The position numbers and the translations under genes were made by a program. The notes under the pieces are model-generated. The model had not been told where the DNA came from and did no database searches. It saw only the letters and a list, made by a program, of their open reading frames with translations. From Pontibacter roseus DSM 17521 (GTDB lineage: Bacteria > Bacteroidota > Bacteroidia > Cytophagales > Hymenobacteraceae): a DNA stretch of 64,000 nt. Location of the stretch: the NCBI RefSeq assembly GCF_000373265.1, contig NZ_KB890761.1, forward strand, positions 186,001 through 250,000, written 5' to 3'. Shown here piece by piece: positions 1 through 64,000 of this stretch. Position 1 is the stretch's first letter; every line of letters starts with the position of its first letter.

Positions 1-13
1 TCCTTTAAAGCAA

Positions 14-45
14 AGAGGCCTGACTCATTTCTGAATCAGGCCTCT
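14..45 (-). terminator. Rho-independent terminator of the tRNA-fMet gene
   Basis: Inverted repeat with a 10-bp GC-rich core (AGAGGCCTGA) plus three more pairs after one mismatch, and a short loop. It lies just 3' of the minus-strand tRNA and is followed by T-rich sequence on that strand. Confidence 0.75.
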
Positions 46-51
46 CTTTTG

Positions 52-124
<73 letters not shown>

Positions 125-138
125 CTGTTATTGTGTTA

Positions 139-170
139 CAAAAGTAGTATAAACATTCGTACCATGCAAG
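139..170 (-). promoter_or_regulatory. Bacteroidota-type promoter of tRNA-fMet
   Basis: On the minus strand CTTG, exactly 20 nt, then TACTTTTG, a full match to the Bacteroidota -7 consensus TAnnTTTG. The tRNA 5' end is 14 nt downstream. Confidence 0.7.
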
Positions 171-207
171 CTATACGTACCAAAAAAAGCAAAAGATTTG
201 CTGATTT

Positions 208-1989
208 CTAAAATTTGCTGGTTATCCCGAAGTGTATCTTCGAGTATTTCAAGGACATAGGCTGTTGCTCCGAATGCCCGACGGAATACACCAACTGAAA
301 AATACCTGCGCCGGTGCTGAAGCTGATACCGCCACCCACCCCCAGTGGCAGCCCCTCCGCCTGCGAGGCCTCCAAATCGCTGCGGTAGTAGCCCTGGTCA
401 TAGAACAACAGCACATAGGAGTCTTCAGCCGTGAACAGGCGGTACTCCAACGTGCCCACACCGTAGGTGGAGGCATAAAAGAAGTACTCGTCAAAGCCCC
501 GCAAAGAATTCAATCCACCCAGCCGGTACATGTCATTGAGGAAAATCTGGTCGTTGAGGAGGGCTTCTCCCCGCAGCCTAGCCAGCAGCGCGCTGTTCTT
601 GCCAACCCGGAAAAAGTTCTCCAGCCGCAGGCCCAGGCTCAGCTGTGTCGTATTCACCTCCAACGTATCGTAAAACTCCTTCTCCAGCTCCGGGTTGCGC
701 AACAGTTTTTTGCGGCCGGCCGCCAGCTGCAGCTCCACCAGCCGTCCTTTCCGGGGGAAGTAGAAATCGTCGAGGTTGTTCCAGAGGTAGTTCAGGCCGT
801 AGGTATTGGTGCGGGCATCGGCCAGGTCCAGCGCCTTCAGGCTCTGCGGGTTGGCAGAAGAGAGGATGCGGGAGTTGCGCCACTCCGTAAACACGCTGAA
901 GCGGCCGTACCGGATGGTGTTGTAGGCCAGTTGCACCCGCGGCTGCACCGTGATGAAGGAAGAATCCTGCTTGAGCAGGCCAAAGCGTGTGCCAAGCTCA
1001 AAAGGCGTTCCGAAGAGGTTGGGGTGCAGGTATTCGCCGTTGAGTATGACGGAGCCCCTGTTCACGCGCCGCCACTGCAGGCCCAGTTGCTTGCCGCTGC
1101 CCCTGATGTTGCGGATGTTCATGTTGGCCTCGCCCGTGATGAGCAGTTTGTTGTCGCTGCGGCCCGGGTCGGGCAGGAAGCCCACCACGCCATCCAGCTG
1201 GTTGGCCTGCCGGTCCTCCAGAAAATAAATCACCCGGGCTTTGTCACGGGCGAACTGCACCTGCGGCGGGCGCACCACTTTAATGTAAGGCAGGGCCGTG
1301 AGCATGCGCTGCGAGGCCAGCACCTGGTCCTGGTTGTAAGGCTGGCCAGGGTATAGCTGCAGGTAGCGCATCAGGAACTTAGCCTGCGTCTTGCTGCCGC
1401 CCATTACCTGCACCGTGTCATAAGTCACCACAAAGGCTTTCTCCACCATCAAGGCAGCGGATATCTTATTGTCTTTGATTTGGATGGAGTCCAGCCAGAC
1501 GGAGGCGAAGGGATAGCCGTTGCGCTCGGCGTAGTCGAGGATGCGCTGCTGCAGCTTCGCATACTCGGCTGGCTTGAAAGGCACGTTGCGATAGAACTTC
1601 TCCCGGAAGCCTGACTCCACCAGTACGCCTTCGCTCAGGTTGCCGTTGCGCAGTTCGGCCCAGTCGTAGCGGTTGCCGATGTGCAGTTTCACGTGGAGCG
1701 TATCGTTGCGCTTGTAAGAGCTGTCAGCAGAGGCGAGGAGGTAGGCATCCTGATGCAGCCGCTGTACCAGCGCTTGTACTTCTTTGCGTGCCTCTACTGT
1801 GTCAGGGACTTGAGTACGGTAGGTATACTGCCGCAGCACCTGTCGGTCGGGGCCAGTGGCGTATACCCTGAGCGCTGCCTTCGCCTGCGGCACCACCGGC
1901 TGTGGCACCGGCGGCTGTGGCTTCTCCTGCGCCTGCACCAGCGGCAGCCACACGAATAAGCACCAGACTAAGGCTGCGATTCTGTACAT
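208..1989 (-). CDS. Omp85/BamA-like outer membrane protein
   Basis: A 593-residue outer membrane protein. Residues 1-20 are a cleavable signal peptide ending AQA-like before a proline-rich linker. The region to about residue 265 carries POTRA-like alpha/beta repeats (for example YNQDQVLASQRMLTALPYIK). The rest is a beta-strand-rich surface-antigen barrel, ending in Phe as outer membrane barrels usually do. The Omp85 family inserts or exports proteins or lipids at the outer membrane. It is shorter than canonical BamA, so a TamA-like or specialised role is possible. It is divergent from hemW, and its stop lies near the tRNA promoter. Confidence 0.82.
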   Translation of the reverse strand: MYRIAALVWCLFVWLPLVQAQEKPQPPVPQPVVPQAKAALRVYATGPDRQVLRQYTYRTQVPDTVEARKEVQALVQRLHQDAYLLASADSSYKRNDTLHVKLHIGNRYDWAELRNGNLSEGVLVESGFREKFYRNVPFKPAEYAKLQQRILDYAERNGYPFASVWLDSIQIKDNKISAALMVEKAFVVTYDTVQVMGGSKTQAKFLMRYLQLYPGQPYNQDQVLASQRMLTALPYIKVVRPPQVQFARDKARVIYFLEDRQANQLDGVVGFLPDPGRSDNKLLITGEANMNIRNIRGSGKQLGLQWRRVNRGSVILNGEYLHPNLFGTPFELGTRFGLLKQDSSFITVQPRVQLAYNTIRYGRFSVFTEWRNSRILSSANPQSLKALDLADARTNTYGLNYLWNNLDDFYFPRKGRLVELQLAAGRKKLLRNPELEKEFYDTLEVNTTQLSLGLRLENFFRVGKNSALLARLRGEALLNDQIFLNDMYRLGGLNSLRGFDEYFFYASTYGVGTLEYRLFTAEDSYVLLFYDQGYYRSDLEASQAEGLPLGVGGGISFSTGAGIFQLVYSVGHSEQQPMSLKYSKIHFGITSKF

Positions 1990-2156
1990 TTGTGTTTTGT
2001 ATTGTTGAATTGTTTGGCGGCTAAATTGTTAACCCTATAACAAGGAGCCTTGCCTGGCTTATCTACAAAGGTACGCGCGTGCTCGCAGATTATCGCCTTG
2101 TCCATCAGGAGAGCCAGCAGCAATTTAACAACCCAACAATTTAGCGATTATAAATT

Positions 2157-3284
2157 TTGTCCGGCATATACCTCCATATTCCCTTCTGTAAGCAGGCCTG
2201 CCACTACTGCGATTTCCACTTCAGCACCTCCATGGGGCACAAGGAGGCCACCATACAGGCCATTGCCCGAGAATTGGCGCTACGCCAGGACTACCTGCAG
2301 GGCCAGCCGGTGCACACCATCTACTTTGGTGGCGGCACGCCCTCGCTGCTCACGCAGAGCGAATTGCAACTACTCCTGCAAACCATTAAAGGGCTGTTTA
2401 TAGTTTCGGAGGATGCCGAAATAACCCTAGAGGCCAATCCGGATGACTTGTCGCCGGAGAAGCTGCTGGAGTTGAAAGCGGCTGGCATCAACCGCCTGAG
2501 CATCGGGTTGCAGTCGTTCCATGAGCCACACCTGCGCCTGATGAACCGCGCCCACTCCGCCACCGAGAGCCTGCAATGCGTGAAAGACGCGCAGGCGGCC
2601 GGTTTCGACAACATCACCGTGGATTTGATTTATGGTATACCTGCGCCGGACCACAGCATCTGGCTGCAGGACCTGCAGACGCTCTTCTCCCTGAACGTGC
2701 AGCATGTTTCCTGTTATGGCCTCACCATTGAACCCGACACCGCCTTCGGCCGCTGGAGCAAGAAAGGCTCGTTCAAACCGTCGGAAGACGAGTTCACGGC
2801 AGAGCAGTTCGAGATACTGCTGGAGCAGATGAAGCAGCATGGCTTTGTGCAGTACGAGGTGTCCAACTTCAGCCAGCCAGGTTATGAGTCCAGGCACAAC
2901 AGCAACTACTGGCGCGGCGTGCATTACCTAGGTGTGGGGCCGAGCGCGCATTCCTTCAACGGCCACAGCCGCCAGTACAACGTGTCGCATAACCGCAAGT
3001 ATACTGAGGCCATTGGCCAGGACGTGGTGCCTTTTGAACTGGAGGAACTCACCCTTGCCGACCAGGCCAACGACTACCTGCTTACCACGCTCCGCACCAT
3101 CTGGGGCTGCGACCTGGGCATCCTACGCGACAGGTATAGCTACGACGTGCAGGCAACGCATAGCGCCTATCTGCAGGAGCTCCAGCAAAAGGGGTTGGCT
3201 ACCCTTCAGGACGATGTGCTATACTTGACCGACAAAGGCAAGCTGCTTGCCGACCAGATTACGCTGGATTTATTTGTGGAGTAA
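2157..3284 (+). CDS. hemW: HemW, radical SAM haem chaperone family
   Basis: A 375-residue radical SAM protein. C11, C15 and C18 form the CxxxCxxC 4Fe-4S motif. The residue after the motif is Phe, not the fourth Cys of true coproporphyrinogen dehydrogenase HemN, which points to HemW (haem-binding chaperone that loads haem into respiratory enzymes). GGGTPS and the C-terminal HemN domain follow. The start is a TTG: an in-frame TAA lies at 2151-2153, the radical SAM motif starts within ten residues, and no ATG fits between. Many annotations call this family oxygen-independent coproporphyrinogen oxidase. Confidence 0.9.
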   Translation: MSGIYLHIPFCKQACHYCDFHFSTSMGHKEATIQAIARELALRQDYLQGQPVHTIYFGGGTPSLLTQSELQLLLQTIKGLFIVSEDAEITLEANPDDLSPEKLLELKAAGINRLSIGLQSFHEPHLRLMNRAHSATESLQCVKDAQAAGFDNITVDLIYGIPAPDHSIWLQDLQTLFSLNVQHVSCYGLTIEPDTAFGRWSKKGSFKPSEDEFTAEQFEILLEQMKQHGFVQYEVSNFSQPGYESRHNSNYWRGVHYLGVGPSAHSFNGHSRQYNVSHNRKYTEAIGQDVVPFELEELTLADQANDYLLTTLRTIWGCDLGILRDRYSYDVQATHSAYLQELQQKGLATLQDDVLYLTDKGKLLADQITLDLFVE

Positions 3285-3322
3285 GCAGAAACACACCCTG
3301 TACAATGCATTAGATTAATTCG

Positions 3323-3330
3323 TAAATTTG
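3323..3330 (+). promoter_or_regulatory. TAnnTTTG promoter element (TAAATTTG)
   Basis: A perfect -7 element that would start transcription near 3336. It overlaps the upstream TTG alternative start at 3328 and so favours the ATG at 3364 for the next gene. Confidence 0.5.
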
Positions 3331-3363
3331 ACGATAGCTGGTCTCACAGGGGCCTTAACTTTT

Positions 3364-3774
3364 ATGCCGCAACTGGAAACGCTCTTACTTAACGACATCA
3401 GTCGAATTGCCATCGACCGTGACAACGGCTTGGTGACCAATACCTGGCTCAAGCAAGCCGGGCACGAAGAGATGGTACAGACGGGAGAGCGCATAAACCG
3501 GTTTCTAAGGGAGGCGAAGGCCGACAAGCTTTTGCTGAGTGCCCTGAACATCGGGACGCTGCTGCCGCAGACCAAAGACTGGCTTTCCAACACGTATTAC
3601 AAATCCCTCTCTGAACTGGGGCTGAAGAAGCTGGCCCGTGTGCTGCCGGAGAACCTGTTCAACAAGCTCTCATTTGAAGCCGTCGTCACCAGAGCCGAGG
3701 CACTGGGAGCCATCAGCTTCGAGGTGAAAAACTTCTCCAGTGACCAGGCCGCCATGCGTTGGCTGCTGGACTAG
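3364..3774 (+). CDS. SpoIIAA-like (STAS-fold) small protein
   Basis: A 136-residue cytosolic protein of unknown function. Its architecture matches the two proteins at 16.7-17.7 kb: a short N-terminal strand, an amphipathic helix (ERINRFLREAKADKLLL), a middle Trp/hydrophobic segment and a C-terminal FSSDQAAMRWLLD helix. The ending F-x-x-x-x-x-Ax-WL is typical of SpoIIAA/STAS-like proteins of Bacteroidota. Similarity to the other two is structural more than literal. The ATG at 3364 is chosen because a promoter element overlaps the upstream TTG and because the paralogs begin at the same point. It is followed 21 bp later by the cyclase gene, probably in one transcript. Confidence 0.6.
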   Translation: MPQLETLLLNDISRIAIDRDNGLVTNTWLKQAGHEEMVQTGERINRFLREAKADKLLLSALNIGTLLPQTKDWLSNTYYKSLSELGLKKLARVLPENLFNKLSFEAVVTRAEALGAISFEVKNFSSDQAAMRWLLD

Positions 3775-3795
3775 CCCGCCCAAACCCACACAGGT

Positions 3796-4569
3796 ATGAC
3801 AAGCGCCACCATCACCTACCGCGATCAAGCCTATAGCTTCAACCCGCTGGAGCCGCTGGACATCTCCATGCCGCTACACGCCGGGCAGCCGCAGCCGGAG
3901 TGCTTCTGGGCGGAGCCAGTGGCCTTTGATGTGATACGGGTAGGGGATTTCGTGGGAAGCGTGGCCGAGGGGGGCAGCACCAATTACAAGCGCGTGCACC
4001 TGACACCACACGGCAACGGCACCCACACCGAGTGCTACGGCCACATCTCCGCGGATGAGAACGCCACTATCCACAATTGCCTGAAGCGCTTTCTGTTCGT
4101 GGCCCAACTCATAACCGTGCAGCCACAGCAGCAAGAGAACGGGGATGACGTGGTAATGTTAGAAGACGTGAAGACAAAGCTGCAAGGAATACGCCCAGAG
4201 GCCGTCATTCTACGCACACTGCCGAACACGGATGACAAGCTCACCCGCCACTACTCTGGTACCAACCCGCCCTACCTAGAGCATACCATCGGGGAGTACC
4301 TGGCCCAGCAAGGTATAGCGCACCTGCTGCTCGACTTGCCTTCGGTAGACCGCGAGTTGGACGAAGGTAAGCTGCTGTGCCACCACGCGTTCTGGCAATA
4401 TCCGCACAGCACCCGTTGCGGCACCACCATCACGGAGCTCATCTACGCACCTGACCACATCAAAGACGGGCTATACCTGCTCAACCTGCAAATCGCCAGC
4501 CTGCAACTGGATGCCAGCCCCAGCAAGCCGGTGCTGTACGCTTTGTCGCCCGATTTTCCAAAGTTGTAG
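3796..4569 (+). CDS. Cyclase family protein (kynurenine formamidase-like)
   Basis: A 257-residue metal-dependent hydrolase. The HGNGTHTE sequence (about residues 75-82) matches the HxGTHxD/E metal-binding signature of the cyclase/kynurenine formamidase family, and LLLDLPSVDRE near residue 180 matches the second conserved block. Known members hydrolyse N-formylkynurenine or cyclic amides; the substrate here cannot be read from the sequence, and no kynurenine pathway gene is adjacent. It is convergent with metF. Confidence 0.8.
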   Translation: MTSATITYRDQAYSFNPLEPLDISMPLHAGQPQPECFWAEPVAFDVIRVGDFVGSVAEGGSTNYKRVHLTPHGNGTHTECYGHISADENATIHNCLKRFLFVAQLITVQPQQQENGDDVVMLEDVKTKLQGIRPEAVILRTLPNTDDKLTRHYSGTNPPYLEHTIGEYLAQQGIAHLLLDLPSVDRELDEGKLLCHHAFWQYPHSTRCGTTITELIYAPDHIKDGLYLLNLQIASLQLDASPSKPVLYALSPDFPKL

Positions 4570-4623
4570 GTATAGCCTGGGCTGTAGCGGACTCATCCAT
4601 GGGTCAGAAGCACGCCACGAATC

Positions 4624-4639
4624 AGGTATAGCTATACCT
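4624..4639. repeat. 16-bp perfect palindrome AGGTATAGCTATACCT
   Basis: Two head-to-head copies of the window-wide 8-mer meet exactly at the metF stop codon, between the convergent cyclase and metF genes. It is too short and AT-rich for a conventional terminator. Confidence 0.7.
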
Positions 4640-5595
4640 TAAAACAGCGCCTCAGCCACTTTACGTACCGAGTCCGATTTGCCCATGGAGTAGTAGTGCA
4701 GACAGGGCACGCCAAAGGCCATCAACTCCTTCGACTGCTGTATGGCCCACTCCACGCCTACCTGCGCAGCGGCTTTGTTATCGGGGCACTCCTCAATGGC
4801 GTCGGCCAGGTCACAGGGGATTTCGATGTGGAACAGACTGGGCAGCAGCGTCAGTTGCGTCTTGGTGGTCATGGGTTTCAGGCCCGGAATAATGGGCACG
4901 GTTATCCCTTCGGCGCGGCAGGCGTTCACAAAGTCGAAGTACTTCTGGTTGTCGAAGAACATCTGCGTCACGATGTAGTCGGCCCCCATCTCAATCTTCT
5001 TCTTGAGCCACCGCATGTCCGACTTCAGGTTGGGCGCCTCAAAGTGCTTCTCCGGATAGCCCGCCACCCCGATGCAGAAATCCGTGCCGTTGTGGTACAT
5101 CTGCTCCTCATCCAGGTAGCAGCCGTTGTTCATGTTTACCACCTGTTCAATCAATTCTGAGGCGTAGTTGTGCCCGTCCGGTTCCGCCACGAATCGCTGC
5201 TCGCTTTTCACGCAGTCGCCACGCAGCACCAGCACGTTGTCTATACCCAAGAAGTGCAGGTCTATCAGGGCGTTTTCGGTCTCCTCCCGGCTGAAGCCGC
5301 CACAAATCAGGTGGGGCACTGTGTCCACCTTGTAATGGTTCTGGATGGCCGCACAGATGCCCACCGTGCCAGGGCGCTTGCGGGTCGTGCGCTTCTCCAG
5401 CAGTCCGTTCTCCCTGGACTTGTAGATGTACTCCTCGCGGTGATAGGTCACATCAATGAAGGGAGGCTTGAACTCCATCAGCGGGTCTATGTGGCTGAAG
5501 AGCGTCCTCATGTTCTCGCCCTTCAGCGGAGGCAGTATTTCAAAAGTGAACAGGGTGTTGCCGTTGGCGTTTCTGAAATGGTCCGTTACTTTCAA
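4639..5595 (-). CDS. metF: 5,10-methylenetetrahydrofolate reductase
   Basis: A 318-residue flavoprotein TIM barrel that reduces methylene-THF to 5-methyl-THF, the methyl donor for MetH. The N-terminal FEILPPLKGENM block contains the catalytic Glu of the family, followed by DVTYHREE, the VLRGD segment (folate/FAD site), and DYIVTQMFFDN near residue 210. Length is normal for Bacteroidota. It begins 46 bp after metH on the same strand with no terminator between, so the pair forms a metH-metF operon controlled by the upstream SAM riboswitch. Confidence 0.95.
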   Translation of the reverse strand: MKVTDHFRNANGNTLFTFEILPPLKGENMRTLFSHIDPLMEFKPPFIDVTYHREEYIYKSRENGLLEKRTTRKRPGTVGICAAIQNHYKVDTVPHLICGGFSREETENALIDLHFLGIDNVLVLRGDCVKSEQRFVAEPDGHNYASELIEQVVNMNNGCYLDEEQMYHNGTDFCIGVAGYPEKHFEAPNLKSDMRWLKKKIEMGADYIVTQMFFDNQKYFDFVNACRAEGITVPIIPGLKPMTTKTQLTLLPSLFHIEIPCDLADAIEECPDNKAAAQVGVEWAIQQSKELMAFGVPCLHYYSMGKSDSVRKVAEALF

Positions 5596-5641
5596 CGTGG
5601 TAATATTTGGGTGAATGATGTGTCTGGTTCCTGACTCGTGT

Positions 5642-9355
<3,714 letters not shown>

Positions 9356-9422
9356 CGGTGTCTCTCCTCTTTCTTCTGCTGTACTAGCTTATCAAGAAGG
9401 ACACCCGGATAGGATATACTCT
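9356..9422 (-). promoter_or_regulatory. Expression platform of the metH riboswitch
   Basis: Between aptamer and metH ATG, GGTGTCCTTCTT (complement of 9394-9405) can pair with AGGAGAGACACC (complement of 9357-9368) at 11 of 12 positions including two G.U pairs, masking the Shine-Dalgarno. The complement of 9388-9402 is also complementary to the 5' strand of aptamer P1 at 14 of 15 positions. The two pairings exclude each other, so SAM binding (P1 closed) would free the masking strand and shut translation. No U-tract terminator is present. Confidence 0.75.
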
Positions 9423-9528
9423 CTTATCTTCTCCCAACCAAGGTATGGCTGAGAAGGGAATTAGCACCAAGCTGGTACAAGGTTGCTAAGACGTCATAGG
9501 GCCCAATCCCTCGGTCTTTCTTGATAAG
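9423..9528 (-). ncRNA. SAM-I (S-box) riboswitch aptamer
   Basis: The minus-strand leader begins CTTATCAAGAA and closes with GATAAG, forming P1. Between them lie the class-defining segments CGAGGGATTGGGCCCTATGA, AGCAACC and GGTGCTAATTCC, in the order and spacing of the SAM-I consensus, including the kink-turn and pseudoknot segments. The final hairpin lies between these segments and P1. It senses S-adenosylmethionine and lies directly upstream of metH-metF, the expected target. Confidence 0.94.
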
Positions 9529-9605
9529 AAGCTGCAATGTATGTAGATATCCTTGAATTACGAAACTCAGCCGGAATGGATATACAAAAAATGATATGAA
9601 AACAG

Positions 9606-9630
9606 AAAAGGACACCATAAGTGTCCTTTT
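9606..9630. terminator. Hairpin with A/T tracts between metH and the DoxX-like gene
   Basis: Perfect 10-bp stem AAAAGGACAC / GTGTCCTTTT with a 5-nt loop. It could work in either direction, but no gene is known to end here. It lies between two divergent transcription units and may insulate them. Confidence 0.5.
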
Positions 9631-9872
9631 CCTAAAAGAGTTTAATTGTTTTCACTCTATAACTCTTTATGTTTAAGTATACGGGAGGCAACATAGCCTT
9701 GTTGCCGTTATCTGAATAAACTTTCAATCAAGAGCTTGTTCCGTCATATAAATGTGCTTCCGGCTAAGGTATAGCCTACTTGTCTACACAATCGGCGGGT
9801 TGGTATAATTCTTTTGCTACTTTGATGAAAGGCTATACTTTAACGTTTTGCAGTGTTCAAAAAATCGAGGCT

Positions 9873-10496
9873 ATGAATTTCAAGACATTCACGCTCAATG
9901 GCATCAGCGTTTTTCTGGGGCTCATCTTCTTTACGGCAGGTATGGCAAAGCTCTTCTACGAGCATAGGTTCCCGGGCCTCATCGGGCCGGTGTGGCTGGA
10001 GGAGAGACTGGCGGAGTTCCAACTGGGCCTCTTCGCCCGCTTCATCGCCTACTCCCAGGTGGTGGTCGGGTTCATCCTGCTGACCCTCCGCTACCGCACG
10101 CTCGGCGCCATTGCGCTGCTCCCCATGCTCCTGAACATCCTGCTGGTCACCATATCGCAGAACTGGCAAGGCACGCCATACGTGCTCGCTTTCTTCCTGC
10201 TGCTGAACCTCGTGCTGCTGGCAGCAGAGGCCCCCAAACTCCTGCACCTAGTAGGGTTCAGGACGGCCTATGCGCCTGCGGTTAACTCACCCATACGGCA
10301 TGGCCTAATCTGGCTGGTGGGGCTGGGCCTGGTGCTGGGCAGCATCCCGCTTTCCTTCCGAAGCCTTACAGCCGCCTATTTCCTGACTGTGGCAGGTATA
10401 GCCACCGGCCTTTATACCTACTGGAAAGGCGGGCGCGCCGGAAAGCAGGTGAAAATTCCCTCGGCTATACCTGAGGCCATGCTCGCCTCAAATTGA
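9873..10496 (+). CDS. DoxX-like multi-pass membrane protein
   Basis: A 207-residue integral membrane protein with about six hydrophobic segments (for example ISVFLGLIFFTAGMAKLFYE, FIAYSQVVVGFILLTL, LLPMLLNILLVTI and VLAFFLLLNLVLLAA). Helix order, the short F-x-AGxxKL motif after helix 1 and the length resemble the DoxX/MauE-like family, often linked to membrane redox functions. No partner gene is adjacent, so the role stays open. The ATG at 9873 (MNFKTF) is preferred to an upstream start that would add 31 residues of unlike composition. Confidence 0.55.
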   Translation: MNFKTFTLNGISVFLGLIFFTAGMAKLFYEHRFPGLIGPVWLEERLAEFQLGLFARFIAYSQVVVGFILLTLRYRTLGAIALLPMLLNILLVTISQNWQGTPYVLAFFLLLNLVLLAAEAPKLLHLVGFRTAYAPAVNSPIRHGLIWLVGLGLVLGSIPLSFRSLTAAYFLTVAGIATGLYTYWKGGRAGKQVKIPSAIPEAMLASN

Positions 10497-10510
10497 AAAC
10501 CTTGACAAAT

Positions 10511-10540
10511 AAAAAGGGGATGCTCTCGCATCCCCTTTTT
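10511..10540. terminator. Bidirectional terminator, 13-bp stem
   Basis: AAAAAGGGGATGC / GCATCCCCTTTTT with a TCTC loop. It lies between the convergent DoxX-like gene and rpmA, with A and T tracts on both flanks, so it can end both transcripts. Confidence 0.9.
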
Positions 10541-10580
10541 ATTGTCGTCACCCAAGGGCGGCGGCGTGTGTCGTACCTCC

Positions 10581-10850
10581 TTACGCTTCTGCTTCCACTT
10601 TAGGAACCACAGAAACGAATGAACGGTTCTTAACGCCTTTTTTGAATTGTACTACACCGTCCACCATGGCGAACAGCGTGTGGTCTTTGCCCATACCCAC
10701 GTTCTTACCTGGGTGGTGGGAAGTGCCTCTTTGTCTTACAATGATGTTACCAGCGATGATGTCCTGGCCACCGTAAATCTTAACACCTAGTCTCTTGGAG
10801 TGTGACTCGCGACCGTTATTAGAACTACCAGCTCCTTTTTTGTGTGCCAT
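10581..10850 (-). CDS. rpmA: 50S ribosomal protein L27
   Basis: An 89-residue L27. The N-terminus [20 protein letters not shown] is the conserved tail that reaches the peptidyl transferase centre, followed by LGVKIYGGQ and the basic [11 protein letters not shown] block. There is no N-terminal cleavage extension of the Firmicutes type. It lies 72 bp downstream of rplU in the usual rplU-rpmA operon. Confidence 0.98.
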
Positions 10851-10922
10851 CTTCTTTTACTATTTAATTCAGGTTAGCTTCCTAAGCCCGAAAAGGTTTT
10901 ACGATTAATTTCTTCCTACTGC

Positions 10923-11231
10923 TTAACCAATGCTCTCGATCAGGACCTTCGTGTAGTGCTGGCGGTGGCCATTCTTCTTACGGTATCCTTTTCTTCTCTT
11001 CTTTTTGAAAACGATTACTTTGTCGCCTTTCACGTTGCCAAGGATTTTTCCAACCACTTTAACACCGTCAACGAAAGGAGCACCTAAAGTAATGCTGCCA
11101 TTATCATCAGTAAGAAGAACATTGGTGAACTCAACGGCGTCACCATCATTGCCGGAAAGCTTGCTAGCGTAGATGAACTTACCGCTCTCTACCTTGGTCT
11201 GTTGACCTGCGATTTCTACAATTGCGTACAT
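10923..11231 (-). CDS. rplU: 50S ribosomal protein L21
   Basis: A 102-residue L21, starting MYAIVEIAGQQTKVESGK, with the C-terminal basic KKKRRKGYRKKNGHRQHYTKV stretch that binds 23S rRNA. An upstream in-frame start would add 33 residues, but these have no counterpart in L21 and overlap the promoter at 11267-11298, so the ATG at 11231 is chosen. First gene of rplU-rpmA. Confidence 0.97.
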   Translation of the reverse strand: MYAIVEIAGQQTKVESGKFIYASKLSGNDGDAVEFTNVLLTDDNGSITLGAPFVDGVKVVGKILGNVKGDKVIVFKKKRRKGYRKKNGHRQHYTKVLIESIG

Positions 11232-11266
11232 CAGCTTCAATGTATGTTTATGAAAATTTAAGTCTG

Positions 11267-11298
11267 CAAAATTAGCGGTCTTATATTTAAGATGCAAA
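11267..11298 (-). promoter_or_regulatory. Promoter of rplU-rpmA (TTTG-N20-TAATTTTG)
   Basis: Perfect match to both Bacteroidota sigma-70 elements: TTTG (-33) at 11295-11298, 20 nt, then TAATTTTG (-7) at 11267-11274. Transcription should begin near 11261, about 30 nt before the rplU ATG. Confidence 0.8.
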
Positions 11299-11335
11299 TC
11301 ATTGTTTCTTAATTCCTTCTGTTTTTTCACAGGCC

Positions 11336-11355
11336 ATCCACAGTTATGTGGATAA
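11336..11355. promoter_or_regulatory. DnaA-box-like palindrome
   Basis: ATCCACA-GTTA-TGTGGAT is a perfect 7-bp inverted repeat, and the minus strand of 11347-11355 reads TTATCCACA, an exact DnaA box. It lies 40-60 bp upstream of the rplU promoter, in the divergent region shared with nrdB. Confidence 0.4.
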
Positions 11356-11753
11356 CGGTGTTGAAATCCACGGCCAAACTTTTTGCACCTGTTAAAAACC
11401 GCTATAACACCCTAGTCCGCAAAGGCTTACCCAAGTTTTCAGAAATCAACATTTTCCACATTCTCTCCGCAAGAACTTATTCTTTGGCTTGCGGTCACGA
11501 CATTTGGCAGCACTCCGTTTTGCATTTTATGCTTCGTGTGCGCCCCAAAACCCGCTCCTGCTCGCTTAATCTTGCATTTTTCGGCACTTAACCCGGAAAC
11601 AATATTTTAATTACAATATTTATCACGTTCTATATATACACAACATTATGTTTATATTGGTGTTGATTTCTCATCAAAACACAGGATGTCAGACACTTAG
11701 AAAGGTGTTAATAAATTGAACAACTTTCACCCGCCAATTAAAGTTCTTATCAC
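11356..11753. other. Intergenic region between rplU and nrdB
   Basis: No convincing gene. The only open frame of size (11346-11591, plus strand) has no recognisable domain. ACACTTAGAAAGGTGT at 11693-11708 has the ACAC-N8-GTGT shape of an NrdR box, but its centre is not palindromic. The nrdB promoter element follows. Confidence 0.6.
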
Positions 11754-11761
11754 TATATTTG
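11754..11761 (+). promoter_or_regulatory. TATATTTG promoter element of nrdB
   Basis: Perfect TAnnTTTG -7 element. The predicted start near 11767 gives an nrdB leader of about 113 nt. No TTG at the ideal -33 spacing. Confidence 0.5.
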
Positions 11762-11879
11762 AAATCCTGTTAACCTGACGGCAGCGCCCATAGCACCGGG
11801 CCAACCCACAGGCACAACAATCAAGATGTAAGCAGTTGCGGCCTGCCGCCTGCCTTAAAACCCATTAAAGTTTACGTGT

Positions 11880-12839
11880 ATGGAGCCAATATTACAAGAA
11901 AACCCGAATCGCTTTGTTCTTTTCCCGATACAGCACGATGAGGTGTGGCAAATGTATAAGAAGGCAGAAGCCAGCTTCTGGACCGCTGAAGAGATTGACC
12001 TGTCGCAGGACCAGAAAGACTGGGAGAACCTGAACGACGGCGAGCGCCACTTCATCAGCCATGTGCTGGCCTTTTTCGCAGCCTCTGACGGCATCGTAAA
12101 CGAGAACCTGGCCATCAACTTCATGCAGGAGGTACAACTACCGGAGGCGCGCTGCTTCTACGGCTTCCAGATTATGATGGAGAACATCCACGCGGAAACC
12201 TACTCCTTGCTGATTGATACCTATATCAAGAAACAGTCCGAGAAGGATTACCTGTTCAACGCGCTGGAGACGGTGCCGTGCGTGAAGAAGAAAGGCGAAT
12301 GGGCCTTGAAGTGGATTAACAGCGAGAACTTTACCGAGCGGCTAATCGCCTTTGCGGCTGTGGAGGGCATTTTCTTCTCCGGCTCTTTCTGCTCCATCTT
12401 CTGGCTCAAGAAACGTGGCCTGATGCCAGGGCTGACCTTCTCCAACGAACTGATTTCCCGTGACGAGGGCCTGCATTGTGACTTCGCCTGCCTGCTCTAC
12501 TCCATGCTGAACGAAAAGCTGCCTGAAAGCCGTGTGCACGAGATTATACGTGATGCAGTGGAATTCGAGAAGGAGTTCGTGACGGACGCATTGCCGGTGG
12601 ACCTGATTGGCATGAACGCCAAGCTCATGAGCCAGTACATCGAGTTCGTGGCCGACCGCTTGCTGGTGGCCCTGGGCTGCAGCAAGCTCTACAACGCTAC
12701 CAACCCCTTCGATTTCATGGAGATGATTTCGCTGCAGGGCAAGACCAACTTTTTTGAGAAGCGCGTGGGCGAGTACCAGAAAGCCGGCGTGATGGGCGAC
12801 AAAGACAAAAACGTGTTCTCGCTGGACGAGGACTTTTAA
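11880..12839 (+). CDS. nrdB: Class Ia ribonucleotide reductase small subunit
   Basis: A 319-residue R2 subunit that houses the diiron-tyrosyl radical used to reduce ribonucleotides. By alignment to known R2 proteins the iron ligands are D40, E101, H104, E162, E196 and H199, and the radical tyrosine is Y108 (ENIHAETY). Blocks such as [12 protein letters not shown] and [19 protein letters not shown] resemble eukaryotic R2 more than E. coli NrdB, as is common in Bacteroidota. The order nrdB then nrdA is reversed from E. coli, with a 345-bp spacer. Confidence 0.96.
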
Positions 12840-13184
12840 CTACTTGAAATACTTAGTAAGTTTAGGAGACAAAGGGAGCGGGGCATCCGGCCCTGCCCTT
12901 CCTGAATTACCAACTCGTCGGGCGCAGGTATAGCGATGTGTTTCCGCTTGCCGCTCCGACATCAAAACGGCCCTTAGCGCCACTGGGGCAGGTTCTGCCC
13001 CGACACCTGTGAAAGCATTAGGCTTAACTTATAAAGTATAGTATTCCAACGGCTTACGACTATATCTGCGTATCGCCTTATGAATATATTAGCATGTTTC
13101 AACCGGCTGCCTTCGGCAGCGGCTTTTCTATATCTATCTTTAATTAATCACCCGGGCCCTTGACACCCGCTAAATGTATAGGCT
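12840..13184 (+). other. nrdB-nrdA spacer with two hairpins
   Basis: No gene seen. It holds a 7-bp hairpin GGGGCAG-GTT-CTGCCCC (12985-13001) and a stronger one, GCTGCC-TTC-GGCAGC near 13107-13121, followed by GGCTTTT, which could act as a weak terminator or attenuator. TATCTTTA near 13135, one base off TAnnTTTG, is the best candidate for a separate nrdA promoter. Confidence 0.5.
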
Positions 13185-15563
13185 ATGTTAGTAGTTAAAC
13201 GTGACGGCAGACGCGAATCCGTCAAATTCGACAAAATTACCGCACGCATCGAGAAGCTGTGCTATGGTCTGAACATGGACTACGTGTCACCGATTGAGGT
13301 GGCCAAGAAAGTCATTGACGGCATCTACGACGGCGTAACGACCATTGAGTTGGACAACCTCGCGGCTGAGACGGCCGCCTCGCTCACCACCAAGCACCCC
13401 GACTACGCGGTATTGGCGGCACGCGTGGCCATTTCGAGCCTGCACAAGGTGACGAGCAAGTCGTTCTCCAACACCATGAAGCGCCTCTATACCTACGAGG
13501 ACCCGAAGACGGGAGAGAACGCTTCGCTGTTGGCCAAGGATGTGTATGAAATCATCCGAAAGCACGCCAACACGCTGGATTCGACCATCATCTATGACCG
13601 GGACTACAACTACGATTATTTTGGATACAAGACGCTGGAGCGTTCCTACCTGCTTCGCCTAGACGGCAAGATAGTGGAGCGGCCCCAGCATATGTTGATG
13701 CGTGTGGCCGTGGGTATCCACAAGGAGGACATCGAATCTGCCATCGAGACTTATAATCTCATGTCTGAAAAGTGGTTTACGCACGCCACACCAACGTTAT
13801 TCAATGCCGGCACGCCAAAGCCGCAGCTGTCCTCGTGCTTCCTGCTCACCATGCAGGACGACAGCATACCGGGCATCTATGATACGCTGAAGCAATGTGC
13901 CCAGATTTCGCAAAGCGCCGGCGGCATCGGCCTGAGCATCCACAACGTGCGCGCCACGGGCTCCTACATCAAGGGCACCAACGGCACGAGCAACGGCATT
14001 ATACCTATGCTGAAGGTGTTTAACGACACGGCCCGCTATGTGGACCAGGGCGGCGGCAAGCGCAAAGGCGCTTTCGCGATATACCTGGAGCCATGGCATG
14101 CCGACATCTTCGAGTTCCTGGACCTGAAGAAGAACCATGGCAAGGAAGAGAACCGCGCCCGTGACCTGTTCTACGCCCTCTGGACGCCAGACCTGTTCAT
14201 GAAGCGCGTGGAAGAGAACGGCAGCTGGAGCCTGTTCTGCCCGAACGAGGCACCTGGGCTTGGCGACTGCTGGGGACAGGACTTCGAGCGCCTCTATGAA
14301 AAGTATGAGCGCGAGGGCCGTGCCCGCAAGACGGTGAAGGCGCAGGACCTGTGGTTTGCCGTACTGGAGTCGCAGATTGAAACCGGCACGCCGTACATGC
14401 TCTATAAGGACCACGCGAACCGCAAGAGCAATCAGCAGAACCTGGGTACCATCAAGAGCTCCAACCTCTGCACCGAGATTATGGAGTATACCAGCCACGA
14501 CGAGGTAGCGGTATGTAACTTGGCCTCGCTGGCGCTGCCACGCTACGTGAAGGAGGAGAACGGCCATAAGGTGTTCGACCACCAGAAGCTTTTTGACGTG
14601 ACGTACCACGTGACCAAAAACCTGAACAAGGTAATTGATATCAACTACTACCCGGTGCCGGAGGCGAAGAACTCCAACATGCGCCACCGTCCAATCGGGC
14701 TGGGTGTGCAGGGCCTGGCGGATACCTTCATTGCGCTGCGTATGCCATTCGAGAGCGAAGAGGCACGCGGCCTGAACAAGGACATCTTCGAGACAATTTA
14801 CTTTGCGGCCATGACGGCTTCTAAGGACCTGGCCAAGAAGAATGGAGCCTACGAGACCTTCAAAGGCTCTCCGCTGTCAGAAGGCAGGTTCCAGTTTGAT
14901 ATGTGGGGTATAACACCAGACAGCGGCCGCTGGGATTGGGAAGAGCTGCGCCAGGAAGTGATGACACACGGCGTGCGCAACTCGCTGTTGGTAGCGCCAA
15001 TGCCGACGGCTTCTACGGCTCAGATTTTGGGCAACAACGAATCGTTTGAGCCTTATACCTCCAACATCTATGTACGCCGCGTGCTTTCCGGAGAGTTCAT
15101 GGTGGTGAACAAGCACCTGCTGAAGGACCTTATTGGTCTAGGTTTGTGGAACGACAAGATGAAGCAGGACATCATCGCGGCCAACGGCTCGGTGCAGGAG
15201 ATTAAAACTATTCCGCAGAACATCAAAGACCTGTACAAGACGGTATGGGAAATCAGCCAGCGCACGGTGATTGACATGAGCGCCGACCGCGGTGCCTACA
15301 TCTGCCAGAGCCAGTCGCTGAACCTGCACGTGCAGAACGTGAACTTCGGCAAGCTGACTTCCATGCACTTCCATTCGTGGAAGAAAGGCCTGAAGACCGG
15401 CATGTACTACCTGCGCACCAAGGCCGCTGTTGACGCCATCAAGTTCACGGTGGAGAAACAGGCCGCTGAAACCCTGGAGCCAGTTTACAACCAGGACCAG
15501 AATCGCAGCGACATGAGCTGCTCTCTGGATAATCCAGACGCTTGCGAAGCTTGCGGATCGTAA
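13185..15563 (+). CDS. nrdA: Class Ia ribonucleotide reductase large subunit
   Basis: A 792-residue R1 subunit. Residues 1-90 form an ATP-cone ([16 protein letters not shown]) for allosteric activity control. The active-site cysteines are C218 (SSCFLL) and C444 (VCNLASL), the redox pair, and C429 (NLCTEI), the thiyl radical position. The C-terminal CEACGS supplies the shuttle pair C787/C790 that is re-reduced by thioredoxin or glutaredoxin. Substrate is ribonucleoside diphosphate. Works with NrdB encoded just upstream. A clear terminator follows. Confidence 0.97.
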
Positions 15564-15569
15564 ATAACT

Positions 15570-15601
15570 GAAGGGAGGGCTTATTGCCCTCCTTCTTTTT
15601 T
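15570..15601 (+). terminator. nrdA terminator
   Basis: GAAGGGAGGGC / GCCCTCCTTC stem with one bulge, loop TTATT, followed by six T residues. Confidence 0.88.
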
Positions 15602-15698
15602 GCGCAAAGCAAGTGTATCCTATGTTACTGCTGATTCCCCGTCAGTGGGTGGAATACTGTTGTCTAAAAATTATATTACTAGATAAAATCCCTAGAGC

Positions 15699-16670
15699 AT
15701 GTTGAAAGTAACCTCGGCTTCCTATGTGGAAGCTGAACTGAAGAAAAGGCTTTCTATTCCAGCGCAGGTATTTTCAAATCACTTCCAAGCTATATGCAAA
15801 CACTTGGAAAATGATACAGATGCCTACAGCCTAGAAAAGGTAAAATATTTTAATTCACGACTTTTTAGTAAACCTAACTGTCAATATGAGAGGATTAAGA
15901 AGATACTATGGAATTCTTGGAGCACCGAATACGCCTTACATCTAACAGCAAAACAAGGGAATCCAGATTATTATAGACACGCCTTACATTGGTCTTTCCC
16001 ACAAGCGTATTACACTTGTTACCTTAATATGCACGCTTTTTGCTTAGCTATTGGGGATCGGAGGGAATCCCACCTAGACTTGATTAGAGCTTTCGGGGAT
16101 AGAGTAAAAAACAGGCAGTATCCCGGTTCTATAAGTTTTTTTGCTGAAGGAAATTATGAGGAGTATTCCATTTCCAACCTTCCATTACACAATATAAAAT
16201 CAGCTATCACACAAATAAAAAGCGATGCAGATGCGCAGTCGCAAATAGCAACCTTTCTTAAATCTACTAGGTCAAATCTTGCAAAGTATCACCGCGAGAA
16301 AAGACAAAAGTCTGCAGTCCCAATCACAACAAAATCGGGTGCGATATGTCAGAGCTTCAATAAAAACCAATGGAAGCTTATTACAGATAATCTCGGCCCA
16401 ACTACAATGTTCGACATTCTTTATAGGCTTAGAATTAAAGCAAATTATAATGATATAGAGTCTTTTATGCATGCTGAAATTGATTTCACCCAATTCCATA
16501 ATTGCTTAATAAGCATTGTCAATTATCTAAACTTCATGCATGAGGCGTACTTAGCTAAAGCTATTGGCTATCGGAAATACCTAAATATTGTTGAAACGTT
16601 CCCAGGTCATTCAAAAGATAACTTTGTTAGAGCTAGGTATGAGGAGCGAATAGCAACATTTGTGAAATAG
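15699..16670 (+). CDS. AT-rich orphan protein, possible HEPN fold
   Basis: A 323-residue protein of unknown function. The gene is visibly AT-richer than its neighbours (by eye near 40% GC against well above 50%) and contains no copy of the 8-mer that is frequent elsewhere, both hints of recent acquisition. Two segments look HEPN-like: QAYYTCYLNMHAFCLAIGDR followed by SHLDLIRAF, resembling the YYAAFHAA...K-x-H block, and YRLRIKANYNDIESFM, resembling the R-x-x-ADYDDF block. RSNLAKYH (about residues 190-200) could be an R-x4-6-H nuclease motif. HEPN proteins are often toxin or abortive-infection RNases. No nucleotidyltransferase partner is adjacent. The assignment is inference by eye and could be wrong; the reading frame itself is convincing. 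Confidence 0.5.
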   Translation: MLKVTSASYVEAELKKRLSIPAQVFSNHFQAICKHLENDTDAYSLEKVKYFNSRLFSKPNCQYERIKKILWNSWSTEYALHLTAKQGNPDYYRHALHWSFPQAYYTCYLNMHAFCLAIGDRRESHLDLIRAFGDRVKNRQYPGSISFFAEGNYEEYSISNLPLHNIKSAITQIKSDADAQSQIATFLKSTRSNLAKYHREKRQKSAVPITTKSGAICQSFNKNQWKLITDNLGPTTMFDILYRLRIKANYNDIESFMHAEIDFTQFHNCLISIVNYLNFMHEAYLAKAIGYRKYLNIVETFPGHSKDNFVRARYEERIATFVK

Positions 16671-16733
16671 CCCAAAGCCTTGCAGTGTGCGCAGTTCCTG
16701 CGATTGTCTGGACCGGAACGGCTACAATACCCA

Positions 16734-17132
16734 CTACTCCATCAACCAGGCCAGAGCCTCCTGCTTGCTCTTGAAATCCCGGAGTGTGAGGTTGAGACCG
16801 TACGTGTGTCCCTTGTTAATCATGCTGTCAACCGAGTCCCGGGTGGTGTCAAACTGAGAGGGGAGGTGGGCGTAGCGCTGCAGCGGGCTCTTCGCCATGT
16901 TGGGCACGTGCACCTCCAGGCTCCATTCCAAGTCATCAGGCGTGATTGGCCCCATGCGTCTGTCATCGGCCAGCCACTTGGTCAGGGAGAAGCGGTTAAT
17001 CATCTCCAGGCACAGCAGGAAAGACTCCCGCAGCTCTGCGCCATGCAACCGACCTGTCCACTCGGCTATACCTAACTGGGATTGCTTGTCAAAAGAAAGC
17101 TTTACGAAATTGTTTTGAAAGAAAAGTTGCAT
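16734..17132 (-). CDS. SpoIIAA-like (STAS-fold) protein, tandem paralog A
   Basis: A 132-residue cytosolic protein, clearly related to the next gene (17240-17662): both share W-x-G-x-L-x-GAE, the LCLxxIxR helix, WLxDDRxM, DLxWSLEVxVP and a C-terminal EALAWLxE. The fold pattern suggests a SpoIIAA/STAS-like domain, a family that binds small molecules or partner proteins; the function is unknown. ATG 17132 (MQLFFQNNF) is chosen over 17144 because it aligns with the paralog start. It is convergent with the AT-rich orphan. Confidence 0.65.
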   Translation of the reverse strand: MQLFFQNNFVKLSFDKQSQLGIAEWTGRLHGAELRESFLLCLEMINRFSLTKWLADDRRMGPITPDDLEWSLEVHVPNMAKSPLQRYAHLPSQFDTTRDSVDSMINKGHTYGLNLTLRDFKSKQEALAWLME

Positions 17133-17239
17133 TGCAGCCGCCACGTATCTACCAAGTATAATCTAAAACATGTCACTACAGGATAAAGCAGCGTTGGCTG
17201 CCATTCCTATACCTGCAAATATAAGCGAAAAGTTAAACT

Positions 17240-17662
17240 TCAGGTATGCTGCGTAGCTACCGGCTCCAGCAGCCAGGCCAGCGCGTCTTGTTCGTGCGCA
17301 AACTCCCGAATCACCAGCTGCTGCCCCAGTTTGTTTCTTTTCTCGTGCATGACTTCCATCGCTTGCTGGTTCTCCTTGAACACGGATGGCAACAGCGCCA
17401 GGCGCAACACTGAGCCTGCCACAATTCGGGGCACGAACACCTCCAGGCTCCATTGCAAATCGGCGGGGAGAATGGATTGCATGTTGCGGTCGTCGCCCAG
17501 CCAGCCGCTCAGCTCGTACCTGTCTATCAAATCCAGACACAGCAAGGTGGCCTCCCGAAACTCGGCCCCACTGAGCTGCCCATTCCAGATGGCTTTTCCC
17601 AGGCGCAACTCCTTGTTGTAATAGATGGCAACGAAATTGTCTTTGAAGTAAAGGTCAAACAT
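17240..17662 (-). CDS. SpoIIAA-like (STAS-fold) protein, tandem paralog B
   Basis: A 140-residue paralog of the neighbouring gene, over half of the conserved core positions being identical by eye (WNGQLSGAEFRE, LCLDLIDRYELSGWLGDDR, DLQWSLEVFVP, DALAWLLE). The open frame continues 75 codons upstream to 17887, but that extension has no counterpart in the paralogs and is rich in low-complexity residues, so ATG 17662 (MFDLYFKDNF) is chosen. Function unknown. Confidence 0.65.
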   Translation of the reverse strand: MFDLYFKDNFVAIYYNKELRLGKAIWNGQLSGAEFREATLLCLDLIDRYELSGWLGDDRNMQSILPADLQWSLEVFVPRIVAGSVLRLALLPSVFKENQQAMEVMHEKRNKLGQQLVIREFAHEQDALAWLLEPVATQHT

Positions 17663-18068
17663 GCAGTGGGGCAACTGTTGGAGTGACAAATGATGGATAA
17701 ATAAGGACAAAATACAAGTATTGGGTTGAATAGTTTGCAAATAGCTGGCTTTTGCCTTCACCATGGCCTTGCAGCTTAAAAGCAGCGCCTCTTCCCCGGA
17801 AAGCTGACCACTTTTTCCCATGCTCGGGCCTTCCCCATATTTACTCAGGTATACCCTCGCCAAAACTGTAACTTGGTAAAGGGCCATTTTGCACTACTCC
17901 CTGATGGGTGCCGTGAAAGAACGACAATTTGACCTGATTCCTTGGCACTTTAAATATGGTTCAAGCCACTTTGACGCATGTTTTGCCATCGCAGCGCTTG
18001 GAGGGTGGCATCCCCCTATTGGCACTCATTTTGCATTAATGCCTTTGAAAACGAAAGAGGAGAAAGAG
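17663..18068. other. Divergent intergenic region upstream of paralog B and hsp20
   Basis: Frames are open on both strands but show no domain. I see no CIRCE element (TTAGCACTC-N9-GAGTGCTAA) and no perfect TAnnTTTG. Regulatory sites for both flanking genes must lie here. Confidence 0.4.
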
Positions 18069-18455
18069 ATGAAAATCATAAAAAATAAAGAGTTCCTACG
18101 CAACATTGCACACCAGATTGACTTGTTCAATACGCTGGGTGGTGGTGTGAGTGAGACATATGCCGATATAAAGAAATACAAGAAAGGGGCAGTCATTGAG
18201 GTATGGGCGGCCGGCGTGAATCCGGAAGCATTCCGTGTGGTGCTGCACCAGAACCAGGTGACGGTGTTCTCGGTGCTGCAAAGCCAGGACAACCCAGAGA
18301 TGGCGGCTCCTATGTTTACACGCATTTTTATGCTTCCGCCTCAGGTGGACCTAAGCCGCATTGAAGCAGTGTATGAGGATGGCCAACTCCTGGTAAAGCT
18401 GCCTTACCACGACTCAGCACTGAACCCGCGCGAGATTGAAATCAAGCAGAAATAA
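18069..18455 (+). CDS. Hsp20/alpha-crystallin family small heat shock protein
   Basis: A 128-residue protein with an alpha-crystallin-type domain: AAGVNPEAFRVVLHQNQVTV is the beta3-beta5 region, FTRIFMLPPQVDLSRIEAVY the beta7 and L57 region, and DGQLLVKLPY the beta9 strand. Such proteins are ATP-independent holdases for unfolding proteins. The open frame extends to 17889, but the ATG at 18069 follows a GAGGAGAAAGAG ribosome site and gives the usual family length. No C-terminal IxI motif is clear; EIEIKQK is the nearest, so oligomer assembly may differ. Confidence 0.75.
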   Translation: MKIIKNKEFLRNIAHQIDLFNTLGGGVSETYADIKKYKKGAVIEVWAAGVNPEAFRVVLHQNQVTVFSVLQSQDNPEMAAPMFTRIFMLPPQVDLSRIEAVYEDGQLLVKLPYHDSALNPREIEIKQK

Positions 18456-18461
18456 TACATA

Positions 18462-18526
18462 GCCAAACCCCATAAAGCAGGAAGGGCTACCATGATGGTA
18501 GCCCTTCCTGCTTTATGGGGTTTGGC
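18462..18526. terminator. Perfect 32-bp-arm inverted repeat, bidirectional terminator
   Basis: Two perfect 32-nt arms separated by a single G. An inner GC-rich stem is flanked by AAAGC and GCTTT tracts, followed by further pairing. It sits between convergent hsp20 and the gene at 18534 and should end both. Confidence 0.85.
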
Positions 18527-18533
18527 ACCGGCT

Positions 18534-18791
18534 CTACACGAACTTAGCTTTGATGATGGACGTCAGGTAGTCAAACACCTCTACCGTCTCTTTGTCGTAG
18601 CTGAAGATGTTGTATTGGTCCGCGGTCGTCTTCATGACGCGGCACCCGTTTTCTATCATCATAAAGATGAGCTCACGCAGCCTGTACGGGTGACCGGCTA
18701 CGTTTAGGACGCAAACAGCATCACTGCTCTCTACCTGCAGGAACATGTGCTGCACTTCGTTCACATCCGTCATGTTGTTTGATTCAGACAT
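18534..18791 (-). CDS. Small protein of unknown function
   Basis: An 85-residue soluble protein, not recognised. It is mildly acidic at the N-terminus, with a central HPYRLRELIFMMIENGCRV helix and C-terminal FDYLTSIIKAKFV. The upstream extension of the frame to 18971 is hydrophobic and unlike the rest; ATG 18791 (MSESNNMTDV) is preferred. Size and strand pattern resemble the next small gene, but the sequences are not alike. Confidence 0.5.
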   Translation of the reverse strand: MSESNNMTDVNEVQHMFLQVESSDAVCVLNVAGHPYRLRELIFMMIENGCRVMKTTADQYNIFSYDKETVEVFDYLTSIIKAKFV

Positions 18792-19191
18792 GGTTATTCT
18801 ACTTTGGCTAATTATACCTAAGCAAAATATTGACCAGAAAAGTGCCGCCATGCCACTATAATCTGGTACTATCAGCGAGACTCCACAAAAAAAACAAAGC
18901 AAACTTAGGGCAGTCAAATACTGGTATACCTGCTCTGCAGCAATTACCTGCGCGGATGCTCTTTCCGCCACCCAACCACCGCCAGTATAAACCAGACAGG
19001 GTAAAAGGGCGAGAGCACAGCGGCGAGATAAGGGTCTACTGCCAGCGAAACAATGACTTGCAGGAGTAGGTTTGCAATAAATCCGAAGAAGGCGATTTTG
19101 TAATACTTGTTCCAGGTGCTCATGAAGTGTTCATACGGCTATCGGAAGAATAGGGGACCAAGGCTGAGGTATGGCAAGGGCAGTAAACAAA

Positions 19192-19216
19192 AATACCCGG
19201 GTCAGACCCGGGTATT
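19192..19216 (-). terminator. Terminator overlapping the 3' end of the coding sequence at 19202
   Basis: AATACCCGGGT-CAG-ACCCGGGTATT, a perfect 11-bp stem followed on the minus strand by TTTTTG. The last codons (Asn-Thr-Arg-Val) form the first arm and the TGA stop lies in the loop region. Confidence 0.85.
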
Positions 19217-19468
19217 CATGATTCTGAACGCTTCCGCGCGCGATATGTTCTTTTCTAAAACCAGCGGTGGATCGTCTTCTTTCGAAATTACTAGCGTGTA
19301 GTTGTTGTTGGCGTCCTGATAATAGATAAGCGTCGTCAAATCTTCGTAACCTATACTAAAGATTTTCCGTGTTTGATCACTATAGTTGAAATAGTGATTG
19401 TCTAATTTAATATTCTTCAATAGCCTCATATCCCTACATACTTCTGGTATTTTAACGGACTTTATCAT
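19202..19468 (-). CDS. Small protein of unknown function
   Basis: An 88-residue soluble protein in an AT-rich stretch, not recognised. It has alternating strand-like segments (HYFNYSDQTRKIFSIGY, TTLIYYQDANNNYTLVIS) and a C-terminal ISRAEAFRIM helix. The frame opens at a TTG (19489), but a GATATTTG element at 19480-19487 overlaps it, so the ATG at 19468 is chosen, 11 nt downstream of that element. The terminator overlaps its end, which supports a real transcription unit. Confidence 0.5.
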   Translation of the reverse strand: MIKSVKIPEVCRDMRLLKNIKLDNHYFNYSDQTRKIFSIGYEDLTTLIYYQDANNNYTLVISKEDDPPLVLEKNISRAEAFRIMNTRV

Positions 19469-19489
19469 CTTGATTGTTTCAAATATCAA

Positions 19490-19874
19490 CTATGTGCAAC
19501 TAGATTCTTCTTTTTTTACCAGAAATTGCACATTTGCTCCTCACTAAGAATACAGGCAGCTGCACTAAAACTTTATTATCTCTCTTGATATCAGCAACAA
19601 ACAATATGGCAGCATATGAATATAGAGGCCGATGGATGCCATGGGTTTTGTACAAAATCCTGTAGCTTTTCCATACCTCCACCTAAGGCAAATACCTGCT
19701 ATCGATTAACTGGACACCTATCATATTATTACCATTAGGAATCAGCTGATGGGCCGCTTATAATAAGGTATGGCGTCCTATTGAATCGGATAGTATATTT
19801 AGGGAAAAGAGCGGTATATTTAAAGGCTGCTGGCCTCAAACAAGGCTCTGGCGGCAGATGAGCGATGAACCAAG
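19490..19874. other. AT-rich spacer before the GNAT remnant
   Basis: No supported gene. A 60-codon minus frame (19500-19682) has no domain. Two near-identical GTATATTTA-like words lie near 19793-19822. If a longer acetyltransferase once stood here, its core domain is no longer readable. Confidence 0.4.
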
Positions 19875-20018
19875 ATGGAGAATGCGATACAACCTATACC
19901 TAGCCAGCAGTTAGAAACTGTGACGCTGAATGCCTACGTAGCTAACAGCGCCGCCCATAGTTTTTACTTCCGGGAAGGGTATCACACTAAGAGCTTTCAC
20001 TTCTTCAAAAGCCTGTAA
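19875..20018 (+). pseudogene. C-terminal remnant of a GNAT acetyltransferase
   Basis: A 47-codon frame. Its second half, reading LNAYVANSAAHSFYFREGY and then HTKSFHFFKSL before the TAA, matches the end of GNAT N-acetyltransferases (N-x-x-A-x-x-F-Y-x-x-x-G-Y/F). The acetyl-CoA-binding R/Q-x-x-G-x-G/A motif is missing, and an in-frame TGA at 19866 closes the frame upstream. It is therefore probably a decayed gene. Its stop lies 1 nt before the next ATG, as if the intact gene was once the first of a coupled pair. Confidence 0.55.
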
Positions 20019-20019
20019 C

Positions 20020-20325
20020 ATGTCTGCAAGCAATCAAAACCGCCTGTATGGCCTGTTTTATTTTATTGTGTTTGAGGTGGTGGTGTTCTTCGGGCTGCGC
20101 TACCTGGTGGCAGACATGGGCATGGATGACCAGTACCAGGCAGAAAACACCATTGTGCCGAATTGGGTAAAAGCCGTAACTTTTATCCTGCTGTATATTT
20201 TGTGCGTACTCATTGCCGTTGTAATGGTAAGCAACCTGGTGCCCAGCAAACACAGGGGGCAGCTCATGAGTTGGGTATACCTGTCGCTGGTGGGTATGCT
20301 GGTCATGCTGGCACTCATCTTTTGA
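20020..20325 (+). CDS. Small membrane protein, three predicted helices
   Basis: A 101-residue protein, not recognised. Hydrophobic segments lie at about residues 10-27 (GLFYFIVFEVVVFFGLRY), 48-70 and 80-100, the last reaching the C-terminus. It begins 1 nt after the stop of the GNAT remnant. Likely an inner membrane protein of unknown role. Confidence 0.6.
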   Translation: MSASNQNRLYGLFYFIVFEVVVFFGLRYLVADMGMDDQYQAENTIVPNWVKAVTFILLYILCVLIAVVMVSNLVPSKHRGQLMSWVYLSLVGMLVMLALIF

Positions 20326-20385
20326 CGCGGTCGCTCCGTATGCCTCTTATTCCCTAGCATTTATCCTGAATTTCAGATACATCAC

Positions 20386-21114
20386 ATGAACAAGTCACTC
20401 TATACGCTGCTAGCAGCCATCCTGCTCTGCTTCAGCCTACAGGCGCAAGACACCCAGCAGCGCCCCGGCAGGTATTTCGTGCAACTGCGCAATGGTGAGG
20501 TTGTGTACGCCAACAAGCTGCAGTACAAGTCACCCATTTTCAAACAGGACTTCTTCCTGCTCGACGATTCCCTCAAGTATAGCCCCGAGCTCGTGGATGT
20601 GTACCAGAGCGACGATGGGTACTTTGCGCGTGTGGCCGCCGGCAACCGGTTCGACTCTTTCGCGAAGCGCATCACGGAAGGTCCGCGCATTTCCAAGTTC
20701 TACACCACCACCTTCGACTACTCGTCCATGGGTTACTCTCCCTATGGCTATGGCATGCCGCGTGCCAACCGCCGCCGCATCTACTTCTTCTCCAAAGACA
20801 ATGGCCCGCTCATGACGTTCAACCAGGACAACCTGGAGCAGGCCTTGGCTGACAATGCGTCCAGTATGCTGCTGCTTCAGCGCCACAAGCGGGAGCGTTT
20901 CATCTACACGGCCATGGGTATAGCGGGGGCAGGCCTGGTTACGGTGGGCATTCTTTCTTCGTCCCAGAGCACCACCAACCCCAACTCCTTCAACATCTCG
21001 CCTGTGGTTTACGGCGGAGCCGGCCTAATTGCCATTCCGCTGGTGATGCAGCTCTTCAAGAAAGACAAGCTGACCCAGGCAGTGGAGGTATACAACTACC
21101 AGATAAGACAGTAA
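20386..21114 (+). CDS. Exported or envelope protein of unknown function
   Basis: A 242-residue protein with a signal peptide (residues 1-20, ending LQAQD). The middle region begins GRYFVQLRNGEVVYANKLQY, which looks like a small beta-domain reading out a response to a setting. Two hydrophobic segments near the C-terminus (IYTAMGIAGAGLVTVGIL; VVYGGAGLIAIPLVMQLF) resemble a TM hairpin common in Bacteroidota envelope proteins. Family not known to me. Confidence 0.6.
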   Translation: MNKSLYTLLAAILLCFSLQAQDTQQRPGRYFVQLRNGEVVYANKLQYKSPIFKQDFFLLDDSLKYSPELVDVYQSDDGYFARVAAGNRFDSFAKRITEGPRISKFYTTTFDYSSMGYSPYGYGMPRANRRRIYFFSKDNGPLMTFNQDNLEQALADNASSMLLLQRHKRERFIYTAMGIAGAGLVTVGILSSSQSTTNPNSFNISPVVYGGAGLIAIPLVMQLFKKDKLTQAVEVYNYQIRQ

Positions 21115-21155
21115 CAGCCGCCTGCCGTGGCGCAGGCTATACCTAGATTAACCGC

Positions 21156-21851
21156 ATGCAACACCTGCTTCTGCTGCACGGTGCCCTTGGCGCTGCAGCC
21201 ACCCTGCACCCGCTCCGGAACTTGCTGGAGGCTTCTTTTACGATGCATACCCTGAGCTTTTCAGGCCATGGCGGGCAGCCGCTTGACCAGCCTTTCCGCA
21301 TAGAACAATTCGCCGAAGACGTGCTCCGCTACCTGGACCAGCAGGACCTGCCTCAGGTGGATGTGTTCGGGTATAGCATGGGGGGTTACGTGGCGCTATA
21401 CCTGGCCCTGCACCACCCGCAGCGGATTGGCCGCATCTTCACACTGGCTACTAAATTTGCCTGGTCACCCGAGACAGCCGCCAAGGAGGTGAAAATGCTG
21501 CAGCCGGAGAAGGTGGCCGAAAAGGTGCCCCAATTCGCCGCTACGCTGGCCGAGCGGCACCACCCGGAGGACTGGCAGGAGGTGATGCGCCACACTGCCG
21601 AGATGATGCGGCACCTGGGAGAACATCCACCGCTTACGGCAGACACACTGCCCCAAGTCAGTAACCCAGTGCAGGTGAGCGTAGGTGACCAGGATACGAT
21701 GGTGAGCTTGGAGGAGACGGCTTGGGCCTTCCGGCACCTGCCAAACGCCCGGCTACTTGTGCTGCCCGCCACCCGCCACCCCCTGGAACTGGTGGACCTA
21801 CAGCGACTCTCGCACGAAATTCGGCAATACTTTATACCTGATCCCGTTTAA
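21156..21851 (+). CDS. Alpha/beta hydrolase
   Basis: A 231-residue single-domain hydrolase. LLLLHGALG near the start is the oxyanion-hole HG motif, GYSMGG (S74) the nucleophile elbow, GDQD supplies the acid, and TRHPLEL the catalytic His. No signal peptide, so cytosolic. The substrate is unknown; MenH-like and carboxylesterase relatives share this architecture. Confidence 0.83.
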   Translation: MQHLLLLHGALGAAATLHPLRNLLEASFTMHTLSFSGHGGQPLDQPFRIEQFAEDVLRYLDQQDLPQVDVFGYSMGGYVALYLALHHPQRIGRIFTLATKFAWSPETAAKEVKMLQPEKVAEKVPQFAATLAERHHPEDWQEVMRHTAEMMRHLGEHPPLTADTLPQVSNPVQVSVGDQDTMVSLEETAWAFRHLPNARLLVLPATRHPLELVDLQRLSHEIRQYFIPDPV

Positions 21852-21886
21852 CCGACACATTAGCATACCGCTACTTTCATTACCTT

Positions 21887-22291
21887 ATGCATACATTCCG
21901 TTTTTACATCATCCTGTTGCTCGGCTTTCTAATAATAGGCGGCAGCTCGTGCAGCAGCAGCAAGCCCGCTGCCGGGCAGCGCGGCTACACTGAGCAAGGC
22001 AAGGCATCTTATTACAGCAACAAGTTGCATGGCCGCAAAATGGCCAACGGTGACCCTTACCACAGAGGCAAAATGACCGCGGCTCACCGTACCCTGCCGT
22101 TTGGCACCAAGGTTAAAGTGACGAACCTGCAGACGAACAAAACCGTGAAGGTGAAGATTACGGATAGAGGTCCTTTCGTGAAAGGGCGGGTAGTGGATTT
22201 GTCGGAGGCAGCCGCCAAGCGACTCAACTCTTTAGATGCTGGCGTTATACCTGTCAAACTCAAAGTAGTGAAGCCGGCACCCGCTCGATGA
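21887..22291 (+). CDS. rlpA: RlpA-like septal ring lipoprotein
   Basis: A 134-residue lipoprotein. A lipobox (GGSSC) ends the signal peptide near residue 23. The rest is a double-psi beta-barrel with GKASYYSNKLHGRKMANGD, the TAAHRTLPFGTKVKVTN core and the ITDRGPFVKGRVVDLS segment, whose Asp is the conserved catalytic-type residue of RlpA lytic transglycosylases. It lacks a C-terminal SPOR domain. Probably acts on peptidoglycan in the periplasm. Confidence 0.85.
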   Translation: MHTFRFYIILLLGFLIIGGSSCSSSKPAAGQRGYTEQGKASYYSNKLHGRKMANGDPYHRGKMTAAHRTLPFGTKVKVTNLQTNKTVKVKITDRGPFVKGRVVDLSEAAAKRLNSLDAGVIPVKLKVVKPAPAR

Positions 22292-22414
22292 AGAAAACTA
22301 TACTGTAACTTCGTACACCCACTCCTGATAGCCGCTTGCCCATCACAGGCGTTATTTCTCTAAATTATCCAACTAAATATTTGGTAATTGGAAGTGAATC
22401 CTTTACATTTGGGC

Positions 22415-22786
22415 ATGTTTAGAAAGTGGAAAACCGTTTTTGTCACCGCATCCTTATCAGCAGCCATGTTGCTTGGAGTGGTTTCTGCTCCGCATGCCGC
22501 GGATTTGCACAACGGCTGTGCCACGCTTCAAACGACAGTAGAGCCTGCCACGCAGACGGCCCAAGTGGAAAGTACTGCCAACGCCACTAAACCTGCTGAC
22601 AAAACAGCTGCTACTTCCCAGAAGAAGAGCAAATCCGTACTCGATGCCGAGTCGCTGGAGAGCCCGCTTTCCTTCCTGAAAGACATCACCCCAGCCGATG
22701 AAGAGTCAGAGATGAGCGTGAAGCCCAGCGTAATGATGCTGGCCTTGAAAGCGCTTGTAGCAACGCTGCTCTCCACCATCATGTAA
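22415..22786 (+). CDS. Exported protein of unknown function
   Basis: A 123-residue protein, with a signal peptide (FVTASLSAAMLLGVVSAPHAA), a Thr/Ala/Lys-rich low-complexity middle and a hydrophobic C-terminal segment (VMMLALKALVATLLSTIM) that may anchor it. Not recognised. ATG 22415 is chosen over an upstream TTG. A terminator follows at 22816. Confidence 0.5.
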   Translation: MFRKWKTVFVTASLSAAMLLGVVSAPHAADLHNGCATLQTTVEPATQTAQVESTANATKPADKTAATSQKKSKSVLDAESLESPLSFLKDITPADEESEMSVKPSVMMLALKALVATLLSTIM

Positions 22787-22815
22787 AGCACATCTTCTTG
22801 CTTTAAACCCTGATT

Positions 22816-22840
22816 AAGCTGGTGTCATACCAGCTTTTTT
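22816..22840 (+). terminator. Terminator
   Basis: AAGCTGGT-GTCAT-ACCAGCTT stem followed by a T tract, 30 bp after the stop of the exported protein. Confidence 0.85.
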
Positions 22841-22943
22841 CGTTTCCGCGCTATACATACTTCGCTATACCTGGTCATCGATTCACAAAAGGAGAGTTTT
22901 GCAAAGACTCTTCCCGGCCATACCTTCTGGCTTATCTTGCCAG

Positions 22944-23699
22944 TTAGATGAAATCTGTGAGCAGCGCCAACATAAGACCCAGCAAAGTGGCTATGAGCTT
23001 GTTGCGGTTGAACCGGTGCTCTGGGCTGGTTTCGAATAGAATGGTAGTAGAGATGTGCAGGAAATTGCCTGCCACCAGCCCCGTAAGAGCCGTGTACACA
23101 AAGCCGCTACTGGACTGTTGCGCCAGCAGCACGTTGCTCACCAGTATGCCCAGAGGAGCCCCAACCGCGAATATAAGCAGCCACAGAAACGCCTTCCTAA
23201 AGTTACCGATGCGGAACAGCAGCACCGACATCAGGGCGAAGGCCGCCGGCACGTGGTGAATGGCTATACCTAGCAGCACCACATAGAAGTTTTCGCCGTC
23301 GTGGCTGTGATTCAGGTGACGGCTGCCGCCCTCCACCAGGATGCTACCTTCCAGGAATGAGTGGATGAAGAGAGAGCCCAGCAGCAGGAATGGCATGGAG
23401 CCGACGCGCCCGTGGCTGTGCCCATGGGTATGCATGTGGCCGTGCTCTACCCCATGGGAGAAGATTTCCAGCACCAATTGCAGAAAGAAACCGGCCAGAA
23501 TCCAGTAGCCCACCAGGTGCGGGTCGCTATTACTGAGCAGCACATCCGGCAGCAGGTGGATGATGGTGATGGTGAACAGGTAGGCCCCACTGAAAGCGAG
23601 CGCCATCTTCAGCCACTTAATGTTGTCCGGAGGAAACACCTTCACCAAAAAGCCAGAAAGTACTACCGTGAAGAAGAGTACAAGTATAGCAATAAGCAT
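22944..23699 (-). CDS. ZIP family metal transporter
   Basis: A 251-residue inner membrane protein with about eight helices. A His-rich loop (HGVEHGHMHTHGHSHGR) lies between helices 3 and 4, where ZIP transporters carry it. HSFLEG and HHVPAAFAL match the metal-site helices 4 and 5. Imports divalent metal such as zinc, iron or manganese; specificity is not readable. Starts 6 bp after the methyltransferase and is probably co-transcribed with it. Confidence 0.9.
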   Translation of the reverse strand: MLIAILVLFFTVVLSGFLVKVFPPDNIKWLKMALAFSGAYLFTITIIHLLPDVLLSNSDPHLVGYWILAGFFLQLVLEIFSHGVEHGHMHTHGHSHGRVGSMPFLLLGSLFIHSFLEGSILVEGGSRHLNHSHDGENFYVVLLGIAIHHVPAAFALMSVLLFRIGNFRKAFLWLLIFAVGAPLGILVSNVLLAQQSSSGFVYTALTGLVAGNFLHISTTILFETSPEHRFNRNKLIATLLGLMLALLTDFI

Positions 23700-23705
23700 G
23701 TCACG

Positions 23706-24440
23706 CTATTTCTTTAGAACATAAATCATCCGCTCGCTGCTGTCGCGGGAGTAGGGCCTGAGCTGGTAGTCTCCGAACTCCTCCACCAGCCGGAGCTGCG
23801 CCATCTTGAAGTACTCCAGAAAGTCTTCTTGCCGCAGCGCCCGCACGCGCTCCTCAAAGCGATAGTCCTGCCCCTTGTCCGTAAAACATATCGTTTTGAC
23901 GATAAAGCCATCTTCTACGCCACGGCTGATGCGGAAGTTTATCCCCTGCACTTCTTTCTCTTCGTGCGCCACCAGATGGGCGATGGTGCGGTCGGTGTTC
24001 ATGAAATCGATGACCAGCTTGCCGCCATGCTTGAGCGCCTTGGCGGCGGCGTGAAGGGCAACTACGTTCTCAGTCTCGTTGTTGAAGTAACCGAAGCTGG
24101 TGAACAGGTTGAGCACGAAATCAAACGCCTCCGGCTGGTATACTTCCCGCATGTCGTGCACGGCAAAGTGCAGCCGATTGTTCTCAAACCGCCTGGCGTG
24201 GGCAATGCTCTGCTCCGAAAGGTCGATTCCCGTCACGTCGTAGCCGCGCTCGTTGAGGTATAGGGAGTGGCGGCCTTTGCCACAGGCCAGGTCCAGTATC
24301 TTCTCAGTGGGTTTGGGGTGCAGGTAGACCAGGAGGTTGTCTAGGAACAGCTTAGCGTCGTTATCGTCGCGATTGCTGTATAATATGTGATAGTATGGCG
24401 AGTCGAACCATGTACTGAACCATTCTTCCTGTTCGGGCAT
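23706..24440 (-). CDS. Class I SAM-dependent methyltransferase
   Basis: A 244-residue methyltransferase. ILDLACGKGRHSLYL is motif I (SAM binding), VTGIDLSEQSI motif II, and FDFVLNLFTSFGYF motif IV. Substrate unknown. The first possible start (24470) is ruled out because a perfect TATATTTG promoter element lies at 24468-24475, so the ATG at 24440 is chosen. Upstream of the ZIP transporter in one likely operon. Confidence 0.85.
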   Translation of the reverse strand: MPEQEEWFSTWFDSPYYHILYSNRDDNDAKLFLDNLLVYLHPKPTEKILDLACGKGRHSLYLNERGYDVTGIDLSEQSIAHARRFENNRLHFAVHDMREVYQPEAFDFVLNLFTSFGYFNNETENVVALHAAAKALKHGGKLVIDFMNTDRTIAHLVAHEEKEVQGINFRISRGVEDGFIVKTICFTDKGQDYRFEERVRALRQEDFLEYFKMAQLRLVEEFGDYQLRPYSRDSSERMIYVLKK

Positions 24441-24467
24441 AGCGGGGCTGTAAAAGCAATAAGGTTG

Positions 24468-24475
24468 CAAATATA
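24468..24475 (-). promoter_or_regulatory. TATATTTG promoter element
   Basis: Perfect TAnnTTTG on the minus strand, 27 nt before the methyltransferase ATG at 24440. It decides that start. Confidence 0.6.
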
Positions 24476-24546
24476 CCGTTTATTTTGGAACAAGGGTATA
24501 CGGTATGTCCGGCTTTGGGTATGGCTATACCTGTTCCCATAAAAAA

Positions 24547-24581
24547 AGCCTGCCGCTACTGTGCTACAGCAGCGGCAGGCT
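24547..24581 (-). terminator. Terminator of the lipoprotein gene at 24603
   Basis: AGCCTGCCGCT / AGCGGCAGGCT stem extended by an inner CTGT/ACAG pair, followed by T7 on the minus strand. Confidence 0.92.
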
Positions 24582-24602
24582 CAGAGGCTTTCCAATCCCG
24601 GA

Positions 24603-24926
24603 CTAACGCTTGATGGCGCCCGCCTCGGAGTTCGTCTCAGTCGTCTCTTTGATGCTATCGCCTGGCTGAATGGTGTTGCCGCCCAAGTCAGCATTTGGCA
24701 TCACTTCCTCACGCTTTTCAGTTGTTTCTGGTTTTGCATGGCCTGCATCATGTACGTCTCCTGGCATGTCAGCACCCATGTCTGATACGTTGTACGTGCT
24801 GCGGGTGCCCGGCTGCACATAGTCAACCGATACCTTGGACTCCGGTCTGTAGTCCTTAGGGGTCTCACAAGAAGTCATAAACAAGCCACAGCCTGCCGCC
24901 AATACTGCTAGTATGTTCTTAGTCAT
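24603..24926 (-). CDS. Small lipoprotein of unknown function
   Basis: A 107-residue protein with a lipoprotein signal (LAAGCGLFMTSC, Cys near residue 20). The mature part is hydrophilic, rich in Glu, Thr, Asp and Pro and probably disordered. Not recognised. Has its own terminator. Confidence 0.65.
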   Translation of the reverse strand: MTKNILAVLAAGCGLFMTSCETPKDYRPESKVSVDYVQPGTRSTYNVSDMGADMPGDVHDAGHAKPETTEKREEVMPNADLGGNTIQPGDSIKETTETNSEAGAIKR

Positions 24927-25036
24927 TTTTGTATGATTTTATACTTTATCTATAGTCACCTTGTTGGACAAACTGCCAGCAAAGCATTCTTTATTAATTA
25001 TTTACGACAAGCGTGCTACCAAAGGTTATGGCACTG

Positions 25037-25621
25037 CTACGCTACCAGGTTCTTGCGGCGCAGCAGCGAGTCCATCATTTTGATGTCATTCGGGCTGTTG
25101 AAGATGCGGAAGGGCAGCAGCACGAAGATAGGGGACTGGAACGTTCTGGCTACCCAGCCCTTCCAGCCGCCAGGCAGTTGCTCTGCGGTGGGGGGCTTGA
25201 GCCACAGCAGGTAAGAGTCTGCTCTGCGGTCAACTGACTTTATCATGTCCCAGCTCAGGGCCATGCCTTCACGCTCATTACGCTTCATCAGAATCTGGCG
25301 CTGGTCAATCTCGTAGCTCAGCTTCTCGAACAGCGGGTTGCCCTGCTCCATCTGCGTCACCCCCATCACCTGGGCTGAGCGGAGCAGCACGAAGATAAGC
25401 GTCACCAGCACGGCACCCACAACCCACCACCAGGAAAAGGCGAACACGGCAGGCAGCAGAAACAGCACCAGCGGAATGAGGGCCATCCACCAGTCTTTGC
25501 GCCATACCTTGCCCAAGGCTATACCTGTGAACATGTTCTTCTCCAGTTGATACTTCTTGGTACGGATTGCATTTGGGGCAGCGCCCTGCGGCATCCGGTG
25601 TCGTTGGTTTGGTTGTTGCAT
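25037..25621 (-). CDS. YcxB-like membrane protein
   Basis: A 194-residue protein. N-terminal cytosolic segment (TKKYQLEKN), two adjacent helices (MALIPLVLFLLPAVFAFSWW; VVGAVLVTLIFVLL), then a soluble domain with SWDMIKSVDRRADSYLLWL and FVLLPFRIF, the pattern of the YcxB-like C-terminal domain. Function of the family is unknown. It lies 61 bp downstream of nadC on the same strand and may be co-transcribed. Confidence 0.65.
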   Translation of the reverse strand: MQQPNQRHRMPQGAAPNAIRTKKYQLEKNMFTGIALGKVWRKDWWMALIPLVLFLLPAVFAFSWWWVVGAVLVTLIFVLLRSAQVMGVTQMEQGNPLFEKLSYEIDQRQILMKRNEREGMALSWDMIKSVDRRADSYLLWLKPPTAEQLPGGWKGWVARTFQSPIFVLLPFRIFNSPNDIKMMDSLLRRKNLVA

Positions 25622-25682
25622 AAACTAATTGAAATCAGATTTTGAATGTCGTTGGCTCATGAGAGCCGGGCAATTTACAAGT

Positions 25683-26540
25683 TTAGTAAGCCTTCAGGCT
25701 AAGGTCCATGCTCTTGATGGAGTGCGTCAGCGCCCCCACCGAGATGAAATCCACCCCGCACTTGGCTACTTCGCCTATCGTGGCCTCGGTTATACCTCCG
25801 GAGGCCTCTGTCTCGAAGCGGCCGCCAATGAGTGCCACCGCCTCGCGCATCATCTCCGGCGTCATGTTATCGAGCATAATGCGGTGGATGCCGCCTGTAT
25901 CGAGCGCCTCTTGCACTTCCTCCAGGCTACGGGTCTCCACCTCAATGCGCAGGTCCTTGCCCTTCTCCTTCAGGTAACGCTGCGTGGCCTCAATCGCCTC
26001 ACGTATGCCGCCGGCGTAGTCCACGTGGTTGTCCTTCAGGATAATCATATCGAACAGCCCGAATCGATGGTTCACGCCGCCGCCAATCAGCACGGCCCAC
26101 TTCTCCATGATGCGGAAGTTAGGCGTGGTCTTGCGGGTGTCCAGCAGCTTGGCCTTCGTGCCGGCTATCAGCGTGTTCAGGTAATGGGTATAGGTGGCGA
26201 TGCCGCTCATACGCTGCATGCAGTTCAGCACCAGTCGCTCGGCCGTCAGGATAGACTGCGCCTTACCTTTCACGGTCAGAGCCACGTCGCCGAACTTCAC
26301 CTGCGCGCCATCCTGCAGAAGCACCTCCACTTGCAGTTCAGGGTCCACTTGCTTAAAGATATAGCCAGCCAGCTCCACGCCGGCCAGTATGCCTTCTCCC
26401 TTTACCAGCAGGCGCGCCTGGTTCTGGGCATCGTTGGGAATGGAAGCCAGTGAAGAGTGGTCTCCGTCGCCTACATCCTCGGTCAGGGCCCTGGATATAA
26501 ACTCGGTTATGCTTTGTTCGGTCAAGTATGTTGCTTTCAC
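25683..26540 (-). CDS. nadC: Nicotinate-nucleotide diphosphorylase (quinolinate PRTase)
   Basis: A 285-residue enzyme that converts quinolinate and PRPP to nicotinate mononucleotide in NAD synthesis. LTEDVGDGDHSS, LNCMQRMSGIATYT, DTRKTTPNFRIMEKWAVLIG, NHRFGLFDMIILKDNH and the C-terminal ASGGI / DFISVGALTHS barrel motifs are all present. The start is GTG (MKATYL). A TATTTTTG element ends only 4 nt before it, so the transcript may be leaderless. Confidence 0.95.
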   Translation of the reverse strand: MKATYLTEQSITEFISRALTEDVGDGDHSSLASIPNDAQNQARLLVKGEGILAGVELAGYIFKQVDPELQVEVLLQDGAQVKFGDVALTVKGKAQSILTAERLVLNCMQRMSGIATYTHYLNTLIAGTKAKLLDTRKTTPNFRIMEKWAVLIGGGVNHRFGLFDMIILKDNHVDYAGGIREAIEATQRYLKEKGKDLRIEVETRSLEEVQEALDTGGIHRIMLDNMTPEMMREAVALIGGRFETEASGGITEATIGEVAKCGVDFISVGALTHSIKSMDLSLKAY

Positions 26541-26544
26541 GGTG

Positions 26545-26552
26545 CAAAAATA
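26545..26552 (-). promoter_or_regulatory. TATTTTTG promoter element of nadC
   Basis: Perfect TAnnTTTG with 4 nt (CACC) before the GTG start. The terminator of the upstream gene lies immediately behind it. Confidence 0.55.
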
Positions 26553-26556
26553 AAAA

Positions 26557-26582
26557 AAGGCCCGGTATATAACCCGGGCCTT
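26557..26582 (-). terminator. Terminator of the DUF4783 gene
   Basis: AAGGCCCGG / CCGGGCCTT stem with an AT loop, followed on the minus strand by T7. Confidence 0.9.
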
Positions 26583-26606
26583 GCTAAAAATCTCACTATT
26601 ATCTTC

Positions 26607-27029
26607 TTAATCTTTTATAAAGTCGATGGAATGTATCAGGAACTTACCTCCTGCGTCCTTCACCCGAATCAAAACGGTGTAAGAACCGTTGCGGTGCGTG
26701 TAAGTGCCAATCACATAGCGCTTGTCTTTCTTCACCGACTCACTGGGGGTAGGGAAGTTGTAAGAGAAGCCGGTAGGAGGGTTCTTGCTGAAAAAGTTCT
26801 TCATCACAAACTCCGCCTGCGTCTTGCTGTAATCCGTGGCCTTCTCGTCAGCGAACGACAGGCTCACCTTGCTATCGAAGTGCCGGGCAAGGTCTTTGGC
26901 CGCCCCCACGCGAAGCGCCGTCTCCACGCCATCAAACACATCCTTCTGCGCAGCCGCCTGTCCGCTTGTGATGAAAACAGCCGACAAAGCCAGGAAAAGT
27001 ACTACAGCAATGTTTTTAAAGTTTTTCAT
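26607..27029 (-). CDS. DUF4783 family exported protein
   Basis: A 140-residue protein with a signal peptide (VVLFLALSAVFITSGQAAAQ). The mature domain, with SKTQAEFVMKNFFSKNPPTG, RYVIGTYTHRNGSYTVLIRV and KFLIHSIDFIKD, matches the NTF2-like DUF4783 family of Bacteroidota. Function unknown. ATG 27029 gives a normal signal peptide; an upstream start would add 8 residues. Confidence 0.8.
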   Translation of the reverse strand: MKNFKNIAVVLFLALSAVFITSGQAAAQKDVFDGVETALRVGAAKDLARHFDSKVSLSFADEKATDYSKTQAEFVMKNFFSKNPPTGFSYNFPTPSESVKKDKRYVIGTYTHRNGSYTVLIRVKDAGGKFLIHSIDFIKD

Positions 27030-27320
27030 AAATCTCGTTTGTAACCTCGCCATGGTAGTAGCTAAAACTATGCCAACAAAAATCCACTCTTGGCCTTAAA
27101 AGTAAGGATATATTATCAATTTGTAAATAGGTAACACCAGCGCCGCAACAACGTTCCCTGGCCTCAGGTGAACTTGTGTATACCTGCGCCCTGGCACAGG
27201 CAGCTGCCCTGTGATGCCCACGGCACTTGGCCGATGATTTAAAGCATCAAGACCTCAAACCGCTGTCTCGCGCCAACACATAATTAGCTTCCTTGGCTGG
27301 TCGGCCCTCGTAGATTATAT
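27030..27320. other. Divergent spacer between DUF4783 gene and gpmI
   Basis: No gene seen. TACTTTTA (one base off TAnnTTTG) on the minus strand near 27099 may serve the DUF4783 gene. Confidence 0.4.
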
Positions 27321-27328
27321 TATATTTG
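27321..27328 (+). promoter_or_regulatory. TATATTTG promoter element of gpmI
   Basis: Perfect TAnnTTTG ending 4 nt (CAGT) before the gpmI ATG, which would put the transcription start at or next to the start codon. Confidence 0.55.
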
Positions 27329-27332
27329 CAGT

Positions 27333-28874
27333 ATGGATAAGAAGGTAATGCTAATGATTCTGGATGGCTGGGGTATCGCCACCAACCCAGAGGTTTCAGC
27401 CATTCACAAGGCACACACGCCTTTTGTTGACGCCATCATGGCCCAGTACCCCTGCACCACCCTGCAGGCTTCCGGCGAGGCGGTGGGCCTGCCAGAGGGG
27501 CAGATGGGCAACTCGGAAGTGGGCCACATGAACCTGGGAGCCGGCCGGGTGGTATACCAGGACCTGGTGCGCATCAACAAAACCATAGCTGAACACAAGC
27601 TGGCGGCTATACCTGCCCTCGCGGGCGCCTACTCCTTCGCCAGAGAAAACAAGAAAGACGTGCACCTCATTGGCCTGCTGTCTGATGGGGGCGTGCACTC
27701 CCACATAGAACACCTCAAGGCACTCTGCTCCGTCGCAGCCGACTATGGCCTGCAGCACGTGTACATCCACGCCTTCATGGATGGCCGCGACACAGACCCG
27801 AAGGGCGGCGTAAAGTATATCAACGAACTGGAGCAGCACCTGGAGAACACCCGTGGCACCATCGCCTCTGTGATAGGCCGCTACTACGCCATGGACCGCG
27901 ACAACCGCTGGGAGCGCGTGAAGCTGGCCTATGACCTGCTGGTGCACGGCAAAGGCACCCCTTCCCAGAACCTGATTAAATCCGTGCTGGATTCCTACAA
28001 CGCCGGCGTGACCGATGAATTCATACAGCCCCTTGTGAAGGTGAACCACGAGCATCAACCTGTCGCTACCATTAAGGAGGGTGATGTGGTCATCTGCTTC
28101 AACTTCCGCACCGACCGTGGCCGCGAAATCACACAGGCGCTCACGCAGCAGGACTTCCCGGAGCAGAACATGCGCAAGCTCAACCTGCACTACGTCACCA
28201 TGACCAACTACGACGACACCTTCGTGGGAGTGGATTCCATCTTTGACAAGGACAACCTGAACAACACACTAGGGGAGGTAATCGCCAAGGCAGGTCAAAG
28301 GCAGATACGCATTGCCGAGACTGAGAAATACCCGCACGTGACCTTCTTCTTCTCCGGCGGAAGAGAGGTGCCTTTTGAGGGAGAGAAGCGCCTGCTCTGC
28401 CCGTCGCCCAAAGTGGCCACCTACGACCTGCAACCCGAAATGAGCGCCTATGACATCCGCGATGCCATTGTGCCGGAGCTGCAAAACAAGACTGCCGACT
28501 TCATCTGCCTCAACTTCGCCAATCCCGACATGGTGGGCCATACCGGTGTGTTTGAGGCTGCCGTGAAGGCCTGCGAGGCCGTGGACCGCTGCGCGGAAGC
28601 CGTCATCACCACAGCCTTGCAGAACGGCTATGACACCATTGTGATAGCCGACCACGGCAACGCGGACTTCATGATAAACCCAGACGGCACGCCCAACACC
28701 GCCCATACCACCAACCTGGTGCCTTGCGTGCTGGTGAGCAGCGACTACGCCGGTACGCTTGTGCCCGGCAAACTGGGAGACATCGCTCCGACTATCCTGG
28801 ATTTGATGGGTATACAGAAGCCCATCGAAATGTCAGGGGCATCACTTCTTCAGAGAGAGGCAAACATTGGCTAG
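27333..28874 (+). CDS. gpmI: 2,3-bisphosphoglycerate-independent phosphoglycerate mutase
   Basis: A 513-residue glycolytic enzyme interconverting 3- and 2-phosphoglycerate through a phosphoserine. D11 (LDGWG) and S61 (QMGNSEVGH) are catalytic metal ligands and nucleophile. DGGVHSH, DGRDTDPKGG and the C-terminal NFANPDMVGHTG and IADHGNAD metal-site blocks are intact. The stop overlaps the next gene by 8 bp. Confidence 0.97.
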   Translation: MDKKVMLMILDGWGIATNPEVSAIHKAHTPFVDAIMAQYPCTTLQASGEAVGLPEGQMGNSEVGHMNLGAGRVVYQDLVRINKTIAEHKLAAIPALAGAYSFARENKKDVHLIGLLSDGGVHSHIEHLKALCSVAADYGLQHVYIHAFMDGRDTDPKGGVKYINELEQHLENTRGTIASVIGRYYAMDRDNRWERVKLAYDLLVHGKGTPSQNLIKSVLDSYNAGVTDEFIQPLVKVNHEHQPVATIKEGDVVICFNFRTDRGREITQALTQQDFPEQNMRKLNLHYVTMTNYDDTFVGVDSIFDKDNLNNTLGEVIAKAGQRQIRIAETEKYPHVTFFFSGGREVPFEGEKRLLCPSPKVATYDLQPEMSAYDIRDAIVPELQNKTADFICLNFANPDMVGHTGVFEAAVKACEAVDRCAEAVITTALQNGYDTIVIADHGNADFMINPDGTPNTAHTTNLVPCVLVSSDYAGTLVPGKLGDIAPTILDLMGIQKPIEMSGASLLQREANIG

Positions 28875-29439
28875 GTATAACGTCATATTATTACTGGCCC
28901 TGCTTTGGGCCGCGGCAGCCTGTGAGCAGCCCGTACCGCCTGTTTCTGACAGGGCGGCCACGTATAACCTGACGGCTTACCTTCAGCAGCAAATCACTCG
29001 TCTAGAGCAGGAAAAGCCTATGGTGCTGAAGTCGGTCACTACACAAGGCAAACCCACTGAGACCATCGAGACGGCAGAGGTGGACTGGGAGAAGGAGCTT
29101 TCCATTTTCCAGGAGGTGGACCTGAGCCGCCCGGCTTTGCGCGACTTCTACCGGGAAGAGGAGCAGACGCTTCCGGATGGCAGCACCCTCACCGTCTTCA
29201 CCAAGTCAGAGGAGGCGGCTGCCCCTGTGCAGCGGCTCCAACTCATCGTTTCCCCTGAACAGAAGCTGGAACAGCTAAAAGCGACGGTGCTGGAAGAGAA
29301 CATCCTCTTCTATTCCGAACGGGAAATCACATTGACCGCAGAGCCAGGAACGGGCAACATCGGCAGTTACCGTGTGGAGGGAGTGCAGAAGCTCATGCTG
29401 GGCGATTCACTCCGTTACCGCATCGACGCCAACCTATAA
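28867..29439 (+). CDS. Lipoprotein of unknown function, coupled to gpmI
   Basis: A 190-residue protein with a lipobox (WAAAAC, Cys near 19). It starts with TTG inside the end of gpmI (ATTGGCTAG), and no other start lies near the signal peptide, so translation is probably coupled. The mature part is acidic, with a YLQQQITRLEQEKP helix near the N-terminus and beta-rich segments towards the C-terminus. Not recognised; the link to gpmI looks positional, not functional. Confidence 0.7.
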   Translation: MARYNVILLLALLWAAAACEQPVPPVSDRAATYNLTAYLQQQITRLEQEKPMVLKSVTTQGKPTETIETAEVDWEKELSIFQEVDLSRPALRDFYREEEQTLPDGSTLTVFTKSEEAAAPVQRLQLIVSPEQKLEQLKATVLEENILFYSEREITLTAEPGTGNIGSYRVEGVQKLMLGDSLRYRIDANL

Positions 29440-29565
29440 TCTGTATGCTGGCTTAATATGCCCTCGCGCAGGCACCTTTTCAAAGCATAAATCAGTATAT
29501 TGCTACACTAAGCCGCTCATGACTTGCGAGTTAGGGTATAGCGGTTTCCCTTGGTTATGTGATTT

Positions 29566-31065
29566 ATGCGTACTCGTGTCTTTTCCCTGCTTCTGCTCCT
29601 GCTGACGGCGGCCCAGGCTCTTGCCCAGGACCTAGCCCCCGTGCGGGGCCGCGGCTGCGCCACGGACAGTTACCAGGAGGTGATGCAGCAACGTGACCCG
29701 GGCTTTGAGCAGCGCAGGCAGCAGGCTCTAGAGGCGGTACAACAGGCGCTGCAGCAGCAGCCCGAGGGGCAGCACCTACGGCAAGTCACCATCAGCATAC
29801 CAGTGGTGTTCCATGTGGTGTACAGCAAAGAGAGCGAGAACATACCCGATGCACAGGTACTCTCGCAACTGGCCGTCCTGAATGAGGATTTCCGCCGGTT
29901 GAACGCCGACACCACCAACACGCCTGCTCCCTTCCGTGCCTTTGCCGCCGACACCGAGATTGAGTTCTGCCTGGCCATCGTGGACCCGCAGGGGAATCCA
30001 ACCTCCGGCATCAACCGCACCCAGACCACCAAAACCTCCTTCAGCTACATCTCCGACCAGGTGAAGGCCAGCGCTAGCGGCGGCGCGGATGCCTGGGACC
30101 CTACCCAGTACCTCAATATCTGGATTTGCAACTTGGCCAACGATGAACTGGGTTACTCGTCTTCACCTGGGGCCCTGCCCGAGCGTGATGGTGTGGTGCT
30201 ACACTACCGCTCTGTGGGAACGGCTCCGTTCAATAAAAGCGCCTGGTCTTACAACCTCGGTCGCACTGCCACGCATGAGGTGGGGCATTGGCTCGGCCTG
30301 AAGCACATCTGGGGGCTGGGCATGACCTGCAACGACTCCGACGACATTGACGATACCCCGAACCAGTTGAATGAGACGGTAGGCTGCCCGGAAGGGGCCG
30401 TGACCTCGTGCCGGAATGGCCCGAACGGCAACATGTGGCAGAACTACATGGATTATACCAACGACGCCTGCATGAACCTCTTCACCAGGGGCCAGGCCAT
30501 CTATATGCAAAGCGTACTCCGTTCAGCACGCGGCTCTATCTTCAACTCCGTGGCTTGCACAGGCGAGTTGCGTTCCCGCTTCGAGACCGCTCAACCACAG
30601 GACACGCTGGTAGCAGCCGGGGACCAGGTGCAGTTTGCAGGTTCATCTGCGGGCTTCAAGCCGACCTCCTGGCTATGGCACTTTGAGGGCGGCACACCCG
30701 CCACCTCCACCGAGCAGAACCCGACTATACGCTATACCCGCCCTGGGAAATACCGCGTCACCCTCACCACCTCCAACGGGAACATGAGCCATACCTTAGA
30801 GAAGGAGGAGTATATTTATGTGACAGCCGAGGACCTGCTGGTTTACCCAAATCCGGCTACTGGATTCATCACACTGGAGCAAAGCGCGCGCGAGCAGGTA
30901 CAGCAGGTGGAACTGGTCAACCGCTATGGGCAAATCGTGCTGCGCCAGCAGGTACAAGACAGGGTAGTGCGGATGGATGTGCGGGAACTGCCAGCCGGCA
31001 TGTATGTGCTTCGCATCAGCAGCACCGATGGCCTGAGCGTGAAAAAGGTGAGTATCGTGAAGTAA
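29566..31065 (+). CDS. M43 family zinc metalloprotease with PKD and T9SS sorting domains
   Basis: A 499-residue secreted protease. Signal peptide at residues 1-20; the catalytic domain has HEVGHWLGLKH (HExxHxxGxxH zinc site of metzincins) and a Met-turn in NYMDYTND, like pappalysin/ulilysin. A PKD domain follows (SWLWHFEGGTPATSTEQNP) and the last 75 residues (VYPNPATGFITLEQ to the final SVKKVSIVK) are a type A T9SS sorting domain. Secreted through the outer membrane and either released or tethered. Its stop is 3 bp from the convergent yjbQ stop, leaving no room for a terminator. Confidence 0.93.
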   Translation: MRTRVFSLLLLLLTAAQALAQDLAPVRGRGCATDSYQEVMQQRDPGFEQRRQQALEAVQQALQQQPEGQHLRQVTISIPVVFHVVYSKESENIPDAQVLSQLAVLNEDFRRLNADTTNTPAPFRAFAADTEIEFCLAIVDPQGNPTSGINRTQTTKTSFSYISDQVKASASGGADAWDPTQYLNIWICNLANDELGYSSSPGALPERDGVVLHYRSVGTAPFNKSAWSYNLGRTATHEVGHWLGLKHIWGLGMTCNDSDDIDDTPNQLNETVGCPEGAVTSCRNGPNGNMWQNYMDYTNDACMNLFTRGQAIYMQSVLRSARGSIFNSVACTGELRSRFETAQPQDTLVAAGDQVQFAGSSAGFKPTSWLWHFEGGTPATSTEQNPTIRYTRPGKYRVTLTTSNGNMSHTLEKEEYIYVTAEDLLVYPNPATGFITLEQSAREQVQQVELVNRYGQIVLRQQVQDRVVRMDVRELPAGMYVLRISSTDGLSVKKVSIVK

Positions 31066-31068
31066 AAT

Positions 31069-31494
31069 CTAGAATTTTTCGCCCTGCAGCGTGACCACCA
31101 CCGTTCTCTTGGAGGCTTGGTTGCGGTGTTCGCACAGGTATACCCCTTGCCAAGTACCCAAGTTGAAGCCACCATTGGAGATAGGTACCGTGACGGAACT
31201 GCCCAGAAGGGCCGCTTTCAAGTGAGCGGGCATGTCATCCGGACCTTCCGAGGTATGGCGGTAGTAAGGGGCGTTCTCGGGCACCATCTGGTTGAAGTGG
31301 CTTTCAAAATCCTGCCGCACGGTGGGGTCCGCATCCTCGTTTACGGAAAGGCTGGCGGAGGTATGCTTGATGAAGATGTGCGCCAAGCCGACTTTATACG
31401 TCTCCAGCTCCGGCAGCTGCGCCGTCAGCAGGTCCGTAATCAGGTGAAAGCCGCGTTTCACGGCGGGCAGCCGTATCTCTTTCTGAAACCACAT
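31069..31494 (-). CDS. YjbQ/UPF0047 family protein
   Basis: A 141-residue protein of the YjbQ family, described in database names as secondary thiamine-phosphate synthase. HIFIKHTSASLSVNEDADP carries the family's conserved His and Asp/Glu residues, and GTWQGVYLCEHRN the C-terminal conserved block. It lies 11 bp after the beta-helix lipoprotein gene, probably in one operon. True physiological role unsettled. Confidence 0.9.
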   Translation of the reverse strand: MWFQKEIRLPAVKRGFHLITDLLTAQLPELETYKVGLAHIFIKHTSASLSVNEDADPTVRQDFESHFNQMVPENAPYYRHTSEGPDDMPAHLKAALLGSSVTVPISNGGFNLGTWQGVYLCEHRNQASKRTVVVTLQGEKF

Positions 31495-31505
31495 GCGGTA
31501 AGTCT

Positions 31506-32876
31506 TTAATCTATTGTCCGTTCAAAAGCGCCTATGTCGGGCTTTGTTGCATTCCTTTTGTCGCCTTTGATGTCGTTGGCTATACCTGGCAGTGCCTTCG
31601 CCGCGCCGCTGGCGGGGGAGAGCGTGTCCAGGCTGAAGTTCTGCTTACGCACCTCCTTGAACTTTGGGTCGATGTCCAGCTGATTGCCGTTCACGTTCAG
31701 CGTTTCCTTATACTTATCTGTGCGTAGTATGTTGTGGGCAATGTCTGCTGTCATGTTCCCCTCCAGCAGGACCTCATTGCCATAGCTGGAGCCTTCGCTG
31801 TACACGATGGAGTTGACCAGTCGCAACGTCGTAGGCTGGTCCTTGATGTCGGTGCCCGGAATAAAATCGACTACCACAAAGGCGGGCGTTTCGCGTTGCA
31901 TCTGGCTGTTATAGTTGACGACGGTAGAGTAGAGCACCTCATAGTTCCCGCCTCCCAGCCCTCCGAAACTGTACTGTCCGCAATTCTGAATCAGTGTATT
32001 CACCACCTTCACATCCGATGTAAAGGCAATAATTCCATCCAGAAAAGCATATTGAATGGCGCAACCCTCTACCAGTGTACCCGCCTTGCCAGGATTTCCG
32101 ATTTGCAGCCCCCTCATGGTATTCCTGATGTCTGCGTAGCGGATGCGGTTGTTCGCGCTGGCAGCGAGTATGCGTATGCCTTCCCATTGGCCCGGTGCCG
32201 TGGCATACTGCTCCTCCCGTCTCAGCCCCGCAAAACGCACACGCTCTCCCGGTGTGCCTTCTACTCGCAAGGTACCGTTTACCAGCAGCACCGCCTTGTT
32301 GCCGGCATATACCTGGGCGCCTTTCTCAATGGTAAGGGTAGTCCCCTCGCGCACTAGCACTGTGTCTAGCAGCACATGTGGCTTCCCGGCAGACCAGGTG
32401 GAGTTACCTATCGCACCTTTCCTATGGAAGACGGCATCCTGCCCATAGGCTACCAGCTTCACGTTCTGGCGCTTGCCGTTCGTTTCAAACAAAATGGAGT
32501 CAGCCACCAGGAAAGGCAGGTTTTGGTCCATGGGGTTCACATGGACCTGCACTAGGATATAAAGGCTATCCTTGCCGCGCAGTTCGAGGTTGTTCGCTAC
32601 CGGGGTTTCCAGGCCGTTGATGATGAGCTTGTAGGGAGAAGAGGCGGCGCCTGCCAGGTTGATGCTGCTGATGCGCACCGCGTTCTTGTTGGGATTGTAT
32701 ACCTTGAGCCGCCTGGTGACGCTGCCCTGGGTTACGAAAACGGTATCGAACAGCACTGTGTCGCCGGAGAAGCGCAACTCCGCCTTTGGGTCAGAGGTAA
32801 TCACCTCGTCCTTCGGTTCGCAGCCTATGACCGACAACAACAGGAGCAGGGGCAGTATAGCGAGGAGGTATTTCAA
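31506..32876 (-). CDS. Lipoprotein with right-handed parallel beta-helix
   Basis: A 456-residue lipoprotein: lipobox LSVIGC with Cys near 19. Residues about 30-150 look like an Ig-like choice-of-anchor domain (VFVTQGSVTRRLKVYNPNKN). From about 165 on, repeating short strands with N and G turns (VNGTLRVEGTPGERVRF, IRYADIRNTMRGLQI, VEGCAIQYAFLDGIIAF) indicate a beta-helix of the kind found in pectate-lyase-like proteins. No clear catalytic residues. Probably envelope-anchored. Confidence 0.78.
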   Translation of the reverse strand: MKYLLAILPLLLLLSVIGCEPKDEVITSDPKAELRFSGDTVLFDTVFVTQGSVTRRLKVYNPNKNAVRISSINLAGAASSPYKLIINGLETPVANNLELRGKDSLYILVQVHVNPMDQNLPFLVADSILFETNGKRQNVKLVAYGQDAVFHRKGAIGNSTWSAGKPHVLLDTVLVREGTTLTIEKGAQVYAGNKAVLLVNGTLRVEGTPGERVRFAGLRREEQYATAPGQWEGIRILAASANNRIRYADIRNTMRGLQIGNPGKAGTLVEGCAIQYAFLDGIIAFTSDVKVVNTLIQNCGQYSFGGLGGGNYEVLYSTVVNYNSQMQRETPAFVVVDFIPGTDIKDQPTTLRLVNSIVYSEGSSYGNEVLLEGNMTADIAHNILRTDKYKETLNVNGNQLDIDPKFKEVRKQNFSLDTLSPASGAAKALPGIANDIKGDKRNATKPDIGAFERTID

Positions 32877-33086
32877 GTAGTAGTGTTTTTTCGAGTCAGG
32901 TGAATGCCCTTACAATTTAGCAATAAAACAGGAATTCGGTACGCAATGTTGTTAGGAAGCGGTTTTAATCAGGTGTAGCTGCTATACCTGGTTCTCCTCG
33001 TGGTGAGTGAATTCCCGCAGCCATGAACATTCTCCTGCCCCCTTCAAAGGGGGAATCACTTGTACAAATCCCATTAAGCATTATTA
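32877..33086. other. Spacer with short GC hairpin
   Basis: No gene. CCCCCTT-CA-AAGGGGG (33038-33053) is a short perfect inverted repeat, and one CTATACCT lies at 32982-32989. Confidence 0.4.
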
Positions 33087-33280
33087 TCATTCCGACGAAA
33101 GAAGGAATCTCATACCATACCTGCCGCACATCCAGCGCCAGCGCAGATGCGGCTTTTCTGAGGACGGTAGGGAAGGGGAAAACGTCAGGTGCAGACTGGC
33201 TCGCAGTTTTCACCGCCTGTTCCCGCTGCGCTCGTACCGGCGGTGGCTATGGTAACAGATTCCTCCTTTCGTCGGAATGA
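33087..33280. repeat. REP/MITE-like element with 24-bp terminal inverted repeats
   Basis: The left end TCATTCCGACGAAAGAAGG (continuing AATCT) and the right end are complementary over 24 bp with one mismatch. Inside, GCCGCACATC and GATGCGGC form a second imperfect inverted repeat. No transposase or ORF is carried. The layout fits a non-autonomous repeat; the copy number cannot be judged from one window. Confidence 0.6.
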
Positions 33281-33465
33281 CAATATCGGTATAGGTATAA
33301 ACTGGCAGGTATAGCAAGACATACTTACAACGGATGCTACGGAGCAGTGGTCTAAACCAGGTGCACCAACTGGCCCTCCACTGTTCGAGCGGTCAGCGAG
33401 TTTGTAGCTTCGCCTGTGCAGCGGGCAAACAGCAAAGCCGCCGCTACTTCAGCTAATAAAAAAAA
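33281..33465. other. Spacer between the repeat element and the prfA terminator
   Basis: No gene seen. Contains GGTATAGGTATA and AGGTATAG (33307-33314), part of the window-wide 8-mer population. Confidence 0.4.
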
Positions 33466-33502
33466 GGAATGCAGCGCAGCTACTCATGCTGCACCACATT
33501 CC
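33466..33502 (-). terminator. prfA terminator
   Basis: GGAATG / CATTCC outer pairs with an inner GCAGC / GCTGC stem, followed on the minus strand by a run of eight T. Confidence 0.72.
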
Positions 33503-33532
33503 TAAATATATCTTCAGCTTAAAAAAAGCAGC

Positions 33533-34609
33533 TTATTGCGCTGCGGCACCTTCTTTCAGGCGCTCCGCGTTCTCAGCTATGCGCAGCTCCTCCACAAAGT
33601 CCTCAATGCCGCCATCCATCACGGCTGGCAGGTTATACACGGTGTAGCCAATACGGTGGTCCGTCACGCGGCCCTGTGGGTAATTGTACGTGCGGATTTT
33701 GTCGGAACGGTCGCCGCCGCCCACCATGCTCTTACGCTGGGCGCCTTCGGCCTCCAGCTTCTTAGCCAGTTCCTGCTCGTAGATACGGGAGCGAAGCACT
33801 GCTAGCGCCTTGTCAAAGTTCTTCAGCTGTGACTTCTGGTCCTGGCACTGCGCCACCAACCCGGTAGGGATGTGCGTCAGGCGCACGGCCGAGTAGGTCG
33901 TGTTCACTGACTGACCGCCCGGTCCGGAAGAACAGAAGAGGTCCTTGCGGATGTCGTTCATGTCAAGCTCAATGTCAAACTCCTCCACCTCAGGCAGCAC
34001 CACCACGGAGGCAACCGAGGTATGGATGCGGCCCTGCGTCTCAGTGGCAGGAACGCGCTGCACGCGGTGTACGCCTGACTCAAACTTCAGCTTGCCATAC
34101 ACGTCCTCTCCCGACATGCCTACGATGATTTCTTTATAACCGCCCGATGTGCCTTCCGTTGCATCAATCAGTTCCGTGCGCCAACCCATTTTTTCAGCGA
34201 AACGGATGTACATGCGGTATAGGTCGCCGGCGAAGATAGAAGCCTCATCGCCACCTGCACCCGCACGGATTTCCATGATGATGTCTTTGCTGTCGTTGGG
34301 GTCTTTCGGTATGAGCAGCTCTTTCAGGGCATCCTCCATGGCGTCGCGCTGCGGAAGCAACTCATCCAGTTCTTCCTTGGCCATCTCACGGAACTCCTCG
34401 TCCTTCTCGGTGGCAATCACCTGCTTGGCGCTGTCGATGTTGCTCAGGATGTTGAGGTACTTCTTATATTCTACTACTATCTTGTCGAGGTCTTTGTACT
34501 CTTTATTCAGCGCCTTGAATTTCTTCATGTCGCTGGCCACATCAGGCTGGATAAGCAGCTGGCTTACTTCCTCAAATCGCTGATTAATGGCTTCTAATTT
34601 ATCTAACAT
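33533..34609 (-). CDS. prfA: Peptide chain release factor 1
   Basis: A 358-residue RF1 that reads UAA and UAG. PAT in RVPATETQG is the RF1-type codon-recognition motif (RF2 has SPF), and [15 protein letters not shown] contains the catalytic GGQ whose Gln is usually methylated. N-terminal coiled-coil region is present. Its TATCTTTG promoter lies 23 nt upstream. Confidence 0.97.
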
Positions 34610-34632
34610 CGTTCTGTTATGGTTTTAAGCTG

Positions 34633-34640
34633 CAAAGATA
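34633..34640 (-). promoter_or_regulatory. TATCTTTG promoter element of prfA
   Basis: Perfect TAnnTTTG on the minus strand, 23 nt before the prfA ATG. Confidence 0.6.
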
Positions 34641-34772
34641 CTAAATTGGCGTTGAAGTAGTAAAACTTAAGTGGCAAGAGGAAAGACGGTATATCAAAAA
34701 AACCACCTCTTATTCCCCGCTGCCCGTGCAGCCCTACTACTGATTTACCCTACTACAAATTTGCCCGGAAAG

Positions 34773-35465
34773 ATGTTCAACGCCCGTTCTTTGTCCGCTA
34801 CTATAACCTTTTGCATAGCATGTATAGTTTCAGGCTGCGATGTGAAAATAAAACCGATTGAAGGCGGGAAGGAAATCGCCCAGGAGGCGGAGCGCCACAA
34901 GGTGAAGCGGCTCACGCAGCAGGACATTCTGAATGCCGCCCGCAAGGCCGGTGACTCGGTGGTGGCGCTGGCGACGCAGCAATGGGACGCACGCCTGATA
35001 GAGCAGCTGACACAGGGCGGTGTAGCCGCCGCCATGCCCCACTGCCAACCCGAGAACTACGAGGAGGTGGAGGCGCTGCAGCATAAATACGGGGCTATTT
35101 CCCGGCGTGTCAGCGGCCGTCCCCGCAACCCGCAAAACCAGCTCGACGCGCAGGTGACCACAACCCTACAAAGGTATACACAAAGCCAAAGCGACTCGGC
35201 TGAGGTAGTGGCCTTGAACCAGGAGGAGCTGCTGTATACCGCCCCCATCTATGTGCGGCAGGAGAACTGCCTGAACTGCCATGGCACCCCGGGCAAGGAG
35301 CTGGCACCAGCCGACTATACCCTGATTCAGGAGAAGTACCCCAAGGACCAGGCCATCAACTACAAAAAGGGCGACCTGATAGGCATGTGGCACATCACCT
35401 TCGATAAAGCTGATTTTGTGGCCTTCCTCAACGACCAGCCCAAGAAAAGCAGAAGAAGACGCTAA
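34773..35465 (+). CDS. Tll0287-like (DUF3365) haem-binding lipoprotein
   Basis: A 230-residue lipoprotein: lipobox IVSGC follows a short hydrophobic signal, if the ATG at 34773 is used (an upstream start would add 34 basic residues). The mature domain has APIYVRQENCLNCHG, a single CxxCH for covalent c-type haem, and GDLIGMWHITFD at the end, as in the Tll0287-like sensor/cytochrome domain. It sits in the periplasm or outer membrane and may sense redox or gas ligands. No kinase or cyclase domain is fused, so its partner is unknown. Confidence 0.78.
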   Translation: MFNARSLSATITFCIACIVSGCDVKIKPIEGGKEIAQEAERHKVKRLTQQDILNAARKAGDSVVALATQQWDARLIEQLTQGGVAAAMPHCQPENYEEVEALQHKYGAISRRVSGRPRNPQNQLDAQVTTTLQRYTQSQSDSAEVVALNQEELLYTAPIYVRQENCLNCHGTPGKELAPADYTLIQEKYPKDQAINYKKGDLIGMWHITFDKADFVAFLNDQPKKSRRRR

Positions 35466-35534
35466 ACAATTGGACGCTACGACGGTATAAATCACTATTA
35501 AGACTTTCGGCCTGCTTTTTAAGGTTGAAACAGT

Positions 35535-35542
35535 TAAATTTG
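35535..35542 (+). promoter_or_regulatory. TAAATTTG promoter element of the thioredoxin operon
   Basis: Perfect TAnnTTTG; predicted leader of about 50 nt before the thioredoxin ATG at 35598. Confidence 0.5.
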
Positions 35543-35597
35543 TACCCAGTATGATTAGGCATACCTAATCTGATGTTCAATTTCTAAATATAGAGAT

Positions 35598-35918
35598 ATG
35601 GCTGTAATCGTAGCAACCGATAGTGATTTTGATAACGTGCTCAACTCCAACCAGAACGTGGTGGTGAAATACTACGCCGACTGGTGTGGCAGCTGCCGCC
35701 TGTTTTCCCCCAAGTTCAAGCGCATGTCAGATGATGAGGCCTTCGCCAACATCGCCTTCGTGGACGTGAACGCTGAGACAAGCCCGGAAGCCCGCAAAGT
35801 GGCCGGCGTGACCAACCTTCCTTTCTTCGCCATTTTCAAAGGCGGCAAGCTGGTGGACACCGTGGCAGCCAGCAAAGAGGAAGCCGTACGTGATTTGATT
35901 ACCAAACTGACCGTATAG
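35598..35918 (+). CDS. Thioredoxin family protein
   Basis: A 106-residue cytosolic thioredoxin fold. W29-C30-G31-S32-C33 is the redox site (CGSC rather than the classic CGPC, which usually raises the redox potential or changes partner choice). FVDVNAETSPE and the cis-proline NLPFF follow. It starts a two-gene operon with the next gene, 2 bp away. Confidence 0.9.
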   Translation: MAVIVATDSDFDNVLNSNQNVVVKYYADWCGSCRLFSPKFKRMSDDEAFANIAFVDVNAETSPEARKVAGVTNLPFFAIFKGGKLVDTVAASKEEAVRDLITKLTV

Positions 35919-35920
35919 AC

Positions 35921-36163
35921 ATGAAGATACCCGCAATCAAGAAACTAGTGGAGAACCAGTCGCTGGACGAGTTGATGGCCGCAGAGGCTGCCATCGTAGA
36001 CGAGCAACCGCTTACCATCGAGGTGGAGGGTGACGACGAAGGCGAACAGCTGACGCACGTGCTGGCGGCTGTCTGGATTCTGAACCACATGCAGGACACC
36101 GGTGCTGACTTCAAAACGGCACTCCGTGAGTACACCAAAAAGGTGCGCGTGTCCATCAGCTAA
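35921..36163 (+). CDS. Small DUF6952-like protein downstream of thioredoxin
   Basis: An 80-residue acidic, helical protein (MKIPAIKKLVENQSLDELM at the start, FKTALREYTKKVRVSI at the end). Length, the MK-x-P-x-IK start, the central helix and the position right after a thioredoxin match the DUF6952 family of Bacteroidota as I recall it. Function unknown; a thioredoxin or peroxiredoxin partner role is an inference from context. Confidence 0.6.
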   Translation: MKIPAIKKLVENQSLDELMAAEAAIVDEQPLTIEVEGDDEGEQLTHVLAAVWILNHMQDTGADFKTALREYTKKVRVSIS

Positions 36164-36173
36164 GGCTGAGCAG

Positions 36174-36231
36174 AGCCCCAACAGAAAAGCGGCCTGCAGG
36201 TATACCTGCAGGCCGCTTTTCTGTTGGGGCT
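36174..36231. terminator. 58-bp perfect palindrome, bidirectional terminator
   Basis: Two 29-nt arms with no spacer, centred on GGTATACC. The inner part AAAAGCGGCCTGCAGG / CCTGCAGGCCGCTTTT is a stem with A and T tracts on each side, so it can end both the thioredoxin operon and the convergent TetR gene. Confidence 0.88.
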
Positions 36232-36241
36232 GTAGCAAGGG

Positions 36242-36850
36242 CTACAATATATTTCTGGAGAAATACGCCTCTGCCAGTTTGCCGCCTGTCTCGGTACAGA
36301 TGCCCCGCACATAGTACAAGTATATGCTCCGGAACACCTCTGAGAGGTCGTACTTTTCTGGTGGGAATATTCTGGGGTTAATCATCATGAAGAACTGCTC
36401 CAGGATAATCTTAGTGACCAGCTGCAGGTTGATGTCCTTCCGGAAGTAGCCCTGCAGGATGCCCCTGTTCAGGATGTCGGCATTCACATACTGGTTGTTG
36501 CTGCTCACATGCTCCATGCTCAGCTGCCAGGCCTGCGGGTACTGCTGCATGTCTGTAATGAAAACCGGGTCTATCTCCCTTATCTTCTTGATACCGTCTT
36601 GCAGCAGCATCATGATTTCTTCCACCGGGTTGGAGGCCTTCGCCAGCAGCTGCTCCTGCTCACGCTTTTGCTGCTCGATATCGAACAGAATAACCTGCCG
36701 TACCATGTCAGCCCTACTGGAGAAAAGCTCCTTGAACGATGACTGCCGGATGTCGAGTTTTCGGATAAGGTCCTCATCGGAATGCGCCTCTATACCTTCC
36801 CGCCTGAAAATCTGCAGGAGTTCCCCCAATATCGTGTCCAAAAAGGTCAT
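36242..36850 (-). CDS. TetR family transcriptional regulator
   Basis: A 202-residue protein. The N-terminal helix-turn-helix (ILGELLQIFRREGIEAHSDE with DIRQSSFKELFSSRADMVRQ) is TetR-like although shorter and less canonical than usual; the C-terminal helices form the ligand and dimer domain. It is last in the direction of the carotenoid genes and could regulate them or itself. ATG 36850 is chosen over 36877. It has its own promoter at 36953 with a candidate operator in the leader. Confidence 0.72.
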   Translation of the reverse strand: MTFLDTILGELLQIFRREGIEAHSDEDLIRKLDIRQSSFKELFSSRADMVRQVILFDIEQQKREQEQLLAKASNPVEEIMMLLQDGIKKIREIDPVFITDMQQYPQAWQLSMEHVSSNNQYVNADILNRGILQGYFRKDINLQLVTKIILEQFFMMINPRIFPPEKYDLSEVFRSIYLYYVRGICTETGGKLAEAYFSRNIL

Positions 36851-36887
36851 ATGTATCTTGCTTGTAAGTAAAGCCAATCCGCAGGAA

Positions 36888-36910
36888 GAATTGATTACGT
36901 GTCACAATTC
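36888..36910. promoter_or_regulatory. Candidate TetR-type operator
   Basis: GAATTG-N11-CAATTC, perfect 6-bp arms, 23 bp overall, between the predicted transcription start and the ATG of the TetR gene. Position suits autorepression. Confidence 0.35.
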
Positions 36911-36952
36911 ACTTAGCTGAAAAGCTACAGCGGTTTTTCTATCCACAACTTG

Positions 36953-36983
36953 CAAAGGTATGGCAAATCGGAGCAAAGTACAA
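36953..36983 (-). promoter_or_regulatory. Promoter of the TetR gene (TTG-N20-TACCTTTG)
   Basis: TACCTTTG at 36953-36960 with TTG exactly 20 nt upstream (36981-36983) on the minus strand. Confidence 0.65.
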
Positions 36984-37010
36984 CACCCTGAGCGTATTAA
37001 GCTACCCGCT

Positions 37011-37694
37011 TTATAGAAACAGGTATAGGGCGATGAAAAAAACCAATTGCACCAGGAACACAAAAGGCGCGAGCCGGTTGCGCTTGTAAATATCCACTTT
37101 TTGGAAGTACACCTGCAGCAGAAACGACAGTCCCAGCCAACCCAGGTAGTTTGACAATGGGATGTGGCTGCCGCTCCAGTCCCAGAAGTCGAATCGCATG
37201 GCCACCGGCTCAATAAAGAAGTCAAGCCCCACCATCAGCAGCGCGGCCAGAAACGCTTTCGGCAGCCAGTGCAGGGAAGTGAAGTTGGCGATATGACCTG
37301 TGGTGTAGACCAGCATCAGCCAGTTGAGCCCAATGAGTAGCGGCACATCCCAGAGTTTGGCGCCCAAGGCCTCGCCGTAGACATAGTCACCGAAGAGCAG
37401 GCCGGTATGGATGCCCACCACCTCCGCCATGAAACCAGCCGCCGCTACCACTAGGGCAAACAGCACAAACGTGCCATCCCAACGCTTGTGGAAACTGAAC
37501 AGCAGCGCATAGGTCAGCAGCAGGTTGAGCGGCGTGAGCGATTGGAAGTACTCCGATTCACCGCTGAACAGGAGCCCCCAGAAGCCCACCGCATGGAAAA
37601 TGACCAATACGGCCAACGCCACCGGGAAGGCATAAGGGCGTAGTTTGTGTAGGGCAGGTATAGCTGTATGTTGCGTCTCGATGGTATCAGGCAT
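37011..37694 (-). CDS. cruF: Carotenoid biosynthesis protein, CruF-type 1',2'-hydratase
   Basis: A 227-residue polytopic membrane protein of the DUF422/Caroten_synth family. VVGIHTGLLFGDYVYGEALG and LIGLNWLMLVYTTGHI are the conserved blocks, with DFFIEPVAMRFDFWDW following. CruF adds water at the C1' double bond of gamma-carotene-type carotenoids. The ATG lies inside the end of crtD (8-bp overlap), so the two are translated together and probably act in sequence. Confidence 0.85.
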   Translation of the reverse strand: MPDTIETQHTAIPALHKLRPYAFPVALAVLVIFHAVGFWGLLFSGESEYFQSLTPLNLLLTYALLFSFHKRWDGTFVLFALVVAAAGFMAEVVGIHTGLLFGDYVYGEALGAKLWDVPLLIGLNWLMLVYTTGHIANFTSLHWLPKAFLAALLMVGLDFFIEPVAMRFDFWDWSGSHIPLSNYLGWLGLSFLLQVYFQKVDIYKRNRLAPFVFLVQLVFFIALYLFL

Positions 37695-39183
37695 GGAACT
37701 GTTGCTTTTTGACAGGGGCTACCGTGGGCGCAAGCTGCCCCACAATGCGGGCCGACAGCAGGCAGAGCGGAATACCACCACCCGGATGCACGCTGCCGCC
37801 ACAGAAGTACAAGCCCTTGAGTTTAGAACTGAAGTTCGGGTGCCGCAGAAAGGCAGCCATCCGGTTATTGGAGCTGCTCCCGTACAAGGCCCCGGCATAA
37901 GAGGAGGTTTGTCGCTCAATCAGCAGCGGGTCCAGCACCTGCTCACACTGTATCAGCGGTTTTAAGTCTATACCCAGCATGCGGCTCAGTTTCCCTACCA
38001 CAGCCTCCCGCGTCAATTGGATGAGCGCCTCCCAGTCCTGCCCCTGATGGTGTGGCACGTTCACCATCACAAACCAGTTCTCACAACCCGGCGGCGCATC
38101 GGCTGGCTCCAGCTTGGAGGTGATGTTGACGTACACCGTCGGGTCGGGACTAATCGTTTTGTGCCGGAAGATATGCTCAAACTCGGTTTTGTAATCCTGG
38201 CTGAAGAAGATGTTGTGCAGGTGCAGCTCTGGGAACTCATGCGCTATACCCCAGTAATAGATGAGGGCGGAGCTGGAACGCGGCTGCTGCAGCGTGTGTT
38301 CCGGCGCCGGCTGGTCGGGGAGCAAGCGGCGGTAGGTTGGCACAATGTCCATGTTGCTGACCACCACTTCTGCGCTATACCTGCCCTTCGGTGTCTCTAT
38401 ACCTGTCGCTCTGCTTCCTGTTATTAGAATGCGCTCTACTGGCTCGCTATACCTGAACTCCACGCCCAGTTCCTCTGCCAGCCTCACTAGGCTGCTGGCA
38501 ATGGAATAAATGCCGCCCTTCGGATAGAATGCGCCGATGTTGTGCTCCAGGTGCGGTATCAGGTTGAGGGTTCCGGGGGCTTGGTAAGGGTCAGAGCCGT
38601 TGTAGGTGGCAAAGCGGTCCAGCAACTGCACGAAGCGCGGGTCCTTGAACTGCTGCGCGTTGGCGCTGTGCATGGTTGTCGTCAAGCCCAAATCAGAGAG
38701 GCAGCCCAACGCCTTGAGCACATCCGCGCTCAGGTAGGTATCCAGCCGGTGCAGCGACTTGTGCAGAAACGTATCGGCGGTGCCGTTGTAGAGCCTGGCG
38801 CTCTTGGCTAGCACTTCCCGCACTGCCTCCTTTGGCACCCCCAACTGCTGCTCCACCTCTTCGGCGAACGCCTCCGGGTCGGCATGGGCTTTTAACCGGC
38901 TGCCATCGGGCCAGAAGTAGTGGGTGATGGGGTCGAGGCGGGTATAGGTGAAGTAGTCGGAGGGGGTGCGGCCCGCCAGTGTGAATAGCTCATCCACCAA
39001 GTGCGGCAGCGTGAACAGCGAAGGCCCGGCATCGAAGCGGTAGCCTTCCAGGTCGAACTGGTGCATTTTGCCGCCAAACGAAGCATTGGCCTCAAACACG
39101 GTCACGGCATACCCTTTCACCGCCAGCCGGATGGCCGTGGCGATGCCGCCTATACCTGACCCAATGATGACTGCTTTCGTCAT
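37687..39183 (-). CDS. crtD: CrtI/CrtD-type carotenoid desaturase
   Basis: A 498-residue FAD-dependent desaturase: VIIGSGIGGIATAIRLA is the dinucleotide-binding motif, YRFDAGPSLFTLP the second block, and GLYFCGGSVHPGGGIPLC the C-terminal FAD/carotenoid motif. CrtI (phytoene desaturase) and CrtD (1'-hydroxycarotenoid 3',4'-desaturase) are closely related. The fused pair with cruF favours CrtD, since CruF makes its substrate. No crtB or crtY is in the window. Confidence 0.8.
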   Translation of the reverse strand: MTKAVIIGSGIGGIATAIRLAVKGYAVTVFEANASFGGKMHQFDLEGYRFDAGPSLFTLPHLVDELFTLAGRTPSDYFTYTRLDPITHYFWPDGSRLKAHADPEAFAEEVEQQLGVPKEAVREVLAKSARLYNGTADTFLHKSLHRLDTYLSADVLKALGCLSDLGLTTTMHSANAQQFKDPRFVQLLDRFATYNGSDPYQAPGTLNLIPHLEHNIGAFYPKGGIYSIASSLVRLAEELGVEFRYSEPVERILITGSRATGIETPKGRYSAEVVVSNMDIVPTYRRLLPDQPAPEHTLQQPRSSSALIYYWGIAHEFPELHLHNIFFSQDYKTEFEHIFRHKTISPDPTVYVNITSKLEPADAPPGCENWFVMVNVPHHQGQDWEALIQLTREAVVGKLSRMLGIDLKPLIQCEQVLDPLLIERQTSSYAGALYGSSSNNRMAAFLRHPNFSSKLKGLYFCGGSVHPGGGIPLCLLSARIVGQLAPTVAPVKKQQFHA

Positions 39184-39251
39184 ACCCTAAGATACACTTT
39201 ATTTTCTTCTGCACTTAACTGACAGGGTATAGGAAAGGTTTTGAAAACCCG

Positions 39252-39698
39252 CTATACCTTACCTGTCCCGAAAATCTTCCTGTACACCGGCTTCCGCATG
39301 CCAAAGCCAGCCAGCATGAGCGGGTAGAGCAGGGCGTCCAATACTTTGCTGCCGGTACTGTAGTCGATGATGTCGTGGATGGTGGCGCCCGTGTCCTGCC
39401 TGCTGACCAGGTGCTTGTGCCGCCAGTGCCGCAGCGGAGGCGGCAGTTCCTGCCCTTCGTCCACGAACCAGGCCGCTGTATCGGTTATCTGACGCTCCGT
39501 AATCAGGCTCGTCCAGCGGAAGGATTTGACACCTGTCTGCAGCTCCACTTCCACCACGTTGCCCGGCTCGCTGCCATCGAAGCGCAACAGCTTCAGGCGC
39601 GGGTAGGGCGGTGCCAGCCTCCTGAACAGCCGTTCATCAAAGGCCTGAAAAACGCTGAGGTAATCCTGCTGCACAGTGGTTTTGAGGTGAAGCCGCAT
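39252..39698 (-). CDS. SRPBCC family ligand-binding protein
   Basis: A 148-residue START/SRPBCC-like helix-grip protein (MRLHLKTTVQQDYLSVFQAF, FRWTSLITERQI, ATIHDIIDYSTGS). Such proteins bind hydrophobic ligands. Same strand and just upstream of crtD (68 bp), so it may handle carotenoids or their precursors, but that is inference from context. The 8-mer CTATACCT lies right at its stop. Confidence 0.7.
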   Translation of the reverse strand: MRLHLKTTVQQDYLSVFQAFDERLFRRLAPPYPRLKLLRFDGSEPGNVVEVELQTGVKSFRWTSLITERQITDTAAWFVDEGQELPPPLRHWRHKHLVSRQDTGATIHDIIDYSTGSKVLDALLYPLMLAGFGMRKPVYRKIFGTGKV

Positions 39699-39764
39699 TT
39701 GGTCGTGTCTTGTCCTTCTTTAACCTCTTCGCTTGGCCAAGGTTATACCTGCCGCAAAAGAAAA

Positions 39765-39792
39765 AGCCGCAGCACACTGATGCGCTACGGCT
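39765..39792 (-). terminator. Terminator of the SNF2 helicase gene
   Basis: 12-bp stem (two G.U pairs) AGCCGTAGCGCA / TGTGCTGCGGCT with a TCAG loop, then TTTTTC on the minus strand. Confidence 0.85.
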
Positions 39793-39850
39793 CCGTTACA
39801 CTTTCAAGCAATCAACATCCTAAGGTATAGATTGTTTTCACTGGCCGCCT

Positions 39851-42784
39851 TTAACTCAGCAGATTGTCTATATCGTCCTTCGTCAGGCTCTTGATGATGG
39901 TTTCGTCGGTGCTGATGAGGTCGGTGACGAGTTGTATCTTACGACTCTGCAGCGCCAGTATCTTCTCCTCTACCGTGTCTTTTGTGATGAACTTGTAGGT
40001 GAACACTGTGTTCTGCTGCCCGATGCGGTGTGCCCGGTCCACGGCCTGCGCCTCAACGGCTGGGTTCCACCACGGGTCCAGGATGAACACATAGTCGGCG
40101 GCTGTCAGGTTGAGGCCCACGCCACCTGCTTTCAGCGATATCAGGAAAGTCTGTATGCTTTCATTGTTCTGGAAAAGCTCCACCTGCTGCTGCCGGTTCT
40201 TGGTATTACCATCCAGGTAGGCATAGGTGATACCTTTGTCGTCCAGCGCCTGCCGAATGATTTCCAAGTGCTTCACGAACTGACTGAAGATAAGGACTTT
40301 ATGTCCTTTCGCGACCACGTTCCTCGTCATCCGCAGCACCTCCTTCAGCTTGCCCGACTCTCCTTCGTAGCCTGGGTCTGTCATAAACGGGTGGTTGGCG
40401 ATTTGCCGTAGTTTCATGAGGCCCTGCAAGAGCATGAACTGCGTGTTGTTCGCCCCGTTCTCCTCCAGGCTCGTCAGGATTTTGTTACGGTAATAGGATT
40501 TGGTTTCCTCGTAGGCGTGCTCCTGCTCCTCCGTCATCCTGCAGAAAGTGGTATGCTCCACCTTGGCCGGGAGTTCCTTGGCCACCTGCGACTTGTGCCT
40601 GCGCAAAATGAAAGGCTTGATAAGCGCATGCAGCCGGCGGGTCTTCTGCTCGTCCTTCTGCTTCTCAATGGGCTTGAGGAACTCATTGCGGAAGAAATGC
40701 TTGGTTCCCAGCAATCCTGGGTTGATGAATGACATCTGCGACCACAGGTCCATGGTGCTGTTCTCCACCGGAGTACCCGTCAGTATGAGGCGGTGCCGCG
40801 ACTTGAGCGACCTCACCGAGCGGGAGGTGTTGGAATCCGGGTTTTTGATGGCCTGCGACTCGTCCAGTATAATGTAATCAAAGAAATAGGATTGGAGCAG
40901 CTCGGAGTCCAGACGCACTATGCCGTAGGAGGTCAGCACCAAATCGTAGTCGTTGAACAACTCCACGTTCTTGTCGCGGTAGGTACCGGTATAAGTCAGG
41001 ATGCGCAGCTGTGGCGTAAACTTCTGCGCCTCGTTGAGCCAGTTATATATCAGCGAGGTGGGCATCACCAGAAGCGATGCCGCCTCGGCGCCACTCTCCT
41101 TGCGGTGCTGCAGCATGGCCAGCGTCTGCACCGTTTTGCCCAGCCCCATGTCGTCGGCCAGGCAGCCGCCAAACTTGTAGTCTTTCACAAAGTGCAGCCA
41201 GTTGTAGCCCGCCTTCTGGTAGGGGCGCAGTTCCCCTTGGAAGCCCACCGGCATCGGCTTGTCTTCTATAGCGTCGAACTCGCGCAGCCTCTCCAGCTTG
41301 CGCGTCATGGTCACTTGGGCCAAGTTGCCGTTCTGCAGGTCGTTCACCAGCGCCATGTGGTGCTTGCGCAGCGTCAGCTGTTGCTCCCCCTCCGAAAATG
41401 CAAACAGTTCGATGTACTGGGTGAACCACTCCTCCGGAATGATGGCTATCTGCCCGTTCGGAAGCGTGAACTCATTGTTGCGGGTCAGGATGTGGTTTTT
41501 GAGGCGGATGAAAGGCACTTCGAACTCGCCGAAGCGCACAGTACCGTAAATATCGAACCAGTCGTTGTTCTCGGCTATACCTACCTGCACCGATACCTCG
41601 CCAATAAAGTAGTCCTTGCCGTTCTTCTCGGCCTGGGCCACCGTAAAGCCCAGGTTCTCCAGTTCGTTCAAGTTGCTGTTGAGCCAGGAGAAAGCCGCGC
41701 CTTTTTCCAGCACCGCCTGCCCGTTCTTCACCTTCAGCTCCCGCTTGGCCAGTTCCTTCACATACTCTTTCTCGTGCACGGCATCGCGTATGAGCCGGTG
41801 AAAGATGTAGGAGTCGGTGGTCTTTTCCATGCTCACGCTCACCCGCTTGGCCTCCTGCGTCTGCACCACATGGTCTCCGTAACGGAACGATAGGTTAAAA
41901 AGGATTTTATCGGCTGCTGCGACACGCGCTGCCTTGGCCGCTTCGGCCATTTTGCCGCCTGCCATAACCGGCGCATCAGCGTCCTTTATCTCTGAGAAGG
42001 TCAGGTAAGGGCTCGGCGTATATTTCTCAGATTTGATGTTGAACCCCTCCGCGTACACATCGAACGACTCGACGAGCGGCGTGATGAACTTGCGGTAATA
42101 GTTCTCTTCCACGGTGCGCGGAATCACAATAAACTTCTTGTTGAGGAAAGGCTGCAGCTTCTTGCCGTCTATACCTTTCTCGAAGCTGTAAATCACGCCA
42201 TCCAGCAGCAGCCAGGCGGGTTCGTTACATACCAGTACGGCATCCCGGTACTGGAAATGAAGCTTCTCACCCTGGTACTTGATGGTAGGGAAGTAGTGCG
42301 TGTTGGTCTCGTTGCGCCTGAAGTGGAACAGCACTGTCGCCTTTTGTGGGGCCACGGTAATTTCTTTCCAGGTAGGGTCGCCGTCCTTGCCCATGATGAA
42401 GGTCCTCTTGTTGGCCAGCAAGTCGAGAATCTTGCCCATGCGCACCTGTATGTACTGGCTTATTTTCTCCTGCAGAACCTTGTCACCTTTTTCCGGGTCA
42501 TATACCTTCAGGAAGAAATCGGCGGCGGAAACCTTCTTCGCGGAGAACTTCTTTATTACTACATCCTGCTGGATTTGGTCAATCAGGGGAATCAGCTCGA
42601 AGTCGCGGGCGTCCAGGCGAGAGGCGAATTCATCGGCGTTTTTGGCAGAAATATTCTGGTGCTGCAAAGTCAGCTGGCCCTTGGTATTAATCTGCACCAC
42701 AAAAGACTCAAACTGGTATCCCAGGTACTCGTGCTCGAACAACGAATAGATGGCCTGGAAAGGTTGCGTGGTGTATACTTCCAT
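39851..42784 (-). CDS. SNF2/SWI2 family ATP-dependent helicase-like protein
   Basis: A 977-residue protein. The N-terminal half, about 480 residues, is mostly beta and of the kind seen in bacterial SNF2 relatives. DDMGLGKTVQTLAML is Walker A (motif I), DESQAIKNP motif II, LTGTPVEN motif III. The second lobe has IFSQFVKHLEI (motif IV), LISLKAGGVGLNL (V) and RAHRIGQ (VI). These enzymes translocate on double-stranded DNA to remodel protein-DNA complexes, RapA-type RNA polymerase recycling being one known role. No SWIM zinc motif seen. Confidence 0.93.
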   Translation of the reverse strand: MEVYTTQPFQAIYSLFEHEYLGYQFESFVVQINTKGQLTLQHQNISAKNADEFASRLDARDFELIPLIDQIQQDVVIKKFSAKKVSAADFFLKVYDPEKGDKVLQEKISQYIQVRMGKILDLLANKRTFIMGKDGDPTWKEITVAPQKATVLFHFRRNETNTHYFPTIKYQGEKLHFQYRDAVLVCNEPAWLLLDGVIYSFEKGIDGKKLQPFLNKKFIVIPRTVEENYYRKFITPLVESFDVYAEGFNIKSEKYTPSPYLTFSEIKDADAPVMAGGKMAEAAKAARVAAADKILFNLSFRYGDHVVQTQEAKRVSVSMEKTTDSYIFHRLIRDAVHEKEYVKELAKRELKVKNGQAVLEKGAAFSWLNSNLNELENLGFTVAQAEKNGKDYFIGEVSVQVGIAENNDWFDIYGTVRFGEFEVPFIRLKNHILTRNNEFTLPNGQIAIIPEEWFTQYIELFAFSEGEQQLTLRKHHMALVNDLQNGNLAQVTMTRKLERLREFDAIEDKPMPVGFQGELRPYQKAGYNWLHFVKDYKFGGCLADDMGLGKTVQTLAMLQHRKESGAEAASLLVMPTSLIYNWLNEAQKFTPQLRILTYTGTYRDKNVELFNDYDLVLTSYGIVRLDSELLQSYFFDYIILDESQAIKNPDSNTSRSVRSLKSRHRLILTGTPVENSTMDLWSQMSFINPGLLGTKHFFRNEFLKPIEKQKDEQKTRRLHALIKPFILRRHKSQVAKELPAKVEHTTFCRMTEEQEHAYEETKSYYRNKILTSLEENGANNTQFMLLQGLMKLRQIANHPFMTDPGYEGESGKLKEVLRMTRNVVAKGHKVLIFSQFVKHLEIIRQALDDKGITYAYLDGNTKNRQQQVELFQNNESIQTFLISLKAGGVGLNLTAADYVFILDPWWNPAVEAQAVDRAHRIGQQNTVFTYKFITKDTVEEKILALQSRKIQLVTDLISTDETIIKSLTKDDIDNLLS

Positions 42785-43022
42785 ACAGGTACAATATTAG
42801 GACCCCTAATTTACCCTTTAAACTCCAAATATCCTACCTGCAACTGGTTTAAATAGCCTAACAATCAAAAAATTATCATATTTCTAGTGGTTCCTTTCGA
42901 AGTGCGTGAATCATTGCTCATAAAGGCCTACAATGCCATACAGGTGCGCCTTTGCCAACCCATGCTGCTGCGAGGAGAAAGAGGCGTCTCCGCCTGAGAG
43001 AAAGTGTGGCTATACCTGCCGG

Positions 43023-44246
43023 TTAGATGTGTTCTGTGACGGACATGGCGGCCGCCTTGCGGGCCGGCCTGATAGAAACGAGCAGGGTGATGACGACAAT
43101 GGCGAGCCCCGTCAGCACGAAATCTCCCACCTCCATCTTGACGGGATAGGAATCTACCACAGACGTGGCCATACCCATAGACACCAACCCAAACGTCTGC
43201 TGCAGGTTGCAGACGAGCATACCCAGCGAAAGCCCGTAGGCAGCACCAATGAAGGCGACCAAAGCTCCCTCCATTAGAAAGATGTTGCGGATGGTTTCCT
43301 TCGTAGCCCCCATGGAGGCCAATATGGCAATGTCCTTCTTCTTGTCTATCACCAGCATGGAGAGGGAGAAGAAGATGTTGAGCGAGGCGATAAGCAGGAT
43401 GAAGGCGAAGGTGATGAACACGAACAGCTTCTCCACCTTCACGGCACGTAGCAGGCTGGTATGCTGCTCATCGCTGTTCTGCACCTTGAACGACTCTCCC
43501 AGCAACTGCTGCAGCGAGCGCTTCACGGCCTCAATCCGGTAGCCTTTGTCCACCTTTATCTCGAGCGAAGTCCGCCGGCGGCCATACTCCATGAGTTCCT
43601 CGGCAAACTGCAGCGGCACAAACACATAGGCGTCGTCGTACTGCCGCTCAATGGCGAACACGCCTCCCGAGGTGATGTTGAGTTCGTTGAAGGCCCCTTC
43701 CGGGTTGAGTGGGTTGAATTTGGTGTTGCGCGGATACAGGAACTGCATGGGCGTGAACCGATTGCCCGTTCGGATGGAGAGCTGGTACTGCACGCCACGC
43801 CCAATCAGGGCAAAGTAGCCGTCTTTGCGGTACAGGCTATGGCTGCCTTCCACCACAGCGGAGTCGATGTCATTCTGCTCAAAGAAGTTCTCACTCACGC
43901 CTTTCACCTTCACCACCATCTGGCGGTCGTTGTAGCGCAGCAGGGCGTTGTCCTCAATCACCTCCGTCACCACGGCTATACCTGGGGTACGCCGGATGCG
44001 GTTCATGAACTCGGTATCGGTCTCAAAGGATTTCCCCTCCGCCGCGGATATCTTCAGGTCTGGGTCAAAGCTGCTGTAGATGGCCCGAATCAAATCCTCT
44101 AATCCATTGAACACCGAGAGCACGATAATCAGCGACATGGTGCCCACGGCCACGCCAATCATGGCGATGTTGGAGATAATGCTAATGATGTTCCTCTTCT
44201 TCCTGGAGAAGAAATACCGCTTCGCTATGAGAAAAGGAACGTTCAT
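43023..44246 (-). CDS. FtsX-like permease, LolC/E type
   Basis: A 407-residue ABC permease: N-terminal helix (NIAMIGVAVGTMSLIIVLSVF), a periplasmic domain of about 220 residues and three C-terminal helices, with VIDKKKDIAILASMGATKETIRNIF as the coupling segment. This is the LolC/LolE layout (lipoprotein release) but FtsX-like roles cannot be excluded. No ATPase partner is adjacent. The gene lies 167 bp after the rbfA-methyltransferase pair and has its own promoter. Confidence 0.87.
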   Translation of the reverse strand: MNVPFLIAKRYFFSRKKRNIISIISNIAMIGVAVGTMSLIIVLSVFNGLEDLIRAIYSSFDPDLKISAAEGKSFETDTEFMNRIRRTPGIAVVTEVIEDNALLRYNDRQMVVKVKGVSENFFEQNDIDSAVVEGSHSLYRKDGYFALIGRGVQYQLSIRTGNRFTPMQFLYPRNTKFNPLNPEGAFNELNITSGGVFAIERQYDDAYVFVPLQFAEELMEYGRRRTSLEIKVDKGYRIEAVKRSLQQLLGESFKVQNSDEQHTSLLRAVKVEKLFVFITFAFILLIASLNIFFSLSMLVIDKKKDIAILASMGATKETIRNIFLMEGALVAFIGAAYGLSLGMLVCNLQQTFGLVSMGMATSVVDSYPVKMEVGDFVLTGLAIVVITLLVSIRPARKAAAMSVTEHI

Positions 44247-44355
44247 TTAGTTGTGTTAATGGCTGATTATGAAATCGCTAGATTGTTGAGTTGTGTGGTA
44301 TACCTTGCTCATCATTTTCCCTTTTACTGCCGCAGCAGGCAATTTCCTTTTGTTA

Positions 44356-44363
44356 CAAAGGTA
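44356..44363 (-). promoter_or_regulatory. TACCTTTG promoter element
   Basis: Perfect TAnnTTTG on the minus strand; start near 44349, about 100 nt before the permease ATG. Confidence 0.45.
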
Positions 44364-44413
44364 GAGGAGTAGGTATGGCAATAGAGAACGCTTCAGCAAT
44401 TTAGCAATTTAAT

Positions 44414-45223
44414 TTACTTCCACGCCTTCACAATCAAACCGGTGCCGGACGGATGGTTTCCATTCACGTCCAACCAGTTGAGCACCAGGCACACCGGGAA
44501 GGTGAGCAGGTAGTAGAAAGGCAGCACTAAAAAGAAGGCTTTGGAGGCTCCCAGCATCAGCAGCGGGTACTTCATGGACAGGCGCCACGACACCTGGCCA
44601 GGCTTCCCGTACGAATAGCGGGCCTCCACTCTGCTGAAACCAGCCAGCTTCAGCTTGTCCTGTATCTCCTGGATGTTATAGCCGTCACGTACGTGTTCTT
44701 CGATGAAAGACGTCTCGCCATCGCCGTGCACGTCAGAGCCGCCCTGGTCAGAAGGGGTGGATATGACGAGCATGCCGCCCGGCACCAGCGACGCCTGAAA
44801 GTTCCGGAACACCTCCACGTCTTCGAGTATGTGCTCCATCACATCCACGGAAAGGATGAGGTCGTAGGTGTTGTCCTCTCTATACTTAACCAAGTCGCCA
44901 ATGCGGAAAATGACGTTCTGCCGCCCTATGTTGCGGAAAAAGCGGTTACTGTCTGAAATCTGCTCTTCCTTGACGTCAACCGCCAGGATGCTCCACTTGG
45001 CACTTTGGCTGGAGAGCCAGTAGGTATACTGTCCAAAACCGGAGCCGGCGTCCAAGATGTGCTGCTCCTGGCCTTTGCGGCTGGAGGCCCAGGCATTCAG
45101 CTCTTTGTGCACATGCCAGGCGCGCAACAGCAACAGGTCCAGCAAATTGTAGAATACGCGGCGCAGGAAGGGTGTCTGGTTGAACACGTTCCCCAGCACA
45201 CGCTTAATCGGGTCATACTGCAT
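44414..45223 (-). CDS. Class I SAM-dependent methyltransferase
   Basis: A 269-residue protein: ILDAGSGFGQYTYWL is motif I, ILAVDVKEEQISDSNRFF motif II, YDLILSVDVMEHI motif IV, and GGMLVISTPS motif VI. A C-terminal hydrophobic stretch (SKAFFLVLPFYYLLTFPVCL) may tether it to the membrane. Such enzymes often act on ubiquinone-like or envelope substrates; the target is unknown. It follows rbfA by 17 bp, probably in one operon. Confidence 0.85.
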   Translation of the reverse strand: MQYDPIKRVLGNVFNQTPFLRRVFYNLLDLLLLRAWHVHKELNAWASSRKGQEQHILDAGSGFGQYTYWLSSQSAKWSILAVDVKEEQISDSNRFFRNIGRQNVIFRIGDLVKYREDNTYDLILSVDVMEHILEDVEVFRNFQASLVPGGMLVISTPSDQGGSDVHGDGETSFIEEHVRDGYNIQEIQDKLKLAGFSRVEARYSYGKPGQVSWRLSMKYPLLMLGASKAFFLVLPFYYLLTFPVCLVLNWLDVNGNHPSGTGLIVKAWK

Positions 45224-45240
45224 AAGGGTGATGCAAAAAA

Positions 45241-45645
45241 CTAGCGGGAATTGGTCTCATCTTCCTCTGCGTCCTCGTCTTCTTCGGGGGCAGGGGGTAT
45301 GTCCAGGTTGGAGAATATTTTATCGATGTGTGCAGCATACTCGGCGCTGTCGTCGAGGTAGAAAACGAGCTCCGGGATGACGCGCACCTGCTTTTTGATG
45401 CGCTGCGCCAGCAGGTGGCGGATGGTTTTGGTGTTCACGCGCAGCTCCTGCAGCATGGCCTCGTTGGTCTCCTTGGCGTTCATCACGCTCAGGTATACCC
45501 GGGCCAGCCCCAGGTCAGGCGACACGCGCACCACGCTCACCGAGATGTAGGCGCCACCGAACAAGTGCGGCACTTCCCTCTGGAAGATTTCTGCCATCTC
45601 TTTCTGAATGAGGCGCGAAAATTTCTGTTGTCTTTTACTTTCCAT
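45241..45645 (-). CDS. rbfA: 30S ribosome-binding factor A
   Basis: A 134-residue KH-fold protein needed for 30S maturation and cold adaptation. MESKRQQKFSRLIQKEMAEI starts as in RbfA, ISVSVVRVSPDLGLARVYLS is the conserved core, and the C-terminal tail is acidic (DEDAEEDE). ATG 45645 is preferred over 45657, because a GATATTTG element at 45655-45662 covers the earlier one. Confidence 0.93.
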   Translation of the reverse strand: MESKRQQKFSRLIQKEMAEIFQREVPHLFGGAYISVSVVRVSPDLGLARVYLSVMNAKETNEAMLQELRVNTKTIRHLLAQRIKKQVRVIPELVFYLDDSAEYAAHIDKIFSNLDIPPAPEEDEDAEEDETNSR

Positions 45646-45747
45646 ATGAAGATGCAAATATCATATTAATTTCGCATTTTTACCCCAATTGTGCCTTACT
45701 CATTTCGTTTCAGGCCGGTGTATAGTTCCCTCTAACTCCGTCTTCCT

Positions 45748-47154
45748 TTGATTAGTTACTTCCGAAGCATACTGCCTTCCCGACTGTTTCTGCTTATCTT
45801 GCTGTTCCTGGCCATCCGGATTCCCCTGGTTTTTCTGGGTGTACCGGCTACTGTGTCGGAGCTGCTCTACATGCTGGTGGGCGAGCGCATGGCCGATGGC
45901 TTTGCCATGTACCGCGACATCTACGACAGCACAGGACCGCTCTCCGCCTTCTTTTACTGGACCATAGACGTGGCAGCAGGGCGCTCTTACCTGACGTACC
46001 GGCTTACGGCTACATTCCTGTTGCTGCTGCAGGCAGTCTTCTTCAATGTTACCCTCAACCGCTACCAGGTATACGCAGGCAAAGGTTACATCCCGGCCCT
46101 GCTCTACCTGCTCATGGGCAGCATCACCTTTGAGTTTGACATGCTGACGCCGCTGCTCATCGGCAACACGTTCATCATCTTCTCCCTGCCTTACATCATC
46201 ACCATTTCTCGCGAAGGCCTGGACAATAACCGCCTGTTTGTAGGGGGCTTTATGGTGGGTTTGGCTGCGCTCTGTTATTTGCCGCTGGCTTTGTTCCTGC
46301 TGGTGGCGGCCTTTGGGGTAGTGCTTTTCTCATCGAACACGTTCCGCAGCTTCCTGCTCATGCTGTGCGGTTTCGCTTTTCCGTACGCGTTGCTGGTGAC
46401 GTACTACCTGTACACCAACACCGCCTCTTACTTCCTGGAGATGCACCTGCTGCAGCCCTGGCAGTTCCAAATCAGCACGCTGCTGCCGCCTGCTCACCTG
46501 GCCAAGGCGTTGCTGCTGCCGGGCCTGCTCCTGCTGCTCTCTCTCATCAGTACCACTTCGCTGCCGCAGCGGCTCGTGTTTCAGGATAAATTCCAACAAC
46601 TGATGACGGTATGGCTGTTAGTGAGTGCCGTGCTAGTGTTCACGCGGCAGGAGATATCAGTGGGGACTTTCCTGGTCATGCTGCCGCCTATTGCCTACTT
46701 CGGAGAGTTTCTCTTCGCTAGCCGCACCAAAAAATGGATTCTGAACCTATACTTCTTCCTATTGCTAGGTGGAGTGCTCCTATTACGCTACCGGGAGCCG
46801 CTCGGCATCAACAGACTTGTGCAGGTAGACGATTCAAGGCTGTTGCTGCCACAGCGACAGCAGCCTGAAATGATGACGGGCAGCACCGTGCTTGTGCTGG
46901 GGGATGACTATAGTTACTATGAACAGAACAAGCCGGCCACGCCATACCTGAACTGGGAGCTCTCGCAGCGGCACTTCGGGCGACTAGACGAGTACCAGGC
47001 CGTGTATGAGCTATACCTGAACTTCCGACAAGAGTCGCCAGCCTACATTGTGGACCAAGCCGGCCTGATGCCACAGCTGAAACACAAACTGCCGTCCGTC
47101 TTCGGGGTATATGCGCCCACACAGACAGCGGCAGTCTATAGAAAGTCTCGTTAA
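45748..47154 (+). CDS. Multi-pass membrane protein, GT-C-like
   Basis: A 468-residue protein with about ten hydrophobic helices and a C-terminal soluble domain of about 120 residues. A first loop with ERMADGFAMYRDIYDSTGPL, ending in a D-x-x-D/E-like stretch, resembles GT-C membrane glycosyltransferases (dolichol- or undecaprenol-linked). No family I can name. The only start after the upstream in-frame TAA (45733) is TTG at 45748. It is divergent from rbfA. Confidence 0.62.
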   Translation: MISYFRSILPSRLFLLILLFLAIRIPLVFLGVPATVSELLYMLVGERMADGFAMYRDIYDSTGPLSAFFYWTIDVAAGRSYLTYRLTATFLLLLQAVFFNVTLNRYQVYAGKGYIPALLYLLMGSITFEFDMLTPLLIGNTFIIFSLPYIITISREGLDNNRLFVGGFMVGLAALCYLPLALFLLVAAFGVVLFSSNTFRSFLLMLCGFAFPYALLVTYYLYTNTASYFLEMHLLQPWQFQISTLLPPAHLAKALLLPGLLLLLSLISTTSLPQRLVFQDKFQQLMTVWLLVSAVLVFTRQEISVGTFLVMLPPIAYFGEFLFASRTKKWILNLYFFLLLGGVLLLRYREPLGINRLVQVDDSRLLLPQRQQPEMMTGSTVLVLGDDYSYYEQNKPATPYLNWELSQRHFGRLDEYQAVYELYLNFRQESPAYIVDQAGLMPQLKHKLPSVFGVYAPTQTAAVYRKSR

Positions 47155-47172
47155 ATCGCTGTTGCTATACCT

Positions 47173-47610
47173 TTAGCAAACCGGAATTTTGTCTACGCGG
47201 TTCTGGTGGCGCCCCCCTTCAAAGTCTGTCTCCAGGAACACACGCACCATGTCCGCCGCCTCCTGCTCCGACACGAAGCGGGCAGGTATGCACAGCACAT
47301 TGGCGTTGTTGTGTTGCCGGGCGAGCTCGGCCAGCTCTGCTTTCCAGCACAGCGCTGCCCGTATCTCCTGGTACTTGTTCGCCGTCATGGCCACGCCGTT
47401 GCCGCTACCGCAAATCAGGATGCCGAAGTCAGCGTCTTTGCTCACAACTGCTTTGGCAAGCGGGTGCACGTGGTCGGGGTAATCGACGGAGGCATCTGAG
47501 CCTGGGCCGAAGTCCATCACGTCGTGGCCTGCCGCAGCCAACTGTTCCTTCAAGAGGCCTTTGTAGGTGAAGCCGGCGTGATCACCGCCTATCGCTATCT
47601 TGTATGCCAT
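47173..47610 (-). CDS. rpiB: Ribose-5-phosphate isomerase B
   Basis: A 145-residue sugar-phosphate isomerase of the RpiB/LacAB family: GGDHAGFTYK, YPDHVHPLAKAV, GILICGSGNGVAMTANK and RHQNRVDKI are conserved, with C66-type Cys and His active-site residues. Last gene of glyA-tatC-rpiB, starting 3 bp after tatC. Confidence 0.96.
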   Translation of the reverse strand: MAYKIAIGGDHAGFTYKGLLKEQLAAAGHDVMDFGPGSDASVDYPDHVHPLAKAVVSKDADFGILICGSGNGVAMTANKYQEIRAALCWKAELAELARQHNNANVLCIPARFVSEQEAADMVRVFLETDFEGGRHQNRVDKIPVC

Positions 47611-47613
47611 ACC

Positions 47614-48456
47614 TTAAGAGTTGTTTTCGTTTAACTTTTTCAAATCACGTTTGATGATGGACCCGGACACCCGTATGCTAACTTCGTAAAGTATGATGAG
47701 CGGCAGGGCTATCAGCAACTGGCTTATCACATCTGGGGGAGTGATGATGGCCGCAACAACCAGAATCACCACGACGGAGTGACGGCGGTACAGCTTCATA
47801 ATCTCCGGTGAGAGCAGGCCAGCCTTGGTAAAGAAGTATACGATAACCGGCAGCTCGAACATAATGGCACAGGCCAGGCAGAGCGTAGTGAGGGTAGAGA
47901 TGTATGAGGACAAATCGAACTCATTGACAATAGAAGGGTCTACCTGATAGCCTGCCAGGAAGTTGATGGAGATAGGAGAGACTACGTAGTAGCCAAACAG
48001 CAAGCCCATCATGAACAGAATAGAGACCCAGAACACAGCCCCTTGCGAGTTCTTCTGCTCCTGCGGGTACAGACCTGGCTTCACGAAACGCCATATCTCC
48101 CAGAAGGCATACGGAAAGGCACAGGCCAAACCCAGCACCAGCGACACCATGATGTGCATCGCGAACTGCCCGCTCATCTGCCGGCTTTGTATCGTAAAGC
48201 CCAATTCTGTGATGCAAAGCACATCAGAGCCCATTTTCTGCCCAACTTCGCACATGAACTGATAGCTGAAGAAGTCCGGCCGGGAAGGAGCCAGGATTAT
48301 GTCATGAAACACGAACTCCTTAGCCAGAAAAGCCGCTATCGCAAAAACGAGAATTGAGCCTAAAGAACGGATAAGGTGCCATCTCAACTCTTCCAGGTGG
48401 TCCACAAAGGACATCTCCTGCTGCTGCTCTCCTTCTTCCAAATATGGTTGATCCAT
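47614..48456 (-). CDS. tatC: Sec-independent protein translocase TatC
   Basis: A 280-residue integral membrane protein with six helices. The N-terminal FVDHLEELRWHLIRS is the signal-peptide-binding block of TatC, and the middle has FAFPYAFWEIWRFVKPGLY and LFELPVIVYFFTKAGL. The substrate-recognition core of the twin-arginine export system. tatA/B are elsewhere. Second gene of the glyA-tatC-rpiB operon. Confidence 0.96.
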   Translation of the reverse strand: MDQPYLEEGEQQQEMSFVDHLEELRWHLIRSLGSILVFAIAAFLAKEFVFHDIILAPSRPDFFSYQFMCEVGQKMGSDVLCITELGFTIQSRQMSGQFAMHIMVSLVLGLACAFPYAFWEIWRFVKPGLYPQEQKNSQGAVFWVSILFMMGLLFGYYVVSPISINFLAGYQVDPSIVNEFDLSSYISTLTTLCLACAIMFELPVIVYFFTKAGLLSPEIMKLYRRHSVVVILVVAAIITPPDVISQLLIALPLIILYEVSIRVSGSIIKRDLKKLNENNS

Positions 48457-48492
48457 CTATCTAGTGGCCCTCTGTATACCGTTTGTCAATTT

Positions 48493-49767
48493 TTAGTAAG
48501 CGAAAAGCGGGTACTGCTTCATCCAACTGTTCACTTCTTTGCGCGCCGCCTCTAGCTTGCTATCGTTGTCATGGTTAGTCAGCACGTCATCCATCAACTC
48601 CACAATGCGGGCCATATCGTTCTCTTTCAGGCCTCGTGTTGTGATAGCAGCCGTACCCACACGCATACCAGACGTCACGAATGGTGACTTGTCATCAAAC
48701 GGCACCATGTTCTTGTTGATGGTGATGTCAGCCTTCACCAGTGTGTTCTCAGCCAGTTTGCCGGTTATACCTTTCGAGCGCAGGTCAATCAGCATCATGT
48801 GGTTGTCTGTACCACCTGAGATGATGTTGTAACCGCGCTCCACGAAGGCGGCAGCCATTGCCTGTGCGTTTTTCTGCACTTGCTGGATGTAGGAGGTATA
48901 GTCATCAGAAAGGGCTTCAAAGTACGCCACCGCCTTGGCAGCGATGACGTGCTCCAGTGGCCCGCCCTGCGTTCCAGGGAACACAGCGCCATCCAACAGA
49001 GACGACATCATGCGGGTTTCACCCTTTGGTGTTTTCAGACCGAATGGGTTCTCAAAGTCTTTCCCCATCATAATCATACCGCCTCTTGGGCCACGCAGCG
49101 TTTTGTGCGTAGTGGTCGTCACAATGTGGCAATGCTCAAATGGGTTGTTCAACAGCCCTTTGGCAATTAGGCCAGATGGGTGGGAAATGTCGGCCAGCAG
49201 CAGTGCGCCCACCTCATCGGCAGCGGCCCGCAATTGCTTGTAATCCCAGTCACGGCTGTAGGCGGAGGCTCCGCAGATAATCAGCTTCGGCTTCTCGCGT
49301 CGAGCGGACTCTACTACTTTATCAAAATCAATTAGCCCAGTTTCCTGCTCCACGCCATAGAACGAAGGCTGGTATAGCTTGCCAGAGAAGTTCACCGGGG
49401 ATCCGTGCGTCAGGTGACCGCCGTGGGAAAGGTCAAACCCCAGGATTTTATCGCCAGGCTGTAGCACGGCCAGCATCACCGCCGCGTTTGCCTGTGCCCC
49501 TGAATGCGGCTGCACGTTGGCCCAAGCGGCGCCGAACAGTTCTTTGGCACGGTCAATGGCCAACTGCTCTGACTGATCTACGATTTCACAGCCACCATAG
49601 TAGCGCTTGCCTGGAAGCCCTTCCGCGTATTTATTGGTCATTTCGCTGCCCATGGCCTGCATCACCTGCTCCGACACGAAGTTCTCGGAGGCAATCAGTT
49701 CGATGCCATGCATCTGGCGCTCTTTTTCCTTGGCAATCAGGTCGAAAATGGCTGTATCTCTTTTCAT
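48493..49767 (-). CDS. glyA: Serine hydroxymethyltransferase
   Basis: A 424-residue PLP enzyme interconverting serine and glycine and charging tetrahydrofolate with a one-carbon unit, the feed for Met[12 protein letters not shown], the [12 protein letters not shown] site, HGGHLTHG and the [14 protein letters not shown] block with the PLP lysine are intact. It leads the operon with tatC and rpiB, and has a promoter 25 nt upstream. Confidence 0.97.
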
Positions 49768-49792
49768 TGCTGCTATGGTTTTGTGAATCCTC

Positions 49793-49823
49793 CAAAATTA
49801 AAGCTTGCACCGGAATAAACCAA
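49793..49823 (-). promoter_or_regulatory. Promoter of glyA-tatC-rpiB (TTG-N20-TAATTTTG)
   Basis: TAATTTTG at 49793-49800 with TTG exactly 20 nt upstream (49821-49823) on the minus strand. Confidence 0.7.
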
Positions 49824-49915
49824 TGTTTCAAAAGTTTATATACGCCGCTGCCACAGCGACTGGATTTTACTGCTCTTCCTTTTTCTTTTGGGTGCCGATA
49901 GGTATGGCGCAAAAA

Positions 49916-49944
49916 GAAAGCCCGCCATTGACTGGCGGGCTTTC
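49916..49944. terminator. Terminator between the 819-aa T9SS gene and glyA
   Basis: GAAAGCCCGCCA / TGGCGGGCTTTC stem, 12 bp, with TTGAC loop and an A tract on the left. On the minus strand it ends the gene at 49966. Confidence 0.85.
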
Positions 49945-49965
49945 CTATACCTTGTGAGGTAGATG

Positions 49966-52425
49966 TTACTGCTTTATCAGTTTCACCTGCTCTGTCTTTC
50001 CGTTGAACTCCGTCATCAGGATGTAGATGCCGGCTGGCAGGTTGCTGCTCAAGTTCAGCTCGATTCTGTTTTCGCCAGCTTCAATGTCGTACGACTTGCT
50101 GTCTACTCTGGAGCCGTTCATGTTCAGCACTGTCACGTTCAGCTTGCCTGCTTCTGCAGCCGGGAATACCAGCTTAGACTCTGGCGTAACTGGGTTAGGG
50201 TATACCTTTACGCCTGCCGTCATTCCTATACCTCTTGATTCCACAGCTACTACTTTGCTGTACTCGAACGTGCCATCTAGGTCCACCTGCTTCAGTCTGT
50301 AGTAACGTGTGCCGGTGAAGCTGCCCATGTGGCGGAACTGGTAATTTTGCTTGATGGAAGTAGTGTTCACTTTGCTATGCACTCTACCTACTGCTTTAAA
50401 CTCAGCCTGCGCACCCTCAGACACTTCTACATCGAAGTAGTTGTTGTCCTGCTCCGAAGCCGTTGCCCAAGTCAGCGCCACCGCATCATTCTGCTTCACC
50501 GCTTTGAAGGAGATAAGTTCTACTGGGAGAGGGGTAGAAGGAGTTACACCATTGATAACAAGCACCTTGGTTTCTGCATCCGCTGATTCATGAGTGATAG
50601 ATGCAGTAGAGTTACCAGCAACTGTCGGAGCGAATTGTACCCAAATCTCAGATGACTGCAAGGTATTGTCTACAATTTCATCGGTGAACACAAGCGTTTT
50701 AGTGAATGGACCATTCTCGCTTCTAGAGATAGTGTAGGCTCCAAGGGCACCACTCACGTCCACTGTCACACTGGCACCATCGTTTAGATTTACTGCACTA
50801 ACTTGGTACAGCTTCTTGTCAGTAACTCCCACAGCAGCACTCAGGTTCATGGTTGTTTCTGAGATAGTAATTACTGGTTTACGCGGTGCTACTGTCGCAG
50901 TAGCGTTTATATTGAGCGTTTTAGTCTCAGCGTTGGATGTTTCATGGGTGATAGAGGCAGTTGTGTTGCCTGCCGAAGTAGGAGTATATTTTACCCAGAT
51001 ATCAATTGGTGCTAATGTTCGATTAACAATATTAATAAACTCCCCCTCCTCATTAACCTCTCCATCCACAATAATATTATCGTTGATAATTATAGAACTT
51101 GAAAAAGGACCATCAATGCTTTTAGATATGGTGAACACCCCTGTTTCACTACTCATCTCCAACGACACACCAGCTCCTGCATTTAGAAATTCTGCACTTA
51201 CCTGATACTGTTCAACAATACTTTCCCCAACATTCGCACTTATGCTTATATCAGATTTAGATATCGTAATGAGAGGTTGCTTTACTGTGAACTCTATCCC
51301 TTGGCTAGAGCAAACAGCATTATAGACTATAATAAGACCTGACTGAGCTCCTTCAGGAATCTGTAAATCTATAAGGTTATCACTTTCCACATAGTAGTTT
51401 GCATCTACCCCTCCAACAGTTACTCTTGATGTTCTGCTGAAGTTAGAACCATGCACATAGATTTGGCTTCCAACTATACCATCATATACATCAAGTTCTT
51501 TAGTCTCAGGGCAAAGCCAGCCTTCACCAGTTACTGTGAAAATGTAGGGGTTTATTTCTTCATCATTATTTGCAATAGTTATAGTTGCAGACATTAAAGC
51601 TTCTTTCGTTGGCCTAAAAGCTATACTAAAAGTAGTACTAGCACCAGGAGGTATCACTGCATTTGTTGCGGTAAAGTCTAGTTCAAATTCGGAAGCATCT
51701 ACACCAGATATGTCAATGATAGGAGTTTCTGTAAGAAGTAGGTCAGCCGTTCCTGTATTCTCAATACTAAATACAACAGCCTGGCTTCGTGAACCTACTG
51801 GAATCCTTCCAAAAGAATACCTGCCATCTGGACTTAATATATCTGCTGTTCCTTGCTTGATGTTTATTTTTGGTACTGCCTTCATAACATGAACATCATC
51901 CACTACGATTGTTCCTGATGTGATATTTAATAATTCAATCTTTACAGTTCTAGTCTCTGGTTTCAAGCTGAAGGTAACTTTCTCCCCTGTAGTAGTATTT
52001 GTTTTTTGAATAAACCTATCTCCAGCCAAAGTATAATCACCCCCAGTAGCCTTCTCAAATACACTTATAGTTGCACCAGTAAAATTTCGATTCCCCTCTG
52101 ATCTTACCCAGAAGGTGACAAGCCCGGCTATATCATCAAAAGTTATTTCTATAGCAGAGCCCTTTTTATCAAAGCTTGCCGAGCCGCCTGCCTCGCTTTC
52201 TCCCATGTTAATCGACTCCTTGTCCACGCCTAGCTTAGTAGAAACCCAGCCTGGTGTTTTATCTTTATCGATGTTACTCCACGGACCTCCATAGCTTGTG
52301 TTCAACGTGGCAACTTGGCTATAGGCTTGTACTGCTCCTGCTAAACAGAAGAACAGAAGCAACAGTAGCCTCGTTAAAGTTTTCCCTTTGAAAAAGGAAG
52401 AGATAAGGGTAGAAGTTTGTGCCAT
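49966..52425 (-). CDS. Large T9SS-sorted secreted or surface protein
   Basis: An 819-residue protein. Residues about 18-38 are a signal peptide (LLLLLFFCLAGAVQAYSQ). Next comes a choice-of-anchor-like jelly-roll (residues about 40-185), then ASH/IPT-like and repeated beta-sandwich modules with internal repeats (TAISVxASVGESxVEQYQV-like and APIDIWVKYTPTSAGN / SEIWVQFAPTVAGN). The end is a fibronectin-like SFKAVKQNDAVALTWATASE segment and a T9SS sorting domain (VYPNPVTPESKLVF to VKLIKQ). ATG 52425 is used; the frame continues upstream but lacks a proper signal. Function unknown. Confidence 0.83.
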   Translation of the reverse strand: MAQTSTLISSFFKGKTLTRLLLLLFFCLAGAVQAYSQVATLNTSYGGPWSNIDKDKTPGWVSTKLGVDKESINMGESEAGGSASFDKKGSAIEITFDDIAGLVTFWVRSEGNRNFTGATISVFEKATGGDYTLAGDRFIQKTNTTTGEKVTFSLKPETRTVKIELLNITSGTIVVDDVHVMKAVPKINIKQGTADILSPDGRYSFGRIPVGSRSQAVVFSIENTGTADLLLTETPIIDISGVDASEFELDFTATNAVIPPGASTTFSIAFRPTKEALMSATITIANNDEEINPYIFTVTGEGWLCPETKELDVYDGIVGSQIYVHGSNFSRTSRVTVGGVDANYYVESDNLIDLQIPEGAQSGLIIVYNAVCSSQGIEFTVKQPLITISKSDISISANVGESIVEQYQVSAEFLNAGAGVSLEMSSETGVFTISKSIDGPFSSSIIINDNIIVDGEVNEEGEFINIVNRTLAPIDIWVKYTPTSAGNTTASITHETSNAETKTLNINATATVAPRKPVITISETTMNLSAAVGVTDKKLYQVSAVNLNDGASVTVDVSGALGAYTISRSENGPFTKTLVFTDEIVDNTLQSSEIWVQFAPTVAGNSTASITHESADAETKVLVINGVTPSTPLPVELISFKAVKQNDAVALTWATASEQDNNYFDVEVSEGAQAEFKAVGRVHSKVNTTSIKQNYQFRHMGSFTGTRYYRLKQVDLDGTFEYSKVVAVESRGIGMTAGVKVYPNPVTPESKLVFPAAEAGKLNVTVLNMNGSRVDSKSYDIEAGENRIELNLSSNLPAGIYILMTEFNGKTEQVKLIKQ

Positions 52426-53023
52426 AGCGTAGCGATTAAATAACCCGAAAAAAATAAATAATGAATTGATAATGCTTAATGTTTCCTTGGCTTTCGGCTT
52501 CCGGGCCAATTCCTTTGAGAGCTTTCTTCTCCAAAAGTGGCTTTCAGCTCCTAATGCCTTACTTACTGTTGATAAATATAATGCAAAGCTAATACAAAAG
52601 GCAAACATATTTACCAAAAACTTATATATAAATATTATCAGATAATCCACTTGTAGAATTTAGGATTAAACCAATAACCAATTTACTGCCATATAAACTC
52701 GGAAATTCCTTCCACATACTTTGTAGCCTATTGGCTGTTTAATGAAGGCGCCCCATCATCTGTTATACCACTAACGCGATAGTTATTCCTGCAATCCAAT
52801 TGCCAGCTCAGTGAAGGCCTGCTCTCAATGTTTTATAGTGGCCTTATTTGATTTTGTTAGTTTTAATTATAACGAAGCTAACATATTGTAAATATTATAA
52901 CATAATGATTTGTATATATATATAAAACCCAATAGATTCCCTAATATTAAGCTGACAAAAGCGAATAATAATGTATTAGAAAATTTCAATAATAGAATTG
53001 TATCACTTAAAATCGCTAAACCT
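52426..53023. other. AT-rich divergent spacer between two T9SS genes
   Basis: About 600 bp without a supported gene; low GC. No perfect TAnnTTTG on either strand could be fixed. Both flanking frames extend into it without signal peptide features. Confidence 0.4.
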
Positions 53024-55261
53024 ATGGAACAACCTTTACAACACTCACTCCCCCTTCACCAAGAAAAAAGTAGGGGTAAAACAGTACCATTACGCCCTTC
53101 TGAAAGTCTATTGCTAAAGAGCATGCTTACCTTACTGTTTCTTGTACTATTAAGCGTGCCTGCTGTGGCTTCCCACTTCAAAGGTGGGCAAGTAACTTAC
53201 AAGTACCTGGGCAACGGGCAGTATGAGATGACTACAAAGGGCTATTGGGACAAAGATGCAGTAGGAAGCGTCGTACTGAGCTACGAAGGCTCGCCTACTA
53301 TCAACACAGGCACCACCACCGTGTCAAAAACACTGCTTCCTGACGGCATGACGGTAGAGCACATCCAGCGGCAGCGCATCACCTGGTCAAAGCCTGGTTT
53401 GTACCAAATCTCCTGGAAAAGCTGCTGCCGGGCCAATGGCTCTAACTTTGGGGCGGAGGAAAGTGGCTTGTTTGCAGCAGTGAACTATAATCCCGATGCC
53501 GTAAGCTCCTCGCCTCAGTTCTATGACCTGCCCATCTTCAACTACAACGTGGAAAGCGCCATCAGCTTCAACATGAACATGGAAGACGCGGAGGGGCATG
53601 GGCAGGAGTATTCGCTGGAGATTCCTTACGGGCTGACAGGCGACCCATACAAACTGATGAAGGAGACCGGCTTCAGCATCAGCAACGATGGCATCATCAG
53701 CTGGGAAAAGCCGCTGAAGGGCTTGTGGTTGGTAAACGTAAAGCTCCGGGAGAAAATAAACGGTGAGTTCACTGGGGCTTTCGTACTCCGCGACTTCATA
53801 CTGAACATCACCTCCAGCGACAATACACCTCCTGTTTTCACCTCTGTAGAGGAGCAGTATGTGACCCAAGGCCAGACCATCTCCTTTGAGGTGTCTGCTC
53901 AGGATGCCCAGCAACAGAACATAGCATTGAATGCGAATAGCTCGCTCTTAGAGAAAGGAGCCACCTTTGCACAGTCTGTGTTTGGCAATGCAGCTAAGGG
54001 CACCTTCACTTGGGCAACCAAAGCCGAAGACCTGGGCAGGTATGCTGTGCAGTTTGTAGCCACTGACTCTGACATCGTGCCGCTTTCCGCTCAGATGACG
54101 GTGTATATCAACGTGGTTGAAAAGAAGGAGGAGGTATGCGCTACAAGCGTTACCTACACGATAAATTCTGCCCCATGCGCAGGAGGGAGCAACGGCAAAG
54201 TAACCCTCACAGGCACAAACGGTACAGCCCCCTATACCTATTCCTTAGACGGTGGTACCAGCTTCAGGGCCTCTGCTACATTCGACAAACTGGCTGCCGG
54301 CACTTACTCAGCTGTGGTGAAGGACGCCAAGGGATGCACCAGCGCACCGGTGCAAGTTAAACTGACTACTCAGGCTTCATCTAATGTTATATTTGCCTTG
54401 CCCACGTCTTCCATATGCGCAAGCGCTTCTCCTCTTGCTTTGTCAGGGGGCTCTCCGGCTGGAGGCAATTATACAGGCACCGGGGTTACTAATGGCTCAT
54501 TCCATCCTGCAGTGGCGGGAGTAGGCACACACACCATCACCTATACCTACACTAACGAGTCAGGATGCAGCAGCACCGCATCGCAACGTATAACGGTTGT
54601 AGCGCCTACCGCTGTGAATGCTGGCCCTGACCAGACGGTGACGGTAGGGTATAATTCTGCCGCAGCCTGCGCCACGCTTACTGCAAGCGCAGAAGGCACC
54701 TCCTATACCTACCGCTGGAGCAACGGAGCCACTACCCAGACCATCAAGGTTTGCCCCACCACTACTACCACCTATACCGTAACCTTGACCGATGCATTTG
54801 GCTGTACCAGTTCAGATGAAGTAACGGTGTTTGTAAAGGATGTGCGTTGTGGTAACAAGAAGGAAAAGGTAGTGGTGTGTCATAAAGGAAAGCCAATCTG
54901 CATCGCTCCCCAAGCTGTGCAGGCTCACTTAGACCACGGATGTGTAGTAGGTGACTGCAGCGACAGCCCAACAACCGATGCGAAAGAGGAGTCAACCGAG
55001 GGGGCTATCGTATCTGTGTTCCCTAACCCGATGTCCAGCCAGTCACAGCTACACGTCATCACCAAAGAGAAGGGCAACATCACTATTGATATACTGGACA
55101 TGAATGGCAAAGTGGTGTTGAAGCTGCATAAAGGGGAGGTCCAAGCCGGGCAGGAACTCAACTATGAGCTAAAGCGCAGCATCGGCCCGAACAACATCTA
55201 CATCGGCAGAATCATCACGGAAAAAGGAGTCCAGACCTTTAAGCTGATGATAGCAGAATAA
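53024..55261 (+). CDS. T9SS-sorted surface protein with SprB repeat and PKD-like modules
   Basis: A 745-residue protein. A long N-terminal region leads to a signal helix (LLFLVLLSVPAVAS). The first domain starts SHFKGGQVTYKYLGNGQY and is followed by cadherin/PKD-like sandwiches; a SprB repeat (SNGKVTLTGTNGTAPYTYS then AGTYSAVVKDAKGC) and a further repeat with DQTVTVGYNSA. A short domain with VVVCHKGKPICIAPQAVQAH precedes the T9SS tail (VFPNPMSSQSQLHVI to FKLMIAE). SprB-type repeats suggest an adhesin. ATG 53024 is chosen over 52910. Confidence 0.83.
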   Translation: MEQPLQHSLPLHQEKSRGKTVPLRPSESLLLKSMLTLLFLVLLSVPAVASHFKGGQVTYKYLGNGQYEMTTKGYWDKDAVGSVVLSYEGSPTINTGTTTVSKTLLPDGMTVEHIQRQRITWSKPGLYQISWKSCCRANGSNFGAEESGLFAAVNYNPDAVSSSPQFYDLPIFNYNVESAISFNMNMEDAEGHGQEYSLEIPYGLTGDPYKLMKETGFSISNDGIISWEKPLKGLWLVNVKLREKINGEFTGAFVLRDFILNITSSDNTPPVFTSVEEQYVTQGQTISFEVSAQDAQQQNIALNANSSLLEKGATFAQSVFGNAAKGTFTWATKAEDLGRYAVQFVATDSDIVPLSAQMTVYINVVEKKEEVCATSVTYTINSAPCAGGSNGKVTLTGTNGTAPYTYSLDGGTSFRASATFDKLAAGTYSAVVKDAKGCTSAPVQVKLTTQASSNVIFALPTSSICASASPLALSGGSPAGGNYTGTGVTNGSFHPAVAGVGTHTITYTYTNESGCSSTASQRITVVAPTAVNAGPDQTVTVGYNSAAACATLTASAEGTSYTYRWSNGATTQTIKVCPTTTTTYTVTLTDAFGCTSSDEVTVFVKDVRCGNKKEKVVVCHKGKPICIAPQAVQAHLDHGCVVGDCSDSPTTDAKEESTEGAIVSVFPNPMSSQSQLHVITKEKGNITIDILDMNGKVVLKLHKGEVQAGQELNYELKRSIGPNNIYIGRIITEKGVQTFKLMIAE

Positions 55262-55272
55262 TCAGCCAGCAT

Positions 55273-55324
55273 TTTAAAAGGAGAAGGGCCCGCAGCAGAT
55301 GCTGCGGGCCCTTCTCCTTTTAAA
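55273..55324. terminator. 25-bp-arm perfect inverted repeat terminator
   Basis: Two 25-nt perfect arms with a 2-nt gap, between convergent T9SS genes. Very similar to the repeat at 58245-58314. Confidence 0.85.
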
Positions 55325-55340
55325 GCTATACCTTGAGATT

Positions 55341-57593
55341 TTAGTTCTTCATGAGTTTGAAGGTGTGCTTAGTGCCGTCACTATCCACCACGTGCAGGAA
55401 GTAAATGCCTTTCTGTGTCACGTGCGCCGTGTTGACAGTAACCGTATTGCCCGACGTCTCGATAAGTTGGTCTGCAATCAACTGCCCATGCACATTCATC
55501 ACCGTGGCCTTCACTTTACGCGGCTCCGTACCGTTCAACTTCACAGTCACCACTTCCTCAAACGGGTTCGGGTAGGCCGCCACCACTCCGTTGCCGCCGT
55601 CCAGGGACACGGCCTGCACCGAGGAGAGGGTGGTCGTGCCGTCCAGGTCCACCTGGGCCAGGCGGTAGTAGCGCGTGCCCGACACGGCCCTGGTGTCGAG
55701 GAAGGAGTAGCGCTGCGCCATGGAGGTGGTGCCCACCTCGCTCCTGACGAAGCCCAGGTTCTGGAAAGCGCGCGCGTCGGTGGACACCTGCACCTCGAAG
55801 CCCCTGTTGTCCTGCTCGGAGGCCGTCGCCCACGTCAGCTGCACCCCCTGCGCGTGCCGCTGCGCCTTGAAGGAGATTAGCTCTACGGGGAGGGGAACAA
55901 TACTTGTATTAGTAATGCGGTAAATCCTATTTGGTGCAATCACATTAGAATAGCAGGAGTAGTACTGCTCCCGAATCGTAAGGTCTAATCTGAGTGCATC
56001 AATATTCCCTGGCATCGACTGAATGGTATAGGCAGGAGTATTGGCCCCTTGTACCCAATCTGTAGAACCCGTAATCTGGTAGTGCCACTGATAAGCCTCG
56101 ATTTCCGCTGCAGGTATGTTAGATGTAAAGGTAAAAGTTGCAGACTTACCTGCTTCCATTCCGGATGGTTCTATGATGCTGCCGGCAGCTTGGACAGAAG
56201 GTGTTACAGTGACTGGCACTGTAGCTCTGGTTACACTCTCGCATCCCAATGCATTGTTTACTTTGCTCACATAGAAATAGGTTGTGCCTTCAGGTAAGGT
56301 GCTGGTGGTGTAGCTGGCTCCTCTGTGTATAGCTGTCCCTCCGGTCAAGCTGGTATACCAGAGATAATCCTCGCCTGGTATCGCGCCTGTAGCTGAGAGC
56401 GTAACCGCACCTGCACCACAACGGCCTGCTGGCGCTACACCAGGTGTACCTACGGTCTCTCCTTGATGCATGACGTGCACGGGAGTCGGCAAGCTTCTAC
56501 ATCCTCCTGCCGCAGCCGATTTTACTATCTCTACAGTATAGCCCCCGCTCTGGTTTGCTCTCTTTCTTTCCAACCTTGATGTAGTACCAACAGCTACTGC
56601 TCCTGATACTACAGCTCCACTTGCGTCGTACCAAACATAAGTATCACCTGGCGCGGCACCACTCGCTACCAACGTTACATTCCCTGATGGACAGTCCTCT
56701 GTAGTGGCTACGACTGGAGCATGAACATTACCAACAAGCACCGTTACAGGAGTTCTGTCACTCTCACAGTTACCATTCACCCTGGACACGTAGTAAGTAG
56801 TTGAAATCGAAATTTGGCCTGTTTCTAAAGTAGACTTGTTCTGTCCATTAATCAGTGTGCCATCGGCAGTGTACCAGCGATAACTCGCGCCTGCTGTATT
56901 TCCTGCAACCGTTAGGGTAAAGGTAGCAGCAGAGCAACTACTGGCTGGGACCACCTGCGGTGCAGGTGGCTCGCAAGATTCTATAATGGATAAATTATCC
57001 AGATACAGATGCGAATTATTTTCATTTGCTTGGCTAAACAACCTCAGAGCTATGTATTGATTGTTCTCAGTATTCGGTGCAGTGAAGGTAATGGCATAGC
57101 CGGAAAGCTCTGAGTTTTTGTTTACTGCAACACTACCCTTTGCAGTTCCGCTAGCGCTTCCAGCCTCAACAATACTACTACCTTGAAGTACCTCTATATT
57201 CCCCGATGCTGCTGCATTTTGGTTATTTGCACGTGCCTGGAACGACACGGTATAGGTATAGCCTGCTCTTAAAGTCAACGGATGAGAACTGATAACGACA
57301 TAACCGCTATAGCCTGGTTCATTGCCATTTACTGTCAATGCCTGTAATTGTCCTCCTGATACTCCAATGCCGCCTCGACTTATTCCCTGTATACTCAAAC
57401 CTGCACTACTATCAAAAGCATTTGGTCCATACAACGGTACCACTTGGCTATACGCTGCTGTACCCAGTTGAAGGAATAAAACCAGTAACAGTAGAGAAAA
57501 GAGCCTCGTTCTGCCGCTTAGCACTACTCCCACTGCTTTAAGAGCAGGGCGTGCACAAGAGATGGTAGACTCTAAATTGTAGAAGTGTTTCAT
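55341..57593 (-). CDS. T9SS-sorted surface protein with Ig-like repeats, paralog A
   Basis: A 750-residue protein. MKHFYNLEST opens an extended signal region, the helix (LFSLLLLVLFLQLGTAAYSQ) ending near 50. A CBM-like sandwich follows (residues about 55-205), then four Ig/PKD-like repeats of about 80 residues, each with V-x-L-x-V/A-x-G-x-x-x-G-x-x-Y-x-W-Y. The C-terminal 170 residues are a fibronectin-like module plus T9SS sorting domain nearly identical to the next gene. A GATATTTG element lies only 2 nt before the ATG. Confidence 0.83.
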   Translation of the reverse strand: MKHFYNLESTISCARPALKAVGVVLSGRTRLFSLLLLVLFLQLGTAAYSQVVPLYGPNAFDSSAGLSIQGISRGGIGVSGGQLQALTVNGNEPGYSGYVVISSHPLTLRAGYTYTVSFQARANNQNAAASGNIEVLQGSSIVEAGSASGTAKGSVAVNKNSELSGYAITFTAPNTENNQYIALRLFSQANENNSHLYLDNLSIIESCEPPAPQVVPASSCSAATFTLTVAGNTAGASYRWYTADGTLINGQNKSTLETGQISISTTYYVSRVNGNCESDRTPVTVLVGNVHAPVVATTEDCPSGNVTLVASGAAPGDTYVWYDASGAVVSGAVAVGTTSRLERKRANQSGGYTVEIVKSAAAGGCRSLPTPVHVMHQGETVGTPGVAPAGRCGAGAVTLSATGAIPGEDYLWYTSLTGGTAIHRGASYTTSTLPEGTTYFYVSKVNNALGCESVTRATVPVTVTPSVQAAGSIIEPSGMEAGKSATFTFTSNIPAAEIEAYQWHYQITGSTDWVQGANTPAYTIQSMPGNIDALRLDLTIREQYYSCYSNVIAPNRIYRITNTSIVPLPVELISFKAQRHAQGVQLTWATASEQDNRGFEVQVSTDARAFQNLGFVRSEVGTTSMAQRYSFLDTRAVSGTRYYRLAQVDLDGTTTLSSVQAVSLDGGNGVVAAYPNPFEEVVTVKLNGTEPRKVKATVMNVHGQLIADQLIETSGNTVTVNTAHVTQKGIYFLHVVDSDGTKHTFKLMKN

Positions 57594-58244
57594 GACAAAT
57601 ATCGGTTATATCTATTGGTAATCTGTATTGATTAATAGGCGAGCGCTGCTCAAAGTGGTCTTTAATACATATTAACTTTACCACCAATCACAGCAAGCCT
57701 TTGCTAGCTACTTTTTATACCTGAAGTCCTATAAAAGCAGTGATTTTGAGTGCTAGTTGCTTACCTGTATACTGGAGTATTCAGCAGATTTATTTGGCTG
57801 AATAGCGCATGTATTAAATTAAATATTATAATAAGGCAATATTATATATTTGTTTCTCCATTACCTATAACAATGGGAAGTTTTTTTATAACATGATGCA
57901 AAAATTTTTAAAATTAGTTCTAAAACTCTTCAATTAGGGTGGTAATATGGGTGGAAACTCATACTACGGCAGTGGATGAGTGAATCGGCGCAGTCATGAC
58001 GCATGAACTAGGCTGTGCACAAGCCCATCTTATCCCTTCTTGCAGTCGCGCCAATTGAGTGCCAATACCAATGGGAAAGACAGCTTTGAATTCAAACACA
58101 TGTCGATAGACTGCTAAAGCAACGGAGTCTATATAGGAGGAAGGAGGAGCAAGAGTCCTACATTACTTTACTTTAACAGCAGAGCAATGTTTGTGATGGC
58201 AGCCCGCTGTTGCGATAGCTGTTGGGATGTATAGTTGGAGGAGG
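57594..58244. other. AT-rich spacer between T9SS paralogs
   Basis: No gene with a start. TATATTTG at 57845-57852 on the plus strand is a perfect -7 element with nothing readable downstream. A minus-strand open stretch of about 64 codons (about 57961-58165) has no start or recognisable family. Confidence 0.4.
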
Positions 58245-58314
58245 AGGTATAGCTTTAAAAGGAGAAAGGCCCGCAGCATCCGCTGCGGGCCTTTCTCCTT
58301 TTAAAGCTATACCT
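58245..58314. terminator. 33-bp-arm perfect inverted repeat terminator
   Basis: Two 33-nt perfect arms with a 4-nt loop (ATCC); each outer end is AGGTATAG. It ends the minus-strand T9SS gene at 58322. Confidence 0.85.
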
Positions 58315-58321
58315 TAAGTTC

Positions 58322-60142
58322 TTAGTTCTTCATGAGTTTGAAGGTGTGCTTGGTGCCGTCGCTCTCAATTACGTGCAGGATGTAGATGCCCTTGTGGGTC
58401 ACGTGTCCGGTGTCGATGGTGAGGGTGGTGCCGGTCACCTCCTGCTGGCGGTTGAGGATGACCTGCCCATGAGCGTTGGAGAGGATAGTGTGTACCTTGC
58501 GGGTATCGCCTCCGTTCAGTTTAACGGTTATCACATTCTCAAAGGGATTCGGGTATGCAGTTACTGCTCCGTTGCCGCCGTCCAGGGACACGGCCTGCAC
58601 CGAGGAGAGGGTGGTCGTGCCGTCCAGGTCCACCTGGGCCAGGCGGTAGTAGCGCGTGCCCGACACGGCCCTGGTGTCCAGGAAGGTATAGCGCTGCGCC
58701 ATCGACGTGGTGCCCACCTCGCTCCTGACGAAGCCCAGCGTGTGGAAGGCGCGCGCGTCCGTGGACACCTGCACCTCGAAGCCGCTGTTGTCCTGCTCCG
58801 AGGCCGTCGCCCACGTCAGCTGCACCCCCTGCGCGTGCCGCTGTGCCTTGAACGACACCAACTCTACCGGGAGGGGAATTGGAGCCGGAGTAGGGGCTAT
58901 TGTGTATAGACTTGGAATAGGTGCTCCTGTTGCACTAAAGGTTGTATTCAAGGGTTCGCTTATATTTGATACCATTGAGAAAGTGCCCGCTGTTGCTGTT
59001 TCTCTATACAAGCCATAATTCGGCTCTGTGGCAATACGTTCGTGTGCCAAAAAATTAAATTTTATGTCCGCACTAGTGGCAGCTTGTCCGGTGCTGCCTG
59101 CGCTGACCTGGAAGTAGCGGCTAGCCGACAGTTTGGGGATTGTAGTGCCTTGCTCCTGTACAGAAAGCTTGGTACCGGTTGTTCTTGTAATAACAATGTT
59201 ACGGGCAGAGTTTGCTGAATGTGTTACAGCAACGCCTATACCTCCAAAATCATTTGGAGTTGTACCTGCTGCAACAGAACGTTCGGCTCTTACTCTACCT
59301 GTGATATATTCATTTGCAGTTTCCAATGAAGTCAGTCTTGCACTCTCTCCTAACGTGAGTGTGTACATTGTTGAGGGAGTGCTTGTAGTTGCATCAGAAA
59401 TTGTCGACAGCTTTCCGCCTTCTAGAAGGCTAAGCTCCCCTTCAACTGTCACATTCCGTGGCGTCTTTACCAATCCTCCTACAACTTTGAGGTTAAAGTA
59501 GTTGCCTTCTACAGCCTGTGTTTTATTATCTTGCACTGTTTGAGGTGCTATTATATTGGTAGTACCGTGGTACTCTACAGTACTTGATGTGTTGCAGATA
59601 AAGTCAAACTTTCCAGTACCTATTTCTACCTCACCTTGCACAACTAAGGTTCCGCTAATACTTATAGCAGCTTTAGCGTTGGTGCCATTATTTTCAACTA
59701 GAATATCTAAGTCTTGTACAGTCAATTTGCTTCCCGTGGCTAAAGTAAGTCCTGGTGTACCTCCACCAGTTTTGGCATCTAACTGTAGGTTAAGGCAGGA
59801 GTGCTCACCATCTACAACAACAGCAGCTGACTGCTCAATTCTGGCTATATCATTGGCTCCAGGAAAATCTATGCCCGCTATTGGGTTAGCTTTGGCAGGA
59901 AGTCCCCAAACTTCAGGATTGCTCCAACTGTTGTTTGCTACACCACCATCTTTACCACCGCCTTTTATAGCTTTCCAAGCGATAAATGTTGTCTGCCCAA
60001 ATCCCTCCCCGCTCACCAGCAGGAAAAAGACTAGCAGCATCAAGGTGAAAATTTTCTTCGCGCCACTCAACACCGTTGCTAAGGCAGTGATGCCAGACCA
60101 GGCAGGTGCTGTGGCTAAAGTTGAACTGTAAACGTGTTTCAT
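58322..60142 (-). CDS. T9SS-sorted surface protein, paralog B
   Basis: A 606-residue protein. MKHVYSSTLA opens an extended signal region like that of paralog A (helix FTLMLLVFFLLVSGEGFGQ). The middle 350 residues are beta-rich, with a helix/solenoid-like rhythm (LNLQLDAKTGGGTPGLTLATG and similar), a Flg-like passenger or G8-type fold being possible. The final 170 residues match paralog A, with 112 bp identical (55586-55697 and 58567-58678). ATG 60142 is chosen by alignment with paralog A. Confidence 0.82.
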   Translation of the reverse strand: MKHVYSSTLATAPAWSGITALATVLSGAKKIFTLMLLVFFLLVSGEGFGQTTFIAWKAIKGGGKDGGVANNSWSNPEVWGLPAKANPIAGIDFPGANDIARIEQSAAVVVDGEHSCLNLQLDAKTGGGTPGLTLATGSKLTVQDLDILVENNGTNAKAAISISGTLVVQGEVEIGTGKFDFICNTSSTVEYHGTTNIIAPQTVQDNKTQAVEGNYFNLKVVGGLVKTPRNVTVEGELSLLEGGKLSTISDATTSTPSTMYTLTLGESARLTSLETANEYITGRVRAERSVAAGTTPNDFGGIGVAVTHSANSARNIVITRTTGTKLSVQEQGTTIPKLSASRYFQVSAGSTGQAATSADIKFNFLAHERIATEPNYGLYRETATAGTFSMVSNISEPLNTTFSATGAPIPSLYTIAPTPAPIPLPVELVSFKAQRHAQGVQLTWATASEQDNSGFEVQVSTDARAFHTLGFVRSEVGTTSMAQRYTFLDTRAVSGTRYYRLAQVDLDGTTTLSSVQAVSLDGGNGAVTAYPNPFENVITVKLNGGDTRKVHTILSNAHGQVILNRQQEVTGTTLTIDTGHVTHKGIYILHVIESDGTKHTFKLMKN

Positions 60143-60526
60143 AAAAAATGTAAGGATTGAAAGTTCTATACTAAAAACATATGCAGCAGCTTGACCGGCT
60201 ACTGGTAAGCGTTGCAAAAGAAACTAAGTTTGTTGTAGTTATGGCGGCGGCTTCATCAGAAGTAGAAACCAGGAGCAGCATTTTTTATGACTGAAAAACC
60301 AAGATAATTGATTTTCCCACTGCGGCTTTGGCTTCTGCTGACAGGTGTTAAGCCAGCCTGCGCTGAATCTTAATCTCCTATCAACTCTTGTGAGTGTAAA
60401 GCAATATTAAATATAGATAAATCAATTTCCTGCATTTAAACCGACTTTTTTATCAACATCTCTTCTATATTTATAAGATACATGTATTAATAAAAAATTA
60501 AATTCGAATATTAATATAAATTCATA
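60143..60526. other. AT-rich spacer upstream of paralog B
   Basis: About 380 bp, very AT-rich at the phosphoesterase end. I see no gene, perfect promoter element or hairpin. Confidence 0.4.
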
Positions 60527-61222
60527 TTAGTTCTTCCTCCGCACGAAGTAGGGGCGGTCTAGATTGCACTGAACGGACAGCTCTTTTGAATCTAAATCCA
60601 GGGCGGCGAGGTTGCCGTAGGAGGCGTTTCGGTAGTAGACGCAACCGGCGTCAAGGTTGATTTTGGAGTTGTTATGAGAGGCGCTCTTCTTGATGCTGTG
60701 CAGTGGGGTGGGGGTATGGCCATGCACTAACTGCTTGCCCGACAGCTTCTCCCAGTCCACTTCATAATTGCGGATGTTGAGCATGGCGTCTTTGTCTTTG
60801 AAGATGTCTTCCTGGTGAAAGTCGAAGCCGGCGTGCACCAGGTAATAATCGGGGAGTTCGAGGTAGTAGGGAAGGGAGTCCAGGAAATTAGCGTATAGCG
60901 GGGGGAGCTTTTTGAAGTCGTGTATATCGAAGCTCTGCAGCACCAGCCTTTTCTCTTGCTCTGATAGGTTCAAGGCGGCTTCTCCTTTGGAGGCGGACTG
61001 GAGCAGCATCTGGTCGTGGTTGCCGCGCAGGCAGTGCACCTGGTAGTGCTGCTTCTGCAGATGCAGTACAAAGTCTATCACCCCTTTGCTATCCGGGCCC
61101 TTGTTCACGAAATCACCCAGCAGGTATAGCTCGTCCTGTTTTTTCAGTTGAAGTTGCTCCAGCACGAGCGTCCTGAAGGTACGGGCGCAGCCGTGGATGT
61201 CTGTGATGGCATATCGGGCCAT
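60527..61222 (-). CDS. Metallophosphoesterase, PP1-like serine/threonine phosphatase
   Basis: A 231-residue calcineurin-like enzyme. DIHG (about residues 8-11), GDFVNKGPDS and RGNHD form the dimetal site, with a C-terminal HGHTP and GCVYY / D-A-G block. Such proteins act on phosphoproteins or small phosphates such as ApnA. No kinase partner is adjacent. Confidence 0.9.
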   Translation of the reverse strand: MARYAITDIHGCARTFRTLVLEQLQLKKQDELYLLGDFVNKGPDSKGVIDFVLHLQKQHYQVHCLRGNHDQMLLQSASKGEAALNLSEQEKRLVLQSFDIHDFKKLPPLYANFLDSLPYYLELPDYYLVHAGFDFHQEDIFKDKDAMLNIRNYEVDWEKLSGKQLVHGHTPTPLHSIKKSASHNNSKINLDAGCVYYRNASYGNLAALDLDSKELSVQCNLDRPYFVRRKN

Positions 61223-61266
61223 AAGAGGCTGTAGCGGTATTGTTGAAGGTATGGCTGAGGTAAAAA

Positions 61267-61296
61267 AATAGCACCTGTATGTGGACAGGTGCTATT
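61267..61296 (-). terminator. Terminator of the 77-aa protein gene
   Basis: AATAGCACCTGT / ACAGGTGCTATT stem, 12 bp, ATGTGG loop, then T-rich on the minus strand. Confidence 0.9.
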
Positions 61297-61317
61297 CCAG
61301 CTTTTTACAAATATAGC

Positions 61318-61551
61318 TTAGTTATACGTATTGTTATCTAAATCGGGTTTGTCTGTGTTGCGGTTTGGGTTATTCGTCTGCACGTTTGCTGCCGGCTCAT
61401 CCGGCCCCTCCGTATACTTCTTCTTGAGCTCGTCGTGCTCTGCGCTCGTCTGGTTTGGATTTACTGGTTTACCTGCGGCCTTGTCCTGGCCCTGACCCGT
61501 TGGGCGTCCTTTGTTTTCGCCGCCTGGCTGGGTATGCTTGTATGATGGCAT
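61318..61551 (-). CDS. Small hydrophilic, probably disordered protein
   Basis: A 77-residue protein with no hydrophobic core: Gly, Asn, Lys, Pro and Gln dominate (MPSYKHTQPGGENKGRPTGQ at the start, NPNRNTDKPDLDNNTYN at the end). Not recognised. It is near a second such protein and a stress-type SDR on the same strand, so it may belong to a desiccation or osmotic stress group; that is inference. Confidence 0.6.
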   Translation of the reverse strand: MPSYKHTQPGGENKGRPTGQGQDKAAGKPVNPNQTSAEHDELKKKYTEGPDEPAANVQTNNPNRNTDKPDLDNNTYN

Positions 61552-61644
61552 GATGTCCTCCTTTTTTAATTTTCAACAATTGGCAGCACGCTTTGCCTTT
61601 TGGCAGAGCGTCGCTGCGCTTCCTTACTATTTATTTTTCCTGAA

Positions 61645-61959
61645 TCAGGTTCCGCGGCCTTCTTCTTCGGTGCGCATGTTGTCGGGTGGTGGCACGCCGT
61701 CGTCTGCGAAGTCATTTACGCCAGTGGCGGATGGCCCTTCAGAGGCGGTGTCGCTGCCGAAGCCCTCCTTGCCGTCGCGGTTGCCGAAGCCGCCGCGCTG
61801 GTGCTCATTCTTGGGTGGGTCAGCGCCTGGTATGATGTGCCCTGCGCGTAGTTCCTGGTCGGTCGTGTCGTCCTCTATGACGCGCACTGGTCTGTCTTTT
61901 GGTCCGTTGCCGTTGCGGGGCTGGTCCTGATTGTGTTTATCGTTTTCCTGGTTTTCCAT
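61645..61959 (-). CDS. Hydrophilic, probably disordered protein
   Basis: A 104-residue protein rich in Asp, Glu, Gly, Asn and Pro (MENQENDKHNQDQPRNGNGP; DRPVRVIEDDTTDQELRAGH; PPPDNMRTEEEGRGT). Only the middle (VRVIEDDTTDQELRAGHIIP) has any hydrophobic rhythm. Not recognised. Third from last of four same-strand genes with the SDR. Confidence 0.6.
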   Translation of the reverse strand: MENQENDKHNQDQPRNGNGPKDRPVRVIEDDTTDQELRAGHIIPGADPPKNEHQRGGFGNRDGKEGFGSDTASEGPSATGVNDFADDGVPPPDNMRTEEEGRGT

Positions 61960-62036
61960 AGTTATGCTTTTATCCTGCTCCTGGCTGGAGCCACTACATG
62001 GTTTTACTCCAATTCTGTCCGATGGGTTTAATAAGC

Positions 62037-62906
62037 CTAGCTTCCTACCTGCTCGCCTCCGTTCACGTGTATCACCTGGCCCGTTATGTAAGAGCCGTCT
62101 TCTGAGGCCAGTAAAACATAGGCTGGCGCCACCTCAGATGGCTGCCCAGGGCGCTTTAGAGGCACATTCTGCCCAAACTCCTTCACCTTGTCTTCATCGA
62201 ACGAGGCAGGTATAAGCGGTGTCCAAATAGGGCCGGGGGCAACGGCGTTCACGCGGATGTTCTTCTCCGCCAGGTTAGCCGACAAGGACCTGGTGAAGGC
62301 CGTAATGGCGCCTTTGGTGGAGGCGTAGTCCATGAGGTGGTCGGAGCCACGGTAGGAGGTCACGGAGGTGGAGTTGACAATGGTGCTACCTTCCTTCATG
62401 TGCTCCAGCGCTGCTTTGGTCATGTAGAACATGGAGAAGATGTTGGTCTGGAAGGTGCGCTGCAGCTGGTCTTTTGAAATGTCCTTCAGGTCAGACTGCT
62501 CGTGCTGCTCGGCTGCGTTGTTGACCAAAATATCTAGCTTGCCCAGTTCCTTCACTGCCTGCTGCACGGCTTTCTTGCAAAAGGCCTCATCGCCAATGTC
62601 GCCTGCTATAATCAGTCCTTTGCGCCCCTCTTTCTCGATTAGGCCTAGCGTGTCTTTCGCGTCTTTGTCCTCGTTCAGGTATACGATGGCTACATCGGCG
62701 CCCTCGCGGGCGAAGTGCACGGCTACGGCCCGACCTATACCACTGTCGCCGCCTGTTATGAGGGCTACTTTGCCTTTCAGTTTGTCACTCCCCTTGTAGT
62801 TCTCCCGGATGTACTCGGGTTGTGGGGTCATTTTATGTTCATCGCCCGGCTGCTTTTCCTGCTTCTGCGGCGGTAAGGATTCTGGTTTGTTTGCCATAGT
62901 TTTCAT
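62037..62906 (-). CDS. SDR family oxidoreductase, stress type (YghA/YhxC-like)
   Basis: A 289-residue short-chain dehydrogenase: about 40 hydrophilic N-terminal residues (QKQEKQPGDEHKMTPQPEY), then GKVALITGGDSGIGRAVA (NAD(P)H Rossmann motif), NNAAEQ, catalytic S in NSTSVTSY, YASTKGA with Tyr and Lys, and APGPIWTPLIPAS. The long leader followed by GKVALITG is typical of the YghA/YhxC group often found with general stress genes. Substrate unknown. Its neighbours downstream are the two disordered proteins. Confidence 0.88.
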   Translation of the reverse strand: MKTMANKPESLPPQKQEKQPGDEHKMTPQPEYIRENYKGSDKLKGKVALITGGDSGIGRAVAVHFAREGADVAIVYLNEDKDAKDTLGLIEKEGRKGLIIAGDIGDEAFCKKAVQQAVKELGKLDILVNNAAEQHEQSDLKDISKDQLQRTFQTNIFSMFYMTKAALEHMKEGSTIVNSTSVTSYRGSDHLMDYASTKGAITAFTRSLSANLAEKNIRVNAVAPGPIWTPLIPASFDEDKVKEFGQNVPLKRPGQPSEVAPAYVLLASEDGSYITGQVIHVNGGEQVGS

Positions 62907-63033
62907 AGTTTTATAGTGGACACTGCGACGGCAGTCCCCTACTATACGCCGGCATTTTTAGCCTAGTTACCCCGGCCCCCAATCTTATTCAGGTAATGGC
63001 CGTTTACTCTTGACATACCTTAGCACCCAACCC

Positions 63034-63288
63034 ATGTGGAAAGAAGAGGACAACAAACTCAAGCGCAGCTTCCGGTTCAATGATTTCAGAGCCGCCATGG
63101 CCTTTATGAACGAGGTGGCCGATGTGGCCGAAGAACTGGACCACCACCCCTGGTGGAGCAACGTGTACAACAAGGTGGAGATAGAGCTCACCACACATGA
63201 CGCCGGTAATACTGTGACGGCCAAAGATGTGGAGCTGGCACGGCGCATCGATGCCATAGCCGACAAGCTGATGGCTACCGGGGCCTGA
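63034..63288 (+). CDS. 4a-hydroxytetrahydrobiopterin dehydratase (PCD/DCoH)
   Basis: An 84-residue pterin-4a-carbinolamine dehydratase fold: MWKEEDNKLKRSFRFNDF, then DHHPWWSNVYNKVEIELTTHD with the catalytic H-H-P-x-W motif, and AKDVELARRIDAIAD. It recycles the pterin cofactor of aromatic amino acid hydroxylases or of molybdopterin paths. No hydroxylase is adjacent. ATG 63034 is preferred over a TTG at 63010. Confidence 0.9.
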   Translation: MWKEEDNKLKRSFRFNDFRAAMAFMNEVADVAEELDHHPWWSNVYNKVEIELTTHDAGNTVTAKDVELARRIDAIADKLMATGA

Positions 63289-63328
63289 GCCGCCTACCTT
63301 CCCGCTATACCTTTCAGAATATCTATAG

Positions 63329-63336
63329 TATCTTTG
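63329..63336 (+). promoter_or_regulatory. TATCTTTG promoter element of rsmI
   Basis: Perfect TAnnTTTG ending 4 nt (CTGC) before the rsmI ATG. Confidence 0.55.
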
Positions 63337-63340
63337 CTGC

Positions 63341-64000
63341 ATGCAGGAACCTGAAAAGACCAACCTATACCTGGTGCCCACGCCCATCGGCAATCTGGAG
63401 GACATCACGCTGCGGGCCATACGCATACTGAAGGAAGTGGACGTTATTCTGGCCGAGGACACCCGCACCAGCGGCAAGCTGCTGCAGCACCTGGGCATCG
63501 AGAAGCGCATGCACAGCCACCACCTGCACAACGAGCACAAGGCCAGCGCCCACCTGGCGGAGCGCATGAAGGCGGGCGAGGTGATGGCACTTATATCAGA
63601 TGCCGGCACCCCCGGAATTTCTGACCCGGGTTTTTTGTTAGTGCGGGAGTGCCTGAAGCATGACCTGAAGGTAGAGTGCCTTCCGGGTGCTACCGCTTTC
63701 GTGCCGGCACTGGTAAAATCGGGCTTTAGTACCGACAGGTTTACCTTCGAGGGATTTCTGCCTCTGAAAAAGGGCCGCCAGACACGCTTGCAGCGTCTGG
63801 CGCAGGAGGAGCGCACCATGATTTTCTATGAGTCGCCGCACCGCCTGCTCAAAACGCTTTCACAGTTCAAAGAGTACTTTGGAGGCGAACGCGAGGCATC
63901 TGTTTCACGTGAAATCTCGAAGATGTTCGAGGAAACCATCAACGGTACTTTAGACGAGCTGATACAAATCTTCACAACAAAAGCAATCAAAGGTGAATTC
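63341..64000 (+). CDS. rsmI: 16S rRNA 2'-O-ribose methyltransferase RsmI, partial (C-terminus cut by window end)
   Basis: The first 220 codons of a tetrapyrrole-methylase-fold enzyme that 2'-O-methylates C1402 of 16S rRNA. LYLVPTPIGNLEDITLRA and AEDTRTSGKLLQHLGI open it, MALISDAGTPGISDPG is the SAM-binding block, GATAFVPALVKSGF and FEGFLPLKKGRQTR follow, and YESPHRLLKTL is present. About 230-240 residues are usual, so only the last part is missing. Frame is open to the last base (GAATTC). Confidence 0.93.
   Translation, partial: MQEPEKTNLYLVPTPIGNLEDITLRAIRILKEVDVILAEDTRTSGKLLQHLGIEKRMHSHHLHNEHKASAHLAERMKAGEVMALISDAGTPGISDPGFLLVRECLKHDLKVECLPGATAFVPALVKSGFSTDRFTFEGFLPLKKGRQTRLQRLAQEERTMIFYESPHRLLKTLSQFKEYFGGEREASVSREISKMFEETINGTLDELIQIFTTKAIKGEF

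What the first reader, a model, noticed from the sequence alone, without database searches (positions are those of the whole stretch)
3132..63372. An 8-mer, CTATACCT/AGGTATAG, is iterated about 30-fold above chance across the window
I located 58 exact copies in 64 kb, about one per 1.1 kb, against roughly 2 expected for any 8-mer on both strands. It occurs in intergenic DNA, at gene ends, in terminator stems (58245, 58307) and in all reading frames of coding DNA. Because it forces rare ATA and CTA codons, selection or copying seems to act on the DNA word and not on the protein. Plus-strand orientation is skewed (41 to 17). This resembles HIP1 of cyanobacteria or a Chi-like/architectural motif, and I know of no description for this lineage. 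The AT-rich orphan at 15.7 kb has none.
Basis: partly seen in the sequence, partly recalled or inferred. Interest (0 to 1): 0.78.

Follow-up and report, generated by a model that had tools for sequence, protein, structure and literature searches.

The report
Genome-wide uptake-like DNA word with dialects
Bacteria of the genus Pontibacter carry thousands of copies of a short DNA 'password' that changes from one species group to the next, much like the self-recognition tags that two unrelated bacterial families use to choose which free DNA to take up.

Summary
The window has 58 exact CTATACCT/AGGTATAG (5.5 expected, order-3 Markov). The 4.58-Mb genome has 4,500, against 108 for the reversed word. 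The window's strand skew is local. In 50 genomes of the genus three related 8-mers behave as dialects: AGGTATAG (A), AAGTATAA (B), AACTATAG (C), with thousands of copies each (up to 8,208) in 39 genomes and weak or background counts in 11. The 154 searched genomes of five other genera of the family lack enrichment. Words are denser between genes, show no replichore skew, are conserved within a dialect, and at some aligned positions are rewritten into the other dialect. This combination resembles DNA uptake sequences (DUS/USS) better than Chi, promoter or HIP1-type motifs. ComEC and DprA match in all 50 genomes; both genes are broken in the same two word-bearing genomes, one of which has the least pure B word. 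No type IV pilin and no full pilus motor was detected, so a reader of the word would be of another kind. Uptake specificity is inferred, not shown, and no receptor was found.

The parts
3132..3139 (-). word AGGTATAG (CTATACCT on -)
4311..4318 (-). word
4471..4478 (+). word CTATACCT
4568..4575 (-). word
4624..4639 (.). two words head to head (4624 -, 4632 +): AGGTATAGCTATACCT palindrome
6184..6191 (+). word
7351..7358 (+). word
7762..7769 (+). word
9767..9774 (-). word
10394..10401 (-). word
10465..10472 (+). word
12926..12933 (-). word
13487..13494 (+). word
17066..17073 (+). word
17207..17214 (+). word
19894..19901 (+). word
21137..21144 (+). word
21396..21403 (+). word
22865..22872 (+). word
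23264..23271 (+). word
24256..24263 (-). word
24525..24532 (+). word
25519..25526 (+). word
27607..27614 (+). word
31580..31587 (+). word
32982..32989 (+). word
33307..33314 (-). word
36790..36797 (+). word
37021..37028 (-). word
37656..37663 (-). word
38375..38382 (+). word
38397..38404 (+). word
38447..38454 (+). word
39150..39157 (+). word
39252..39259 (+). word
39823..39830 (-). word
41575..41582 (+). word
42169..42176 (+). word
43010..43017 (+). word
43976..43983 (+). word
47011..47018 (+). word
47165..47172 (+). word
48894..48901 (-). word
49945..49952 (+). word
50226..50233 (+). word
54232..54239 (+). word
54541..54548 (+). word
54703..54710 (+). word
55326..55333 (+). word
57254..57261 (-). 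word
58245..58314 (.). perfect 33-bp inverted repeat, 4-base loop, whose outer ends are words (58245-58252 - and 58307-58314 +); terminator-like hairpin
   Evidence: predicted -68.3 kcal/mol for the 100-base stretch
58684..58691 (-). word
59236..59243 (+). word
61122..61129 (-). word
63305..63312 (+). word
63365..63372 (+). word

Best explanation
The 8-mer is the core of a DNA-uptake-sequence-like 'self' word: (C)AGGTAT(A/G)G(C) in this species, with sister dialects AAGTAT(A/G)A and AACTATA(G/A) in other Pontibacter groups. Proposed mechanism: a surface or outer-membrane receptor binds the word on free double-stranded DNA; DNA passes the outer membrane by a route without type IV pili; ComEC carries one strand inward; DprA and RecA recombine it. 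Because fragments with the word enter more often, alleles with the word replace alleles without it, and the word accumulates genome-wide by molecular drive. When the receptor drifts in specificity, the genome is slowly rewritten into a new dialect. Shown here: abundance, dialects, phylogenetic pattern, site conservation and some rewriting in place, intergenic preference, no replichore polarity in one complete genome, ComEC and DprA matches throughout the genus, no type IV pilin detected.
For: Density near one per kb, 4,500 copies. A, B or C words reach 2,246-8,208 copies in 36 of 50 genus genomes, and three more (G059, G063, G067) are called A by exclusion. Some genomes carry two dialects (G032: 4,476 B and 2,002 C; G026: 3,911 B and 2,617 C), as a Neisseriaceae genome does for DUS (PMC3630211, section 6). 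Dialects follow the single-gene tree: 8 label changes against 25.2 in shuffles. Within a dialect words are kept more than ordinary 8-mers, e.g. A to A coding 538 of 785 against 26%, non-coding 212 of 509 against 29% (pairs not independent). The other dialect's exact word stands at the same aligned position in 9 of 23 (A to B), 9 of 80 (B to A) and 20 of 92 (C to B) site clusters; for A to B and B to A no other double change of the A/B type appears more than once (the first two directions partly see the same sites). Intergenic 1.84/kb against coding 0.79/kb in this genome, 5.4 against 1.8 in G030; convergent gaps densest, 3.55/kb (18 sites) against 1.68 (16 sites) in divergent. One orientation is preferred inside genes (184:109; 348:218), as reported for DUS/USS (PMC2346458 abstract). 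One-mismatch neighbours are enriched only at positions 1, 2, 7 and 8, as a recognition profile would give. ComEC and DprA families in 50 of 50. Both are broken in the same 2 of 50 genomes while 42 neighbouring reference proteins show no internal stop; of these two, G021 has the lowest B purity of 19 unmixed B genomes, 0.52 against mean 0.67, z -3.5. The longest word-free islands of the G030 sample include one with the tRNA-Ile/tRNA-Ala pair typical of an rRNA operon and one with a UmuDC pair.
Against: No uptake experiment. No receptor found: the DUF5689 lead from Riemerella did not track the word. ComEC and DprA matches are unbroken in all 11 genomes without a strong word, so word loss there is not explained by loss of these genes. 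The other genome with broken genes (G008) has a full word count (5,041). G019 has as low a B density (0.45/kb) as G021 (0.46) with unbroken genes. Rewriting in place is a minority outcome, and none of the A/B cases falls in the window itself. In C to B and B to C comparisons the unchanged word is about as common as the rewritten one (C words AACTATAA 16 and AACTATAG 11 clusters in B species; AAGTATAA 17 in C species). Close inverted pairs are not in excess (24 inverted, 50 direct under 100 bp), words are not biased to gene termini, and spacing is not even (CV 1.15). The favoured strand in genes differs: CTATACCT sense here, AACTATAR sense in G030. Some word-free islands hold ordinary genes.
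Confidence: 0.6

Rival explanations
1. A HIP1-like word: an abundant genomic motif of unknown use, kept by methylation, repair or nucleoid binding, not by DNA uptake.
For: Density and lineage-specific abundance are like HIP1 (recalled knowledge). Words are conserved per site.
Against: HIP1 is a GCGATCGC palindrome (recalled); this word is not palindromic and changes at three positions between groups. Two methyltransferase families do not track it: PF01555 in 31 of 50, PF02086 in 13 of 50, neither in this genome; other families were not searched. Selection at thousands of sites would have to follow each specificity change.
Confidence: 0.18
2. A Chi-like or chromosome-architecture site (RecBCD/AddAB stop, KOPS, matS-like) acting in recombination or segregation.
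For: Over-represented non-palindromic octamer, strand preference inside genes.
Against: No replichore polarity: forward fraction against GC skew rho 0.21, p 0.38, over 20 stretches of the one-contig genome G030; it follows gene strand instead, rho 0.55, p 0.013. Three dialects and losses inside one genus are unusual for Chi (recalled).
Confidence: 0.07
3. A biased mutation or mismatch-repair process (Vsr-like) that keeps creating the word, with no use.
For: Most word differences between A species are substitutions: of 1,294 aligned cells 750 are identical and 163 have a gap or insertion inside the word. Coding and non-coding DNA are both affected.
Against: Enriched neighbours form a tolerance profile at the edges, not one depleted precursor of a single repair step. 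Dialects differ at three positions with different base changes.
Confidence: 0.09
4. Transcription terminator, promoter or RNA element spread by copying.
For: The 58245-58314 hairpin ends in words; convergent gaps are richest.
Against: Sites occur in both orientations and in all frames of genes, with little flank conservation beyond one base each side. Divergent gaps are the poorest intergenic class. Among the 20 largest direct-repeat families shown of 27 in the window, a few short two-copy matches contain the word, but no larger family carries it around.
Confidence: 0.03
5. A defence-related self mark (for example a nuclease that spares word-bearing DNA) that biases which incoming DNA survives.
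For: Would give the same drive and dialects as uptake (inference).
Against: No candidate gene was found; none was searched for here.
Confidence: 0.03

Closest known systems
DNA uptake sequence (DUS) dialects of Neisseriaceae
   Same: Thousands of copies, dialects with a constant core that follow phylogeny, two dialects in one genome, some relatives without any (PMC3630211 abstract and section 6).
   Different: Bacteroidota, not Proteobacteria; different word; core TAT instead of CTG; no type IV pilin or full motor detected, so no ComP-type receptor; close inverted pairs not in excess.
Uptake signal sequence (USS) of Pasteurellaceae
   Same: Short word of about 9 bases in hundreds to thousands of copies; orientation preference inside genes (PMC2346458 abstract; PMC12616744 passages).
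   Different: Unrelated word; no bias to gene termini here; no type IV pilus system detected.
HIP1 of cyanobacteria (recalled, no call)
   Same: Very abundant octamer of lineage-dependent density.
   Different: HIP1 is palindromic and, as recalled, without TATA-core dialects.
Chi sites (recalled, no call)
   Same: Over-represented non-palindromic octamer.
   Different: No replication polarity in the genome tested; dialects within one genus.
Natural transformation of Riemerella anatipestifer
   Same: Bacteroidota machinery whose essential genes, as listed, are ComEC, DprA, ComF, RecA and four proteins unlike known machinery, with no type IV pilus gene among them (PMC8459023 abstract and passages).
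   Different: The term 'uptake sequence' has 0 hits in that text; its surface genes were not identified in Pontibacter here (one is predicted 'fimbrium' by software).

Membership tests
DUS/USS uptake sequence | Short word at hundreds to thousands of copies, far above chance | tested here: met
   4,500 against 108 for the reversed word
DUS/USS uptake sequence | Dialects within the family, constant core, following phylogeny | tested here: met
DUS/USS uptake sequence | Over-represented between genes; one orientation preferred in reading frames | tested here: met
   (gene calls by my own script)
DUS/USS uptake sequence | Inverted pairs forming terminators are common (recalled; typical, not defining) | tested here: not met
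   24 inverted against 50 direct pairs under 100 bp in 464 kb; one clear hairpin in the window
DUS/USS uptake sequence | Natural transformation genes present | tested here: met
   ComEC and DprA families in 50 of 50; stops or frame changes in 2 of 50
DUS/USS uptake sequence | Receptor is a type IV minor pilin (ComP; ComN/PpdA predicted) | tested here: not met
   PF07963 (a 27-position model) in 0 of 50; PF00437 only fragments of 38-66 of 370 positions, at most 25.9 bits, 3 of 50 just over the cut-off. This excludes a ComP-type DUS as far as these models see, not an uptake word read by another receptor
DUS/USS uptake sequence | Word raises DNA uptake and transformation | not testable with these tools
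   needs an experiment
HIP1 | Palindromic GCGATCGC octamer (recalled) | tested here: not met
   word is non-palindromic
Chi | Orientation biased with replication | tested here: not met
   (G030); one search is consistent for this genome
Chi | Changes RecBCD/AddAB activity | not tested
   no call
Methylated recognition site | A matching methyltransferase in all word-bearing genomes | tested here: inconclusive
   PF01555 and PF02086 fail; type I, C5 and other families not searched

The most novel reading that the evidence does not exclude
Bacteroidota have a third, independently evolved self-recognition system for DNA uptake. It is read by a pilus-independent outer-membrane receptor, and its specificity has shifted at least twice within one genus, each time dragging thousands of genomic sites with it and so building genetic barriers between species.
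Probability: 0.48. Interest if true: 0.93.

Novelty: new variant of a known kind. Interest (0 to 1): 0.86.

Why it matters
[quoted passage not shown] A third case, in another phylum and without detected type IV pili, would suggest that such words can arise wherever uptake is selective. It would also offer a genus of 50 searched genomes with three dialects, weak remnants and losses in which to test how such words arise and change, and it gives a handle (the word itself) for finding the unknown DNA receptor of Bacteroidota.

Tried and rejected
Replication polarity (Chi, KOPS): rejected for lack of correlation with GC skew in G030. Copied repeat element: rejected, little flank conservation and no sizeable repeat family. 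Methyltransferase link: two families tested, neither tracks the word; others untested. DUF5689 surface protein as receptor, taken from Riemerella genetics: 22 of 50 genomes matched. Eight short hits follow a gene that I read as SusD-like (my reading, no family call), four lie beside another gene, and ten long ones are a secreted-looking protein found in 5 word-bearing and 5 word-poor genomes, so no link. Other words in genomes without A/B/C: G069 has TATATRR words at 2.9-fold and G036 GGTATRR at 3.2-fold, possibly a fourth dialect and a remnant; left open because AT-repeat words are hard to model. Bias to gene termini: none. Gene calls come from my own simple script, so intergenic densities are approximate. 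Dropped before counts: L001-L004 (under 5 kb) in the 8-mer scan; reverse-strand alignment pieces and pieces under 200 bases; site clusters aligned in fewer than two species of the other group (A to B keeps 23 of 119, B to A 80 of 162, C to B 92 of 114, B to C 85 of 162); mixed genomes G026, G032 and G071 in the B purity test; gaps outside 30-600 bases in the gap-type counts; reference proteins under 120 aa or with best hit under 50% identity.
Full report
Observation. The window has 58 exact CTATACCT/AGGTATAG, 41 and 17 by orientation. The expectation is 5.5 at Markov order 3, and from 1.2 to 35.3 at orders 1 to 5. By the order-3 z-score it is the strongest 8-mer of the window. The whole genome (4.58 Mb, 12 contigs) has 2,196 + 2,304 copies; the word read backwards has 108.

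The word. In 464 kb of this genome (window plus 20 stretches) there are 475 copies. Outside the eight bases the base on each side carries most of the information: C before (46%, G 8%) and C after (55%, T 5%). Compared with 710 kb from genomes and loci without a strong word, one-mismatch neighbours are enriched at the edges: GGGTATAG 6.9-fold, CGGTATAG 3.0, TGGTATAG 2.3, AAGTATAG 2.0, AGGTATGG 9.1, AGGTATAC 5.4, AGGTATAA 3.2. Changes at positions 3 to 6 stand at 0 to 1.3-fold. This looks like a recognition profile with a rigid centre, not like random decay of copies.

Dialects. A LolCE search returned 80 named loci, 39 of them Pontibacter or Botryobacter. An 8-mer scan of them has AGGTATAG among the top three words in 10, AAGTATAA on top in 16, AACTATAG on top in 4, and no such word in 9. 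On a LolCE DNA tree (45 rows, one gene, 15 of 42 inner branches open) the five labels need 8 changes against 25.2 in shuffles. The ten named A species form a clade with support 100; adding the window's own row gives one group with support 71 only. Whole-genome counts in 50 genomes of the genus: the A word exceeds 2,800 in 9 genomes (which covered 37 of the 50); B exceeds 2,200 in 22 and C exceeds 6,000 in 5. G059, G063 and G067 are A by exclusion: they were not in the A count and have high ARSTATAR counts with background B and C. The other 11 have no strong A/B/C word. Of these G006, G036 and G002 keep 3.6-, 2.8- and 2.5-fold ARSTATAR over control, G023, G024, G033 and G064 about 2-fold, G068 1.5, and G025, G027 and G069 0.95 to 1.2; I read the excess as remnants. 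The 154 genomes of the other five genera in the family are near or below control, the highest about 1.4-fold. All three words fit N-XY-TAT-R-R with XY = GG, AG or AC. Named loci and G handles could not be matched with each other.

Sites. Within a dialect the words are kept better than ordinary aligned 8-mers: A to A coding 538 of 785 (control 26%), non-coding 212 of 509 (29%); B to B coding 1,641 of 3,347 (17%), non-coding 531 of 1,742 (14%); C to C coding 112 of 288 (19%), non-coding 90 of 265 (12%). These are species pairs and not independent. In A to A, 163 of 1,294 cells have a gap or insertion inside the word. Between A and B the word is kept less than controls (A to B coding 57 of 859 against 11.5%, non-coding 2 of 166 against 18%; B to A 3 of 2,813 against about 12%). 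Counting each orthologous site once, and only sites aligned in at least two species of the other group, the other dialect's exact word stands at the same position in at least one species for 9 of 23 (A to B), 9 of 80 (B to A; partly the same sites) and 20 of 92 (C to B); for B to C, AACTATAA in 16 and AACTATAG in 5 of 85. Other A/B double changes appear at most once; one-step intermediates in 2 to 5 clusters. The unchanged word is also common in C to B (AACTATAA 16, AACTATAG 11) and B to C (AAGTATAA 17). The A/B cases involve all 10 named A and all 16 B species but none lies in the window row. So some sites persist while the word at them is rewritten; many others are simply lost or gained.

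Placement. Density between genes is 1.84/kb against 0.79/kb in genes here, and 5.4 against 1.8 in G030 (gene calls by my own script). In gaps of 30-600 bases convergent gaps are richest (3.55/kb, 18 sites), then tandem (2.19, 60 sites), then divergent (1.68, 16 sites); in tandem gaps words lie nearer the upstream stop (median 55 bases) than the next start (100). Genes prefer one orientation: CTATACCT sense 184:109 here, AACTATAR sense 348:218 in G030, so the favoured strand of the word differs between the two dialects. In 20 stretches of the one-contig genome G030 orientation follows gene strand (rho 0.55, p 0.013), not GC skew (rho 0.21, p 0.38). Of the six longest word-free islands in the G030 sample, one holds the tRNA-Ile/tRNA-Ala pair typical of an rRNA operon (the rRNA itself was not searched), one a UmuDC pair, one (7.9 kb) an HTH protein and a 1,070-aa protein without Pfam match; another holds an ordinary SurA/PpiD-like gene, and the rest were not identified.

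Competence genes. ComEC (PF03772) and DprA (PF02481) match in 50 of 50 genomes. Type IV pilin signal PF07963 matches in 0 of 50 (a short model that does ring in 8 of 14 control genomes); PF00437 gives only short, weak fragments (31 candidates at most were scored per genome). In G021 (B) and G008 (A) both comEC and dprA carry stops and frame changes, while 42 other reference proteins tested around them have no internal stop, one of them with hits in two frames. G017 (C, 8,208 copies) has a shorter ComEC frame, 561 aa, without a stop in the match; not looked into. That the same two of 50 genomes have both genes broken suggests loss of transformation as a function. G021 has the lowest B purity of 19 unmixed B genomes (0.52; others 0.67 +/- 0.04) and a low density of 0.46/kb, equal to G019 (0.45) whose genes are unbroken. 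G008 keeps a full count. All 11 genomes without a strong word have unbroken matches for both genes, so the word is not simply tied to having them.

Interpretation. Abundance, dialects with a constant core, two dialects in one genome, absence in relatives, intergenic preference, orientation bias in genes and some rewriting in place are together what DUS/USS would show (PMC3630211 abstract and section 6; PMC2346458 abstract; PMC12616744 passages; in-place rewriting and intergenic preference are inference or recall, not taken from these texts). Molecular drive through biased uptake would explain how thousands of sites follow one change of specificity; a cited title says uptake sequences can accumulate by drive alone (seen only in a reference list; the paper was not held). 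The uptake step, the receptor and present competence of Pontibacter are inferred. Transformation in Riemerella needs, besides ComEC, DprA, ComF and RecA, four proteins unlike known machinery, and no pilus gene is among the eight essential genes listed (PMC8459023 abstract and passages), so a pilus-free receptor is plausible. My attempt to follow one of these genes failed.

Literature. Searches of the held library list no paper on an uptake or over-represented word in Pontibacter, Hymenobacteraceae or Bacteroidota; only the listed rows were seen (all hits, top rows in the others), and subscription papers and preprints are not held.

Noticed in passing
L083 (Hymenobacter polaris), L047 (Solirubrum puertoriconensis), L050 (Hymenobacter profundi): Other over-represented words in related genera: CCTAGGGC (29 against 2.2 expected) and CCCTAGGG (16 against 0.6), ACCTAGGG (13 against 0.6), AGGGTAGG (11 against 1.3), each in a single locus. 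Possibly similar systems with unrelated words.
   Followed up: no
G069 (L170-L173, L181-L185): TATATRR words at 2.9-fold (ATATATGGC 42 against 7.7) in a genome without the A/B/C word: possible fourth dialect.
   Followed up: partly
G008 and G021 (L161-L164): comEC and dprA both carry stops and frame changes while tested neighbours are whole.
   Followed up: partly
window 9421-9530 -: SAM riboswitch upstream of methionine synthase metH (5642-9355 -).
   Followed up: no
window 55273-58811: Two diverged copies 2,981 bases apart of a stretch (188 bases at 82%, 300 bases at 91%) overlapping two genes for T9SS-sorted secreted proteins.
   Followed up: no
window 15699-16670 +: 323-aa AT-rich (37% GC) reading frame without Pfam match.
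   Followed up: no
L111-L118: DUF5689 lipoprotein-like gene directly after a gene that I read as SusD-like, in 8 genomes, all word-bearing; more likely a glycan-use locus than competence.
   Followed up: partly
own genome, 464 kb: Eleven pairs of words overlap at a spacing of 6 (AGGTATAGGTATAG), more than at any other short spacing listed.
   Followed up: no
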